Of a stretch of 64,000 nucleotides of DNA, positions 1 to 64,000 are shown piece after piece (the first letter of the stretch is position 1; every line of letters begins with the position of its first letter). The notes below the pieces were generated by a model. It was not told the origin of the DNA. It did no database searches and worked only from the letters and a program-made list of their open reading frames with translations. Made by a program: the position numbers and the translations under genes. The stretch is from Trebouxia sp. TZW2008 (taxonomy: Eukaryota > Chlorophyta > Trebouxiophyceae > Trebouxiales > Trebouxiaceae): positions 124,166-188,165 of the forward strand of contig BDIU01000216.1 of assembly GCA_002118135.1 (NCBI GenBank). Direction: 5' to 3'.

Positions 1-660
1 GAAGTCAAAAAGGAAAGCAGCACCATGCTGAACAGCACAGCAGCAGCAGCAGCATCAGCAGCAGAAGCAGCAGCATATAGCAGGCAATGGCATCTCCGCT
101 CAAGCTTTGAAGGACCAGCTGCAACATGGCATTAGCAGCATCATGATGGCATGGTTGATCTCTACACAAACTTTATAGGACCAACTGTAGCATGCTATCA
201 ACCACGGCAGAAGCAGCAGCAGCAGCAGCACATTCAATTGCATGTTTCTGCAACAATCGACGTACACTGAACGCAAGATTCACTGTGCCAGTACCTGTTG
301 AAGACATCAACGACCAGCAGCAGTAGCACAGCAGTCGGCGGTATAATTGATCAGTGTTTGCAGCGCACAATAGTAGCATGTTGTTGACAGTGCCTGTACC
401 TGTTGAAGATATTGAAGACCAACAGCAGCATGTAGGGTACCATGGAATGGTTGACAATGATCCATAATTCAAGACAGCAGCATCATGCTGAACACCACAG
501 CAGCAGCAGCAGCACAAGCAACACGCGGTTAAAGAGACACAAGCATGATCATCACAGCGCCAGTACCTCTCGCAGACATTGAAGACCAGGAGCAGCATGC
601 AGGGCACAGTGGCATGGTGAATCAACACGCACAGCGTCCAACATTAGTATCATGAAAGCA
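1..660 (-). repeat. Decayed copies of LMBRD2 exon-9 tail with CAG tracts
   Basis: The 3' end of the exon at 798-674, including its splice donor, recurs with donors near 564, 397 and 292. The copies share the text for the MLLLVFN end and the following GTAC-type donor. CAG-rich stretches at 40-75, 200-230, 310-330 and 495-525 are interspersed. Spacing between donors is about 107, 167 and 105 bp. No further real LMBRD2 exon was recognised here. Confidence 0.6.
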
Positions 661-3600
661 ACAACAAGGTTACCTGTTGAAAACGTTGAAGACCAGGAGC
701 AGCATGTAGGGCACAATGGCAATGGGCAGGTAGGACTGGAAGTCTAGCCCAATGACGGGCTGCCTCATCATCAGCTCTCCAAACTCAGCATAAAAGGCCT
801 GCAAACAACCTCAACAGCATCAAAACTGCAGCCAGTGCACGCTGGAACTCATTCATTTCCTGTTAATCTGCACAACTTCAGTCTACTGCATGTGGCAAGG
901 CCCTATCACTGGCTGCCGCAACATCAATTCTGCAAACTCAGCATGGAAGGTCTGCAAAAAACCTCGACAGCATCAGAAGCATAGCCAGTGCACTCTGAAT
1001 CTCATACGTTTCTGTAGACTGAAGTTATGCAGTCTAGCGCATTCAAGTCAGACATGTGGCAAGGCCCTGTCACTGGCTGCTGCATCTTCAATTCCCTCTG
1101 CAAACTCAGCATAGAAGGCCTGCAGTGCCAACAGGAAAGTCAAGGAGCAAAGCTTCTGGTCTTGTATAGACCATCAAGGTTTTAGCTACAGTGGAGCGTC
1201 TGCATGTTGTCCATGCAGAGTTGCAGGGCAGATTAAAAGATCAACAGGAAATGCTGAATGGACAGACCTTCTGTTCTTGTGCAAAGCCCCAACATACTTG
1301 TGGGCAGAGTCAATTTCAAAGCTACAAAGCAGAGTTGAATTTTGGCATTTGTAAACATTCATTTCTAAAGCACGCTGCAAGACAAGCAGGAAATGCTTAT
1401 AGCAGAGAGGCCTTCTTTCACCGTGTGAAGCAATAGAGACCTTATGGGCAGCGTCAAAACTGCAGCTGCGGCAAAAGAGCAGCACTTGAGCAGTTTCGCA
1501 TGTACAGCTCAGGACAATTTGCAAGGCCAACAAAGTCTAAATGGACAGCCTTTGCGCTCTTGTACAAACTAGAAAGAACTCTTGGGGGCTCAAGAGCACA
1601 GCTGCAACTTGAGAGTCTGCACTCTCCTGGCCAGTGAGTCATGAGGATGCGAATTGTCTCCCTAAATGTGCGCGCAGTACTGTTGAAGGCAGTCTCTGTG
1701 CTACAGAACCCAGCTAGGACTTGGCACAGGAGTATGCCTTTCATAATTTGTGCACACACAGACCAGGCAAACGATCAACATCCCACAACTACCTTCCCAG
1801 GATTCAACAGATTCACAAAAGCTTCAAACAAAGCTTGCAATGACAGACTATAGGGTAGAAGCATGGCTGAACACGTTTTCAAAAGCTCTGTTCATGTCTG
1901 CCATCAAGCTTCTAGTCAAAGAGACGAGGTGGCAGACTGTGGGTAAAATTGCCCCAGGTACAGGTGTGTGAGTGCTTAGGTCAGCCTTGGACGTGTGCCT
2001 GATGCAAGGGATTTGATAACAATTGCAAACACAACAGAGCTTGCTCAATAAACTTCTTGGCACATGCTGCAACTGGCAGCAGGTTGCTTTGCAACCAAAG
2101 TTGCATATCCATTTAGCAAGCTCGCATGTTGTAGTGAACAGCAATAACATTTTATAAACTGCTTGCCACCTCTGCTTGTGTAGTGCACAGTTGCGAAACA
2201 GGCATTTCCTCAAGCACCTGACTTGCTCAAACAGACATGCCAATTGTTCAGTGCTGCAAATAGAGTTGTGATCACTGTCGTCGCCTCACAGCATCACTCC
2301 TGGATCTAAGCTGCGTTATCTGTCGGTGTTTGCCCCTCAAAACTATATGGCAGTGCACCAGGTGCTTGCAGAACAATACTGATGACTGATGCTGCTTTAC
2401 AGACTCTAACAATATGAGAGACTTGTCTGAGCAACAGTGCATAAGGTGCTTTCACAACAGCACTGAGCACTATTGCTGCTTCACAAACTTTGACAGTGTG
2501 AGAACTTGGTCTAAGCAGAGATTTCTGAATTTGTCAACATGGCTTGGGGAAGCTAGCAGTGATGGTCAACCAGCTCATGTGCAAGCAAGACAACATGAAC
2601 TCACCGTATCTTGAACGTCGTAGTCACCCTCAGAGTGGCGGGAAGAGGGTGGAATGGCCACAGCTGCCATGAAGTTGAACGCCAAAGGGGCGGCAAAGCG
2701 ACACATCAACAGCCCATTTGCTAGCAGAGAGTATGGTGTCGTGTGCCTGCAGTGACACCAGACCACTTGAGACACTTAAACTTTGAACCAGACTATCTGT
2801 GCGGCTTTGCTGCTTGTGTTCACTGCTGCTGTGAGCACCTAGCAGGGTCTTGGCACCAGCAAGCATGCAGGTCATGATCCTGATGGTGATAGCTGTAATG
2901 ACTGTCAGTGACAACTTCAAACAGGCTTAGATGACAACAGTTGCCCTGAGTTGCACACAAGGTGCCCTGTTCTCAATGCATGTGAGCAAGCAGATGGCAA
3001 TGCTGCACATTGAAGACAGGGAAACAGCAAGTGGGCGGTACAGAAATGACACAGCATGCAAAAGTAGACTTGCTGTACAGCAAATGCAGATGAATTGGTG
3101 TCTTAGTGCAGGCATGATGGTGTATTCTTCACCCTAACAGGCTGATGGGCTGCACAGTGAATGCAGAACATTAGTACGCAGTGCAGATGTGATGTTGTGT
3201 GCGATTATAGTTTCTGTACAGCAGGTGCAGAAGATGAACAGGCAGTGCAGGCATAATGGTGTATACTTCACCCTGGGCATGCCAATAGCTGCACAGTGAA
3301 CGCAGAAGATTCACAGGCAGAGTAGATGACACGTGGTGTGCAGTTGCAGCTGCTGTACATCAGATGCATAAAATAAAGGGGTGAGTATACATTGACAGAG
3401 TGTTGACTGCTCACCCAGGGTCATGCAGATAGGACAGAATGGTGATTGCTTACCCAGGAACAAGCAGATAGAAGTTGAAGCGGCCCAGCCTGTAGATGGC
3501 GTAGTAAGCGCACAGGCAAGGGTAGCACAGGAACACGAAAGTCAGGAATTCTGTGGTGAACTGGTGGCTGGCTGTGCTGTGTAGGATTCTTGAGAAGACG

Positions 3601-6600
3601 GACAGGTTGGGCAGCGCACCAGAGATGGTTGCCTCTGCCAGAACAATACACAGAGAAAAGGCTGCCAGCAGCACAGCTGCAACCCTGCAACAAGTGAAAG
3701 CAAGAGTCAATGACTTGACAGCCCATAGGCAGGGATAGCTTAGAAACTCCACAGTAATGGCTGTGCTGTGCTGAGCATTATCCTGTAGAAGACTGACAGG
3801 TGAGACAGCGCACCAGAAATGGTCGCCTCTGCCAGAGCAACACATACAAAAAACACTCTCAGCAGCACAGCTGCAACCCTGCAACAGGTGGAAGCAGTAG
3901 TCAGTAATTTGTAAGCGCACAGGCAGGGATAGCTCAGGAACACCAAGGCCAGGAACTCGGTGCTAGACTGGTGGCTGGCTGTGCTGTGCAGGATCCTGTA
4001 GAAGACTGACAGGTTAGACAGCAGAACAGAAATGGTCGCCTCTGCCAGAGCAACACATACAGAAAACACAACCAGCTGCAACGCTGCAACAGGTGGAAGC
4101 AGTAGTCAGTAATTTGTAAGCGCTCAGGCAGGGATAGCTCAGGAACACCAAGGCCAGGAACTCGGTGCTGAACTGGTGGCTGGCTGTGCTGAGCACACGC
4201 GTTCACCACCTTTCATGTACATGATCACCATTGATAGATTGCCAGAGTGTAGACTTCTCTTTCCTGTTTATGTAGCAATAAATGCACTCGTGGGCACGAT
4301 AACTTACCTGAGCACAGGCCCTCCAATCAAACATTTTCACAGCCCCACATGCGCAATTACTTTTGGCAAATTGCCAAACAGTGCAGACAGTTCTGTTCTT
4401 GTCCTTTAAGGAAATGCACTCGCGTGCATAAGAGCTTACCTGAGCACGGGACCTCTGAGCACACATTTCCACCACCACTCCACGTAAGCAATCACTTTTG
4501 GCATGTCCGCATGCATGCTTGAGCTGTACGGTCCCCCTGGGTTGCTCTGGTTCCTGACGATATCTTCCAGCTCAAGATATTCAACCACAATGCCATCATA
4601 CAATGCTTTCTCCCGCTCATAATTCTCTATGCCCTGCATGTAAATGACACATGTTATACATTCTAGCACAGGTGCTGGGTGTGCACAATGCCGTCGTACA
4701 AATATTGAAGCATGTACTACAATGCTTTCTCGCGCTTGCAGTTCTGTATGCCCTGCATGATCACAGTAAAGGACAAGCATCACTGCACTGCACTGGTGCC
4801 AAAGAATGCCACCACAGAATGCTTTTTCCCACTCGCTGGTTTTTTTGCCTTGGATGATCACAGCAAATGCTGAGCTGCTTGTCACTTGTTGCACAATCTC
4901 ACAATGCACTCCTCTGCCCACTTTCAGCAAGTGGAGAGTAACCAGTCATGTTAAGTTTGTTTGCTTGGATACCAATGGAATCCTTGGCACTGCTGCCAGG
5001 CATTGCATGCTGCAGAGAAAATGCATTGCACCACAACTACATTCCTGACATCAAGCTTGCATGCAAACGATGCACAAGGTCAGATTCTGTGCAGATATAC
5101 CTTTCTGAGTCGCCTGTTCAGCACACCCAAATCCTGCCTGTCAAAGAAGTCTGTATCAACGTCGTCATCAAGTTCCACGGCAGATGGGCGAGTGTCAGCA
5201 GCATGGGAATCAGCTGTGCTCACGATCCTGTCCATGTATTTTACAAAAGGGTCATTTCGCCTAAAGGTGCCTTTGACCTTATGCACCAGCGCCATGACTT
5301 GACTCATCTCCCTGCATATATTACTCAGGGGTGTGTTGACTATGTTTACTTTTGCAAAAGGTGCCTTTCACTTTGTGCACTAGCGCTGTAACTTGATTCA
5401 TCTCCCTGCACATCTCTATGTGATCCCAATTATTATGTTGAATTGCAATGTAACTGTATATCCGCTGCTCAAGATTCTCGTGTGTGCCTGTGCCACCTGG
5501 TATGCAAGCTTACATTTGTGCAAAAGTGAAGAGTGCTCAGCATTGCTCCAACAAGTGCACAAGCACAAGGTTTGCCGCATTTGTGTGCATAAGGTGACAA
5601 GGGTTGTCCCTGCCGACATGCCTGTCAACAAGCGTTCTCGACACTGCCTCACTGAAGTGCGCGAAGCTGGCAGAGCTATGGGAAAAAGAGGTGACCAGGA
5701 CAAGCATGTATGCATGAGCTGGCAGTAACCTCTCAGCATGCAGGCCTGCCAACAAGCGCAACTGGCACTGCATCGCGAGTAAGCATGAAGCTGGCAAAAA
5801 TGTGAGAGTAACAGGCAAAAATCACAGGCACATGCGCATGAGTTGACAGCACTTCCTCCACCAACCAGCGCTGTGATGCCACCTTGAACATCAGATTGAG
5901 CATAGCAGTGGCATCAGAACAGGAGGCAATCAGAGACGCACCAATATATGAAGCTGAAAAAGCTGCTGGTGGCACAAACAACAGCTGTTGGAGGCTATAC
6001 AAAAGGCATTGAGGGCAGAGCTATTGGAGACAGAGGCAAAAGGGATGATCACGTATGCATGAGCTGACGGCACTTTCTCTACCAGCAAGTGTTGCTGATG
6101 CCGCATTGAATATGAGCATGAAAGTGGCAGGGGTATCAAACATGAGACACTCAGACAGGAACATACGCATGAGCTGATATTGCTTTATCAGCCAACAATC
6201 TTGATGCTGCTTTCTGCATGAGCATGAAAACGGCAAAGGCATCAGAACAGGAGACAGTCAGACAGTCATGTACGCGTGACACTGCTTTCTCCGTCAACAC
6301 GCATTGCTGAGGCTACTTGATGGTCAGCATGGAGTTGGAACAGGTGTCAGAGATGGTGGCCAAGGCCAAGCACGTACGCATGAGCTGACAGCGCTTTCTC
6401 TGCCTGCACGCCTGCTCTGTGGAACAGCAGCTTCCTGTAGTTCTTAGTGTCTGCAGTGCGCCACAGCTGCCTAGGAATGGCCACCAAGCCGTAACCCATC
6501 AGGAAGATGCCAGCAATCAAACCAAATGCATTGGATGCTGCTACACAGAAGCCCAGCACATTGCTGGGCGCCAAATTTTTGGTCATAAGCAGCAGCAGAA

Positions 6601-7615
6601 TGCCTGCTACTGCCAGTGCCTGCAAACAACAGACATCCAAATGTAGTGTGCTGCCAGCATCAGGTGTGAGTGCATTACAGTCATCACCAGCAGTAGAAGT
6701 GAGTCTGCAGTGACGATAACGGCATCAATCGGCTACATATGATGGTGCTGATTGACATGCTGCATGAATTGTGGGCACAGATGCTTGAAGAAAGGACCTC
6801 ATCAGATGTTGAGACCTCCACAAGCAAATATGGTGCAAGCTTCAAAAGACACGACAGGAGGTGAGAGTCTGGAATGGTAATGTGCATGCCTTGTGCAGAT
6901 CAAATGTAAATGCCATGCAGCTGGTTTTATGTTTGCTGCTGATGCTATGGGATATGGGTGCTTACTATCAACACAGCATAGAAGATCAAATTATTCCTGA
7001 CAGCTGTGTTGATGCGATCGCCAACGGTAAAATGGCCTGAGTCTGCATACTCCTGGTGAAATGGGAGGACGGTAAATTGGACTGCAAAGCCATACCAGTA
7101 GGCTACCCTCCACCATGTGACCAACAATGGCGGTGAAGTGCCCTGCAATGTGGCAGCAGCTTTTGCATAAGGAGTCAGCAAGCCAGATTGCAGCCGTGAT
7201 GTGCAATTTGAAGAGCATATTGGCAACATGCACCAGTGCTGCAGCCACAGGCAAGGACCCTTGCCGACCTGTAATGTGCTGGCAACGTCTGTGGGCACCA
7301 AAATTAGGACTGAAAGAGCTGAAAACCACGCGAGTCCCACGTCTAGCTTGACTGCCCAGCTACTTCGTCTGCTGGGCATATAGCTGAGTCCATAAACGAT
7401 CGCTGCCACTAGCAAAGGCACAGAGGCCGCATAGAAGAACCTGCAGGTGTGCAACGATCTTTACTGGCAGGTATTGATAGCGTGCACGGTTGGATCACGA
7501 CAGATATGTTCGAACTGCGTAGGTTCAGGCAGAGGCCATGACACAGCAGAGACAGTGCCGTCAAGATCTAGCATCTATCAGGCGTTTGCTCGCCGGATGG
7601 CGCCACTCACCACAT
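1..7615 (-). CDS. LMBRD2: LMBR1 domain-containing protein 2 homolog (partial, 3' end outside window)
   Basis: Multi-pass membrane protein of the LMBR1 family, plant LMBD2 type; the cellular role is poorly known. Exons on the minus strand: 7615-7611, 7440-7269, 7142-6966, 6619-6378, 5311-5101, 4633-4440, 3684-3454, 2746-2605 and 798-674; all phases join. The first coding exon holds only ATG-TG and gives the start MWFFYAASVPL, like plant MWVFY starts. Family landmarks in order: SVLILVPTDV, GHFTVGDR, FGLIAGIFLMGYGL, RNDPFVKYMD, LELEDIVRN, VLAEATI, LLMCRFAAP and DFQSYLPIAIVPYMLLLVFN. The last exon ends with phase 2 at position 674, so the C-terminal exons lie beyond base 1. Introns are stuffed with decayed copies of the gene's own exon edges. 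Identification is by remembered family motifs; exon boundaries are inferred from splice signals. Confidence 0.88.
799..1125 (-). repeat. Copies of LMBRD2 exon-9 start and acceptor
   Basis: The 3' splice site and first bases of exon 9 (start 798) recur with exon starts near 951 and 1119, spaced about 154 and 167 bp. The shared text reads CAAACTCAGCATRRAAGG followed by CTGCA on the plus strand. The copies lie upstream of the real exon in transcription order and lead into no open coding sequence. Confidence 0.65.
3737..4190 (-). repeat. Tandem pseudo-copies of LMBRD2 exon 7
   Basis: Exon 7 (3684-3454) is followed upstream in the intron by partial copies whose exon starts are at 3878 and 4083, plus a shorter piece at about 4124-4190. 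They preserve the reading CVALAEATIS, NLSVFYRILHSTASHQ and LSYPCLCAYK, then break off before the real exon's end YAIYRLGRFNF. They lack the real 5' splice site, so they look like unspliced pseudo-exons. Spacing is 194 and 205 bp. Confidence 0.8.
4290..4860 (-). repeat. Copies of both edges of LMBRD2 exon 6
   Basis: The start of exon 6 (4633) recurs upstream near 4752 and 4852; the plus-strand text is CAATGCTTTCTC...GCCCTGCATG. The end of exon 6 (4440), with donor GTAAG, recurs downstream near 4316 as AACTTACCTGAGCACAGG. Start copies lie only upstream and end copies only downstream of the working exon. Confidence 0.7.
5360..5420 (-). repeat. Copy of LMBRD2 exon-5 start
   Basis: The exon 5 start at 5311, with its TATATGCAG acceptor, recurs near 5408 as GATTCATCTCCCTGCACATC together with about 45 bp of exon sequence (the AAGGTGCCTTT region). 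It is a single extra copy upstream in transcription order, offset about 97 bp. Confidence 0.65.
5700..6360 (-). repeat. Decayed copies of LMBRD2 exon-4 tail with donor
   Basis: The end of exon 4 at 6378 reads ACGTACGCATGAGCTGACAG on the plus strand, holding the GTACGT donor. Related blocks occur near 6270, 6160, 6050, 5830 and 5705, each keeping CATGAGYTGAC or similar plus a CTTTCTC-like run. They lie downstream of the exon in transcription order. Spacing is irregular, about 100-220 bp. Confidence 0.65.
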
Positions 7616-8023
7616 CTGCGACCACCACCCGCCCAGCAAGCAATCTGTCAACCAGCCTTTGCCGCTCAGGAGTCAGGAATGTAGGGCAGTGTTGCCTTGT
7701 AGTGAAACCAGGTGGACCTCGACACGAGAAACCAGTCTGCACGTGAGACATGTGAAGCTATTACACAGATCACGCAGCAAGCCGGAAACCAAGGCGCTGC
7801 GCTTGCGCTCCACTATTGCGTGAAGCTGTACGCTCAACAATCGGTGCTGCTCTGTCTGCTTGCGTAGAACTTGTCAGGACCAAAGTTACAGCAAACGTCT
7901 GGGGAAAAGTGCTTGTTCTTGCGGTTTTGAACGACACCACGCGAACTGCATTGTCCGGTCGGGGCGTCTGATACCTCTCCTTGCGTGGCGCTTCAGCACC
8001 TTTGAGCTTGGCTGACCTCGAGC
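7616..8023. promoter_or_regulatory. Divergent promoter region, LMBRD2 / thioredoxin-like
   Basis: These 408 bp separate two head-to-head start codons (7615 minus, 8024 plus). CpG dinucleotides are more frequent here than in the introns on either side. No TATA box or known operator was identified; the call rests on gene orientation. Confidence 0.55.
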
Positions 8024-9048
8024 ATGAGGCCTGTTGGCCTGTCGCGCTCAGCTGATGTCCCTCGATGTCCTGTAACTGCATCAAGTCAACGCCGGCAGAC
8101 CCAACGCGCTTCAGCAATCCACGCTTCCAGACAGCCGTCGTTTAGGCATTCCCGTACAAACACAGTGCGCAGCCCGCGCTGCGGCCTGCAGTCCAGCAAG
8201 GTGCACTTGCAACAGTCAGGCTTGGTCTCTGCCAACATCCCCGTTGTCAGCAGAATATCAGTCAGGAGCAAGGCGTTGGCTGCACCAATAGCAGCAGAAG
8301 AAGAAGCCACAGAGAGTCCGACAACTTCTATTTCAGTGACCTCGGTGCGCAAAAGTACCGCAGGACTGACAACGGCCTTGTATGCTCAGCGCTGACAGCT
8401 TCTTGCTGCTGCAGTTGCACTCTTCCGCACAGTTTCAAGATGTCATTGAGCACAATCCTGGGCGCCTCGTCGTCTTGATGTGCAAGGCACAGGGATGCCG
8501 GCCCTGCAAGATGTTTAGCAGAAAGTTTCAACGCATGTCTGAGCAGTACCAGGATGCGATATTCCTGGACATCATGGGAGATGAGACCAAAGATACAAGG
8601 GTGAGCAATCCGCCTTCTGATGACGCTAGTATTATACAGTGGTTGCTGCTGAGAAAGTAGCCATATAGCAATGCAAGGCAGCACAAGGCTGCAGTCAAGC
8701 GACAACACATGCTCTCTGTTCTTTGGCTATTTGCATGCTTTTTGGCTATTTGCATGCCAATAGGAAGTTTGAGTTGCAAGTTTCAGGGCTTCTAATCAGG
8801 CTTACAGCTGCCAGATGCCTCATCACTGTTCAAAGCCTCCAAGGTCAGCTTTTGATTGTCTCAGAACTCTCAGGTGTATCCTGCAGAAACTGATGATCAA
8901 CCTGGATGTGCGGGCTACGCCCACATTTTTCTTGTACCGGGATGGCAGGCTAGGGCAAACCTTGACAGGCATCAATGAGAACAACCTCAGAAATGCAATC
9001 ACAGACTTTGCATTGCCTGAGGAGAAAGACAATGCGCCGCTGGAATAG
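8024..9048 (+). CDS. Thioredoxin-like protein, probably chloroplast-targeted
   Basis: Exons 8024-8344, 8415-8600 and 8887-9048 join in phase 0 to give about 222 aa. The first roughly 90 residues are rich in Ser, Arg and Ala and poor in acidic residues, as in an algal transit peptide. The thioredoxin fold follows: VVLMCKAQGCRPCKMF carries an active-site CRPC in place of the usual CGPC, and the third exon carries the conserved cis-proline loop VRATPTFFLYRDGR. Such proteins reduce disulfides or act as redox relays; the target cannot be told from sequence. The first intron is only 70 nt. The start at 8024 is the first ATG of an open frame in a CpG-rich stretch. The gene is divergent to LMBRD2. 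Confidence 0.8.
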
Positions 9049-10281
9049 CAGTTTTGTGATAGAATTGTCTCAAGGCTGTGGCCGTTCTCATATCAAGCTT
9101 TACTGTCGTCTGCACCGCCATTTTGTCACCACAGCCCTACCATATGATGTGTGTTCATCATTTGACCAGTTTTGAGCTGCCAGCCTTGATGTCAGACATG
9201 TACCAGTAAGCAGCAAAGGTGACGTGAATGCGTTTCCACATCACAGGCAGCACGAGTTATGTGCGCTATCTTTTCGGCGTATGATCTTACGTATGTGTGT
9301 CCTGAAGATACCACCCAAGATTCTTGGCTTGTGTTGGTGACTTGTTCCACCAGCCGTCCACATTTGGCCTGAAACTGATGACACTGTTCAGTACAATTTC
9401 CATAAATATCAAGATGCCCTGCTTGTTCATTGGTTCTGTATAATACTGCAGGATAGCTGGCATTGCAGGCTATCAGAGCTGTTCGTTCTGCAGCTGCATT
9501 CGAGCAAGCATGCGTTCTGGTCATAGCAAGACCTTTGGCTGTACACAGTCAGTTGCAAAGGCAGTATGTTTTCTGTAAACTCATTGACCTTTTCCCAATG
9601 AAGCTCTACAGTAATGCTTTTCAATGCCATGTTGTCTGCCCTTTCTGCATGTGCAGAACATAAGGTCAGAGGCATGCACATCACAAGCGCTACTGCTCAG
9701 CTGCAGATGATAGACACTACTGCAAGGCTGCTGCTCTTGAAGCAGCAGACCCGTGCTGCCTCTATAAACAGAGGCTCCCGTTGTGACGCCTAACGGCGTA
9801 GACTTTTCTTTTCTTTTTTTCTACTGCACAGAAATGATTCACTGGCACCTTGCAGTTGGTATATAACAAAACATATGCCTGACCCTTGGAGGCTTATACT
9901 GTAAACTAATGCTATTGCATGGCCCAGCAAGCTTCTGCTCAGAAGACTGCTTCATTCAGTATTGTGATCTGGCTGCAGTTGCGAGCACTGGCTGACATGG
10001 TTTTTCCACTCAGCAATAATTTTGACATGGCAGCACCTTTAGCACGAGTTGGACAATCGCAAGCAAGTATTGAGAAGGTGGCGTATTTTGGTGCAAGCAT
10101 AGATGAAGACCTGCACCACCTCATCACCTGGTGGCGATACCTAGCTAAATGCTACTGTGAAACCTGCTAAGCCTGTGTGAGTCCATGATTGCCTGCATCT
10201 ATTTGGTCTGTGGCGCTGCCGCAGTGAGGAGGCTGTCAATGTACAGCAGCATCTAGCCAGAAATGGGTTGCATAACATGTT
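9049..10281. other. Intergenic region, no gene recognised
   Basis: The region lies between two convergent gene ends (thioredoxin-like on plus, TMEM258 on minus). Short open frames such as 9919-10170 show no family resemblance and no supporting splice structure. A T-rich run occurs near 9805-9825. I see no other structure. Confidence 0.5.
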
Positions 10282-10741
10282 TCATACATATACACCTGTC
10301 CACAGAAGCAAAAATAGTGTCCCACTTCCCTGCATGGCATGGACATACTGAGAAGCGCTGTTAACTGGGCTCTGCAATTGCCACAGACTCTGAACATGTT
10401 TGCATGGTGCAATGCGCTCACCAGCAAGACGGAAGCAGCAGCAGCTAGGAGCACTTCTTCCCTGAGCTTCCTGGTGTATTTGGTCTTGGTGACCTCATAT
10501 CTGCAGTCATCAGGTGTTTACTGCAAGGTACCAGGCATGTCACTGGCAGCTGAGCAGCTACTCGTACACGAAGAATATTGCTGACAGCAAGAGACCCGCG
10601 CCAATGGAGGTCACGGCCAAGAAAGGATACATCCGCTGTGCAACAGGAGGGTGCATGGGCGTTCCCTGTAGCAGCAATCATCCAGTCTGGCGCAGAACGG
10701 CAATCCCTGGCGATACTCTACTTCGCACTGACCTGAACCAT
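10282..10741 (-). CDS. TMEM258: TMEM258/OST5-type oligosaccharyltransferase subunit
   Basis: Small ER membrane subunit of the oligosaccharyltransferase that transfers the N-glycan to nascent proteins. Four exons on the minus strand: 10741-10733 (only ATG GTT CAG), 10665-10568, 10500-10422 and 10329-10282. They total 234 nt, 77 aa, and all phases agree. Two hydrophobic helices are visible: YPFLAVTSIGAGLLLSAIFF, and the C-terminal GSGTLFLLLWTGVYV. Between them, FFVYEVTKTKYTRK closely matches the family hallmark FFVYEVTSTKYTR. The length equals that of the animal protein. No single open frame reveals this gene because each exon is under 100 nt. Identification rests on remembered family sequence and is strong because length, topology and both signature stretches agree. 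Confidence 0.9.
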
Positions 10742-11143
10742 GCCGCTGAACCGTGCTTGCCACTTATGCTAGGCAGAGACAGTAGTGACCGATGGGGCAG
10801 AAGCCTTGCAAGCTGATCACGGCGGCAAACCTGGCCCGACAGAGCTTGAGTTTATTGTCCAACGGAAAAGGCGTCACCAATGCACAACAAGACACAAGTC
10901 CTTCTGCTGGACACTATTGGCAGCCAGCACGCGCAACAAACGCTCAAGATGCGAGAAGGAGGAAGCCTAGCGATAGTGAACTCCGGCACATGTCGTCCAT
11001 GTGGTGCAAGGTGGCATGTTTACTAACCTTACTAATCAAGCCTCACCAGAAGCGGCAGATGGTCAGCATCACTTTCGAATCAGCACACCCGCGCATTGAT
11101 CAGGCTGGCAATCGCTAAATCGGTGAATTGAGCGTACACAGCC
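10742..11143. promoter_or_regulatory. Divergent promoter region, TMEM258 / pyrophosphatase
   Basis: These 402 bp lie between head-to-head starts at 10741 (minus) and 11144 (plus). The stretch is moderately CpG-rich (for example around 10920-10980). No core promoter element was recognised. Confidence 0.5.
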
Positions 11144-12526
11144 ATGTCAAACCACTACCGCAGCTCCGCATCTCACCCTTGGCACGACCTGGCGATAGGC
11201 AGTGAAGCGCCAAATAAGTTCAACGCTGTGATTGAAATTCCTAAAGGGTCCAAAGTGAAGTATGAGCTTGATAAAGACACCGGTATGTACAGAGCTGTTG
11301 CTTCAGACCAGATACAGGGCTCTGAAGTCTGTGCCAACAGCTAAAGATGTATCTGCTGGCAGGCATGCTGTACATTGACAGGGTGTTGTACTCGTCTGTT
11401 GTGTACCCTCATAACTACGGGTTCATTCCACAGACGCTTTGCGAAGACAATGATCCACTGGTCAGTGCAAAGTGCCCTCCCCATCTGTCTTTTCTGCAAT
11501 GTTTCCACTGCAGATGAACCAATCTTCTGCATCCTTGCAGGATGTCCTGGTCCTTATGCAAGCTCCCGTGGTCCCCATGTCATTCTTGCGAGCAAAGCCT
11601 ATTGGAGTCATGCAGATGATAGATCAGGGTGAGCAGGATGACAAGGTCATTGCAGTGCATGCGGATGACCCTGAGTTCAGGGACTATGATGACATCAATC
11701 AGCTCCCAAAGCACAGACTAGCAGAGATCCGAAGGTACTACTCCTTGTTAAACCTTACAAGCTCTGATCGTGCCTGGCTGTAAAACTCTTCCACTGTGCG
11801 CAAACACACTAACCATTCCTTGGCTACCAACAAAGCGTCCCGTCAGCAGCTGCTGCTTAACAAGAAGCTTTTAACATTCCTTTGCTCATGGCAGAACATG
11901 CCGTCAGCAGATGTCACATGCTCAAGAAGTGGTCACTGTGCAATGAGATGTGATGTTGTACAGGTTCTTTGAGGACTACAAAAAGAACGAGCACAAGGAA
12001 GTCAAGGTAGATGAGTTCTTGGGAGCAGACCTCGCCAGGAAGACAATCAGTGAGGCGATGGTGAGATCCTCCCCATGTCAAAAGCGTAACAATAGCTGAG
12101 CTCGGGGTGACATTGCCTGACATCTCAGATCACTGCCCATCCAGCTTCAGCAATCTGCAATATGATTTTACGCTTCTTCGTGAGTTAGTTGCAATGCATT
12201 CGGCATGCATAAATGCAAACTGTTTGTGCCAAGGTGCTGATGTGTTATACGAACCAAGAGTATCGTTGCTGAAGCCATTGATGGCTTTGATGCTTTCAAG
12301 CAATGCATGCCTATTCACCTTGGCCTCACTGTGTGTTCTGCGCTTACTTTGTCTATGATGAAGAGCAGCATCTAGCAATGCTGACTCTTGGGTGTGCAAT
12401 GCTTGGCACTGTGTGCAATCTGGGAACCTGTGGCGCTGCTCAGGCAAACTGCTGTAACCTGTGACTGTTCATTTTTGCTTGCAGACGATGTATGAGGAGA
12501 ACTACCTGCCAAAGAGGAAGAGGTGA
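11144..12526 (+). CDS. PPA: Soluble inorganic pyrophosphatase, family I
   Basis: Hydrolyses pyrophosphate to orthophosphate with Mg2+, drawing biosynthetic reactions forward; probably cytosolic, since there is no transit-like extension. Exons 11144-11282, 11363-11460, 11541-11734, 11964-12060 and 12485-12526 give 189 aa in frame. Start [16 protein letters not shown] resembles plant enzymes. Visible signatures: [22 protein letters not shown], the metal-binding motif [26 protein letters not shown] and [18 protein letters not shown]. The carboxyl end is YLPKRKR. All catalytic Asp of the EDNDPLD and DQGEQDD motifs are present, so it should be active. The last intron is 424 nt; the gene shows little of the exon-edge duplication seen elsewhere. 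Confidence 0.95.
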
Positions 12527-13439
12527 TGCAAGATGTTGTGGGACTTGAGGTCAAGCAACCCTCCCACGACAAGATTGAAGTATTTGACAGCATAGAACAG
12601 GCTCTGCTGGTGCGAGTGCACAAGTCATGACATTTGTCGCAGCTGTAACAAGCATAGAAACCTTGTGACAGTTGTGACAACAGTTGTTACGGATGTATAT
12701 CATTCCGAGCAGGTTACAGACACTAAGCAGCTTTCTGAACAATTGTAAGTCGAAGCAAGTCCAGGCTCGAGATTGGTGCTCTTGCCTGTGGCAAGCCAAT
12801 GCAGCGCCAGCTGCGTGCGCAGCTCTGCTGACGCTAAGGCTTGAAGTCAGAGTTGAGCATTTGCTTTGTCCACACCAAGGATATGCATGCCATTGTGTTT
12901 GCATCGGCGTTGGCTGGGCTGATGCTTGACATCGAGAGACTGCAACCTCTGTCCAGACACCTTACCGCAATGTTTATCAGATTGATATATAGCAAGTGTT
13001 TTCAAGCAAACAAACTACACAGTACATGGCCATCCATGTCGTCCTGTGGTCAAAATACGGCAAAGCACTTGTACTTTGCATTCAATCGTTGCCGCCTTGA
13101 AGTTGATTAAAGCGCTATCCAAAGTAGCTTGAGCAAGTTGGCAAGCTTTTCAGAAGCAAGCCATGCAGTAAAGTTTTGTCATCGTTACTCATCTGTGGAT
13201 AAACCTGCGTAATGCATGTCCGTGCTCGCGTGTGTGCGCTTGTGTTGCCTCAAGTCCGGAGTGGTTGTTGCTTGATGCGAGAGGCTCCCGACCATCTGTG
13301 CTCTTGCCTTCACTTGAAGCGGCTAGACTAATCTGGTTTCCGCACAGCTGTGTTTGACTGGACCTTTGCGCGGTTGAAGTAACCTGCATTGTGCACCAAA
13401 TTTCGTAGTTGAAGTCGGGGGCATTTCAGCGACCCGGGT
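12527..13439. other. Intergenic region between pyrophosphatase and PQ-loop genes
   Basis: About 900 bp contain the pyrophosphatase 3' flank and the PQ-loop gene 5' flank. The right third (from about 13200) is more CpG-rich, as at other gene starts here. Open frames such as 13323-13763 (minus) are antisense to the PQ-loop first exon. No gene recognised. Confidence 0.5.
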
Positions 13440-16400
13440 ATGGGGGTGACCTGCGATCCTGGTTGCGCTAGTTGGGCCAAGTCGTTTGGAGACTGCATAT
13501 GCAGTTCTACAGACTTGGCTTCTTTCATTCTGGGGTTGGCGTCTGTGGTGTTTATGGGCATCTGCTGCTTGCCTCAAATCATCATCAATTTCATCAATGG
13601 AAGTTCTGACGGGTTGTCGCTTGGTATGATCCTGATTTGGACGCTTGGCGACGGTTGCAACATTGCTGGAGTGTTTCTGACCAAAGCTGTAAGTTTGCTT
13701 GTTGGCTCCTCTCTGCTCCAGACGTCTTGTATACACAATCTTCGTCATCTGCAGCTTCACCATTCATAGCAACCTGAAATTGCCGATGTCTGCACTGCAG
13801 CTACCAACACAAGTGTACATGGCGTTCCTGTTCTCAATCCTGGACATACTGCTCAATGTTCAGCATTGCTGGTACAATTACTACATCCTGCCCAAGCGGA
13901 AAAGGCGTGCTTTGGATCATCAAGCACTTGCAGCTGATGCTCAGCAGCAGCCCTCAGCGCAAGCTGCAACACTGAAGGATGACGGCACTACACCTGTGGT
14001 AGACAACCAAGCTGCTGAACAACAGTTGCAGCGTACGGACGATGCCCAGAAACAGATACAGTTAGCACAGCTAGGTACAGATCAGGCAGTGTATGATGGT
14101 GCCATACAAGCACAGCCTGATGGTCAGAGGGCAACGAACCCTCAGAAGAGCCAAGACCTCCTGGAGGGCATTCCTGCAGCTCATCACCTACGAGCGCTTA
14201 GTGCAGGCACGTCGCTCTATATATATACTGCATGTGTCATTCATGATGGATCTTATATCTCATTCAAAGCATGCTAGACAGGCTCAGCAGGCCCAGCTAG
14301 GTACAAACTGGAGCAATCAATTTGTATGTGTCAACCAGTTTGTATGGGTCAGGCAATGCAATATCTGTGCGTGATGCTGCACATGGACCACATGTGTTGT
14401 GGAGGGCACATACATGCGTGTTGCTTTACACACTGCTTGGGTCGGAGATAATTCATCCATGGCTGTTGTTACACACCCACGCACCCCATTTGCTCAGTCT
14501 TCTTCATGCAGTTTCTACACAGCATTTGTTTGGAAACATAACTCTATGCTTGTTGCAGCATGCTCAGCACTAATGTCGGCAGTTTTTTGGAAGCAATTTG
14601 CGCCACACCCACACACTTCACTGCATTGGCGGTTTGCATCCCATGCACATTGCTATGCACACCGCTTGTGTTGGAGGCTACGTGTCCATGCAAGTTTCTA
14701 CATGCACACCACTTGCATCTAGGACTATTTTCTCACAAGTGGCATTGAAAAGCGGCATCTGTGCTGAGTGTAGGTCATTGATGCGACTGAAGGCTACAAC
14801 AGGTCTGTCTGTGCAATGTCTGCATGCCTGCATGTTGACATGGCTCTTGCCATGCTCATATCTGGGCCGTACAGTCAAGGCACTTCAGCTGTCTGAAGCC
14901 TTCTTGCATGGCATGCCTCCCAGTGACTGCTGCAAGGCCTTGACGGCCCTTCAGCTGTCTGAAGCCTTTCTTGCATGGCATGCCCAAAAGCAATATCTGT
15001 GTGGATTGGCGTTTGTCCATGCAAGAGCAGGCAGTGACAGGTCTGGCTGTGCAATGTTTGCAGGCCTGAGGTGCAAACATGGCACTTGACAATTTGTAAC
15101 TCAGGCCTGCAGGCAAGGCAATTTAGCTGTCTGAAGCCTGTCTTGCATGGCATGCGCAAAAGTGACATCTGCACTTGGTGTGTTGTTCATGCAAGAGAAG
15201 GCAATGCCAGCTTTGGCTGTGCAATGTCTGCATGCCTGAGGTGCTCGCATGGCACTTGACACATAATCTCGGGCCTGCAGCTAAGGCACTTCAGCTCTCT
15301 GAAGCCTTTCTTGCATGGCATACACAAAAGCGGCATTCATGTGGATTTTTGTGCACTCATGCAAGAGAACGCCATGACAGGTCTGGCTGTGCAATGTCTG
15401 CATGCCTCAGGTGTTGACATGGCATTGGACATGTTTGCATCCGGAGCATGCTGGCAAGGCATTCCAGCTGTCTGAAGCTTTTTCTGCATGGCGCGCCAAA
15501 AGATGACTGCTGCAAGGCTTCGACAACCCTTCAGATGTCTAAATGAAAATCATTGGCATGCAGGACTGATGTTGCTGGGGTGTGGAATGATGACAACAGG
15601 GGTCCCCACCATGATTACGGCAGGCATCACTGGCACATTGCCTGGTGCATCAGACTATAGATCCACGTCGGGTGCTTGGACACAAGAGCACTTGCACATA
15701 GGCAGGGTACTATTAGCAGATAGCGGCTCCACTGCAGCCTCAGGTGAGATCTGCAGGACATGTGTTAGTATCAGCATGTCAACCGTGATCACAGCAGGCG
15801 TCACTGGTCCTCTGCCTGGCGCATCAGACTACAGGTCTACATCAGGTGCTCGGGCACAAGAGCGCTTACCCTTAGNNNNNNNNNNNNNNNNNNNNNNNNN
15901 NNNNNNNNNNNNNNNNNNNNNNNNNNNNNNNNNNNNNNNNNNNNNNNNNNNNNNNNNNNNNNNNNNNNNNNNNNNNNNNNNNNNNNNNNNNNNNNNNNNN
16001 NNNNNNNAGGTGCTCGGGCACAAGAGCGCTTACCCTTAGGCAGGGTGCTGTTAGCAGATAGCGGCTCCACCGCAGCGTCAGGTAAGATCTCTAGGACATG
16101 AGTTTGTGTCAGCATGCCCACCGTGATGACAGCAGGCATCACTGGTACTCTGCCTGGTGCATCAGACTACAGGTCCACGTCGGTGCTTGGGCACACGAGC
16201 ACTTACACTGGGGCAGGGTGGTGTTAGCAGACAGCGGCCCAACTGCAGCGTCAGGCAAGGTTTCAGAGAATGCAATAGCGACAGCACGCTGGTGCATCAA
16301 GACGCATTGGCATTTATGTTAGCATGAAACTTCATTCACTTTGGACTTGCAATGCATGTACAGAAGTCTTGCAGTGCAAATGCATGTCCATCAGCATGCA

Positions 16401-17733
16401 CACGATTGCATGATGCAGTGTGGCATGCATTTGCTAAGAGATAGATACAGCAGCTTGGTGACTGCAAATTGCGACGCAGCACAGACAACTGTGAGCGCCC
16501 TATGTTAACCCTCCTGCCTGCAAAACAAGTCAATGATCACAGCCAAACCAGCAGACACAGCTCAAAAGGGGTGTCCTGTTCCACTGTTGCAACAGCGCCA
16601 AGCTCATGCAAATGCAGCACCACAACCAAACTGCTTTTATCTGAGCTCGTCGCTTTTGCAACAATCAAACATGACACCACTCTTGTGCTGTGTGCGCTGA
16701 TTTGGCTGTAATCATTGGCACCGTTTCTGCAGGCAGGAGGGTCAACGTAGGGCCAGCTCTGGGGTGGGTCATGACATGCTTGCATTGCTTTGTACACGGC
16801 ATGACACTCAGACTCTGCTGTTCCGGCTGTGATCTGTAATGCTACTACTGTAGGCAGGTGGGTCAACATAGGGCAAGCCTTAGGGTGGGTCGTGACAGCG
16901 CTGTGTGTGCATGAGCTTGTGATGCTTGAGATGACTCAAGTATCACATCACACTGCAACTGTGAATGCTGGTTTGTCTTCGATCTATGATGCTGTGGTTG
17001 CAGGCAGGAGAGTCAACATAGGGCAAGCCTTAGGGTGGGTCATGACGGTGACCTACCTGGGTGCAAGAGTGCCACAGCTGGTCAAGAATGTCAGGCGTGG
17101 CACAGCACAGGGGTTGTCTACATTTATGTTTCTGTTTCTGGTCTTTGGCAGCATCACATATGTCCTCAGCATCTTTGTACGGTGAGTTCTTTCCTGCTTG
17201 CAAGCTATTGTCTGCCTGTGTATGGCTGCTTACTTGCAATCGTTTGCCTGTGTGGCCTTGCTTGCAAGTCATACATTTCTCTTTTACACAAGTCGCAACT
17301 TACGCATTAAACAGCATGCTTAGCAGCATTTTGAATTGCAATGATATATGTCAATTTAGCTCTGGAGCCGCAACATCATGTTTGTCCTGTCTTCAGATGA
17401 AAACCACTGCTTTACACATTTACAAAAAGCTAGCTGCACCACTACCTGGTCAATGCATATCTGAGACCATGCAACAAGTTCTGCAAACCGGCTTGCAATT
17501 TGAAAGCGCAGAAAAATCAGCAGACGAATAACATGACGTGTTTGCTGCAATGCAGGAGTGTACAGTCAGACTTTGTAGTGCCCAAGCTCCCCTGGTTGAT
17601 AGAAGCGCTAGGGGCCATAATACTTGACGGGTCCATCCTGTTGCAGATATTCTATTACCGCCGTAAGAACCGTAACAAGCCCCCTCCAGCTGAACCAGCT
17701 GCAACCCATCCTTTGGGCACGATTGCACTGTAA
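13440..17733 (+). CDS. PQ-loop repeat transporter (YPQ1/PQLC2-like)
   Basis: Seven-helix PQ-loop family membrane protein; relatives export basic amino acids from vacuole or lysosome, and that role is inferred here. Exons: 13440-13688, 13801-14074, one 120-nt exon of the array at 15.6-16.3 kb (the copy at 15624-15743 is intact), 17004-17181 and 17556-17733; 999 nt, 332 aa with a single cassette. The N-terminus has CCLPQIIINFINGSSDGLS, the first PQ loop; the second is YLGARVPQLVKNVRRGTAQG. The loop between them is Gln/Ala-rich and hydrophilic. The last exon contains LPWLIEALGAIILD, as in plant homologues. Exon choice at 15.6-16.3 kb is uncertain because of repeats and an N gap. Introns hold three separate families of tandem repeats. 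Confidence 0.82.
14780..15500. repeat. About five tandem copies of a 168-170 bp unit
   Basis: A block reading TTCAGCTGTCTGAAGC then GCATGGCATGC recurs at about 14883, 14951, 15121, 15289 and 15459, accompanied by GCAATGTCTGCATGCCTGAGGTG. All but the first interval are about 168-170 bp. The array sits in the second intron of the PQ-loop gene. I could not assign it to a known exon of that gene. Confidence 0.75.
15600..16260 (+). repeat. Tandem array of a ~170 bp unit carrying a 120-nt exon
   Basis: Units begin (at the GCAGG acceptor) at 15620, 15794, one inside the N gap, and 16132. Each carries an exon-like segment reading PLPGASDYRSTSGA and then GRVLLADSGSTAASG, with a splice donor: GTGAG in the first copy, GTAAG in the third, a degraded GCAAG in the last. 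The first is 120 nt, phase 1 at both ends, so it is a symmetric cassette. The last is 119 nt and breaks the frame. Confidence 0.8.
15876..16007. other. Assembly gap (132 N)
   Basis: Unknown bases inside the exon array. About 31 bases before the gap (ending CTTACCCTTAG) are repeated immediately after it, which suggests that the true copy number was not resolved. Confidence 0.98.
16725..16910 (+). repeat. Copies of PQ-loop exon-4 start and acceptor
   Basis: The acceptor and first about 40 bases of the exon at 17004 recur near 16735 and 16857. The shared text reads GGCAGG..GGTCAACRTAGGGC followed by GGGTGGGTC. The copies diverge after about 40-45 bp. They lie 122 and 147 bp apart and only upstream of the working exon. 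Confidence 0.8.
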
Positions 17734-18649
17734 GCAAAGAGGCTTTGTGATACCATCTCTCACCCTGATCAAAGATGGCACAGTTGCACTTTAGGCAAAA
17801 GAGGTTTTCTGATATTGCATAGTCAAATCGCTCAGCCTGAATGCCAGATATAAAGTCCTAACTGCCCGTTCCAAGCTTCACTTTGTTAGGCAGATGCAGA
17901 CAACCTAGGCCAGACATAGGCTGCTGACAATTTTTGGACCCTCTAAGGCATGTTGCTACTCCCCCTTGCCCCGCCTGACATCAGTATGATCAACACAAAT
18001 GTGATGATGTCTTGCTGGAACATTATATCCGGTAACACTTTGATTAGGGACTAGCAAACAAGAGCTGCTGGCAGCTCTGTAGGACTTTGACTGTAGCTGA
18101 AGGCCAGCAGCTAGCATTGTGTCTGCCTTTTTAAGCTGACATGTCATGTGCAGCATGCTTTAGCAGCACCCAAAAGAGACATGTGCAGCAAAAGTAAAGC
18201 AGCAGCATGTCGTGAAGTCAGTCCCCATAGCTTGTGCAGATGACCTGTGTCAACAGACCATGACAAAACACCTCGACAAGTCTCATTTAGATCAACAATC
18301 ATATGCAGCTGGGAGGCGTCTTATATGACACAGCTGCATCCTTCACTGGCATTTCACCCGTCAACGTTGAGGAAAGCTTTGAATTCACAATGCTGTGAAT
18401 GCTATGAAGAATGCAACAGCATACTGCACCTTGCGCTTTGCTGTCTATCATGCATTGCTGCACACTGCAAACTAATCTGCAGAGCAAATGCGTACTGTTC
18501 CAGCATGCCCTGCTGCCTGTTTCACTATCAAATACTGCCACTGCATACTGACTTAATTTTGTGCTGCATTTGGGCCCCGCCTCAGCCCCAGCAGCAACTT
18601 GATTCTCTGAGAACAATTGAACAAGACTGGCTGGCAAACATTGCCATTG
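17734..18649. other. Intergenic region between converging genes
   Basis: The region lies between the PQ-loop stop codon (plus) and the coiled-coil gene stop codon (minus). An open frame at 18247-18675 (plus) has no recognisable domain and is Cys-rich by chance of local composition. Nothing else was seen. Confidence 0.5.
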
Positions 18650-19906
18650 CTATCGTCTGCCAAAGTACTCTTTGACCAGTGGATGCTGCAAGGGGTTGGC
18701 ATTGGCCCTTGCCTGTTGTGCATGAAGATTGGCTGCTGCCAGAGCTTTCTCTGCCAGCTGCAAGCAATACCCAAGTGTGTCAGCATGCATGCTCTGAACC
18801 AGTGCAGGAACCACGATGTCTGCGTGTATGCTCTTGACTGCTGCAATCTCATACTTTGAATTGCACATCTTGCTCCAATCAAGGCAAACTTCATTGTTGT
18901 GTTGCATCAAGTTGTCACTTCTAAGGCAACACAAACGCCCTGCACACAAGATTTGACAGGTTGCTGTTGCTAACATCTGCTCAGGTCAGCTTCTCAGACA
19001 CGGTGTAACAGCACAGAACAGCTTCTCAACTTGCCTGTTGCATGCGTTTTCATATTTTTCTGTGGCAGCTCAAGCCCAACTCCATGCAGCATGAATCCAT
19101 GTTGCACATAGTGCCATGCAGTGCTTTTACATCACCACAGCTTACCGTTCTAGCTTCTGTTCTTCTCTGTACTTCCTCTCTTAGCTTCTCTACTCGCTGC
19201 TTGCCAGCTAGGACAGCTTCCTGAGTCTCCCGCAGCTGCTGTTCCAGATCCTCTTTCTGCTGCTCAAGCTTTATCAAGCGCTGTTGCGTCTCAGTGACAT
19301 CTGCCTCAGCTTTTGAAACTGCCTGCAATGAGACATCTGCTTTGCACTGCGCCCCTTGCTTGCACTGTAACCGGTCACCTACTTTGTGTTCTATGCCTCA
19401 CTCACACTGCTGACACCAAACGCATCATGATCTGCTTGGACTTGCATTAGCAGCACTGATGTTGGTGCTTGCCATAGTGCTTGCACAGTCAGCATTGGCA
19501 AGGGCATGGACAGAGCCAAGTGCTGAGGCACATGTCATCCATCATATGGCATGGCTCAACAAAGCATGCTTGAGGCATGCTTGAACTTCAGACCTTCTTT
19601 TGCTCATGTCGCTTGACAAAGAGCTCTTCTGTCTGCTTTTCCTGCTGACCAATGGTGACTTGACTCTCTTGGATGACACGTGTGTGGTCTGCAGATTGCC
19701 TCCGATATACTCGACATTCCTGCTCTGCTGTCCAGACTTGATAGTATGCCTGTGGACACGCCGCTGAGTGCTTTAAATGGCCTCCCGAAGCCCCAGACCA
19801 GGATCACAAACTCAATCAGAATTTTGTGCCTCACCTGCCCACCAAATACGGCAGCACCAGCTGCGAGCAGCCCGCCTGCGGTCTTCAGAGCACCGCTTGC
19901 TGCCAT
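18650..19906 (-). CDS. Small coiled-coil protein with N-terminal hydrophobic segment
   Basis: I do not recognise the family. Four exons on the minus strand: 19906-19843, 19688-19594, 19322-19146 and 18757-18650; 444 nt, 147 aa, all phases consistent. The N-terminus (ALKTAGGLLAAGAAVF) is a short Gly/Ala-rich hydrophobic stretch that could anchor in a membrane or act as a targeting sequence. From about residue 25 to 125 the chain is strongly charged and heptad-like (for example KLEQQKEDLEQQLRETQ), so a long coiled coil is expected. The end reads HPLVKEYFGRR. A CpG-rich stretch (19910-20110) precedes the start. Possible roles such as organelle membrane organiser are only speculation. Confidence 0.65.
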
Positions 19907-20689
19907 CAAAGCTTTTGAGAGTAGTGCAGCTTGATTAGGAGGTGTCGCGGGTGGAGACGTCAGCTACTGACGTAAAGCAATCTAAACGCGCGCAGTCTGA
20001 TCAAGCCGCGATTGTATGATCAAGGCTTTGCTTGTAGCTGGACGCGCAGGACTTGGCAGCAAAGGAAGGTCAACGTTTTTAAGCATATGCCTGCCGCTTC
20101 GTATTCGTAAGACACAGCTTGACCTAGTGACTCACAGCTTGTGAAGAAGAATGCTATTGCAGCCAGGAAGTGTCGTATTGTGCTTCACACAGCTATTGCA
20201 GCCTCTAACAGCACAACGAATACTCGAATATAAGCATCAGAAAGAACAGCTGATACTCTTTGCCATGTCTCACACTAGCTGACATGCACATGTGCATGCA
20301 TCTTTAAGTTTCATCTGGCATGTGTATAACCGGGAGAAACAGTAAAGTGGTTCTCCCAAATATCATCATGACAACGTGCAAGGTCTCAGATCTTTCAAAG
20401 CCCAAGTTCGGCGACAACGGCTTGTTCCACAATGACACGTCCTAACAACTTTTAAAGTTGTCATGTTCAATATGACAGACTCTGAGATTGTCACAACATG
20501 TCAATGCAAACTCACATCAAGACATTCGCACTTTGCGGCACACATTAATGCCTGATGTATGGCTCAGCGTTTAAGCTCCCACACAAGCAATGTTTGAACA
20601 ACATGCTTTGCAAGCAGTGCCACTCAACTGTGACGGCACATGCAGCAACAAAGAATGGATTGCAAAGGTAACAGTGTGCAAGAATGGCA
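19907..20689. promoter_or_regulatory. Upstream region of coiled-coil gene
   Basis: Intergenic region between two minus-strand genes. The first 200 bp next to the coiled-coil start contain many CpG (for example AAACGCGCGCAGTC near 19984), fitting a promoter. The rest is AT-richer and holds no recognised feature. Confidence 0.45.
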
Positions 20690-23600
20690 CTAGCGCACAC
20701 ATGAGTCGCCTAGATCCTTGATGGTTTTGGCATTACAACCAGGCCCAAACCAGGGGCCGAAGGGTTTCCCACAAGCAGGACACTCGTCCATGTCTCTCAG
20801 CTTCTGCAAGCAGGATTCATGAGCCAGATGCATGCAAATCAAGACCTCCACCTTGTTCTTGGGCTTATCATGTGTTGTAGAGGCCTTGTGTGCATTGCAT
20901 TTGCCCTGACAGACAGCACATCGTTTTGGAACAGGACGGCCTTGATGGGCCATCTCAGAAAATAGCTGCTGCCGGTATGCTGCAGCCCTGTGCCTAACTT
21001 GGATGTCCTTTGTGAATGACTGCCGCTCACAGTTGTTGGCTAAGGACAACAGTATGGCAAGCTTCTGCAGTGGCTCGTCTGTGCATTCATTGTTCTGCAA
21101 AACAGAGAGCATAGTATCACCTGCTGCAAATCATGTAAGCATGCACGTGCATGCAATGCAAATTGAATCCCTGCTTGATGTCCATGCTTGCTGAACAGAT
21201 GCATGCACTGACAAGCATTGAGCATGAGCCGATCTCGACATGTCTTCCCTAGTACAGACCAGCAGTAGCTTGTTCATCACAACACAGACACTTCGAATAC
21301 ATAGCAACAGCACTGCAGGTCATTGTCATATGCGCAGTGCACAAACTTTGATGGTGTACAACAGATGCCAGATGTCAAAGTGCGCTTACTTTTTGCGCCT
21401 CTTTGAGCCAAACCTCAGCCTGCTCATATTCAGCCCGATGATTACTGAGTGCCCTGCCTATGTTTACGAGGGTTACAACCAGATTGCTTGCTGCCATGTC
21501 AAATCCTGGCAGCCCTGCATGCCCCTACAAAAACCAGCAACAGCAACAGCAACAGCAGGTTTTGATTTCTAATTTTAGTTTGATCTCTATGGTCCGCATT
21601 GTGTATACCTGCAAACTAAAGTTTTAACTATACATAACACAGTATATGCAACCATCACGCTGCTTTGCTCTCCTGGTGTGGAGCCTCTCTAGCCGCAAAG
21701 TTGTTGAGACTGATCTCGTTGATCACATGGCAATGACTGTTGGATCACAGTAAATGCTAAGCAATGCATGTGAGCTGTGCTGTGCAACGGAACAAAAGCG
21801 TTGTGGTTGTTGACGGGATGTACATGTCTGCCCATACCAGTAGTCTGAGAGCTTTCATGAGGTCTAGGTAGTGTTCCTTGCTGCGCTCAGCATATGGCAG
21901 GGCTCCTTCACTCCTGAAGCCACCAGATGAATTCAAACTTCTACCACTCCTACAATGCATTGACACTCTGCAAAGTGCTCAGAGCAACTGGCCAACATAT
22001 TTGTCACGTCCCGCAGTAACACCCACAAAAAGTATAAGACAATTATAACGCATCCTGAAGTAATCAAAGTGAGTCAAGGGCAAAGCACACTGCTGTGTGC
22101 TGGCAAAACAGCACTGCACTTGCAGCTGTTGCTGGTTTGCAGAAGATAGGGCTGTCTGTGCATGGTGCATGCATACAACAAGTGTAATGCAAAGCACACT
22201 GTAGTTGATGGAGCCAAATGATTCCGACTGCTGTAGGGTGCACAACAGGTTGAACAACTCTGCAAAGCTGAGCTTTACAAAGATCAAGATGCTGCAAGCA
22301 GCTTGGAGGTTCTGATGAGCTGTGACTGACCCGTTCATGACCATCAAGAAGGCACGTGCGTAGTTGCCAACTGCCAAGAGATAAGTGTCTTGATGTTGCT
22401 CAGCTGCCTGTAGAACCTCATCAACCAGCCTTAGCTTTGGCGTGTCACTGGGAACGTCTGTATACTGGGTCAGCATGGTGACTTGATCTGCAGTCGACCT
22501 CACATTGTTTTTCTTGCGTGAATGCAGCACACATTGCCCTTTTGTATGCGCATGTTGACCCTGGGCGGCTGAAAGGTCTTGCACAATGCGGCTTCTTTGC
22601 AGAGTTGCATTGCAGCACTTGTTTTTAGTATGGGCAAGGTCTGGCGTCATCAGGAGGCCATTTCAGCTGAGTCCTGTAGAGCTGTTCATGCAATCATCAC
22701 TACGATGCACTCATACCTCTCATGGCATCGCTTGTGAGCTGCCAATATTTGAGATGTTCTCCTGCAAATCTGGATGACCACAAAAACCCCCATGACTGCA
22801 CGTATGACAGTCAATAGTCACGTTGCTAGTCTTGTGCAACGTACATGAAAACTTCCTGCTGGAACATCTAATCGGATGCTTTGCAACACAAATATGTTTT
22901 GGTAGCATCAGGCTGTTGCAGAGGAGTCGTATTGGCAACAAGTTGTACGTTTACTCACCCTAGCTCCCTCATTGGCCTTCAAGCAGTATGTGGCAATCCA
23001 GTAACAAGCAGAAGCGGACTTATACTGCGTCAAGGTTGGCACATCAGATCTGGGCTCAGTAACGCCATTGCCAACAGATGTGCAACCAGCCTCATGCAAT
23101 TCCATCAGTTTCAGGATGGAGGGCGGAATTGGGGCACCCATGCACATGACTTTCTTTTCCATTAGTGCTGCCTGGCAGTGCTTCTGCATTGCAACAGCTG
23201 TTTGAGTTGAAACGCTATTGAGTGCTTGCGCTGCCAGATGTGCAGCTTTCATAAAGGCTGTAGCTCAAGGCGCGTGGCTGCTGACCTTGAGCGAGCCAGC
23301 AAATTGCTTCAAGTTGGGTTGAAGACAGAAATGCTTGTGTATAGGGTGTGCCTTGCGTTGACATGTTCTGTCACAGAATGAAACCTGCAAGTGAAGTGAT
23401 GTGCTGCAACTCTGGAAGCCGTTTGTATGACTGACACAGGCGAGGTGCTTGACTGACCAGTAAGCATTTTGAGCATCGCGTGTTTGGCTTGTTGTCAGGA
23501 ATCTCAGCTGCGCAAGCAGCACAGCGGGTCGGCCCAGGAACAGGCACATTTTCTTGCAGCCAATTCCATGCTACAGCTTGTGCTGTCCAGACGGTGGCAC

Positions 23601-23908
23601 GAAGCCAGCGAGGGTTTTCTTTGTTCCAAGTGTGATCAATCAAAGGATCAATTTTTGCTGTGTCGTGCAAGGAGCTGCCACCGCTCTGACCGGCTCGATC
23701 CGCAAGTGAACACAGACAGCTAACCTCGTCGCGAACGGGGGGATCACAGGCGCACGGGCAATACAGTTCCGCAAATGGTACGCCATTTCCGATTGGAGGG
23801 AGATCCACAGGGCCACCGTTGGGCTGAAACAGGGGTCAAAGTAAAACCCCTGTGCCAAGTTGGCACAGACAGGTGGCCTTGTTCACTGACGTGTTTGATG
23901 CGCAGCAT
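20690..23908 (-). CDS. MYND and RING zinc-finger protein with helical repeats
   Basis: Probable exons on the minus strand: 23908-23891 (weak, start), 23823-23458, 23384-23286, 23183-22959, 22464-22244, 21913-21838, 21524-21390 and 21094-20690; 1545 nt, about 514 aa in frame. An N-terminal MYND finger is split by an intron: CAAC, then CSKC, then FCDRTCQRKAHPIHKHFC. The middle is helical and TPR-like (VTLVNIGRALSNHRAEYEQ). The C-terminus has a RING-like finger, CAVCQGKC then CMHLAHESC and CPAC. MYND usually binds proline-rich peptides and RING recruits E2 enzymes, so a ubiquitin-ligase adaptor is possible but inferred. The start and the two exons near 21.9-22.4 kb are the least secure parts. 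A CpG-rich stretch covers the 5' end. Confidence 0.65.
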
Positions 23909-24296
23909 TACAAAGCATGCAACTGAAGAGGGTATGTCTGCACTCATGCCATGTGAAGACATCATGCAAGACATGTGTAGCAATGCACTTTGTCTGATCA
24001 CGATCATGCAAAGGGCTCTATAGCTGCAGACGAATCGCAGACGCAACCCAGGAATCTTGCCAAAACGTATGCAAGCATGTCTGAAAGCATGTCAGGCTGG
24101 CTGCAAGTAAACCTCAAGATAAAATGTTCTGGTCAACCGCTTCAAGCTTGACAGTGTGCGCCAACCCCCGGGTTTGGCAAGAGCTCAATCATCTTAAACA
24201 TGCCCTCGATGAATGACACAGAGGAGTTTGATCATTCTGCACACAGAGTGCATGCAAAGAGTTTCATCATGACGCTTGAGCCGTGACACTTGAGTG
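23909..24296. other. Spacer between EMG1 and the MYND/RING gene
   Basis: About 390 bp between the EMG1 stop codon and the proposed start of the next minus-strand gene. It must contain the EMG1 3' end and the downstream promoter. No motif recognised. Confidence 0.4.
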
Positions 24297-25778
24297 TCAC
24301 ACAATGCCCCACTTCCACTCGAAAGCATTTGTGATCCTGCCTAAACAGCAGGCTGCACTCAACGGATACTCTGAAATTGAGATCATCTGATCGACATATG
24401 TCACGTCCACCTTGCCATGAGCCATGGCTCCAACAACAAACACCGCTGGTGTGTCATTTGGTAGCTTGTCCACAAATTGCCTGAGGGTAACTATGTTGGG
24501 CGCACTATGCGAAAACCCAACCCTTTCACAGTTTGGAGGAAAGTACTTGGTCACTGGTCCCTTCACTACCTGCACCACAAAATGCCAAAGCTGCTAAACT
24601 GCAAGACGAGACAGCCCTTTGACTAGCGATTTGAAAGCTTTTGTTGTGGTTGAAAGCACGATCTATGTCAATGCAATGACAGTGCATTGCATTGCCTGAG
24701 CAGCATGTAGCTTTGCAAGCTTCCTGAAGGCACCTGGCACCAGTCATCATGTTGTTGCTCCTTGCTTGTAGAAGCAACAGCATGCGCAGCAGCACAACAG
24801 CAAAGACTGGTAGGGACAGGCATTAGCAGCAAGAATTGTAAACACATACACAGCTTTATAATGCACCTTCAAGAGCTTGTCAGGGCCATTGGTAGCTCGT
24901 ATGCTGAGTTTCTGCAGAAGCTGAATCATGAGCCCGCAAAATCTTTTGAAGGTACGTGGCAGTCTGACTTGGGGGTTCACTTGAATCAGCACGTTCTTGT
25001 GCGTATGTACATAAAGTGCCTGCACAGGGGAGAAATGGAAAAAGGGCGCTTTGTACAACTTGTCTGCTGATGCCGCATGTGGATAGAGACTGTGCTTCGA
25101 CAACAGACAGTGTCTCTCCTGTCAGCGCCATGCAAGAGGGCATTCGTCTTTCTGTAAAGGCTAAGCGAGAGCATGAAATGCGACCGACAGAAGATCTTGT
25201 GTATTGCAGGCACTTCATGCTGTTCCTTGATGAATGTGTTGCAGTGCGAACAGGCGCAAGGGAGTTGCTGGTAACTGTGCTTGACTCGCCTTGAGCTTGC
25301 CTGCTTTTGCCATGGGGCTGTCCAAGATTGCCAGCATTGCCTGCAGAAGTAAGTACAGTGAGAACTCTGAGGAATTGCTGCAGAACAGCTTGATTGCATG
25401 TCAATCAACAGGCCATCGTATGCATGTGTTGTCACTGGCAAGAAGTTGTCTTTGTTTGAGCAATGTGATGCTTTGATGGCATACTTGATGACAGATATCC
25501 GGCCGGTACTCCGCAGGATCTTTGCCGTGGCGTGTAAGGAAGGTCTTGTGGTCATCACAGTTCAAAAGCTGGTACCCCTGCAGTTCAAGTGCTGCTGCAT
25601 TCAGCTATGTGCAGGTTGTTTCTGCTGGACTCGCGCTGACTCAGGATGATGTCGTTACCTTGCCGACTTTAGCGGTCTCGAGCTTTGCATTTTCGAGCAC
25701 GAATATGACGCCTTGTGAGGTGGACGCCGCTGCTTCTTCCTCGACTTCAGCAGACGGTGCGGCAAGGCCCCCAACCAT
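24297..25778 (-). CDS. EMG1: 18S rRNA pseudouridine methyltransferase NEP1/EMG1
   Basis: SPOUT-class enzyme that N1-methylates a pseudouridine of 18S rRNA and is needed for 40S subunit assembly in the nucleolus. Five exons on the minus strand: 25778-25659, 25577-25485, 25340-25290, 25019-24867 and 24569-24297; 229 aa, all phase 0. Signatures: [75 protein letters not shown], and the C-terminal cofactor knot region [13 protein letters not shown] with [10 protein letters not shown]. The third intron uses a GC donor (GCGAGT). The N-terminal 25 residues are acidic and Ala-rich, as in other eukaryotic members. The gene is complete and shows no damage. It is divergent to transportin. Confidence 0.95.
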
Positions 25779-26452
25779 GTCGAGCGACGCTGTGGTTCAC
25801 GAATCAGACGGCAAGCGATCGCAACTACGTCTCTGCCTTCAACGAGTTACGGCAAGAGCCTCTTACGGTGCACAGCAGCACAACCGCAATCTGCCAGACA
25901 GGCTGTGCTGCTGCTGTGTTCACACCAGCGTGTGCCTGGAATGCAAGCGAGTGATTGCACAGCTTGCACAGCAGTCAGGCGCTTGAATACTCAAGCAGTG
26001 CGTCAATCGGCCGGGTAAGCACAATTCTCGTGCGGAACAATGCTGCGCAACGAAAAGTCTTGCGAGTCGCTGTGCAGGGGGCTTGCCTGCTCCGAGACCA
26101 GCACGGCGAATTGCAAGCCCTGAGCTAATTGCAAGCAATATAGCCGAAAACCGACAAAGGCAAATTTGTACCCTTGCAAGCTTCTCGGGTGCCACCGGCA
26201 GCCTGAGAGACGCAGGCCGTGCACACGCGAGCCATGACATCTGATCAAGCAGGCTGTGTGAAAGAACGGCTGTGATGTTGTATTGAGATTGCTCGGCTTT
26301 GCATTGCTGAAAGAAAACAGGCTGGAATTTGTGAGCATGCCTGAGCCCTTGCTTGTGAACACGTCTAGACACAGCTGTTGACCCTGCCTAATGCGTTTCT
26401 GAGAGCATCAGTCAAAGGCTGGTTGGAACGAGCACAGCTTCTCGCGTAGACT
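25779..26452. promoter_or_regulatory. Divergent promoter region, EMG1 / transportin
   Basis: 674 bp between head-to-head starts. CpG-rich compared with the flanking introns, especially 25800-25850 and 26000-26230. The region includes no convincing gene; the minus-strand open frames inside it have no family match. Confidence 0.55.
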
Positions 26453-29400
26453 ATGTCCGTGAATGCAAGTAGTTCTGGCTGGACCCCTCAAGAGCCTGGG
26501 GTACAGCAGATCTGCTATTTGCTTTCTGAATATCAGAAGCCCCGCACCAATCAGAGTCAGGTAGGGGCTTGCATGTACAGCGTCCTGTCTATGCATGTGA
26601 CGCGAACCCTTCGCAGAGCCGTGCTATCCTTGCCATGACGTGACATGTTGGCTTTCCAGCATTTGTCGTATTGTGGAGCAGCTTATAGACACATGCCTTT
26701 GTTTACTGCAGATTCTTGCTCAATTGGATGAGTGCAAGAACATTCCTGACTTCAACAACTATCTCGCATTTATCTTATCACAAGGCCACTCCTTGCCAGT
26801 CGAGGTGCTGCTTCCAAATGTCTCTACAGCTGTGTACATTCATGCTCTAGTCTGGACAACACTGCCATGGCTGCGTAGTCTCTCAGCCTTTGTGCCTGCC
26901 AGGTGAGACAAAGCGCGGGCTTGCTGCTGAAGAACAATCTGAAGAAGCAGTACCAGGCTCTACCAGAGGCTTATAGGCATTACATCAAGGTACCACAGTT
27001 GCCATGTCGCAGTGCTGACTATCATCTGCAAGCTACTGCAAGCACACAGGGTGCAGATAGCAGCTTGCACTCTAAAACTGTGATTTGGTGATGTGCAGCT
27101 CTCACTTCTGCAAAGCATTTCCAACCCTTCCAAGCCATTGCGACAGACAGTGGGCACAAGCATAGCAGTCATTGTCGGCCTTGGCACTCTTAAAGCCTGG
27201 CCAGAGCTGATTCCAGCCTGTGTGCAAGGCCTCGAAGGTTCAGACTCAAACGCCTTGGAGGGATCACTTGATGCTCTGTTCAAGGTAATTAGCTGAGGTG
27301 AAATGTGTTACCTGACACATGGCCCCATTCAGATGCCCATCTGCATTTGCTGTGCTAATGGCACTGACTGCAGAATGTTGGCTGATAGTACTTTGGCAGT
27401 GATGCATGCATAGCACTTGCTTGCTTGAAGCTGCATGTCCTTGCTGTTGTATAACCATAAGCTCAGACATCACCTGGATCAGGTATCATGCCCTCCCATA
27501 TAAGCCTTGCAGCATTTTTACACACAAGGCAGTTGTGAAGGCCTGCATATGTGAACCTGTACATGCAGCAGCGCACAAATGCTTTGCAGTTGCAAGGCAG
27601 ATCAAAATTCTGATGATCCAGGACTCCAGCCCAGACAAAGCCAACACTCTTTGCAGCAATATAGACATTCTGGCTGAAACGTATGATGTTAAACTGTAAC
27701 AGACCCGCTGTGTGCTTCTGGAGAGTGTGTATGGACCATACACAATGCGGTGTCGAAGACCAGCAATGGTTGTTCTTAACTTTGAGCAGCTCCTTGTCAC
27801 AGCCACATCTGCAATGATGTCCCAGGCATGAGCATGTTTTCAGGCATGTTGGCATGACAGCTCAGACACATGATCTCAGACATCTGAGAAACACCTGCTG
27901 TGTGCTCCAGATCTGTGAGGATGTTCCCACACAGCTTGATGAGGCTGTTCCAGGATTGCCAGATGTACCAAGTAAAGTCCTCATTCCAAGGCTGCTGAAC
28001 TTGTTTACTTCAGCTCATGTCGAGGCCAAGTGCGGGGCAATTGGGGTTGCAAACCTGCTGGCTGGTGCAAATCCAGAGTCCTTGGCGCCAAGCTTGGACA
28101 GGTGGCACTGCTGCTGGGTTGCATGTAGCTTTACTAGCTGATGACCTGGTGCATGAGCGAGCTGCATAGAGTCTGTATTATGACCAGCTGCGCCTCGACA
28201 TGTTGTTGTACTGAGCTGATGCTCTACAATGCGTGATTTTTATAGTGTGCTCTGCTGGCCTGCCATTGCCTGAGGATCTGTATTTACTGTCAAACTACTT
28301 CATTCAGCACACACCTCTGTCCATGCCAGATACTTGAGGTGTTGTGTGCTTTGGCTTTGATGAACTATGAGCTGGTGTGAGCTGATTTGTCCTGCAAGCA
28401 GATGCACTGGCAATGCTTGACGCTCCATACCTGCTGCTGTGCCAAGTGCATGCATGTCAGTGCCTGCCAGTCCCAGAATGCTGTCCTGATGTCTTTGCTT
28501 GTGTTGCTGCAGCTACGTGGCTGGCTTATTTGCATCTGCACATGACACCCACTCTGGAGTGCGCAAGGCTGTCTGCAATGGGCTAGTGCAAATGCTTCAG
28601 CTGCAGCCAGAGCGCTTGGCGCCAAACATGGAGCACATCATTGAGTACATGCTAGAGTCAACACAGGTCAGTATCGTTTTACCGCATTCTGCTCTGCTGT
28701 GCATAGGTTATGGCCATGGGGCCAAGTTTGTTCCGCTCTTGCTTTGTGCAAGTGCAAGCTGAGGGGCATTTGCCGTGTATCAGCTGCAGTTGATTAAAGA
28801 TATCAGACCTGAGCAGTCAACTCTGTCAGATAGTGTACAGACGAAGCCACTTGCCGACAGCGTTCATACTCAACATGCTGCTCATACCTGATATGATGCC
28901 CATGTTGCATCTGCACATCAATAACAACAGCTTTGCATTGAACTCATGCGAGCTTTGGACAGCTTTGCATGACAATGTCTTTCACATGCTTGTCAGAATT
29001 GTCATGATGCATTCCTGATGCATTGGTAGAGCGACAACTAGGCTGTGTGACTGAAGTGGTACAAGCTCTGAACTGCTTCTTGTGAAGCATGTGCTGCACT
29101 TGTTCATTGCAAAGGCAGTTTATGGATTGGCAGGATGGTGATGAGGGTGTAGCGCTAGAGTCCTGTGAGTTCTGGACTGCCTTCTGTGAAGCCCAAGTCG
29201 AGCCAGCAGTATTGCGGCCCTTCCTAGGCCGCTTGGTGCCTGTCTTGCTCAAGAACATGGTGTATGATGAGTATGATGAAGAGGTACAGGATGCTGAGGC
29301 AGCTGAGGATGCTGACACAGCTGATGACAAAGATCAGGAGATCAAGCCCTTCATCAGCCGGTACACTTGTCATCCCTCGTGTAGTCAACACTTTTGCACT

Positions 29401-32400
29401 CAGACTCACTTGCTTTGCTTGGCATAGAGCATGTCATGTTTCATAATGCCAACCCCTTCAGCACCACATGATGCTGACACTGTTGATGACAAAGATGAGG
29501 AGATCAAGCCGTTCGTTAGCAGGTGCAGAAGAGATATCATGTATCATCAACGACTATGCATGAGCACATTTGCTTGGCGTGGAGCATGTCAAATTCATCA
29601 GTGCTGATGCTTCAGCGACAGCAGGCAATGTCTGCAGCAGCTCTAAAGCACATGATTTCAAGTGTGCAAGTTGCACAGCGTGCCAGAACAATGCAGCAAG
29701 TTTGGATCTCCTGTCGGCAGTCCTGACTGTCTGTTCACAAGCAAAATTTTGTGCACACCAACTAGCGATAAGGCAATGAGTCAGGAAACCTTCATCGTCA
29801 AGGTTGGTCCTAGTGCACCTGTGCTTGGAATGTTGCCCTCGCTGTTCACCCTCTGTCAAGTTCATCACAAGGCTGGGTTTGTGCAGGTCTGCAGCACACG
29901 GCGAAGAGGATGGTGACGATGACGCAGATGAGGTGTCACGCTGGAACATGCGCAAGTGCAGCGCAGCAGGGCTAGATGTGCTTTCCACAGTCTTTCAGGA
30001 AGAGTTGCTGCCCATTGTGACACCCATAGTGCAGCAGCGCCTCCAAGAAGAGGACTGGAGAGCCAGGGAATCAGCCATACTAGCCCTAGGGGCCATTTCT
30101 GAGGGCTGTGTCATGGGCTTGATACCATATCTGCCCCAGCTAGTCAGCATGCTGCTGCCTCGCCTTGAAGACCCCAGGCCGCTAGTCAGGTCAGTGCGTG
30201 CAAGCATATCTCCATACGTGTTTTCACCAAGTGACAGCACTGTCTGCCACTGTCACTCAGAGTCATTTCTGAGGGCTGTATCATGGGCTTGTCGCCATGT
30301 CTGTCCCGGCTAGTCAGCATGCTGCTGCCCGAAGATCTTTGGCTGCTAGTCAGGGTGGTGCAGGCAGTGGGTGATGCACACCACATTGATATGCATGCTT
30401 AAACACTCTGGACTGCTAGTCAGGTCAATTTAGGGCAAGGAACAATGTCTTGCATAGCGCTGTGTGGGTGTTGTGAGTCCTATGTATAGCACTGAATGTT
30501 AAAAATTGATGTCCGCTTGCCCTCGAGTGTCACACTCTTGTCGCAGCAAAATCATCCCAGCGTTGCGTAGACCTGTGCAAGCCTGCTCTACTGACAAGAG
30601 TAGGGTGGTAGATCCTTGTCTATGACAAGCTGACTGGTGATCTTGATCAATGCTTTTGCTACGGTGGTCTTGTTTCATTTGATCAGTGACTTGGCTACAG
30701 TGATCCTGATTTATGCTATCGGGTTACAAATTGAGACAGGGTTGACATTTGGGTATGTGCTGCAGGTCCATCAGCTGCTGGGCCTTGTCACGCTATGCTC
30801 AATGGATTGTGGAGCGCTGCAGTGACCCTCAGGCAGATGCCAATGCAGCTCAGGCACAACTGGATGAGGTCTTGCAGGTCAGCCTTGGGTCGCTTGCATG
30901 CTGCTTGGTGAAGTTGTCATGTGCCCACAGAGCAGATGTCCAGGAGTCTCATCAGAACCGTATACAAAGCAATAAGGGTGGCTGCACATGGTTATTACGA
31001 AGATGCTTGTGCTGCTTTTGCCAAAGCATGAGCGCTGAGCAGAGTTGGGCGATGCACTGTAGCAAACAAAAGTAATTCCGATGATGTCGACATTGTCAAA
31101 TCACTCGTGGCTCCTACAAGCTTGCGGATGCAGTCTGCAGATTTTGTTTAAACCTGCCTGACATCACAGCATGAGCCACTCAAAAATTGCCCATACTACA
31201 GCTAATTTGATGCAGCAGAGCTTCATGACTCATATCAATAACACAGCTCACTCATGCAGCAGTGTCTGACAAGTTGCTCTCATCTTGCAGGGTCTGTTGC
31301 GGCACGTCTTGGACCACAACAAGCACGTCCAGGAAGCAGCCTGCAGCGCCTTGGCAACACTAGAAGAGCTGTCACCTCCAGAGCAGCTGGTCCCCAGGCT
31401 CAAACCCATCCTAGATACCCTCGCCAAAGCTTGCGCCACCTACGGGCGCAAGAACCTGCGCATCTTGTATGACGCCATCAAAACCCTGGCAGAAATGGTG
31501 GGGGACAGCCTGGCAGATCCCGGCCTGCTTAGGGTTTACATGCCGCCTCTGGTGACCAAGTGGCAATCCTTGGCTGACTCAGAGCGAGACCTGCTGCCAC
31601 TGCTCGAGTGCTTCTCTGCTCTTGCATCTGCGATAGGTAAGCTGCCTTGGGACATGTACCTCAAGTCTTTGCCCTTGCATCTCTGATAGGTCAGCTGCGA
31701 TGCACTACCAATCTTTGCTTCTGCATCTCCAGTAGGTCAGCTGATATGTGTTGGCTGCCACACGCATCTACATCAGCTGAGGTGCTCTATGCAGAAGATT
31801 AACAAGTACTGCTGCATGATCTGCCATGGTTGCTGGCGATTCTGCCCTCGCTAGCAAATGCATACGCTGTGTTGCAAATCCCATCAAGTCGTGCATTGCA
31901 TATGTCAAGCAGCATCCCCTGCCAAATTTGCTAAGCCAATGTTTGGCAGGTGCATGAGCATTGTCACACAGCGCTTGCAAAGCCCGCCAAAGCACGCTCC
32001 AGAACGGTGCAGCAATTGTCCCTTGCAGTTCATGCATTTCAGAACTTTATACAGCCCAGCAGTCTGGAGTAGGGGTGCATCAGTCTCAAGCACTCAAACA
32101 GCAGCTTCTGCTTGCAGGTCATGCCTTCGAGGAGTTTGCAAAACCTATGTTTGACAGGTGCATCAGCATCGTTACACAACAGTTGGCAGGCAGGGCATCA
32201 GCAGCTAATGGGCAGCCCGCTGAGCCTGAGCCAGACAGGGACTTTATCATCTGCTCTCTGGACGTCATTGCAGGCGAGCGCTGCCATTTTGTGTCTTGCC
32301 TTATGCTCATGTAGCCCATGAACGGTCAGATTGTTGCTTTTGTAAGCAGATCATCCTGCAGTGCATCAGGCACCTGATGCATTGTGCATCATCACACAAA

Positions 32401-34988
32401 TCAGCAACAGTTGCAAACGTCAAATGTGCATGCTGTTTCACACACCCTATGCAATACATTCTGTTCGCTCTGCACTCTGTGCATTTGAGGGCCTCACTGC
32501 TGATCTGGGCATGGCTGAGGACCCTGGCAGCAGCCTTCATGGTCCCTAGTGCTGCTGCTGATCATCACAGTCCTTGCTCCACCGCCAGCATGGCTGAGGG
32601 TCTTGGCAGCAGCAGCTATGTCTTCATATTCAAAAGTTACCTTTCGGTGATCTGGTGTCCTGGTATGTTTACAGGTATGGCAGAGGGTCTTGGCAGCAGC
32701 ATTGAGTCCCTAGTGGGTCAGTCACCCCTGAGGGAGCTTCTTCTTCAATGCTGTCAGGTATGCCTCAAATAGAGTTATTTTGCCACTCCCCATCTGGCAT
32801 CTGTCCCACAATCCAGTCGACACCTATGCCATGGCAGCAGTCTCCTCATGCAGCATCACATAGTGCAAGCACTTAGGTTACAATGTATTCCTCCCTTTGC
32901 CATGCAAGACGTCAGCATGTCAGTGCTGGCGGTTGCTTCACAAAGCCTTCCTTGATTGAAACACAGGCGGCGCTTTCCTCCTGCAGCGTAGTGTTGCAGT
33001 TGGCATCTGCCCTGCAATCTTCCATCCGCTTGTGCTGTGCCCAGCAGGCCCATCATGCAGCTCTGTGCGTCTGCAGGATCCCTTCCCTGATGTGAGGCAG
33101 AGCGCCTTTGCCTTGGTGGGGCGCTCCCCATGGTGGTGTGCGCCTCATCTGCAGCCAATTGCCAAGCAATGACAATTCAAATGCAAGTTTGCGCAAAACA
33201 TGCAAGAGTACGTCCGGCGCTCACTTGTTCTCTGCGTCTGCAGGATCCCTCCCCTGATGTGAGGCAGAGTGCGTTTGCCCTAGTAGGAGACTTGAGCCGG
33301 TGGTGTGCGCCTCATCTGCAGCCAGTGGCAAAGCAGCTGCTGGCGCTTGCCATACAGAACATGGAGTCCCACTGCATCAACCTGCAGAACATGTCAGCCT
33401 GCAACAATGCGTGCTGGTCCTTAGGTAACACTCTCCACATACCTGAAACGTGGTTGTCGCTGTGTGGCACATGGTATCAACCTTGTTCACTGACTCAAGC
33501 AGCTGCTGGCGCTTGCCATACAGAAGATGGAGAGCAACTGCATCAAACTGCAGAACATGTCAGCCTGCAACAGTGCGTGCTGGTCCTTGAGCGAGGCTTT
33601 CAATCTGGCTCAAAGTGATCATCCTGGCTGGCTGTTCACCTGGCTGTTCACTTTCATCTCTGGTCATGCAAGGCAATTATCTGTACTGCAACAGCTTGCA
33701 ATGGGCAATCATGTCCACATGATCATGATCCGAGGTATGCTTCTGTTGTTGTCATGTAAGTATTTGTCATGTAAGTATGTGGACACGTCATCTGGCATGT
33801 CAGATGCTGTTCTGTTAGACTTAGCACTTCCCAACTTAGCATGTGCTGTGGCACAGGTGAACTGGCAATTCAGTGCAGCCCAGAGCAGCTTCAGCCCTTT
33901 GCGGCCCCCATTGTGGAGCGCCTGGTGCCTATTTTGGCTGCACCCATGGCTCAAATGCCCCGCAGCATTGTGGAGAACAGGTCAGCATAACAGAGCACCT
34001 CTCCCTCATTCATTCCTCGAATTCAATTCAGCACAGGAAGCCTTCCATTGTATTGTCCATGAGGTACACTGTGTTTTGACTGATGCCTTGGGACAGCAAC
34101 AAGAATGCAGCCCTTATTGCAATGCTGACATTTTGTCGCAGTCATACTTGACTAGCATTGGCGAAAAAAAACTTGCACCGCCATCACATTGGGCAGAGGG
34201 CATTGCCCAGCACCTGGGACTCTTTTAAGGCTGTAACTGGCAGCACTTCTTGCAGAGCTCATATCCAATTGCATGCCAATATCCAGTTATAGTCATGTTT
34301 GACCAAAATTGTTGTCCAATTACTTGCAGTGCTATCACGCTGGGCAGAGTGGCATGGATCTGTCCAGATGGGATTGCCCCACATCTGGGGCACTTTGTGG
34401 GGCCGTGGTGTGCAGCCCTGCGCCATATCAGAGACGACGTAGAGAAGGGCCATGCGTTCCTTGGCTTATGCAGACTGTTGCGCCTCAATCCACAGGTACG
34501 ACACTGGCTCAGGCTTCAAGTTTTGCCTGTCACCTGAGTACCACGTAAGATGATGTAGAGCAATGTCATGCACTCCTTGCCCTATGCTTTGCACTGAGTT
34601 GACTGTTCTTCTGAAGACGCTTTGTGATGCACAGACCTTGGCTTGAAAGCAAACAATGCTGCTGATGGTGGTTACCAATTGAGGTGATCCAACCCTTCAT
34701 GTGCCATTTTGATCATGATTGCCGTTGGTGTTATTATGCAAAACGAGGTTGTTATGTTCACTGTTGTCATTGATTGTGTTGTTGCAGGGGGCACTATCAC
34801 AGTTTGCCTTGCTATGTGATGCCTTCACGTCTTGGAGGCGCTTCACAGACACCGGCTTGCACAATGAGTTGGGGCAAGTCATGCAGCTGTACAAGCAGTC
34901 CTTGGCTGCTGCTGGTCAGTGGGACGGCGCAACAGCAACCCTGCCTCAACCCGTCAAAGACAGGCTGCAACAGAGCTTTGCTGTCTAG
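26453..34988 (+). CDS. TNPO1: Transportin-1 (importin beta-2) nuclear import receptor
   Basis: HEAT-repeat karyopherin that carries PY-NLS cargo such as hnRNP proteins through the nuclear pore and releases it on RanGTP binding. Sixteen exons: 26453-26560, 26712-26804, 26903-26989, 27099-27284, 27911-28101, 28513-28666, 29134-29360, 29887-30189, 30766-30877, 31291-31636, 32118-32273, 32675-32757, 33244-33424, 33857-33980, 34330-34495 and 34788-34988; 2718 nt, 905 aa. Signatures: [19 protein letters not shown] at the start, [37 protein letters not shown], the acidic loop ([11 protein letters not shown]), [69 protein letters not shown] and [15 protein letters not shown]. The length matches animal and plant transportins. 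One intron uses a GC donor (at 32274). Introns carry many exon-edge copies. Confidence 0.95.
29468..29520 (+). repeat. Copy of transportin exon-7 tail
   Basis: The end of exon 7 (donor after 29360) recurs 161 bp downstream. The copy reads GCTGACACTGTTGATGACAA and ends GTTAGCAG followed by GTGCAG. It keeps the [11 protein letters not shown] reading and a usable donor. Confidence 0.8.
30250..30425 (+). repeat. Copies of transportin exon-8 tail
   Basis: The last about 95 bases of exon 8 (ending 30189) recur, ending at 30353 after GCTGCTAGTCAG, and a short piece ends at 30423 with a GTCAAT donor. Spacing is 164 and 70 bp. The first copy carries a deletion that breaks the frame. Confidence 0.75.
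31655..31742 (+). repeat. Two short copies of transportin exon-10 tail
   Basis: The exon 10 end (CTCTTGCATCTGCGATAG then GTAAG) recurs as CCCTTGCATCTCTGATAG and TTGCTTCTGCATCTCCAGTAG, each followed by GTCAGCTG. They lie directly downstream of the real donor at 31637. Confidence 0.7.
31905..31985 (+). repeat. Copy of transportin exon-11 start
   Basis: About 65 bp preceding exon 11 repeat its first part: GCTAAGCCAATGTTTGGCAG then GTGCATGAGCATTGTCACAC. It lies about 210 bp upstream of the working exon at 32118 and has point changes that preserve much of the reading. Confidence 0.75.
32505..32625 (+). repeat. Two copies of transportin exon-12 start
   Basis: Exon 12 starts GTATGGCAGAGGGTCTTGGC at 32675. 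Related text GGCATGGCTGAGGACCCTGG occurs at about 32508 and AGCATGGCTGAGGGTCTTGG at about 32587. Both are upstream and end after about 30 bp. Confidence 0.7.
33070..33600 (+). repeat. Half copies on both sides of transportin exon 13
   Basis: The first half of exon 13 (33244-33424) recurs 167 bp upstream, with copy start 33077 after CTGCAG. The second half recurs about 167 bp downstream, ending near 33591 at GGTCCTTGAG. The upstream copy keeps acceptor and about 80 bp ([10 protein letters not shown] reading); the downstream copy keeps ACNSACWSL but its donor is lost. Confidence 0.85.
34125..34225 (+). repeat. Decayed copy of transportin exon-15 start
   Basis: Text near 34178 (CATCACATTGGGCAGAGGGC, then GCACCTGGGACTC) resembles the exon 15 start (TATCACGCTGGGCAGAGTGG, then CACATCTGGGGCAC). 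It lies roughly 150 bp upstream and is well decayed. Confidence 0.55.
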
Positions 34989-36170
34989 TCTTGTCACACC
35001 CACTGTATCAGGCCTGTCAGCAGCTTTCAAGCTCTTGGTACTGCTAGAAAGAAGTCTGGAAGCGATCTGGCCTGCTCGGCGGCTTTCAAGCTCTTGGCTG
35101 CACCAATAGAGCTACGGGAGACAAACAGCTGCTGTACAATGTAGAGACGACCAAGACTCAGGTGTAGTGCTAACTGGTAGCAGCAGAAGACAGGCTTGCA
35201 GCGCAAAAGCTGCAAAAGCTTTGGAATGGAGAAAGGCGCTTTGTGCCGGCGTTACTTGGAGTCTCAGCTGCAGCAAACTTAGGACAAGCCATGCGCATAG
35301 TCAGGCAAATTTGCAAGATGCGTGCTCCATTGAGCCAGGGCTCTTGGTTGGTAGTGGCAAAGTTGTTGCGCCATTGTTAGGAGTTAGGGGCAGGGATTCA
35401 GATCTGAGCGTTTTAGACCATTTTTCTTAGGCACCCTTTGATTTGGCTTGTAGGTTTTTTTCTCCCTTGACCATTCTTCAGGTCATCAATTTTGCGTTAG
35501 GACATCCAGTACTAGTTGGCTTTTTCTGGTTAGCTTGTTCCAATCCCTTGCACAAGCCTTATTTGATACTTAGGAAATTTCAAGGCCAGGCTCATGCAAT
35601 TCTGTTGTCAAAGCTGCTTTGCGAACTGCTCTGCTTTGTTGCATGATGCAATATTGTAGTCAGTGAAGCCCTGGTGTAGGTTTTTGCAGCCTTTTTTGCA
35701 GCTGCAGTTCTAGGATGCTGGTCGTTTGCAATTGCCAAAAGTGTGGGCGTCATGAGCGAATTGGTGTGACTCATGTCAAGCTCACACAAATTTTGACCAG
35801 ATTAGACTTTCTGTATAGGATCAGGACCAGCTGCAGGTGAGCACAGTGGTGCAGCACTGTTCATCAAAATATTATCAAGTACTGTCATCTAGAGCATTAC
35901 CTGTTTGAGAGAAAGGCCCTGCATGATGTAAATTTACCTGTATCGCTTGAGATTCCTGCCTTGTCTGTGCGGAGACACCAAAGAGCGCTCAATTAGTGGG
36001 GCAAGGCAAAGAGCGAAGTCCAAGGAAAAATTGTGGTCTTGCTCACAATTTTTGGCTGGAAAAATAGTATCTCTAGCTAGTTTTAGACTTCCCAGGAAGG
36101 AGCTTACGGTACAGGCAGGTGCCTGGGATCTGTGGTTCTCTGCGCTAGTCACCTCGCCAGTCTTTAGGTG
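34989..36170. other. Intergenic region downstream of transportin
   Basis: About 1.2 kb after the transportin stop codon. It is T-rich in places (35400-35720). A sequence of about 30 bp (GGCTTTCAAGCTCTTGG, 35080; GCTTTCAAGCTCTTGG, 35022) is repeated just after the stop codon. No gene recognised. Confidence 0.5.
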
Positions 36171-36900
36171 CATTCAAATTTCAAAGGGGCGGGCATCTCG
36201 ACACATAAGCGTTGGCTCGCACTATCTCATCTGATTCATTCGCATACTTGTTCGGCAGACTGTGCGACCACTTCAGCTATCCAAACCCTTTCATTCTCAC
36301 TTCGCTTGAGCTGCCAGCTTCGGTTCAAGGGTTCGTGGCACACAAAAGCGCGTTTGTGGCGTGTCAGGTACGCCTTTTCCCCTGTCCAATGATACTCAGG
36401 ATTCTCGACACGCCACTGTGCTTACTTTGTAGCTGCTGTGCAGCCCGCTTTCTGGCTTTTCATTCCGAGCCCGCCTAGTCCTCAAAGCTGCCGCTGACAC
36501 CCTTCCGCTGTGTTGCCAGCTGCTTGGCACTCCTCATCGGGTATGGCTTTGCCTTAGCGATGGCATCAGCCTCAAGTCGATTTGCATACGCTTGCTACTG
36601 TGCAACTTCAGATTGATCTTCACCCGCGATGACAGTGCAGGCGCCACATTCCAATATTCGGTGTACACTGTTCACTAAGCAGCTTACAACAGCAGCATAT
36701 ACCAACAAGTCATGTACAGATTTACATGCATATAATGGTAAGCATTCACGCCTTGCAGAGCAATACTGACAACTTTGTGTATCAGATATTCAAGGGCAAC
36801 CTGTACACTTGCACAGCACTTGCAAGATTAGGATTGTTACATGAAACAAAGAGTTTCACACAAACTGCTTTTGCAGGCTGGGATGTTGTGCAGCACATGT
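36171..36900. promoter_or_regulatory. CpG-richer stretch, possible gene 5' end
   Basis: Between about 36190 and 36660 CpG is frequent, as at the other gene starts in this window. An open stretch at 36212-36367 ends at a plausible GTACGC donor but begins with TTG, not ATG. It may be the first exon of the hypothetical gene to its right. Confidence 0.35.
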
Positions 36901-36904
36901 GTAG

Positions 36905-37321
36905 ATGTCAGCCCGTACTCAGAGACGACAAAGGGCCAATCAGAGGTCACTGTCAGTCATTCAGACTGGTGCAAATGCCGTGTTCAAGAAGGCTGGCTTC
37001 CCCAATCTGCTGCCGACTGTCCGCACTGCAGTGAACCTTAACAATGCCATTTTGCAAAGGGGCCATTTGCTTGCTACTCTGCATGTGCTGCGGCTGGTTC
37101 GTGCCCGCCAGCCCCTGCCCAACCTGTCTTCTGGCAGCAGCAATTCGCAATGGCAGACCATGCTTGATCATTGCTATGCAGCCATCAGCCATGCCACTGG
37201 CCCCAGGTGTAAGCAGTTCAAAGCATCGACTGACCCAGAGCTAGCAGTTAGCCTGAAAATCTTCGACCAGCAGCTGCCCGCAGACAGCACAAAGCCAGAA
37301 AGACCGACATGGCTAAAGCCT
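36905..37321 (+). CDS. Hypothetical coding exon
   Basis: I do not recognise this protein. A 139-codon open stretch begins at an ATG right after an in-frame TAG and runs to a good splice donor (CCT then GTAAG) at 37322. The composition is protein-like, with alternating hydrophobic stretches such as FPNLLPTVRTAVNLNNAILQ and HLLATLHVLRLVRARQPLP. A later acceptor at 37607 (GTTGCAG) could lead to a short last exon. A CpG-rich segment 250-700 bp upstream would suit a promoter. Other frames of the same stretch are open too, so the call is weak. Confidence 0.3.
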
Positions 37322-37789
37322 GTAAGTTGCCGCCCTGAAACAAAACACCACCTCTGACCTGTTGTAATAGTCCTGCATTTTCAAGGCACTGGCACTGGCA
37401 CATCAAGACACTGGCATGTGGTAAGGAGACTGGCACCGGCACATCATCACTGACCCTGGCACACAAAGACAGAGGGGCTGACTGGTGATGCAAGGCAAAG
37501 AGTGAGTTCCAAGCTAGTTTTTGGCTTGCTACAGCAATGGTGTCTGTGGCACGTTTTAGATTCCCCCAGCTGGCACAATCATTGTTGCAGTGTGCTATTG
37601 CGTTGCAGGGGACGGCAAGGCATGGCGTCCGAAGCTCATGCCGAGACTTCACCAACCTGGCCACATGAAATACATCGAGTTGCTCGTATAGCTGTCATGT
37701 AGCTCCAGCTTCACCTGCAGCAGCAGGAGTACTTCGCAAAGTTTGTTACCTGGCCGCTGATGCAGCATAAAAGGCACCTTTCATCGGAC

Positions 37790-38139
37790 AACAATCTGTG
37801 AATGAGTGAGCCAAAGCTTTTAGAGCCGGGTAGATCGTACAGGGAGGCCGCAACCCCTGCCTTACCTCAGTGCATCAGTCGAGGCGGAACGGTGTCAGGT
37901 TGTTTCGAAGTCTCAAACGTCCAGCGTTGAGCGTGACAGCACATGCAGCAACGACCTGCATGTCAAGCCCGATGATGAGCACAACGCTCCTGACTTGATG
38001 CCAGAGTATAATTCCGTCTTGCTCTTCAGCCTTGGTCAACCTGTATTTGAGATCATTTGCACCTGTGTAAACAGCCAGCAAGCCTATGCTGAAAAGTTTT
38101 CTTGCTTGATGTTTTACGTTTACGTTCTCATGCTTGCAG
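37790..38139. promoter_or_regulatory. CpG-rich 5' region of BTB gene
   Basis: 37800-37990 is visibly CpG-rich, as at other gene starts here. Open frames exist on both strands (plus around 37900-38070, minus 37875-38081). A first exon of the BTB gene is expected here but I could not fix its start. Confidence 0.4.
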
Positions 38140-39378
38140 GACAGCTTTGAATGTTGCGCACCTAGTTCACTGTCCAGATGGCTTTGCAGAAACTGCAGAC
38201 ACCTTCCTCATAACAGAGAACATCAATTTTCCTGCTCATACTCAGCAACTTGCACTACACTCTCGATTTGTTCAGGAGATGGTGCAGGCAATGAGCCCAT
38301 TCAACCAGGGGAATCCTCTTGTCCTTGAGACAGCTTTGGCCGATGCAACGCCTGCTACTGTTGCCTTGTTACTGAAAGCTGTATACCTGCCTGGCTCACT
38401 TGATATTGACTCAGCAGAGCAAGCATGGAGACTTTACAAGACGGCTGATGCACTCAATTCCCCAGCTGTCCTGCAGCAGTGCAAAGCTTTCATTCGCAAC
38501 AACAGTCTGACAGCCTTGCTGGCAACATCTGGCTCCGCAATAGAATGGTTGCTGGCGTTTCACCATCTCAATCTTGACGGCTTGCAAAAGCAGTGTGTGA
38601 AGAAGATTGCTCATGACTTTCTGGCTGTTTCATGCGCCTCCAGCTGCAGCAACTGCCGTTTGAGCTTCTGCTGCTGATCATGCAAGAGATGGCAGAGAAA
38701 ATGCACAACATGCAGCAGAAGTCCCTCAGAAGACTGCAGATGTCATGCTCAGGAGAAGTGGTGCTGCGCTCTGCCACTCCCGTGGAAAACACTGCCACGA
38801 CTACAAGTTCTTCTGTGAAGATGCAGACTGCCCAGCCATGAACTGCAATGGTCACAACCCAAGACAGGCAATGCGCAGGGTACAGTGACACTGAAGGGTA
38901 CTCTCTTTTGCAATGACGGCGACATGGTAGAGTATGCAGAGACACAGAATCTGGTGGCCTACCCTTGCAAGCGGCGGGTCCTGGATCCCATGCTACCACA
39001 ATCCTTGCAAACTATATTTGAGGGTGGCTATGAACACGTCCAGACACAGCAACACAGCTTGCATGAGAGTCTAAATAGCAATAACCCTGGCTATGAACAC
39101 GTTCAGACATGGCAACACAGCTCACTTGTCAGTTTGAACAGCAGCGTAGTACGCCAGCTGTCAGCGCACTACGCCAGCTGTCAGGAGCCCAAGGCGCATG
39201 GCAGCTGCAGCTCTACCAGTTTACTGGCCCAAGTGCTTTTACGCTGCTGTTTGTGAAATGCCGCAGGCCTGTCAATGACCTGTTGGATGCAAATGTAGCG
39301 AGTGAAAGCAGCAAATGGCTATGCGTCTGTCTCTGTGATGCAGCCTCGAGCATTGGCTCATGGGTGTCATTTGAATGA
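38140..39378 (+). pseudogene. BTB/POZ domain protein with a frame break
   Basis: The exon from 38140 (acceptor CTTGCAG) encodes a BTB/POZ fold: DTFLITENINFPAHTQQLA and HSRFVQEMVQ are the usual start, followed by TALLLKAVYLPG-like and YKTADALNSPAVLQQC helices. BTB proteins often serve as Cullin-3 adaptors; that role is inferred. At about 38625 the frame stops making sense and the continuation MRLQLQQLPFELLLLIMQEM is in another frame, needing one extra base in a T run. Later open parts (38881-39060, 39129-39378) are BTB-gene-like C-terminal material with a tandem-repeated GGCTATGAACACG block at 39026 and 39090. It may be a true gene with a sequencing error or a young pseudogene. Confidence 0.55.
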
Positions 39379-40237
39379 CAGCAATGCAATCACCATTAGA
39401 ATCCCATACTTGTTTACCCTCTTTGAGTTTAGGAGTAAATGAGTTCTGCAAGCCAAGCTCTGCTCGTGCTGCATGTAATCCTCTCTGGGTACAATGCAGT
39501 GCTAGCATGTGCTGACAAGCACTTGTCAATTCTCTGTTGTGGCCCGGGTCATAATTGCGGAGGCTGCAGCCCTGTTCTTCTACTGGTAGCTCTGACAAAG
39601 CTGGCTCGTGCAGTGGGCTTCTGTAATCACAACAGCCAAGCATATATAGCGTGATGCAGCGCTCAATCCTGCTGTTCTGAGCACATTGCATGCATATGAT
39701 CATAATTGCAGCATCTGCAAGCATTGTGGCAGCGCTTCAACTGATAGTCAAGTGTATGGATCACAGGACATGCACACGGCTCTAGTGGACCTGTTAAGTA
39801 AAGCACCCGCTGCCATATGTTAAATTTGCGGCCCCAAGCTCAACAGTCAACCAAATCCAACCTAGGTACCAGTAGTGTACATGTTGCTGCCTGACTACCA
39901 AAAAATAGAATTGTCACGATCAGCAATGAACTGGGGACAATTTGGACCACCAGATGTCATAAAGCCAAGCATCTATTTTCAAAAACCTTAGGAACTCAGC
40001 ATGTCAATGAAGGAGCAGAAAACACAGATTGGTGTGCCATATTGATGAGTCAGACACACTCGATCTGCCAGTACACATGTGGGACATTAAACAAACTAGC
40101 CTTAGAACTATCTTGACCATACCTACTGTTTTAGCAGGCAATGTACCTTATATATTTGAAGACTTTGGTAGAGTTGCTTATCAAGCTGAAGTATGCTTTG
40201 TGAGCGCACCATAATCAAGGATCAGTCAGAGGCTCAG
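39379..40237. other. Intergenic region between converging genes
   Basis: About 860 bp between the BTB gene end (plus) and the LEA_2 stop codon (minus). Frames in it have no recognisable domains. No repeats noticed. Confidence 0.5.
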
Positions 40238-42984
40238 TCAAGAGTTGAGACGGGTGGGGGGGCTTGGAGCTGCTGGGGGTACTGAACCCCCATTGATGCA
40301 ATCTATCATGAAATATGTGTCTATTGGGGACAAATTTTGTGTCTGTCCAAGAAACTGCGCCTGCAGCAGCAGAGCCAAGCAAGTTAGGTCTTACCCCTTT
40401 CAAAGCTGATGTCGTCTTGCTGCCCAGATGTAGGCATGCACAGAGTTGACAATGTGCTGTGAACATCAAATGATGCCTCAGTACTTCATTCCATAAAAGA
40501 CTAAAGGAACCGTCTCAAGCTGTTTTGCGTAAAGCTCCATCATTACAAAATGTTCAGGTTTTCTTGAATTTCGGCAGCTGACAACTGACAGACATGCAAA
40601 GTCTAAAAGGTGTCAGTGCAGCAAGTGCAACCAAAAGCGTCGAACAAGCATCACTGCGAGCGGTGAAAACTGACATCCTGCCTGTGCGAGCAGCAGCATG
40701 CGCTTTGCAAATGCAAAGCAGCGTCTGTGAGCAAGGGCTAAACCCCAATTTGAGCCATGCATCAAGCTCATTCAAAATCTGCAGAACATTTGCAAGTACA
40801 ACAGCACCCACCGCAAAGCTGCCTTTGACAAAGAAGATGAGGCGCCTCGGGAAGGTGGCACACTCGCTCAAGATGGTCAGGATGTATTTGCTTGGCACAT
40901 TGCTAGCATCCACAACCAGCTGCAAAACATTCACACCATTGACATCAGCTGAGATACTGCCACTTGTGTAGTTTACGACTGAATGAGAGTGTTGAACTGA
41001 CGACACATGTGTAGGCTGAGGTAGCATTTGGTCCCTGATAGTCGCTGCAGGTAGCATTTAGTCCCTGATAGTCGCTGCAGCCTGGACTAGCAACTGAGGG
41101 CAAAGAAATACTGCGCAACCCGAAGCATTCATGCCTGCTGTGAAGTCGTAGTGCTGGCAAAGACAGGCTATCTGTCAGCATGCAGGGCACGATTCCCTTG
41201 CATGCACACAAACATCATGACTGATATCCTGCAGCAGCAGCAAGTGCATACAGCACGACATGGTGTGTCAATGATTGACGACTCACAGAGCGCAACGAGT
41301 TGGCTTCTTGGTCAAGCCAATGCTGCGATATGGAAAGATGCAGCACAAGCTGCAACATGCTGCTGACTTGCCAGGATACATTAGTAAGACAATTCTATTA
41401 GCACAGTGTGAGACCCCAACAATCGCAATATGAAAGCCAAGCAGGGAAGGTGTCTTTGACAAAGCTCAAGGGCGGGCAAACAATACTTGCAGGAAGACAC
41501 CATGCACAAGAAAGCTGCCAAAACGATACAGGACAAAAGCAGCACCAACTCATGAAAACTGGTCTAGCTTGGATCACCTCAAGCATATAAGGCGTCCTTG
41601 ATAATGCTCTTGGGCGTGCAAAGACCTCCTGGACGTCTGTTGTGCCAGCCTCCGTGTCATAGAAGAACACCTTCAGACTGCCTCGTATGCGCGCCTGCAA
41701 CAAATCGTGAACTCAAGATCTTCTGCGGATTAACCTTGAAGCATAATGGCGCACTCTGGGCAGCATGTCTGATGTTGGCAGAACAACACGGATCAACAGC
41801 CCAGCTATTTGGCAGGCAAATACTGAACAGGACAATGGTGTGGAGTTTTGCTGGCAGAGCTGAAACTAGCATCTTTGGTTTGCGCAGGGCACTGTGCAAG
41901 CTGCATCAGGTAGTACATCAAGCTTTGACGAATTCTCGTTTGCGGAGTTGTAAGACAAGCAGCAACAAACTCTGATAAGATTGAAGGTGCAAGCTGCAAC
42001 AGGTGGCACAGCAAGCTTTGACCAGTTCCCTTTTGCGGAATGGCAAGACGAGCAGCACTCTGAGAAGGTTGAAGGGAAACAATAGTCAGACTGTGCTGGC
42101 CTACCTTCATATAGTTTGGGTTGTAGATAGGGATTTTGGCTAGAAGCTTCAGCTGATAGGTCCCTCTAGTAGTGTTCCAAGACATGTGGTCTGACTGCAG
42201 CTGCACTTCACCCACCCCAACACCTCGTGGAACAAGCAAATACACCCCTACAGCTGCCAGCACGGCAAACATCATCTGCAAGCGCAGAATAGAAGCTGGG
42301 GTGAATTGCATGACTGGCTGCCAACACGGTGGTAGGTTCAAAACCTACGTTTGGTTAGGTGTGACACAAAACGAAGCCAACATCATCTGCAATCGTCATC
42401 TCAAGGAATCAAAGCTGGGATGCAATGCATCTATCTAGGCCATTGGGCATGATATGCTCATTCTCTGTAAAACCAGCAGGACCATGTGATAGCCATAAGA
42501 AGGCAAACATCATCTGGGGTTATTGCCCTTAGAGACTCAAGTGTAGGATGATTGGCGCCAGTAAACACCACTTGGCCACTATGCTGTCTTTGAGGATTGA
42601 GCAGGGCAAGATGCTAGCAGCAAGAAGTCAGAACGCCCTGTGCTTACCAGGCCCGCAACTAGCAGCTTTGTTCTCCTGGGCTTGAGGCGCTCATCTGCAG
42701 CAGCAGAGACAGGACGTGCATTCGCTGCCTGGCTCACCGGCTCGATGCATGCGAACACGCACTGGGATAGGCGAGGGGACCTTACCTGACAGTGGAATGA
42801 GGGTCAGATAACCGCTGACGGGGTATTGCTTGGCAGGAGTACCACGTACATGGCTTGCCCACCAAGTGCGTAACCTGGTTAGCACTGATTGATGCTGGTC
42901 ATACTCGGAGCTGAATGGAGGCGTGAAGGCAGGCTCGGTTTCCGGCGATCGTCCACCGTCTGATAGCCTGGTATACGATTCCAT
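40238..42984 (-). CDS. LEA_2-domain membrane protein (NDR1/HIN1- or TMEM106-like)
   Basis: Six exons on the minus strand: 42984-42786, 42694-42648, 42275-42105, 41694-41626, 40919-40812 and 40360-40238; 717 nt, 238 aa in frame. Order: a hydrophilic N-terminus with Ser/Pro, a basic stop-transfer-like segment LKPRRTKLLVAGL, one membrane helix MMFAVLAAVGVYLLV, then a beta-sandwich of the LEA_2 type (KLLAKIPIYNPNYMK, SLKVFFYDTEAG, VVDASNVPSKYILTILS, CATFPRRLIFFVKGSF) and the ending SPIDTYFMIDC typical of the group. Such proteins sit in plasma or endomembranes and are linked to stress; the exact function is unknown. Introns contain copies of the exon 3 start near 42386 and 42513. Confidence 0.78.
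41030..41090. repeat. 30-bp tandem repeat, two copies
   Basis: GGTAGCATTTGGTCCCTGAT followed by AGTCGCTGCA occurs twice in direct succession with one base change (TTGG/TTAG). It sits inside the fourth intron of the LEA_2 gene, close to the exon at 40919. Confidence 0.9.
41920..42070. repeat. Intron duplication, about 80-bp unit
   Basis: Two blocks around 41925-41985 and 42010-42075 share AGCTTTGACSARTTC, TTTTGCGGA or GTTTGCGGA, AAGACRAGCAGCA and GATTGAAGG/GGTTGAAGG in the same order. This is a decayed duplication within the third intron of the LEA_2 gene. Confidence 0.7.
42260..42520 (-). repeat. Copies of LEA_2 exon-3 start and acceptor
   Basis: The acceptor and start of exon 3 (42275; plus-strand GCAAACATCATCTGCAAGCG) recur near 42386 (GCCAACATCATCTGCAATCG) and 42513 (GCAAACATCATCTGGGG). 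Spacing is 111 and 127 bp, upstream of the exon only. Confidence 0.75.
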
Positions 42985-43604
42985 GACTGCAACTGACCCT
43001 GATCAGTTGAGCCCCTAGCCGTGAGCGCGCCAAATGAAGATGGTAATCTCAAGCAATATGCCGGCTTGATACTGCTCGATGAGTCTGCGTTCGGCTCGTA
43101 CTGCAGCCACGACAATAAGGCCGTTTCCGAAACGCTACAGGCTGTTAACCAGAGACTACGAACGGCATACCGGTCTTTGCGTGCTGGTCTGGCGCAGACG
43201 TTGTACTGCAATGCGCGCAGGCTGTGGAGCTGACGCAGACGCCACGGCTTGATACCAGACAGACGTATATGGGGTAGAGGTCCGCTTTCAGGACAGTTGG
43301 GCTCCCGAAAGTATCTGACGGAGGAAGCAGCGCATCGCGACAAGAGCTTCGCACACACGCATATGCATGCGTGCTGCTGCATGCTGCGCTCTTTCGTTTG
43401 TTCAGATCACCGCATTGCAGGCTTCCTGCACCGCTGCTGGTGCGCGCTATTTCTCAAGTGATACATACGACGATCGCACAATCGAGACCTTTCGCTTGTT
43501 GGGCAGCGCGAGCCGCTCGAATTCAGGTGTTTCTGCTACGCAGAGCGTTCTGGGCACCAGCACGGGGCTGAGCAGCGTAACGAAGGTCTATCTGCAACAC
43601 TGAC
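42985..43604. promoter_or_regulatory. Divergent promoter region, LEA_2 / PPIL2
   Basis: 620 bp between head-to-head starts at 42984 (minus) and 43605 (plus). Among the most CpG-rich stretches in the window. A 70-codon frame at 43021-43233 has no recognised domain and may be 5' UTR or an upstream ORF. Confidence 0.55.
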
Positions 43605-46600
43605 ATGGGCAAGCAGAAGCAGAAAGATCGTGGGTACGGGCTTTTCTTGGTCAAGATTTGTTTGCAGCTCGACGTCCTGCTTGCAGCATGCTTGCTGACA
43701 GCATGCATAGGTCATATCAAGCTTAGTACGGAGTGTCCTATGCAGTGGGCTTGTGTTCCTTTTGCTTGAACCAGTACACTGTCTCATTCTGAAGCAAGCT
43801 GACTTGTATGACAGGTACTTGACTGCAACTGAATGGAGAACTGAGGGAGGCGGTTTCAAAGACAAGAGTCATTTGCCATTCAAGCGGTTGCCATTCCATT
43901 GCTGTGCAATCACCTTCACGCCTTTTGAGGATCCAGTAAATTCTCTGCCCTTTTGCACATACATGCATATCCAGCGACATGTGCAGATGCTGCACTGCAA
44001 AAGCAGTAATTGTGGCATGACGTTAGCACTGGACACCTTTGCAGCATCGTTGCAGGACATGGTGCTCTGTGCAACTTGCTCATTCTGGTCACTGCTATCA
44101 CCTTCATGCCTCAAACTTTGCAGAGCAGTCTGGGCTTAGTGACATGCTGAGTTGACATACTTTGGATAAGTGCGCACCAGCACATGTGCTAGATGTGTTT
44201 GGTCCAATGTGGAGTTGACATGATTTCATGCTGAGTCTCGGCTTTGCGTGCAACATGATTGCAGCTGTGCTGAACGCTTGCATGTTTATGCTATGTAGTA
44301 TGCGCGCAGTGTTTGCATCCTAGATCTGACACTGCATATGCATGCAAGCATGCACTGCTGATGGCACTGCATATGACACGCCCAGTATGCGCAAATTTGT
44401 TATGACATTGCATACGTTTGCAGGCATGTACAGCTGATGGCACTGCATATGACACCACATACCTTGTGCCAAAATGCATATGCATTGCCCAGTATGTGCA
44501 AGCTAGGTCCGATGCTGATTGTGTATGCAAACGTGTACAGCCGATGGCACTGAACATGACATCACAAACGTTGTAATGATGCATATGAAACGCCCAATGT
44601 GTGCAACCTAGATCTGATGCTGTATGTGTATGCAGGCTTGTACAGCTGATGGCACTGTGTATGACATCACGAACATTGTGCCATACGTCCAAAAGTTCAA
44701 GAAGCATCCTGTATCAGGAGAGCCGCTACAGCTGAAGGACATCATCCAACTACACTTCCACAAAAATGCTGACAACGAGTATCACGACCCTATTTTGCAT
44801 AAGGTATTGTAGCTGCTCGCTTCTGCTGGAACTGTCATCACATGCTGTTTGTTGCTTGCCATCCAAAACCAGTGCAGTGCGGTGCAGTGAGGCAACATTG
44901 CAGGACAGCAGGTATTGCTGTATGCAGCTAGTCACCAGGCAGGGGACCCCACACCTGTCATCCCTCACCACTTCTGCCAGATCTGCCAAAGACTAGAGGC
45001 CTGTAAATGTCTGTTGTGCGTCACAATTTTGCATGCTGTGACTATGTGTGCAAATGCTTTGGTGCCATGCAAGCATCTGCTGAGGTATATGTATGTGACA
45101 GCTGCCATATGACATTGTGCCTGTGCAAATTTCAGGCAATGTGTATGCTTACAATTGCATTCATTGCACTTGTGATCTGACAACTGCAGTTGCTGCGTGC
45201 AGGTGTTTACAGAGAGCACGCACATGATGGCTGTGCGCACTTCCGGCAACTTGTATGCTTATGAAGCCCTCCAACAGCTAAACATCAAGCCAAAGTTCAT
45301 AAAGGAGTTGCTGACAGATCAGCCTTCCAGGCAATGCGACCTGACAATTGGAGTTGCTGCATGCAGGTGTTTACAGAGAGCACCGACATTGTGGCTGTGC
45401 GCACTTCAGGCAACGTGTATGCTTATGAAGCCCTAAAACAGCTAAACATCAAGCCAAACTTCATAAAGGAGTTGCTGACAGATCAGCCTTCCAGGCAATG
45501 CGACCTGACAATTGGAGTTGCTGCATGCAGGTGTTTACAGAGAGCACCCACATTGTGGCAGTGCGCACTTCAGGCAATGTGTATGCTTATGAAGCCCTCC
45601 AACAGCTGAACATCAAGCCAAAGTTCATAAAGGAGTTGCTGACAGATCAGCCTTCCAGGCAATGCGACCTGACAATTGGAGTTGCTGCATGCAGGTGTTT
45701 ACAGAGAGCACCCACATTGTTGCAGTGCGCACTTCAGGCAATGTGTATGCTTATGAAGCCCTCCAAGAGCTGAACATCAAGCCAAAGTTCATGAAGGATC
45801 TGCTGACAGATCAGCCCTTCACGCGAAAGGATATCATCCATATTCAGGATCCCATGAATCTGGAGGCAAGTGCATCATGCATGTCGCAATACACATATGC
45901 ATGTACAAAGCGTACATATACTCCTTGGTTGATGCATCGCAATACACATATGCATGCACAAAGCATACATATACTCCTGTGTTGATGCATTCTCCCGGCG
46001 GTACATGTATGTAAAATGTACACGCAATGCACATATAAGCATGAATCACATGTTGCTTTCATGTCAATTCTTAACTTGGATCATGCTTGCAGGTGTAGCA
46101 GCACAATAGAAAAGCCGTATGTGTATAGTCTTGGCAATTCCGTAACAATGAACATGGTGTACAACACACAATGGTGATAGTAGTTTTGCAACACCACTCC
46201 AGCAGCTTCTGACCTACTGCGTAAAGAGCTTTGTGCAGGGGCGAAACTTGTGTAAGTTTGATCATGTGAAGCATGACTGGCAGGCGGTGTCAGCAGAAGA
46301 CTTGGCTGCGCAGCAGGCTGACCCTAGCTACACCCTACTGTCATGTCTTGTGCAGTGTTGACTTTGGGTTTTCATGACAGCTGAATGCATCTTATTTGAT
46401 GCAGGGGCGCAACTTGTCCAAGTTTGACCATGTGAAGAATGATCGGCAGGTGATGTCAGCAGAGGACTTGGCTGCTCAGCAGGCTGACCCTAGCTATAGC
46501 CTGAAGCACATGAGCGAGGACACCAAGCGTGTCATGGCCAAGCTCAACTCGACTGACTCTGCCACAGTGAGTGCAATCCATGCATACAATGAGAACACTT

Positions 46601-49600
46601 TTGAGTCAAGTTCAGCTCAAGGTGGCCATCTTTCAGCAAACTGGTGTATTTCAATCAATGATTGTGACTGCACTTTGAGCAAGACAGAACATGGGTCGCA
46701 CATACCTGGCACATCGCGGCCCAGCTGAACTCAACTGACATTGCTATAGTGAGTGCATTCCATGTCAATCATTGCTGCACTTTCAGTTTCTAATGCTCAG
46801 TGTGGCTGTGAAACTGTTGGGACACTTCAAAGAGGCAGGGTGTTCTGGAAGTTTGGCTGTATCTACGCTGTAGTTGCGCGCATGTGCTGTGTTCAAGCTG
46901 TACCTTTGCAAGGGGTCAAGCTCAACTCAATTGGTGCTTCCACTGTGAGCTCCATCAATGTCAACAATGACTGCAGTTGTGAGCAAAACAGGACGACTAG
47001 CAGTTCGGTTGGAATGTATGCATGTCAATGTTGTCATGATTCTGTTGAGTGCAGGCTTTTGAGGAGGGAGGTGGGGGCGCTCGGGCTGTTGCTCACAGGA
47101 TTCTGGCTGAGGCCAAAGCCAATGCTAGTCAGAAACCCAAGGCTGAAGGACCAGACCCACGGTAAACCTCCCTGCTTGGCTTGCACTCATTCTGACTAGT
47201 TGCTCTTGTTGGCTGCTTTTACTGTTTGCCCATCCACTCGCTGTTACTGTTTGATGGCAATAATGACTTACTGGTGCCCTACTGGCTGCCGTCACTTGCG
47301 TCCTTTTTGATTGTCTGCCTGGGGCCTCACTGGTTTTGCTTTTGCAGACAATAACATTCAGCGCGTGGCCATTTTGCATGACGCCTATTTTGCAGTATAT
47401 AGCTGCCACTGCCCAGCAATCACAGAGCCTGGCAACTCCACCCTGAGCAGACATAAACCTGAGCAATAGGCAACAAACAATTTCACAAACAAGCCATTGA
47501 CCAGAGACTCACTTGATATACTGTGGCGCAGGTTGCAGCCCCCAGAGCCTGCCTCGAAGGATGCTGTCTTCAAGCCTGGCGCCTTGATGTGCAACAATGC
47601 TGATCCTCAGATTGAATTGGGTAGTAGATTACACTGACCAGCCACTGACTTGAAGGTATATATTGTGCAGGTTGCAGCCCCCAGAGCCTCTCTTTAAGGA
47701 TGCTGTGTTCAAGCCTGGCGCCTCAACCTGGAACACTGATGACCCCAAGCAGCAGCACCATGCTCCAGGTATACTTCTCCTGGTGCCACATAGCTGACTG
47801 CAAATTTTATGGTGCAGTTAGGCCACATGGTGCAACATGCCTGATCACTGCTGCCAGGCAGCAGCACCATGTTCCTGGCATGTACGTAGAGTTTTGTAAG
47901 TAGGTCAAGAATGCACAAAAGCCTGAGTGCTTGTATTTGAGCGCTCAACACCACCAGAAGACTCAATGCTTTGTGGCAAGCAATGCAACTTGATCTTGCC
48001 CCTAGTGCACACCTGCCATGCTTTCTTGCAAGATGACGGCGTTGTCAATGTCAACATATGCTGTTGAGTGTACTCAAAGTCATGTTTTGATAAGTCGTGG
48101 TGTTTGCAGGGCATGGCAAGAAGAAGAAGAAGTGGCAGCAGCAAGAAGACACAGAGGAGGCAACTGCGCCGCATGTGCCTGCAGGCCCCAAGAAGGAAGT
48201 GCCCAAACCCTACATGGCAGATGCCAAGTATGTCACCAGCGAATTCAGAACCACAGGTAAGGTTGTCATTGTATGCATGTTTCGCCATGATCATGGTACT
48301 CATACTATTCCGTACTGATCCGTCTCTGTTTCTGCAAGTTTTTGCAGATGTCAACTGTGCATGCTGGGTCTTGGGGACAGGCAACAGGTCAAAATTGCAT
48401 GTTGAACTTGCAGGCGTTGACTGTGCATGCTGAAGTGCTCTGTACAGTCCAGCCTGTAACCTCATAGCAAGATGGACTCTGTAATCAATGGATTGACACC
48501 TGTGCCTGCGCAAATGCAAGGTAGCTAACAGGTGTGCCTCATTGAGTTTCTATAAGCCATGAAGCGTGATTGTCTGGATGCAAAAGCAGCGTTTTATAGG
48601 TTGTGAGAGCGTGTCTGTCGTGTTTGCACACAGCGCATTGATCAACTACCTTGCCAAAATATCTGTCTGTCGACCGTACATTGAAGACATTCCTGTATGT
48701 TCGACTAGACACCCACCGTGCTGGACGACACTGTGCTCTTTTGCTTCAAAGACCTACTTTTTGGGTAACAATGACAAAAGAGTGTGATTGGTTGACGCTA
48801 CAGCATCCAGTAGCCTTTGTGGTACAGGTGCTGCATCAAGATCGTTCACCTCAACAGCGGTGAATGTGGTTACGCGCAATGAGCAGCAGAAGTTTAGGGT
48901 GGAGCATAACCCCACCAAGAAGGGTTACATGCAGTTACACACTTGATCTGACAGCATCTGTATTCCTGGCTGGCTCAGGTGCTGCATCAAGATCGTTCAC
49001 CTCAACAGCGGTGAATGTGGTTACGCGCAATGAACGGCAGAAGTTTAGGGTGGAGCATAACCCCACCAAGAAGGGTTACATGCAGTTACACACTTGATCT
49101 GACAGCATCTGTATTCCTGGCTGGCTTAGGTGCTGCATCAAGATCGTTCACCTCAACAGCGGTGAATGTGGTTACGCGCAATGAACGGCAGAAGGTGAGG
49201 GTGGAGCGTAACCCCACCAAGAAGGGTTACATGCGGTTACACACCAATCTCGGAGATCTCAACCTGGAGCTGCATTGTGACCTTGCGCCCCGCACTTGCG
49301 AGAACTTCTTCGTCCTGTCTGAAGGCGGCTACTACACAGATACCATTTTCCACAGAAATATCAAGAACTTCATGATACAGGTGAGTCATCTCTTGACAGT
49401 TCTGGCCACTTTTTCTGACTAAATCATGTACAGAATTGGTTGCTGTGATAAACAGTCCATGCTGTGCGCATTTAGGTCCAAATCCAAACAGAAAGACCTC
49501 TTAGCAGAAGGAAACAGCTCATCACTGATTGATCCACTCAGCTTGAATGAAGTCTGAACATGAGCGGCTGTATGGCTCATATGTGCAGCAACATCCTGGC

Positions 49601-52175
49601 ATGCCAAATTGCCATGCATATACAGACTTGATCAAACAGGGACAAAGGGTTCCACTAAATTGTCTCACCTGAATCAACCCAGTTGGGCTGCTGCATCACA
49701 CACATGGTCGACTTTTGGAGCCAGACATGTACAATGGCTGTGTTACATCATATTGCTGTGTGTATATAGAGGTGATCCAGCATGTATAGGCACAGGTAGG
49801 GGTCCCATCTACGGTCCCACCTTTGAGGACGAGTTGGATTCACGTCTGACTCATTCAGGCATGGGAACAATGAGCATGACCAATCTACAAGCCCTTCTTT
49901 GTGCAAACACTGCTCTGTGTATAGGGAGGTGATCCAACAGGAACAGGCACAGGCGGGGAGTCAATCCACGGCCCCACCTTCAAAGACGAGGTGGATTCAA
50001 GGCCGATTGATTCAGGCAGGGGACTTGCACACAAGCGACTCACAGGCGAGGCAACAGCTGTACCATAGTATGTGACTGAAGAGCTGCTGTGTGTGCGGAG
50101 GTGATCCAGCAAAAACAGGCACAGGCAGGGAGTCTATGTATGGCCCAACCTTCCAAGACAATATGGATTCACGGCTGACTCATTCGGGCAGGGGGTCCCA
50201 TGAGCACAGCCTATTGCAGCTCGTACTGAAGAGTTATCAGCAGTAGAAGCCATGCCGTGTGATGTCGTGACTATAGTCTCATTGGTGTCTGACTTTTTGT
50301 ACAGGGAGGTGATCCAACAGGAACAGGCACAGGTGGGGAGTCCATCTACGGTCCCACATTCAAAGATGAGTTGGATTCACGGCTGACTCACTCAGGCAGG
50401 GGCATCATGAGCATGGCCAACTCTGGCCCTGCTACCAACGGTTCCCAATTCTTCATTCTGTACAAGTCGGCGCGGCATCTTGACTACAAGCACACAGTGT
50501 TTGGCAAAGTTGTTGGAGGTGAGACAATTGACATACAGTTCAAGCATGTAGTTTTCAAACCTTTGGCCTGGCATCTGGTCCAAGTACAAGATGTTGGACA
50601 AAGGTGTTGCAAGCGCAAATCTCTGTCTTGTACAAGTCGGCCAGGCATCTCAACTAAAAGCACACGGTGTCTGGCAAAGTTGTGCAAAGGTCAGTGGCCC
50701 ATGTTTTTTTTCTCTCCCGAAAGGCTTTTTTTCCTCAAGGCCTGTTCTTCTCAACCCTTTTTTTTTCTCTTCGAGAATTCTCCTCAAGGCCTTTTCTCTT
50801 CTTTTTTTTTTAAGTTACTCTTTTGGCCTAGCCTCATAACTTCAAGCATACGTTGTTTGGCAAGCTTGTGTGAGGCAAAGTGCCTGCTTCCAACAATCTC
50901 CAGTTCTCTTTTGGCCTAGCCTCATGACTTCAAGCATATGTTGTTTGGCAAGCTTGTGTGAGGCAAAGTGCCTGCTTCCAGCGATCCCCAGTTCTCTATC
51001 TTCTACAAGTCAGTGCGGCATCCTGACTACAAGCACACAGTGTTTGGCAAAGTTGATGGAGGTAGGTTCAATGCATGTTTCGAACATGCAGGATGTGGTA
51101 CAATGATAGTTTATGATTTTGCCTGGTTATCACAGGCCCAGTATGTTTGGCAAAGTTGTGGAAGGTAAGATGCCTGCCATCAACAGCTCGCAACTCCTCC
51201 TGTACAGGTTGGCCTCTCCAAAGACTCTGTAAGACCAAGACTAGTCAGCAGTTGTCAACTGCTCGTTGCCTTGAGCTGGCAATTGCGATTGGCATTGTTG
51301 ACTGGCTACAGCGTGCCCAATGCTTCCTTTTCTTCTTTCTCGCATCGTTTTCAAGATTTTCCGTTTTGTCACGCAGGCTTTGACGTGTTGACAGCTATGG
51401 AACGTGTGCCAGTTGATGGCGATGACAGACCAGAGCAGGAAATCAAAATCACAGGCGCAAGCGTGTTTGTGAACCCCTATAAGGAACTGGAAGAAGAAGA
51501 GCGCAAAAAGGCTGAAGCAGAGCGAAAACAGGCAAGCAGGCCATGCTTCGTGTGCACATGTACTCCATCAAGCTGTTAATGCTGAATGTATACATGCACC
51601 ATGTTGCTAGACTTTCCTGAAATGCAGAATGTTTTGTATCAATTCTGTTGATATGTGAAGATGTAGTGCAATTCCTGATACTGCAGCAGTAGGTGCTGTT
51701 TTGACATGAGAAGCGTGTGCCACATTAGACTGCACCAGCAGTCACGCTTAAACTCTGCTTGCTGCACAACATCATGAAAGTTGGTATATTGCGTTTGGGT
51801 CTGTCTCTGAAGCTAGTCCCTGACTATGCTGGATGATCTGTTGCCACCAGTGGGCAAATGATGCCATACAACAGCAGCAGCCTCGTTAAGCGGCATGCTG
51901 CTGAAGGCCTGAGTTTTGCGTGTCACTTGCAGGCAGAAAAGGAAGCAGGACCGCCAGATATTGAGGAAGAGGGCGTTGGAAACTGGTTTAGCAATCCTGC
52001 TGGTACCAGCAGTACTGCAGCAAATGGGTCTGGTGTCGGCAAATACCTCAGTAGCGCGCCAAAGAAGCCCGCTGGTCAAGCTGCCGCGGATACTGCGCTC
52101 GATGTACAGCCCGCTCCTGTTGTCAAAAAGCAGAAAGTCAAACAGGCCGGTTATGGTAATTTTGATGCATGGTGA
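43605..52175 (+). CDS. PPIL2: U-box cyclophilin-type peptidyl-prolyl isomerase (PPIL2/CYP65 type)
   Basis: Nuclear protein joining a U-box (E3 ubiquitin ligase fold) to a cyclophilin domain; relatives associate with the spliceosome. Twelve exons: 43605-43633, 43815-43935, 44636-44803, 45695-45865, 46405-46566, 47055-47161, 47671-47768, 48110-48256, 49130-49380, 50305-50518, 51377-51531 and 51933-52175; 1866 nt, 621 aa. Start [10 protein letters not shown], then YLTATEW and the U-box ([32 protein letters not shown]). Then [19 protein letters not shown]. The cyclophilin part has [70 protein letters not shown]. The end NFDAW is conserved. The active-site Arg (FHR) and QFF are present, though Trp of the drug loop is replaced (LDYKHT). 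Two introns use GC donors (after 45865 and 51531). Confidence 0.94.
44340..44640 (+). repeat. Copies of PPIL2 exon-3 start
   Basis: The start of exon 3 (44636; TGTACAGCTGATGGCACTGT) recurs near 44347, 44424 and 44531 with variants of GCTGATGGCACTG followed by ATGACATCAC or ATGACACC. Spacing is about 77, 107 and 105 bp. Acceptors are partly decayed. Confidence 0.8.
45203..45858 (+). repeat. Four 164-bp tandem copies of PPIL2 exon 4 with acceptor
   Basis: Copies start at 45203, 45367, 45531 and 45695, an exact period of 164 bp, with only a few substitutions. Each holds an acceptor (GCATGCAG), 128 nt of exon 4 and, in the first three, CTTCCAG followed by GCAATGCG and about 35 bp of spacer. Only the fourth continues into the full exon. 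Splicing any of copies 1-3 into the message at GC sites would shift the frame and meet a stop. Confidence 0.95.
46235..46345 (+). repeat. Copy of PPIL2 exon-5 start
   Basis: About 105 bp including acceptor TGTGCAG and the start GGGGCGAAACTTGTG repeat exon 5 from 46239, 166 bp upstream of the working exon at 46405. Short tail copies of the same exon, with GTGAG donors, follow downstream near 46735-46750 and 46920-46955. Confidence 0.85.
47525..47605 (+). repeat. Copy of PPIL2 exon-7 start
   Basis: GTTGCAGCCCCCAGAGCCTG with about 60 more bp repeats exon 7, starting at 47532, 139 bp upstream of the working exon at 47671. A short tail copy (CAGCAGCACCATG) lies near 47860. Confidence 0.85.
48828..49200 (+). 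repeat. Three 151-bp tandem copies of PPIL2 exon-9 start
   Basis: Starts at 48828, 48979 and 49130, period 151 bp, nearly identical. Each holds an AG acceptor, about 118 bp of exon sequence ([13 protein letters not shown] reading) and a 33-bp tail (TTGATCTGACAGCATCTGTA). Only the third continues into the full exon; the first two run into a TGA right after the duplicated part. Confidence 0.95.
49765..51170 (+). repeat. Copies on both sides of PPIL2 exon 10
   Basis: Start copies of exon 10 (GGAGGTGATCC...) begin near 49768, 49925 and 50096 before the working exon at 50305. Tail copies end near 50689, 50872, 50964, 51061 and 51164 after the working end at 50518; several keep a GT donor (GATGGAG-GTAGG, GTGGAAG-GTAAG). 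Spacings are 92-209 bp, mostly 150-180. Copies are decayed to varying degrees, with frame breaks. Confidence 0.9.
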
Positions 52176-52301
52176 AAGTGAAATCTGGTTTCAGATGAAT
52201 GACGACATGCATGCAATTCAGCATGCACTCGTCGTTGCGCTGAACGCGCTGTAGCATCACCATTGCCAGACGAGACGTGCCGCTGGGTGGAAAGCGTATA
52301 G

Positions 52302-55300
52302 ATGGCCAACGCGCTGCATGCATTGGTGATTGGAGGGTCGATCGGCGGGTTGTCGGCTGCCCATGCCCTCCTTAGAGCCGGTTGCCGAGTCACTGTGCTG
52401 GAGCGGGCGCCTCAGGTTTCCGGCAACTCGCTAGGAGCGGTACGATCTTCCTTTACAAAGTCATGTTTCTGTCGCACGCCCATCAAATGGAAGCCTGGCC
52501 AGCTGCCATGCCATACATGCTTCACCTGTGCTCTTGATACAAGCTAAGAGCATTCAGCAATAATGCGCATGCAGCAAGTCTGTCAAGTCTGTCAACAAAC
52601 GGACACTTGGTATATGAACTTGGCCCTTTCAGTGATATGCATGCTGAGGAGCTGATACACAATAGTATCGTTGCATTAGATGCTGGGATGCATACATGCT
52701 GCGTGCTGAGCCAGCTTGCCTGTGTATTGTCGAGGGGTCAAATACAGGTGTCAAAGAAGATTGGTTTCGCCGTAGTCTGACCAGGAAGAGCCACTGCCCC
52801 CCCGCCTGGAACATCCATCACAACCTTGTTGGCTGACTGAGGATGTGAAACCGCTCCTCCTCCTCCACCTCCACAAATCTGCCGGGACTTGACATTGCCA
52901 TCACTGTCCCTGTATGCAGGGCTTTTGTATCTTGGGGCAAAGGAGTGTCTGCAGACATCTGACCAACGCTGAAGTCAATGCATGTAAACAAAATCGCAGC
53001 GATTGTTACAAAGTCCATGGCATCAGTGGCTGCTGCTATTGCTGAAGCCGCAGCGTCTGTGATGTCAAAAGCTGCTGACCGCAAGAGCTGAAAGCAGGCA
53101 GCAAGCACTCCAGATTAATTGTTTGACTACTGAAAAAAGGCAAACCACTTGCAGGGCTTGGGCCTTGACACTCCAGTCTGCGATCTCCTTCGTTCATGGA
53201 CATCGCAACAGAAGTTCGACGAGAACAGCTTGCCTCTGCCCATTGAAGAGAACAGGCTCCTTGAAGACCGTCAAGCCAGGACGTTGTTTCATGATGATGC
53301 GTACAAACACCGAAGGTGCAGTTGCATTACACATAGCGCCTACCTTACATATTGCATAGAGCAGCCGGGCCTTTCAATCAAAGTTTCACCCTTACAAGCA
53401 GTTTGTGTCATCTGCGTCTGGTTGTATTTGGTGTTTGCATGATCAAACCTGTTTAACAAACAATCACTGTGCAAAAGTTGGACTGCCTGCACCGCAACAT
53501 GTTCTACGCATGGCCAAGCAACAGGTTCAAGCACTTGCTTCCTGAGACGACCCCATCCTATACTCTGTGATCCTTCTTATTGTCTCTGCACCAGCTTGAG
53601 CATGATGGACATGAGCCTCAATTGTGCCTCACAGTCACTCAGGCATTGAGGCAGCAAAGTGATCACCTGAGAGTCACTGCCCGTGCATTACCGCTTATGA
53701 CCAACAGCATCAGCACAGCAGACAGCACAGCGCAGACAGAATGGTCTCAGCTGCCGACAGCCTGGTACTTACTCACTTGGCTCACGAGCTGAGGCGTGGC
53801 TTGCCAGCACGTCACAGGACATCAACAGGCAGCAAACTGATCTGAGATCTGTTGTTTCTGTGCAGTACTCACTGGAGCAACATTCACCACACACTGCTTC
53901 ATGCGCTGCCCGATGAAAGCATCATGCACTTCCACCACACAGTCACAGACTTCACCCAGCAGGAGGGCAGCAGCAAGGTTCAAGTCACAGCTGAAGTGGG
54001 GGAGCAAAAGCGAAAGCAAACTTTTGAGGGGGATCTGCTGATAGCTGCTGACGGCTCGATGTCAATGGTGCGCTCCAAATTCAGACCAAAAGACCAGCGC
54101 AGGTGTGCTGCGCTTGCATTTGTGTTGTGCTTGCATTTGTGTTGTGCTTGCATGTGCTTCATTCAATCTTGAAGTGAATGCACAGTTGGGCTGTCATTCC
54201 AGCTTTGTTGTCTGTGCCTCGTAGCTCCGAAAAACTTCCCCTGGTACATTCTGATACATTTCGGAACGCATATGATGTCATTTTTTCACCCTCAAATCAG
54301 CAAGCCACACCTTCAGAGGTCTGTCTCAGCATGATCATGTCTACCTCAGTTAGAATCCATTCAAACCCCAAGACCAACGCAGGCGAGACCTGCTTGCACC
54401 TGTGCCGTTTCAGCTTAAACTGGAGGGACAATCAGATTGTCAGAGCAGCTTTGCCATTCCTGCCTTCTGGACGTGACAAGTCTATCAAGGACTTGCCTTT
54501 CTACACGGATACAGGTTACTAACAAGCTCAACCACCCATTCTGCATTTGAGCAATTTATGAGCTTCAGAGGGTTTTCCTGGCTCGTCAATTAACAGAACA
54601 TGTCAGAGATGGCAAAGGGAGGAGCTAATTCAGTGGAGACAGCTTGAAGTGCAATGTATGAATGCTCATGCCTGGAGACGCAGGCATGAGTATAAGAAGG
54701 ACATTTGGACAGTGCATGGGAGCTGGTGCAGGTCATCCCTAATCCTCAATTAACACCATGACATGCCACAAATGCACCAGCTATGACGCCGTATCCAGGC
54801 ATGTTGCACTGCAGGTCAAGCTTGTTTAAGATCTGCCTGTTTCTCGAATCTCACCTAGTACATGAAAAAACGCTCAAAATGTGCAGGTACTCAGGCTATA
54901 TTGCATGGAGGGGGGTCATGAGAGCAGGTGAAAACCCTCAAGTGGCAGCAGCCGTCAGAAAGGCATATTCCGGCATGGGCAACACCCTATACTTTGACAT
55001 AGCCAAAGGAACTCACTCAGTGCTGTATGAGCTGCCTGAAGAGCGACTCAACTGGTTGTGGTGAGCGCCCCTCAACCCTCACCCCCTGAACCCTTTTTGC
55101 GCACCCCCCTTCGCCTCACCCGTGTCTTCCCCCTCCTGCATTGGCTGACAATGAGTGACGCAACACCCTGTACTTTGACTTTGCCAAGGAGACGCGTTCA
55201 GTGCTGTATGAATTGCCTGAGGAGCGACTCAACTGGTTGTGGTGAGCGGCCCCCCTCCCCCTTTGCGCACCCCCTTTTGCCTCATTCCGTATCTTCCCCC

Positions 55301-58300
55301 TCCTGCATTGGCTGACAATGAGTGGTGCAACATTGACATGGCCAAGGAGACCCATTCAGTGCTGTATGAAGCCTGAGGAGCGACTCAACTGGTCGTGGTG
55401 AGCGCGCCCCCCCCCCCCCCCCCCCNNCCCCCCCCCCCCCCACTTCTTTGCGCAGCCCCCTTTGCCTCACCCCGTATCTTCCCCCTCCCGCATTGGCTGA
55501 CAATGAGTGACGCAACACCCTGTACTTTGACATTGCCAAGGGGACACACTCAGTGCTATACAAGCTTTCTGAGGAGCAAATCAACTGGCTGTGGCAAGCA
55601 GCTTTGCTATCCCTGAGACCCACCCCTTGCATGCCCGACCCTGAGACCCCCCTGCAAGGCAAGAATGGCCCACAGCAACCGACGCATTAACTTAGTCTCA
55701 CTGCATCAAAGACATGTACTCAGTGCTGTATGATTCATCAGTCTCAAGTGGCTTTGCTCGCTCCATGTCTTGCAGACTTAGCCTCTATGAGGGGTCACAA
55801 GGAATATATTGCGCAGAGCAGCTACACCAGTGCAGATTTCTCTAAGTCATCACAGTGATACCACTCTCTGACAGTGAGTCACACCAGAGACTGCTATCAC
55901 TTTGATGACAAGAAGCCGTCAGAACTGGTGCATGTTCTCTGGCATTGAAAGTGGTGCATCAATGTAATCAAATATGTGAACGCAATGCTGCACAATATCA
56001 GCGGTTGACATTGAGAGATAAGCATTGCAAGCAATAGCCATTCTTTGATACAGTATGCAGTACTTGATGGCTTGCAGCCATCAATATGAACTTATTTCTA
56101 GGTATGTAAAGCAGCCAGGGCCAGACTTTCCAAGCTCGTCCGTCACTGTGAAGGCTATAAATGACAAGATACAGCATTGATGCTCACTTTCATTGATCAC
56201 AGGCAGTGAAAGTTGCAATCTGAGCATGCAATGCTGAACCATGAGCAATACTCAACCATGAGATGTGATTCTTTTCAGGCTTCCACTGATGCAATGCAAT
56301 TGTGTTTAGGTATGTGAATCAGCCAGAGCCGGAGCTTCGAGGCTCCTCAGTCACGCTGAGAAGCAACAGATGACAGGATGCAGCATTTGTGCACACCATA
56401 TCTGATTGCAGCCTTGAATCGATGTGATCTTGTTTCCAGGTATGTGAATCAGCCAGAGCCAGAGCTTCAAGGCTCCTCAGTCACCCTCAAAGCTACAGAT
56501 GACAGGATACAGCAGATGCACCAGGAAGCTGACCAAATTTGGACTCCAGAACTGGCTCAACTGATGAAGGTAGGTAGTCATGGTCAACTCACCATAAGTC
56601 GTTGTACTTTTGGCACAACTTGACTGTAGATGAAAGCTAGTACAAGTTCAGTATAGCAGATGCACCAGGAAGCTGACCAAATTCGGACTCCAGAACTGGC
56701 ACAGTTGATGCAGATAGGCAATGTCCAAACTCATAATGGATTCCTGGGGTTTTGGTAGTGTTTGGTGTATTCTGTTGCGCAGCATGTGGCAGATGGAATG
56801 CAGCACATGCACCAGGAAGCTGAACAGATTTGGACTCCAGAAATGGCCCAGCTGATGAAGGTAAATTGTCATGGTGAAGTATATTATGGTTTCTGAGTTT
56901 CTGGCAGGCATTAGCTGTTGTCTTCTATCTTCCGTGTGGTAGCTGCGATACAGCAGATGCGCCACAAAGCTGTACAGATTTGGACTCCAGAACTGTCCAA
57001 CTGTGAAGTTGGCTTTTCGTAACACTCAATGTGCAGTCTGCAAGCATTGCAGTGGGTAGATGTATCAGGTCTGGCCTGAATTGGGTAATGCAAGACGCTG
57101 CTGCCACGGTATCACGTGTGATGCGCAAGTGTGTCAGCGTGTCAGCCACTGACATGGAAAGTATGATGTTATTCCTGTTTGCAGTGGAAACGTACATGCA
57201 TGTGTTTGCCACCTTGGGTAGATGTGATCTTGTGCGCTGTCCAACAGAAGGAAAATGCTGAAGACGCTCTTTCTGCCGCAGGCAACAGAGTCACCGTTTA
57301 TCAATGCCATCTTTGATAGAGAGCCGCTGGATCAGTTTGTGTGGGGAAGGGTGGTGTTGCTAGGCGAAGCTGCTCATCCAACCACCCCTCATGGCCTCAG
57401 AAGGTAATCATGTTGGACACAGTTCAGGAAAACATTCCAGTCATGCTGTTGTTATGCACGGCAATGCAGCAGCCAGCAAGAAGGTTACTCACGCAATCGA
57501 CCCTCATGGCCTCAGAAGGCAAGATGAGAGTCTCTTTTCATCTGCTCTACACACAGCTGCAAAGCTGTTTTTGTGTCTATTTGTGCATTGCCCTATTACC
57601 ATCTTTTTTCGCTTGGGTCTATTTGTGCATTACCCTATGACCATCTTTGACTTAGATCACTTTACTGACTTGCGTCATCGCAATATTTTTGATGCAACGT
57701 GCAATATTGGGTAGCAAGTGTGGTTTCTGCTAGCCATTAGCTTTTTAGTCAAGGGTGCAGCTGTCAGTGCTGATTCAAGTGCTGCTGGTGTTTTGCAGTA
57801 CCAATATGGCAATAGCAGATGTTGGCAAACCAGGAGACGCCATCAGCAAGCACCAAGGCAACCCTGATGCAGCGTTGCAAATCTGTTACTCTGGTCATTG
57901 GCATATGTGTTGACATGTAGATTCAGCACTGTTGAAACTTTTGCTTGGCTGTTGCAGTACCAATATGGCCATAGCAGATGCTGGCAAGCTAGGAGATGCC
58001 ATCAGCAAGCATACAGGTGACCTTGACGGAGCGCTGCAAGACTACCAACAAGAGAGGATACCACAAACCACCAGCGAGGTTTGTATTCTGCCGCTCTGTG
58101 ATGTATCACTTGATGAACCATCTGTGCGTCGTATCGACAGGTGACAACATTCTTCATGCATCTCACAGCATCTTGTTACATTGGGTTTTGGCTTGCTAAT
58201 GGCAGATCAAGTTCATAGACAGGCCTGTAAATCAGCAGGGACGGCTCTTGCCATGTAGTGGTAGCTCTCTGCTTCCAGACAACGGGACAGTCTATGCGTT

Positions 58301-58672
58301 GAGGTGTCACACCAGAAGCCCCTTGCAATTAGATGCAGCTCACAGCCATTTGCTCTATCTTAAGGAGCCGTATATATGGAGCTTGTTTTGCAGTAATGTA
58401 TAGGTCATAACTAGTCGCATCTGTCACTGCACAGATCTACAGGCATGCACTTGCGTCGATTTCAGGTGCTGTTCTCAAGATGGCTTGGCCAAGTGAAGCA
58501 AGGTTTGCAGAATCCTGATGACCCCTTTCTGTGGCCACATGCTGACCAAGCCATGCTGGACCAGCTGCATCAAAGCAACATGCAGAGTTTTGACCCCAGC
58601 AAGCACAAGTTCGCCAAAACGAATGCAGCTAGCACAGCATTTCCAGATGCTGCAGCGTCAAAGGTGGTGTGA
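52302..58672 (+). CDS. FAD-dependent monooxygenase (aromatic hydroxylase type)
   Basis: Class A flavoprotein monooxygenase; substrate unknown. Eight exons: 52302-52439, 53155-53315, 53866-54102, 54887-55060, 56440-56569, 57282-57403, 57958-58078 and 58466-58672; 1290 nt, 429 aa in frame. The Rossmann FAD motif is at the start (ALVIGGSIGGLSAAHALLRA, VTVLER). The middle DG motif reads DLLIAADGSMSMVR. The second FAD site is GRVVLLGEAAHPTTPHGLR, then NMAIADAGKLGDAI; the usual GD is GE here. No targeting peptide or membrane helix is evident. The start lies 126 bp after the PPIL2 stop, in a CpG-rich spot. The introns hold many exon-edge copies. The domain family is secure; a particular reaction is not. 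Confidence 0.85.
55140..55600 (+). repeat. Three copies of monooxygenase exon-4 tail, with poly-C tract
   Basis: The last about 90 bp of exon 4 (end 55060) recur with ends at 55241, 55397 and 55593, each reading CAACTGG..GTG followed by GTGAGC (GCAAGC in the last). Intervals are 181, 156 and 196 bp. The spacers contain C-rich runs, including a long poly-C at 55407-55440 interrupted by two N. Confidence 0.9.
55407..55440. other. Poly-C homopolymer with two unknown bases
   Basis: About 34 bases of nearly pure C with NN at 55426-55427. The true length is not resolved; this is a likely assembly or sequencing limit. Confidence 0.9.
56100..57010 (+). repeat. Copies on both sides of monooxygenase exon 5
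   Basis: Start copies (GTATGTGAATCAGCCAGAGC) begin at 56101 and 56310 before the working exon at 56440. Tail copies (GCACCAGGAAGCTGACCAAA) end at 56713, 56860 and 57008 after the working end at 56569, spaced 144, 147 and 148 bp. The second tail copy keeps a good GTAAAT donor. Confidence 0.92.
57455..57525 (+). repeat. Copy of monooxygenase exon-6 tail
   Basis: CGACCCTCATGGCCTCAGAAG recurs at 57498-57518, 115 bp after the same tail at the working exon end (57403), now followed by GCAAG in place of GTAAT. Confidence 0.75.
57796..57885 (+). repeat. Copy of monooxygenase exon-7 start
   Basis: From 57799, TACCAATATGGCAATAGCAG and about 70 more bases repeat the exon at 57958, 159 bp upstream, including its TTGCAG acceptor. 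Confidence 0.9.
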
Positions 58673-59232
58673 CACAAATGAAATCAACAGAGCTTGCACA
58701 GGGCTGCACTCTTCACATGAAGAGCTAAGTTGCGGCTTTCAAGTGCCATTGACGACAATTCTAGCGAGCTGACTTATCGGCTTGTCAAGGCAACAGCTTG
58801 TGAAGTAAAAATATTTACAGTTTTGCTTTGCTCAGGGATTAGCCATGCTGACTGCATGCTGCAGTCAATACTCTGTGTTACTCCTGACATATTGCTTTCA
58901 GGGCTGCTGCTGTCTGTGAACAGAACTTGTGCGACAGCCCTGCCTTGTTGAGGACAGGTAGTGACAGCTGTGACTTTTGAGACCCTGATGCGCATACCTG
59001 CGCATGACTCTGCGAAATTTGAGCAGGTGACTTACAGATCTGTAAAGCGTGATCAAGATTGACCCTCCCAGATTGACCTTCAGAACACAGCGCCCCAGCC
59101 CCGACACGAACACCCCTTGCTGGCACGCTACAAATTCGTCAAGCCAGAACAAGCGATGCTTGGGAGAGAGAGAGCCTTAACATTGTCTTCAGCAGCACGC
59201 CAGTTCAAGTAAGTGAGTTCAAGTGCCCTGAA

Positions 59233-59303
59233 TGTCGCTTGGCGTCGCTCTGAAACCATCCAGAGTGGCATTTAGATGCCCCAAGCCTGACAAAGACCCC
59301 TTC
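59233..59303 (-). repeat. Dispersed ~70-bp repeat, copy 1
   Basis: About 90% identical to 60854-60925, both in the same orientation, 1.6 kb apart. On the minus strand it can be read VFVRLGASKCHSGWFQSDA, the same as the other copy except Leu for His after Arg. It has no in-frame ATG. Confidence 0.85.
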
Positions 59304-60350
59304 ATAAATTGGGTTGGAGGTCAAGCCCTGGCAGGGTCTTAGTCAGCGGTCTGTTAGGTCAATTAGGTCACAGAAGGGTTTTGGACTGGAGGTGTGTAAA
59401 GCTCTCGACCAGCTCTGCAGTGCCCGACTCCTAGTGACACCAGATGATCATGAGCTAGCAAGTTCTCAGCATTTAGATCAAAGCACAGCAGACTGTGCTT
59501 GGGATTCTACATACATAGTCTCAGTCCAAACAGGAAGATTCTTTGGCTGTCATCGGGACCTACGGTGTATCCTGTACCTTCATTACAGCAGAAACTGGGT
59601 AACTCTGCAGCTGGCTTAGAAAATGTTGAGGCAATGGCAATCGATTCAGCTGTTGAGGATTGATATCAACCGTCTCAGCAGACTCGGCTCATCAATATCA
59701 AGATCAAGAAGTATCTTCGGCCTGCTGTTTGTTGTTTCCCAAAAAGCCTTGCAGCATTTTGAAGTCCCTACTCTTAGTACTTCCATGCATCTGTTGCTAC
59801 TAGATGGCCATGGTAATCCTAGATGTTTGCTTGCAGTCATAGAGACACGTGAAGCGTGACCTGCTGGCAGGGCTTTAAATATGTTGCAAAAAAAAGCTGT
59901 AGGCACGGCTGCTTGCTAAACTGTGGGCTTGGTAGCTCCGCAGGTGCCATTCAGTTATATGCATGTAACATACTGCTGATGTCATTGAGTCTCATTGAGC
60001 TCAATGGCTGATGTCACCGCATGTGGTTGTCCTGTAACATCACACCAGTACACTGCACAGATGCTGCGCTCAGTCATGTTGTGCTTGACCATGCCTTGCA
60101 GTCATTCATGCAAGCTGGCCGCTTCTGACTGCAGGGACTTTCATGTGCTTGTTGCCAAAGCAAATATGCAGCAACACATTCAAGCGCCATGTAATTCAGC
60201 AATTGCACTGCACTAGCATCCCGGTTGGCAAATCCAAGGGCCAGCAGCAATCTAGCACGACTGCCACTTCACACTGCTCTAGTCAGTAACTTTCTGTGCA
60301 GCTTGCAAGTCCTGATGTATCCAGTGACAGCGATTTTGCAAGGGGTTCTA

Positions 60351-60387
60351 GTCAAACTAAGTCACGAAATTCGTGACTTAGTTTGAC
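60351..60387. repeat. 37-bp palindrome
   Basis: Two 18-bp arms (GTCAAACTAAGTCACGAA and its exact reverse complement) around a single central A. It could form a perfect hairpin or cruciform. It lies in intergenic DNA and no flanking target-site duplication was noticed. Confidence 0.95.
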
Positions 60388-60849
60388 CTTTTCGTTCACT
60401 GAAGATGCACAAGTGTGTCTGGTCAGGTGTGTAGGTCAGTGCAACCCAGCAATGCTGTTCCGTTTCGAGCTGAAGCTTTGTCTATCAGATACAGGGTGGT
60501 TGTATGCAATTGGAGCAAAAGTCAATCTCGCATTTGATACACCTCACAGGCCCTACACAGATTTTAAATCCTTTGTTACACTGCATTGTTGGGCTCGTTA
60601 AATGTTCAGTATGATTTTCAGCGGGAAACAATGCTGCAGCTGCTGTGAAAGCGCTGCTTTTCTCGGGGCACAGTGCGAATTTTGACTGTCTACCGTATTG
60701 TCTTGGCTGGTCAAGACTTTGCCAGACCACACGCCTTTGACGCACATAGCGCATCCCGCCCCTAGCCCTGCAATTTTGTGTTCGCGCGTTGTCGGTGTCA
60801 TGAGCAGTGCACCCAGTGAGAGAACACCCGCGTTGGCCGGCCAATAGAT

Positions 60850-60927
60850 CAACTGTCGCTTGGCATCGCTCTGAAACCAGCCAGAATGGCATTTAGATGC
60901 CCCGTGCCTGACAAAGACCCGTTGCAT
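60850..60927 (-). pseudogene. Fragment like the start of a SixA-type histidine phosphatase
   Basis: From the ATG at 60927 the minus strand reads MQRVFVRHGASKCHSGWFQ, then SDAKRQL. This resembles the first strand and catalytic RHG of phosphohistidine phosphatases, which begin M-V-x-RHG and continue to SDxxRxL. No convincing continuation of the domain was found on either side of a possible donor, so it may be a gene fragment or the first exon of a gene I failed to assemble. It lies in a CpG-rich stretch (60700-61050) that also serves the plus-strand gene at 61047. Confidence 0.35.
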
Positions 60928-61046
60928 CACAGGTCAACCTTGACAACGCCCACGCAGAAGTTGCGTCCAATGCCTGACCTCAACATGCATTCACCACACC
61001 CTAGAATGTGCGGTCACATCGGTGTTCATTAGAGTCAAGTGGAAAG

Positions 61047-64000
61047 ATGCCCACCTGTATGAAGGCACCAACTCACAAGGCAGCTTTCTTCGTTGCCGGA
61101 GCTACCGCAACCGTGGGTGGTTGTCTCTTTTTCATCGGAAAGAAGTTGCTGGAGGTGCGATATGCCCTCAACATCAGTCAAAGCCTTGAAATTGCTTAAT
61201 AGGCCAAACTCTTCTCAACACTCATCACGAAGTTTCTGTCTGCAGGGAGCTCAGCGACCAGAAGCTTCTGACAAAGCCCCCTTCTCACACCCTCTGTTCA
61301 TCAACAACGAGGATGGGTACAGCGACAGCAGCAGTAGCATCCAAGACGGCGAAAATTTGCCAGCTGAGCCAGGAAACCAGAACCAAGGTGAGACAGCCTC
61401 TCACTGGGCGCAATAGCGTTGTAAGTGACGGCTGACGAGCATTTTCAACAACTGCTGCTTTTTGTGAGGATACGTTTTTATCCGTCGTGTATGATAGACT
61501 TTCTGGCATGCGTTGCCCAGCATCACTGTTTGGCTTGCAGGCACCCCAAAGCTGCAGCAGGGGAAAGTAACCCTGGGCAGATGCCTGGTGACCCAATGCA
61601 TGTACCACATGCCCTTTGTCAAAGTTCTGGCGGTGTTCAAGGCTCAAGAGACAGCCAAGGCATCCAGTGCTATTCAAGAGGCACAGCGCCAAGCCTTGAA
61701 GACAGCTGTTGCCGCAAACACTGCTTCTTGGGTCTCCCGTCATGCGCAAGGTATGCTGTTGCAGAGCTGCTGAGCTGGTGCTGTTCTGTCTTTCAGACAA
61801 CACTCTGGCTGCGTGACAACTTTGGCATGATTGCAATGGTCCATGCTCCTGCATATGTTATTGTTAGTTTGTGGCCAGGGACACATTTCCATACGTCAGG
61901 ACATGTAGTCTTGCCTACTTGTAGCACAAGATGTTCCACCAACAATAAGCAATTACTCATGTTGCAGGCGGGCTGAGGCTTCAGCAGAGTCAAGCCATCT
62001 TGAGCAGGCAGGCCTTGCTCTACCTGGCATATGGGAGGACATTGCCTCTGCATATACCCCAGCACGCTGTGCTCACCGCAAATGCAGTCCAGGAAGGTGC
62101 ACAGCCAAAAGCGGCTGGAGCAGAAGTTGCTGAGACCATGGCAGCCTGCCAGGTGCATCCATCACAAGGTGGGTAACGGGCAGACTAACTCTATACTTGT
62201 CTGCCGCAACACAGCGCTTCCAGTGATTTGGGTTGTTTGCACATGCTGTCGCGGCTTCAAACTTGTAAGCCAGCCAAGGCATGGACCTTGCAACAAGCCC
62301 CGTAGCTGTTTAGTTCAGCTGAATAGTATATGGCAAGTGGGCCAAGCTGAAGAGGTACGGTGCTTGATGTAAGGTACATGCAGAGCTAACTTGTTTGGTA
62401 GTGTGTGCAAATCGGCTCAAGCTGAAAAGTTGTACAGCATGCTGGGATGTCCATACAGAGCTGACTTTTGCTGGCAAAACACAAGCGTCGGTCAAACGGA
62501 AGCTGATTAGCTGTGTGGCTCGCTTAGTGCAGGAAATGCACGGCTGCAGCATGTGCAAGTGACACTAGGCAGGCTAGCAACCTTGTACTGGGCGTTTGCA
62601 AAGGCTAGGAGTAAGCATACTTATCATGCCGACATTGCGTGACTTGTTTTGACAAGTCCATGCAGACTTGATTGCTGCTGACAGTGTGACAGACCTGGCC
62701 ACACTGTAAGGTTGTGTGGCTTGATTGGTGCAGGGAACTCACAGCTGCAGAAGGTGCAACTGGCACTGGGCATTTGCAAAGGCTAGGCGTAAGCATACCG
62801 ACCAACCTGTTAGCTTCTGACAGTGTACAGGACCTGGCCACACTGCTGTGGCATTTGCTTGCTGCAGGAAATGCACAACTGCAGAAGGTGCAAGTGACTC
62901 CAGGCAGCATAGCTATGCTGCACTGGGCGTTTGCAAAGGCTGGGACTAAGCATACTGACCAAGCTGAAAACTGCGTGACTTGTCTGAAGCCCATGCAGAC
63001 TTGGTTGCTGCTGACAGCGTGAAAGGCCTGGCCACGCTGTAAACTTGTGAGGCTTGGTTGGTGCAGGGAACGTACGGCTGCAGAAGGTGCAAGTGACTCT
63101 AGGCAGCATAGCTATGCTGCACTGGGCATTCCAGAAGGCTCGGACTGAATACATGGGCCAGCAAGCAGCTCAGGCATTCAGTTTGAGTGCTGAGACTGAA
63201 GAGCCAGCAATTCACGAGAAGGAGATTGGCTCAACCACTGCTGCTGTCAAGGGTAGCCACTCAAGAGATGAGAGTCAAGGTAGGTCTTGTTTTTCCTTTA
63301 CATGTGTCCTTCTGCTTGCTGTTGGTGCAGCAGTCAGATGTTTGCTGTGGTGCTTGCCACTGGGGATGTACATTGTGAGCATGAGCTGTGCGCACACACA
63401 CGCGCACACACACACGCACACACGCACACACACACACGCACGCACGCACGCGCACACGCACACGCACACGCACACAGTGTGATCAGCGTTGGGATCTATT
63501 GCACAGCGAATATGAAAGCTGGTCTGCTTGTTTCGCTTGTTCTGCTGCCCATCATGGGAGCTTGATCAGCTTCCTCTGTGTGCAGAAGTGACAGAAATGG
63601 AGGCTCCCCAGGCAAATGCTGAGACTGCCAAGCTGTTTTTCAGTGACCTTGTCAGCTTGAAGGGAGCCGTTTCAGACCTCAAGCAGGAGCTCAAGGTATC
63701 TGTTTTATTACTTTTTTGTTACTGTGTTTCATACAGTAACCTTGTGTCATCATAGGAGTCTCTTGAGTGCACCATCAACACTGTAGAGTGCATCACTAGC
63801 TTTGCAGGTTGCATTAACATGGCTGTGACAAACATTGACAGTTCTGTTTTTGGATTATTGGTATCCACATCCTTCTGACAGTCTTAAAGTAAGCTCTGCA
63901 CATTGCAAGCAACTCTGCTGCAAGCAAAAGACAAAACCTTCACATTTTCATGCTGACAGCTGTGTTGATTATGGGCCAGAGCTTGCTAACAAGAAGAGCT
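61047..64000 (+). CDS. Unrecognised membrane-anchored protein (partial, runs off right edge)
   Basis: I do not recognise the family. Exons seen: 61047-61154, 61246-61387, 61541-61750, 61968-62168, 63067-63279 and 63586-63695, with consistent phases (984 nt so far); the last donor at 63696 leads out of the window's clear part. The N-terminus has one hydrophobic helix (AAFFVAGATATVGGCLFFIG). A Ser-rich linker follows (YSDSSSSIQDGEN), then a longer amphipathic and partly hydrophobic portion (MYHMPFVKVLAVFKAQE, LSRQALLYLAYGRTLPLHI), and then acidic and helical sequence (FFSDLVSLKGAVSDLKQELK), probably coiled coil. The ATG at 61047 is the first in frame. Intron 4 contains three copies of the exon 5 start. 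Confidence 0.65.
62528..62960 (+). repeat. Three copies of exon-5 start of the last gene
   Basis: The start of the exon at 63067 (GGAACGTACGGCTGCAGAAG) recurs at 62533, 62734 and 62868, each behind a TGCAG acceptor. Spacings are 201, 134 and 199 bp. The third copy is the closest, covering about 80 bp including ATAGCTATGCTGCACTGGGC. All are upstream of the working exon. Confidence 0.9.
63391..63476. repeat. CA/CG-type microsatellite
   Basis: About 86 bp of alternating purine-pyrimidine sequence, (CA)n with interspersed CG steps, in an intron of the last gene. The sequence is of Z-DNA-forming type. Open frames through it are artefacts. Confidence 0.95.

Follow-up and report, generated by a model that had tools for sequence, protein, structure and literature searches.

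Local tandem duplications and extra copies of exon edges in the introns of Trebouxia

Introns in a stretch of Trebouxia nuclear DNA (64,000 nucleotides, called the window below) contain pieces that resemble the edges of neighbouring exons. Do these pieces come from a process aimed at exon-intron junctions, as a first-pass annotation of the window proposed, or from local duplications that pay the junctions little or no regard?

Exon edges are copied on a predictable side

Three genes, transportin, PPIL2 and LMBRD2, make up the exon set for the edge tests (Table 1); the 5-base first exon and the 3′ part of LMBRD2 were left out. For the PQ-loop, LEA_2 and monooxygenase genes and the last gene of the window only repeat families are seen, their exons not being fixed. 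A tRNA scan and an Rfam scan gave no hits, and no relatives of the transportin were found in viral_contigs or genome_contigs. Edge copies were scored up to 1 kb from each edge against a null of random stretches from the same genome (without the plastid stretch, L006), with a z of at least 5 for counts of sides and at least 4 for the list of copies, whose extents come from banded alignment.

Table 1. Genes, exons and copies of exon edges in the window. Upstream and downstream are relative to the direction of the gene.
Feature	Position	Strand	Splice dinucleotide	Lag	z	Basis or remark
Transportin gene, 16 exons	26453..34985	+				spliced alignment; translation equals P0001 across all 905 residues
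Exon 7 (29134-29360) start + intron end, upstream copy	28873..29088	+	AG kept	104	6.0	
Exon 7 end + donor, downstream copy	29461..29582	+	GT kept	162	19.8	
Exon 8 (29887-30189) end part, downstream copy	30249..30329	+		170	15.2	
Exon 11 (32118-32273) start, partial upstream copy	31925..31989	+		207	11.3	
Exon 13 (33244-33424) start + acceptor, upstream copy	33060..33168	+	AG kept	167	22.7	
Exon 13 end, downstream copy	33497..33632	+	GT to GC	166	23.3	
Exon 15 (34330-34495) start, upstream copy	34116..34205	+	AG to AC	151	7.0	
PPIL2 gene, 12 exons	43605..52172	+				spliced alignment; Trebouxia C0004 ortholog P0121
Exon 3 (44636-44803) start + intron end, upstream copies	44327..44574	+	AG to AA	105	19.2	family D4
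Exon 4 (45695-45865) start + intron end, four-copy array	45177..45824	+				unit 164 bp
Exon 5 (46405-46566) start + acceptor, upstream copy	46230..46336	+	AG kept	165	25.2	
Exon 5 end + donor, downstream copy	46665..46806	+	GT kept	181	14.3	
Exon 7 (47671-47768) start + acceptor, upstream copy	47495..47610	+	AG kept	140	21.5	
Exon 7 and its end, downstream copy	47767..47881	+	GT to GC	112	7.5	
Exon 9 (49130-49380) start + intron end, three-copy array	48792..49244	+				unit 151 bp
Exon 10 (50305-50518) start, three older upstream copies	49756..50212	+	AG kept (best copy, 49913-50022)		28.0 (best copy)	family D2
Exon 10 end + donor, downstream copy	50971..51063	+	GT kept	543	31.9	family D15
LMBRD2 gene, 8 exons used	674..7440	-				spliced alignment; P0241 + P0242 (C0004 and C0009 orthologs)
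LMBRD2 exons	7269-7440, 6966-7142, 6378-6619, 5101-5311, 4440-4633, 3454-3684, 2605-2746, 674-798	-				
Exon 5101-5311 start + acceptor, gene-upstream copy	5342..5415	-	AG kept	94	19.9	
Exon 4440-4633 end + donor, gene-downstream copy	4192..4368	-	GT kept	135	13.6	
Exon 3454-3684 start + intron end, gene-upstream array copies	3758..4149	-	AG kept	194	24.5	
Exon 674-798 start + intron end, gene-upstream copy	900..1124	-	AG kept	153	24.3	
Exon 674-798 end + donor, gene-downstream copy	467..614	-	GT kept	108	15.9	
Monooxygenase region, 100-base stretch present three times, resembles an exon end	54979..55611	+				family D9, reading frames; exons not fixed

The three genes carry 28 edge copies, which involve 19 of the 36 exons (18 exons at the higher threshold) and sit within existing introns; that more than 20 exons are affected in the whole window is plausible. 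The copies are mostly of partial exons, with identities of 0.81 in their exon parts and 0.76 in their intron parts. Exon starts have a copy upstream in 15 of 34 cases and downstream in none, and exon ends have a copy downstream in 11 of 34 and upstream in one (z at least 5; three genes), the sole exception being PPIL2 exon 7, with copies on either side. The rule follows from the geometry of a duplication across a junction. In the PPIL2 exon 4 and exon 9 arrays the last copy is part of the exon itself. The first-pass annotation was right that edges of neighbouring exons recur as additional copies within introns, with starts copied upstream and ends downstream, and an origin by tandem duplication of junction-spanning segments is supported. 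Outside these genes, 134 kinase matches (114 of 663 candidates having been scored) include two overlapping neighbour pairs that are clear by eye, on C73 and C130, and in both pairs it is the upstream member, by gene direction, that is the partial copy; by the same reading the remaining overlaps are too short or ambiguous to call.

The same annotation had splice sites included in the copies, and this is mostly so: the dinucleotide is covered by 23 of the 28 and intact in 18 of these. The alignment of the transportin exon 8 copy ends 30 bases short of the donor, and in the exon 11 copy the acceptor lies outside the aligned part. Intact dinucleotides would be expected had selection retained the copies for use in alternative splicing, whether as sites or as exons, and the XPG_I exon region, with three successive matches at C57:178778-179254, could be read in the same way; this triplet may be an exception to the mostly partial nature of the three-gene copies, as a case of whole-exon tandem copies. 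However, about 14 of 23 would be intact by chance at 79% identity, so that 18 is no clear excess, the copies in the three genes are for the most part incomplete exons, and the 164-bp unit of PPIL2 is not divisible by 3. Retention for splicing is therefore very unlikely as the general explanation.

Local direct duplications fill the sampled genome

Unselected nuclear stretches, 25 in number and 238 kb in total, have 17.7% of their bases in local direct duplications (17.7-21.4% as the share of sampled bases overall), at a density of about 79 events per 100 kb and with at least one event in every stretch, which bears out the genome-wide spread that had been suggested from the window. These event counts leave out L006, L001 (part of the window) and low-complexity segments, and the scan was made without stretches L028-L032. 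The excerpts of two Trebouxia genome papers put repeats at 9-16% in total, and the words "tandem" and "exon" are absent from those excerpts.

The duplications are direct and local: near blastn pairs number 183 direct vs. 4 inverted (L006 excluded), and segments number 732 at near lags vs. 3 at far lags. Among tandem-like events, 141 are shorter than 220 bp and 7 longer, and 39 of the 61 well-preserved events fall at 120-180 bp (28 of 41 outside the window). Copies lie head to tail, with a spacer of at most 5 bp, in 49 of 76 well-preserved events, so that direct, local, head-to-tail copies, the marks of local tandem duplication, are all found. Spacers of more than 30 bp separate the copies in 23 of the 76, and these count against a plain tandem duplication, which needs a later change to give them. 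Helical phasing of the lags was absent at all 15 periods examined (mean vector 0.009-0.101; about 0.075 is expected by chance).

Introners supply intron material of about nucleosome length and form dispersed families. The Trebouxia copies are like algal introners in length, so that an insertion of introner-like or transposable elements into introns deserves consideration, but they are local only: they match neighbouring sequence and not one another across genes, no more than 2 direct and 3 inverted pairs turned up when unrelated stretches were compared with each other (24 comparisons), and the 164-bp PPIL2 unit, among the best candidates of a whole-genome search, was found only in its own array. 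The dispersal expected of such elements is thus missing from these comparisons and that search, and we reject this origin as extremely improbable.

The duplications are of graded age with few young ones, identity reaching at least 90% in 16 of 251 primary events. Since young copies are so few, the first-pass description of the process as continuing is unproven; their scarcity may reflect a slowdown, or young arrays may have been collapsed in assembly. The window has two N runs, 15876-16007 and 55426-55427, and each falls within an array or next to one, which shows that arrays trouble the assembly and lends something to the idea that the copies themselves were misassembled from uncertain reads. 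Misassembly would yield near-identical copies, however, whereas 235 of the 251 events are less than 90% identical, with differences across exon and intron parts, and assembly trouble would more likely hide young arrays; we regard an artefact as highly unlikely.

The three genes of the exon set are a rich sample for edge copies. In PP2A and three beta-tubulins only 3 of 54 edges have copies, and in that set two exons are doubtful (identical residues number 2 of 10 in the last exon of L029 and 12 of 30 in the first of L032), one of the three positive edges falling on the doubtful last exon of L029; the start of L029 exon 3 scored z 4.0 on the side opposite to the rule, under the threshold of 5. 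Edge copies are therefore not equally dense in all genes, and their rarity in these four housekeeping genes indicates that the process, or the survival of its products, is uneven. The number of duplicated bases rises with intron length (rho 0.85), and in the three genes duplications are present in none of the 5 introns under 200 bp and in 23 of the 28 longer ones.

Junctions and intron interiors are duplicated at similar rates

Local copies were detected for 20 of 52 junctions and for 48 of 130 intron-interior tiles (Fisher p 0.87), rates that are equal within error, and the proposal that the process is aimed at existing junctions is not supported. Aiming could come, for example, from splicing- or transcription-linked breaks or from nucleosomes placed on exons. 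In a simulation of blind duplication with selection, the junction/intron detection ratio was 0.54-0.72 (7 runs), and when duplication was aimed at junctions by a factor of three or four it was 0.67-1.25 (4 runs); early runs had too few events and count in these ranges only. The observed ratio of 1.04 lies above the blind range and inside the aimed one, so a mild excess of duplications at junctions is possible. The simulation is crude, though, with guessed rates, exon copies stay recognisable for longer, and stretches throughout the genome sample are filled with duplications. With the junction rate matching that of intron interiors, we consider aiming unlikely.

A model of duplication and selection

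We favour, at a probability of about three in four, pervasive small local tandem duplications that are filtered by selection and have little or no regard to junctions. Duplications would arise locally, their units spanning some 20-220 bp and, in the best-preserved cases, mostly 120-180 bp, and selection would purge those that damage coding sequence. One that covers an acceptor would leave a spare intron end and exon start upstream, and one that covers a donor a spare exon end and donor downstream; only the copy still attached to the rest of the exon would complete the reading frame. The spare copies, probably nearly neutral, would then drift apart in an intron that is now longer. For the cause at the DNA level we tentatively favour fill-in of staggered breaks with end-joining, or misprocessed lagging-strand pieces. 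One nucleosome or one Okazaki fragment may set the reach of a duplication, a suggestion we make tentatively. Loss of an XPG-family nuclease is unsupported as the cause, since XPG_I matches are present.

A stronger form of this reading, possible but in our judgment somewhat doubtful, is that a mutator, present or recent, acts genome-wide, producing tandem duplications of nucleosome or Okazaki size (120-180 bp, very few above 220 bp), of which about one per 1.3 kb can still be recognised, and serving as the main engine of intron growth. Exon edges and their splice sites would then have been copied incidentally, because they were in the way.

Comparison with known systems

A close parallel is the potato RdRp gene, in which, according to the excerpted account in PMC4974935, an intron was gained through tandem duplication across an intron-exon boundary. 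There, too, the duplicated segment ran from the end of an intron into the exon that follows, with the acceptor and other splicing signals. The potato case as excerpted is, however, a single event, in which a cryptic donor helped a new intron to form, whereas Trebouxia has many events of graded age in existing introns. The model of intron gain by segmental (internal) duplication (Rogers 1989; Hellsten 2011; both as cited in the PMC4974935 excerpt), with Drosophila cases in the excerpted PMC2891723, likewise has tandem duplication supply intron sequence and splice sites. Duplicated segments that carry splice signals, as this model expects, are found here (the dinucleotide is covered in 23 of 28 copies and kept in 18). 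As outlined in these excerpts, the model turns an AGGT-bearing exon segment into an intron, whereas in Trebouxia junction-crossing or intronic segments lengthen introns.

Fill-in of staggered breaks by Pol alpha-primase gives small tandem duplications, and short ones (<100 bp) are the commonest class in the human genome (PMC8355091, in excerpt); rice insertions from the repair of staggered breaks are recounted in the excerpted part of a review (PMC7407515). The Trebouxia duplications resemble such repair products, as excerpted, in being short, local and tandem, some of them only partly so, but their well-preserved units peak at 120-180 bp, in contrast to the human class below 100 bp of the PMC8355091 excerpt.

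How introns lengthen without transposons is poorly understood. Here a single genome holds many duplications that differ in age and in which functioning splice sites lie next to spare ones, and this allows the tolerance of splicing for duplicated junctions, and the speed at which spare sites decay, to be measured. The size class, with its upper limit near 220 bp, hints at a single repair or replication step.

Gene models

Exons were fixed with a purpose-written spliced protein-to-DNA aligner, which gave 16 exons for transportin (protein query P0001), 12 for PPIL2 (query P0121, from Trebouxia C0004) and 8 for LMBRD2 (queries P0241 and P0242). The window occupies C208:124166-188165 of the assembly. 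The transportin translation equals P0001 at all 905 residues, and its best named relatives are in Trebouxia sp. C0009, Trebouxia sp. C0005 and Myrmecia bisecta, which identifies the organism as a Trebouxia, a green alga of lichens. P0001 carries the source label "lgn", with a longest contig of 3906 bases; because this is shorter than the 8.5-kb gene, we infer that P0001 derives from a transcript. The donors modeled in transportin and PPIL2 are GC in 3 of 26 introns and GT in the others.

Features of the window and of other contigs of the same assembly (C29, C57, C73, C130)
Feature	Position	Strand	Remarks
LMBRD2	window 674-7440	-	
Transportin	window 26453-34985	+	
PPIL2	window 43605-52172	+	
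GC-donor introns, transportin/PPIL2	window 32273-32274, 45865-45866, 51531-51532	+	modeled donors
LMBRD2 intron	window 5312-6377	-	about 1.07 kb, after exon 6378-6619; decayed copies noted over 6291-5342
N runs	window 15876-16007, 55426-55427		
Simple repeats near window ends	window 63391-63476, 33-75		CA-rich and CAG
XPG_I exon region, L028	C57:178300-179700		hits to family positions 1-47, 1-44, 1-48
Overlapping kinase-domain hits	C73:131817-132422, C130:70887-71249		in pairs
Sampled stretch L006	C29:20001-26635		dense in direct and inverted repeats

Copies of exon edges

For each edge, 20 intron bases joined to at most 60 exon bases served as the query; the top-scoring local alignment was kept from the 1 kb to either side, and z scores were calculated against randomly drawn stretches of this genome. 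With a cutoff of z ≥ 5, the three named genes have exon starts copied upstream in 15/34 cases vs 0/34 downstream, and exon ends downstream in 11/34 vs 1/34 upstream, so the first-pass annotation was right that start copies lie upstream, and end copies downstream, of the coding exon. The sole wrong-side case is PPIL2 exon 7 (98 bases), which is copied both upstream and downstream. The rule follows inevitably whenever a tandem duplication crosses a junction, as the copy still attached to the remaining exon is the coding copy.

At z ≥ 4, 19 of 36 exons carry edge copies, 28 altogether; the lowest-scoring, that of the transportin exon 5 end, sits in the following exon, where repeats within the protein could account for the match. 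Of the 28 copies, 24 have lags of 39-207 bp; the remaining four have 379, 537, 543 and 666. The splice dinucleotide is retained in 18 of the 23 copies that span it (chance expectation about 14 at 79% identity), and identity is 0.81 in exon portions and 0.76 in intron portions, as expected if selection holds the coding copy.

We also note that local duplications cover 70% of the LMBRD2 intron listed in the table, where reading frames resemble several decayed copies of the preceding exon's end. In the C73 and C130 kinase pairs an incomplete copy, interrupted by a stop in one of them, lies upstream of the fuller exon, matching the side rule.

Junctions and intron interiors

The further proposal that duplication is aimed at existing junctions is not supported: in transportin and PPIL2, local copies occur at 11/26 starts and 9/26 ends, a rate matched by intron tiles (48/130; 31 upstream, 34 downstream, some both). 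Exon interiors have them in 2/8 cases and all window tiles in 95/397. Inverted copies are found at 1/26 start edges, 0/26 end edges, 0/8 exon interiors, 2/130 intron tiles and 6/397 window tiles. In a forward simulation, crude and with guessed rates, duplications fell blindly, changes to the coding sequence were selected against and exons decayed more slowly; the junction/intron ratios were 0.54-0.72 (seven runs), and three- or fourfold aiming gave 0.67-1.25 (four runs); the measured ratio is 1.04. Strong aiming is not needed to explain the data, and there may be a mild surplus at junctions.

Uneven distribution and intron length

The three named genes, which were singled out by the starting observation, are a rich sample: duplications cover 32.7% of their intron bases and 31.5% of their exon bases, compared with 14.9% of the rest of the window. 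In PP2A and three beta-tubulins, which were located through homology and have many short introns, only 2/27 starts (upstream) and 1/27 ends (downstream) reach z ≥ 5, one of these three edges resting on a doubtful exon. Within the named genes duplications are present in none of five introns below 200 bp and in 23 of 28 longer ones, and the number of duplicated bases rises with intron length (Spearman 0.85, p 5e-10); this is a correlation without proof of cause, because longer introns give more room.

Whole exons are possibly copied as well. Three successive hits in the XPG_I region on C57, with start spacings of 155 and 172 bp, may be tandem duplicates of an entire exon of a repair nuclease; several further partial copies lie upstream, spaced 148-172 bp.

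Density, orientation and unit size in the genome

Sample stretches were picked by contig number and position before inspection. When 30 pieces (288.8 kb, six of them making up the window) were each compared with themselves by blastn, local direct repeats cover 20.6% of bases and local inverted repeats 2.0%. A single stretch, L006, which reads as plastid DNA from an rpl16-like reading frame judged by eye, contributes 31 of the 35 inverted pairs; it was removed from the counts, and the other pieces together have 183 direct pairs and 4 inverted ones.

A lag scan without gaps, run on 26 sequences (302 kb) and likewise excluding L006, found 732 segments at lags of 20-1500 and 3 at far lags, with 4.7 false segments expected in the near-lag space. 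The 732 merge to 579 and are then reduced to 251 primary events, occupying 18.5% of bases. Outside the window there are 188 events in 238 kb, or 78.9 per 100 kb (bootstrap 60-99), covering 17.7% of bases, and every stretch has at least one.

Exact 14-mer direct runs peak at a lag of 120-210 bp; inverted runs number 0-1 per 15-bp bin at 45-405 bp and 1-4 below. Tandem-like events have lags below 220 bp in 141 cases and greater in 7, and 39 of the 61 well-preserved ones lie at 120-180 bp. Gapped alignment of 76 well-preserved events shows the copies to be head to tail in 49 and separated by 6-30 bp in 4 and by a longer spacer in 23. In whole-genome searches (68.5 Mb, 527 contigs; best candidates only scored), the 164-bp PPIL2 unit had four matches, all inside its own array, and a 901-base query containing the PPIL2 exon 9 array matched only its own locus.

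Age of the duplications

By identity, primary events number 5 at ≥95%, 11 at 90-95, 26 at 85-90, 40 at 80-85, 57 at 75-80, 47 at 70-75 and 44 at 65-70. A constant rate should yield young events at least as numerous as old ones; either the process has slowed or the assembly has collapsed young arrays. The window's two N runs each fall within or next to a tandem array, which favors some collapse, and arrays in this assembly may be collapsed or broken.

Precedents and possible mechanism

A tandem duplication spanning an intron-exon boundary is described for one potato gene (PMC4974935), and duplicated coding segments for Drosophila (PMC2891723; a further Drosophila duplication paper is PMC6380325). 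Term searches of the available text of two Trebouxia genome papers found "intron" once and neither "tandem" nor "exon" in one (PMC12712428), and none of the three in the other (PMC11523091); "tandem repeat" is absent from that of an Asterochloris genome paper (PMC6652019). Titles and abstract openings in the open-licence literature yielded no genome of comparable density, which falls short of proving absence from print because subscription journals lay mostly outside this scope.

The duplications are small, local, direct, mostly tandem and limited in size. They could reflect a repair or replication step that reaches one nucleosome or one Okazaki fragment. Misprocessed lagging-strand pieces would be one option; another would be staggered breaks that are filled in and then joined (PMC8355091, PMC7407515).
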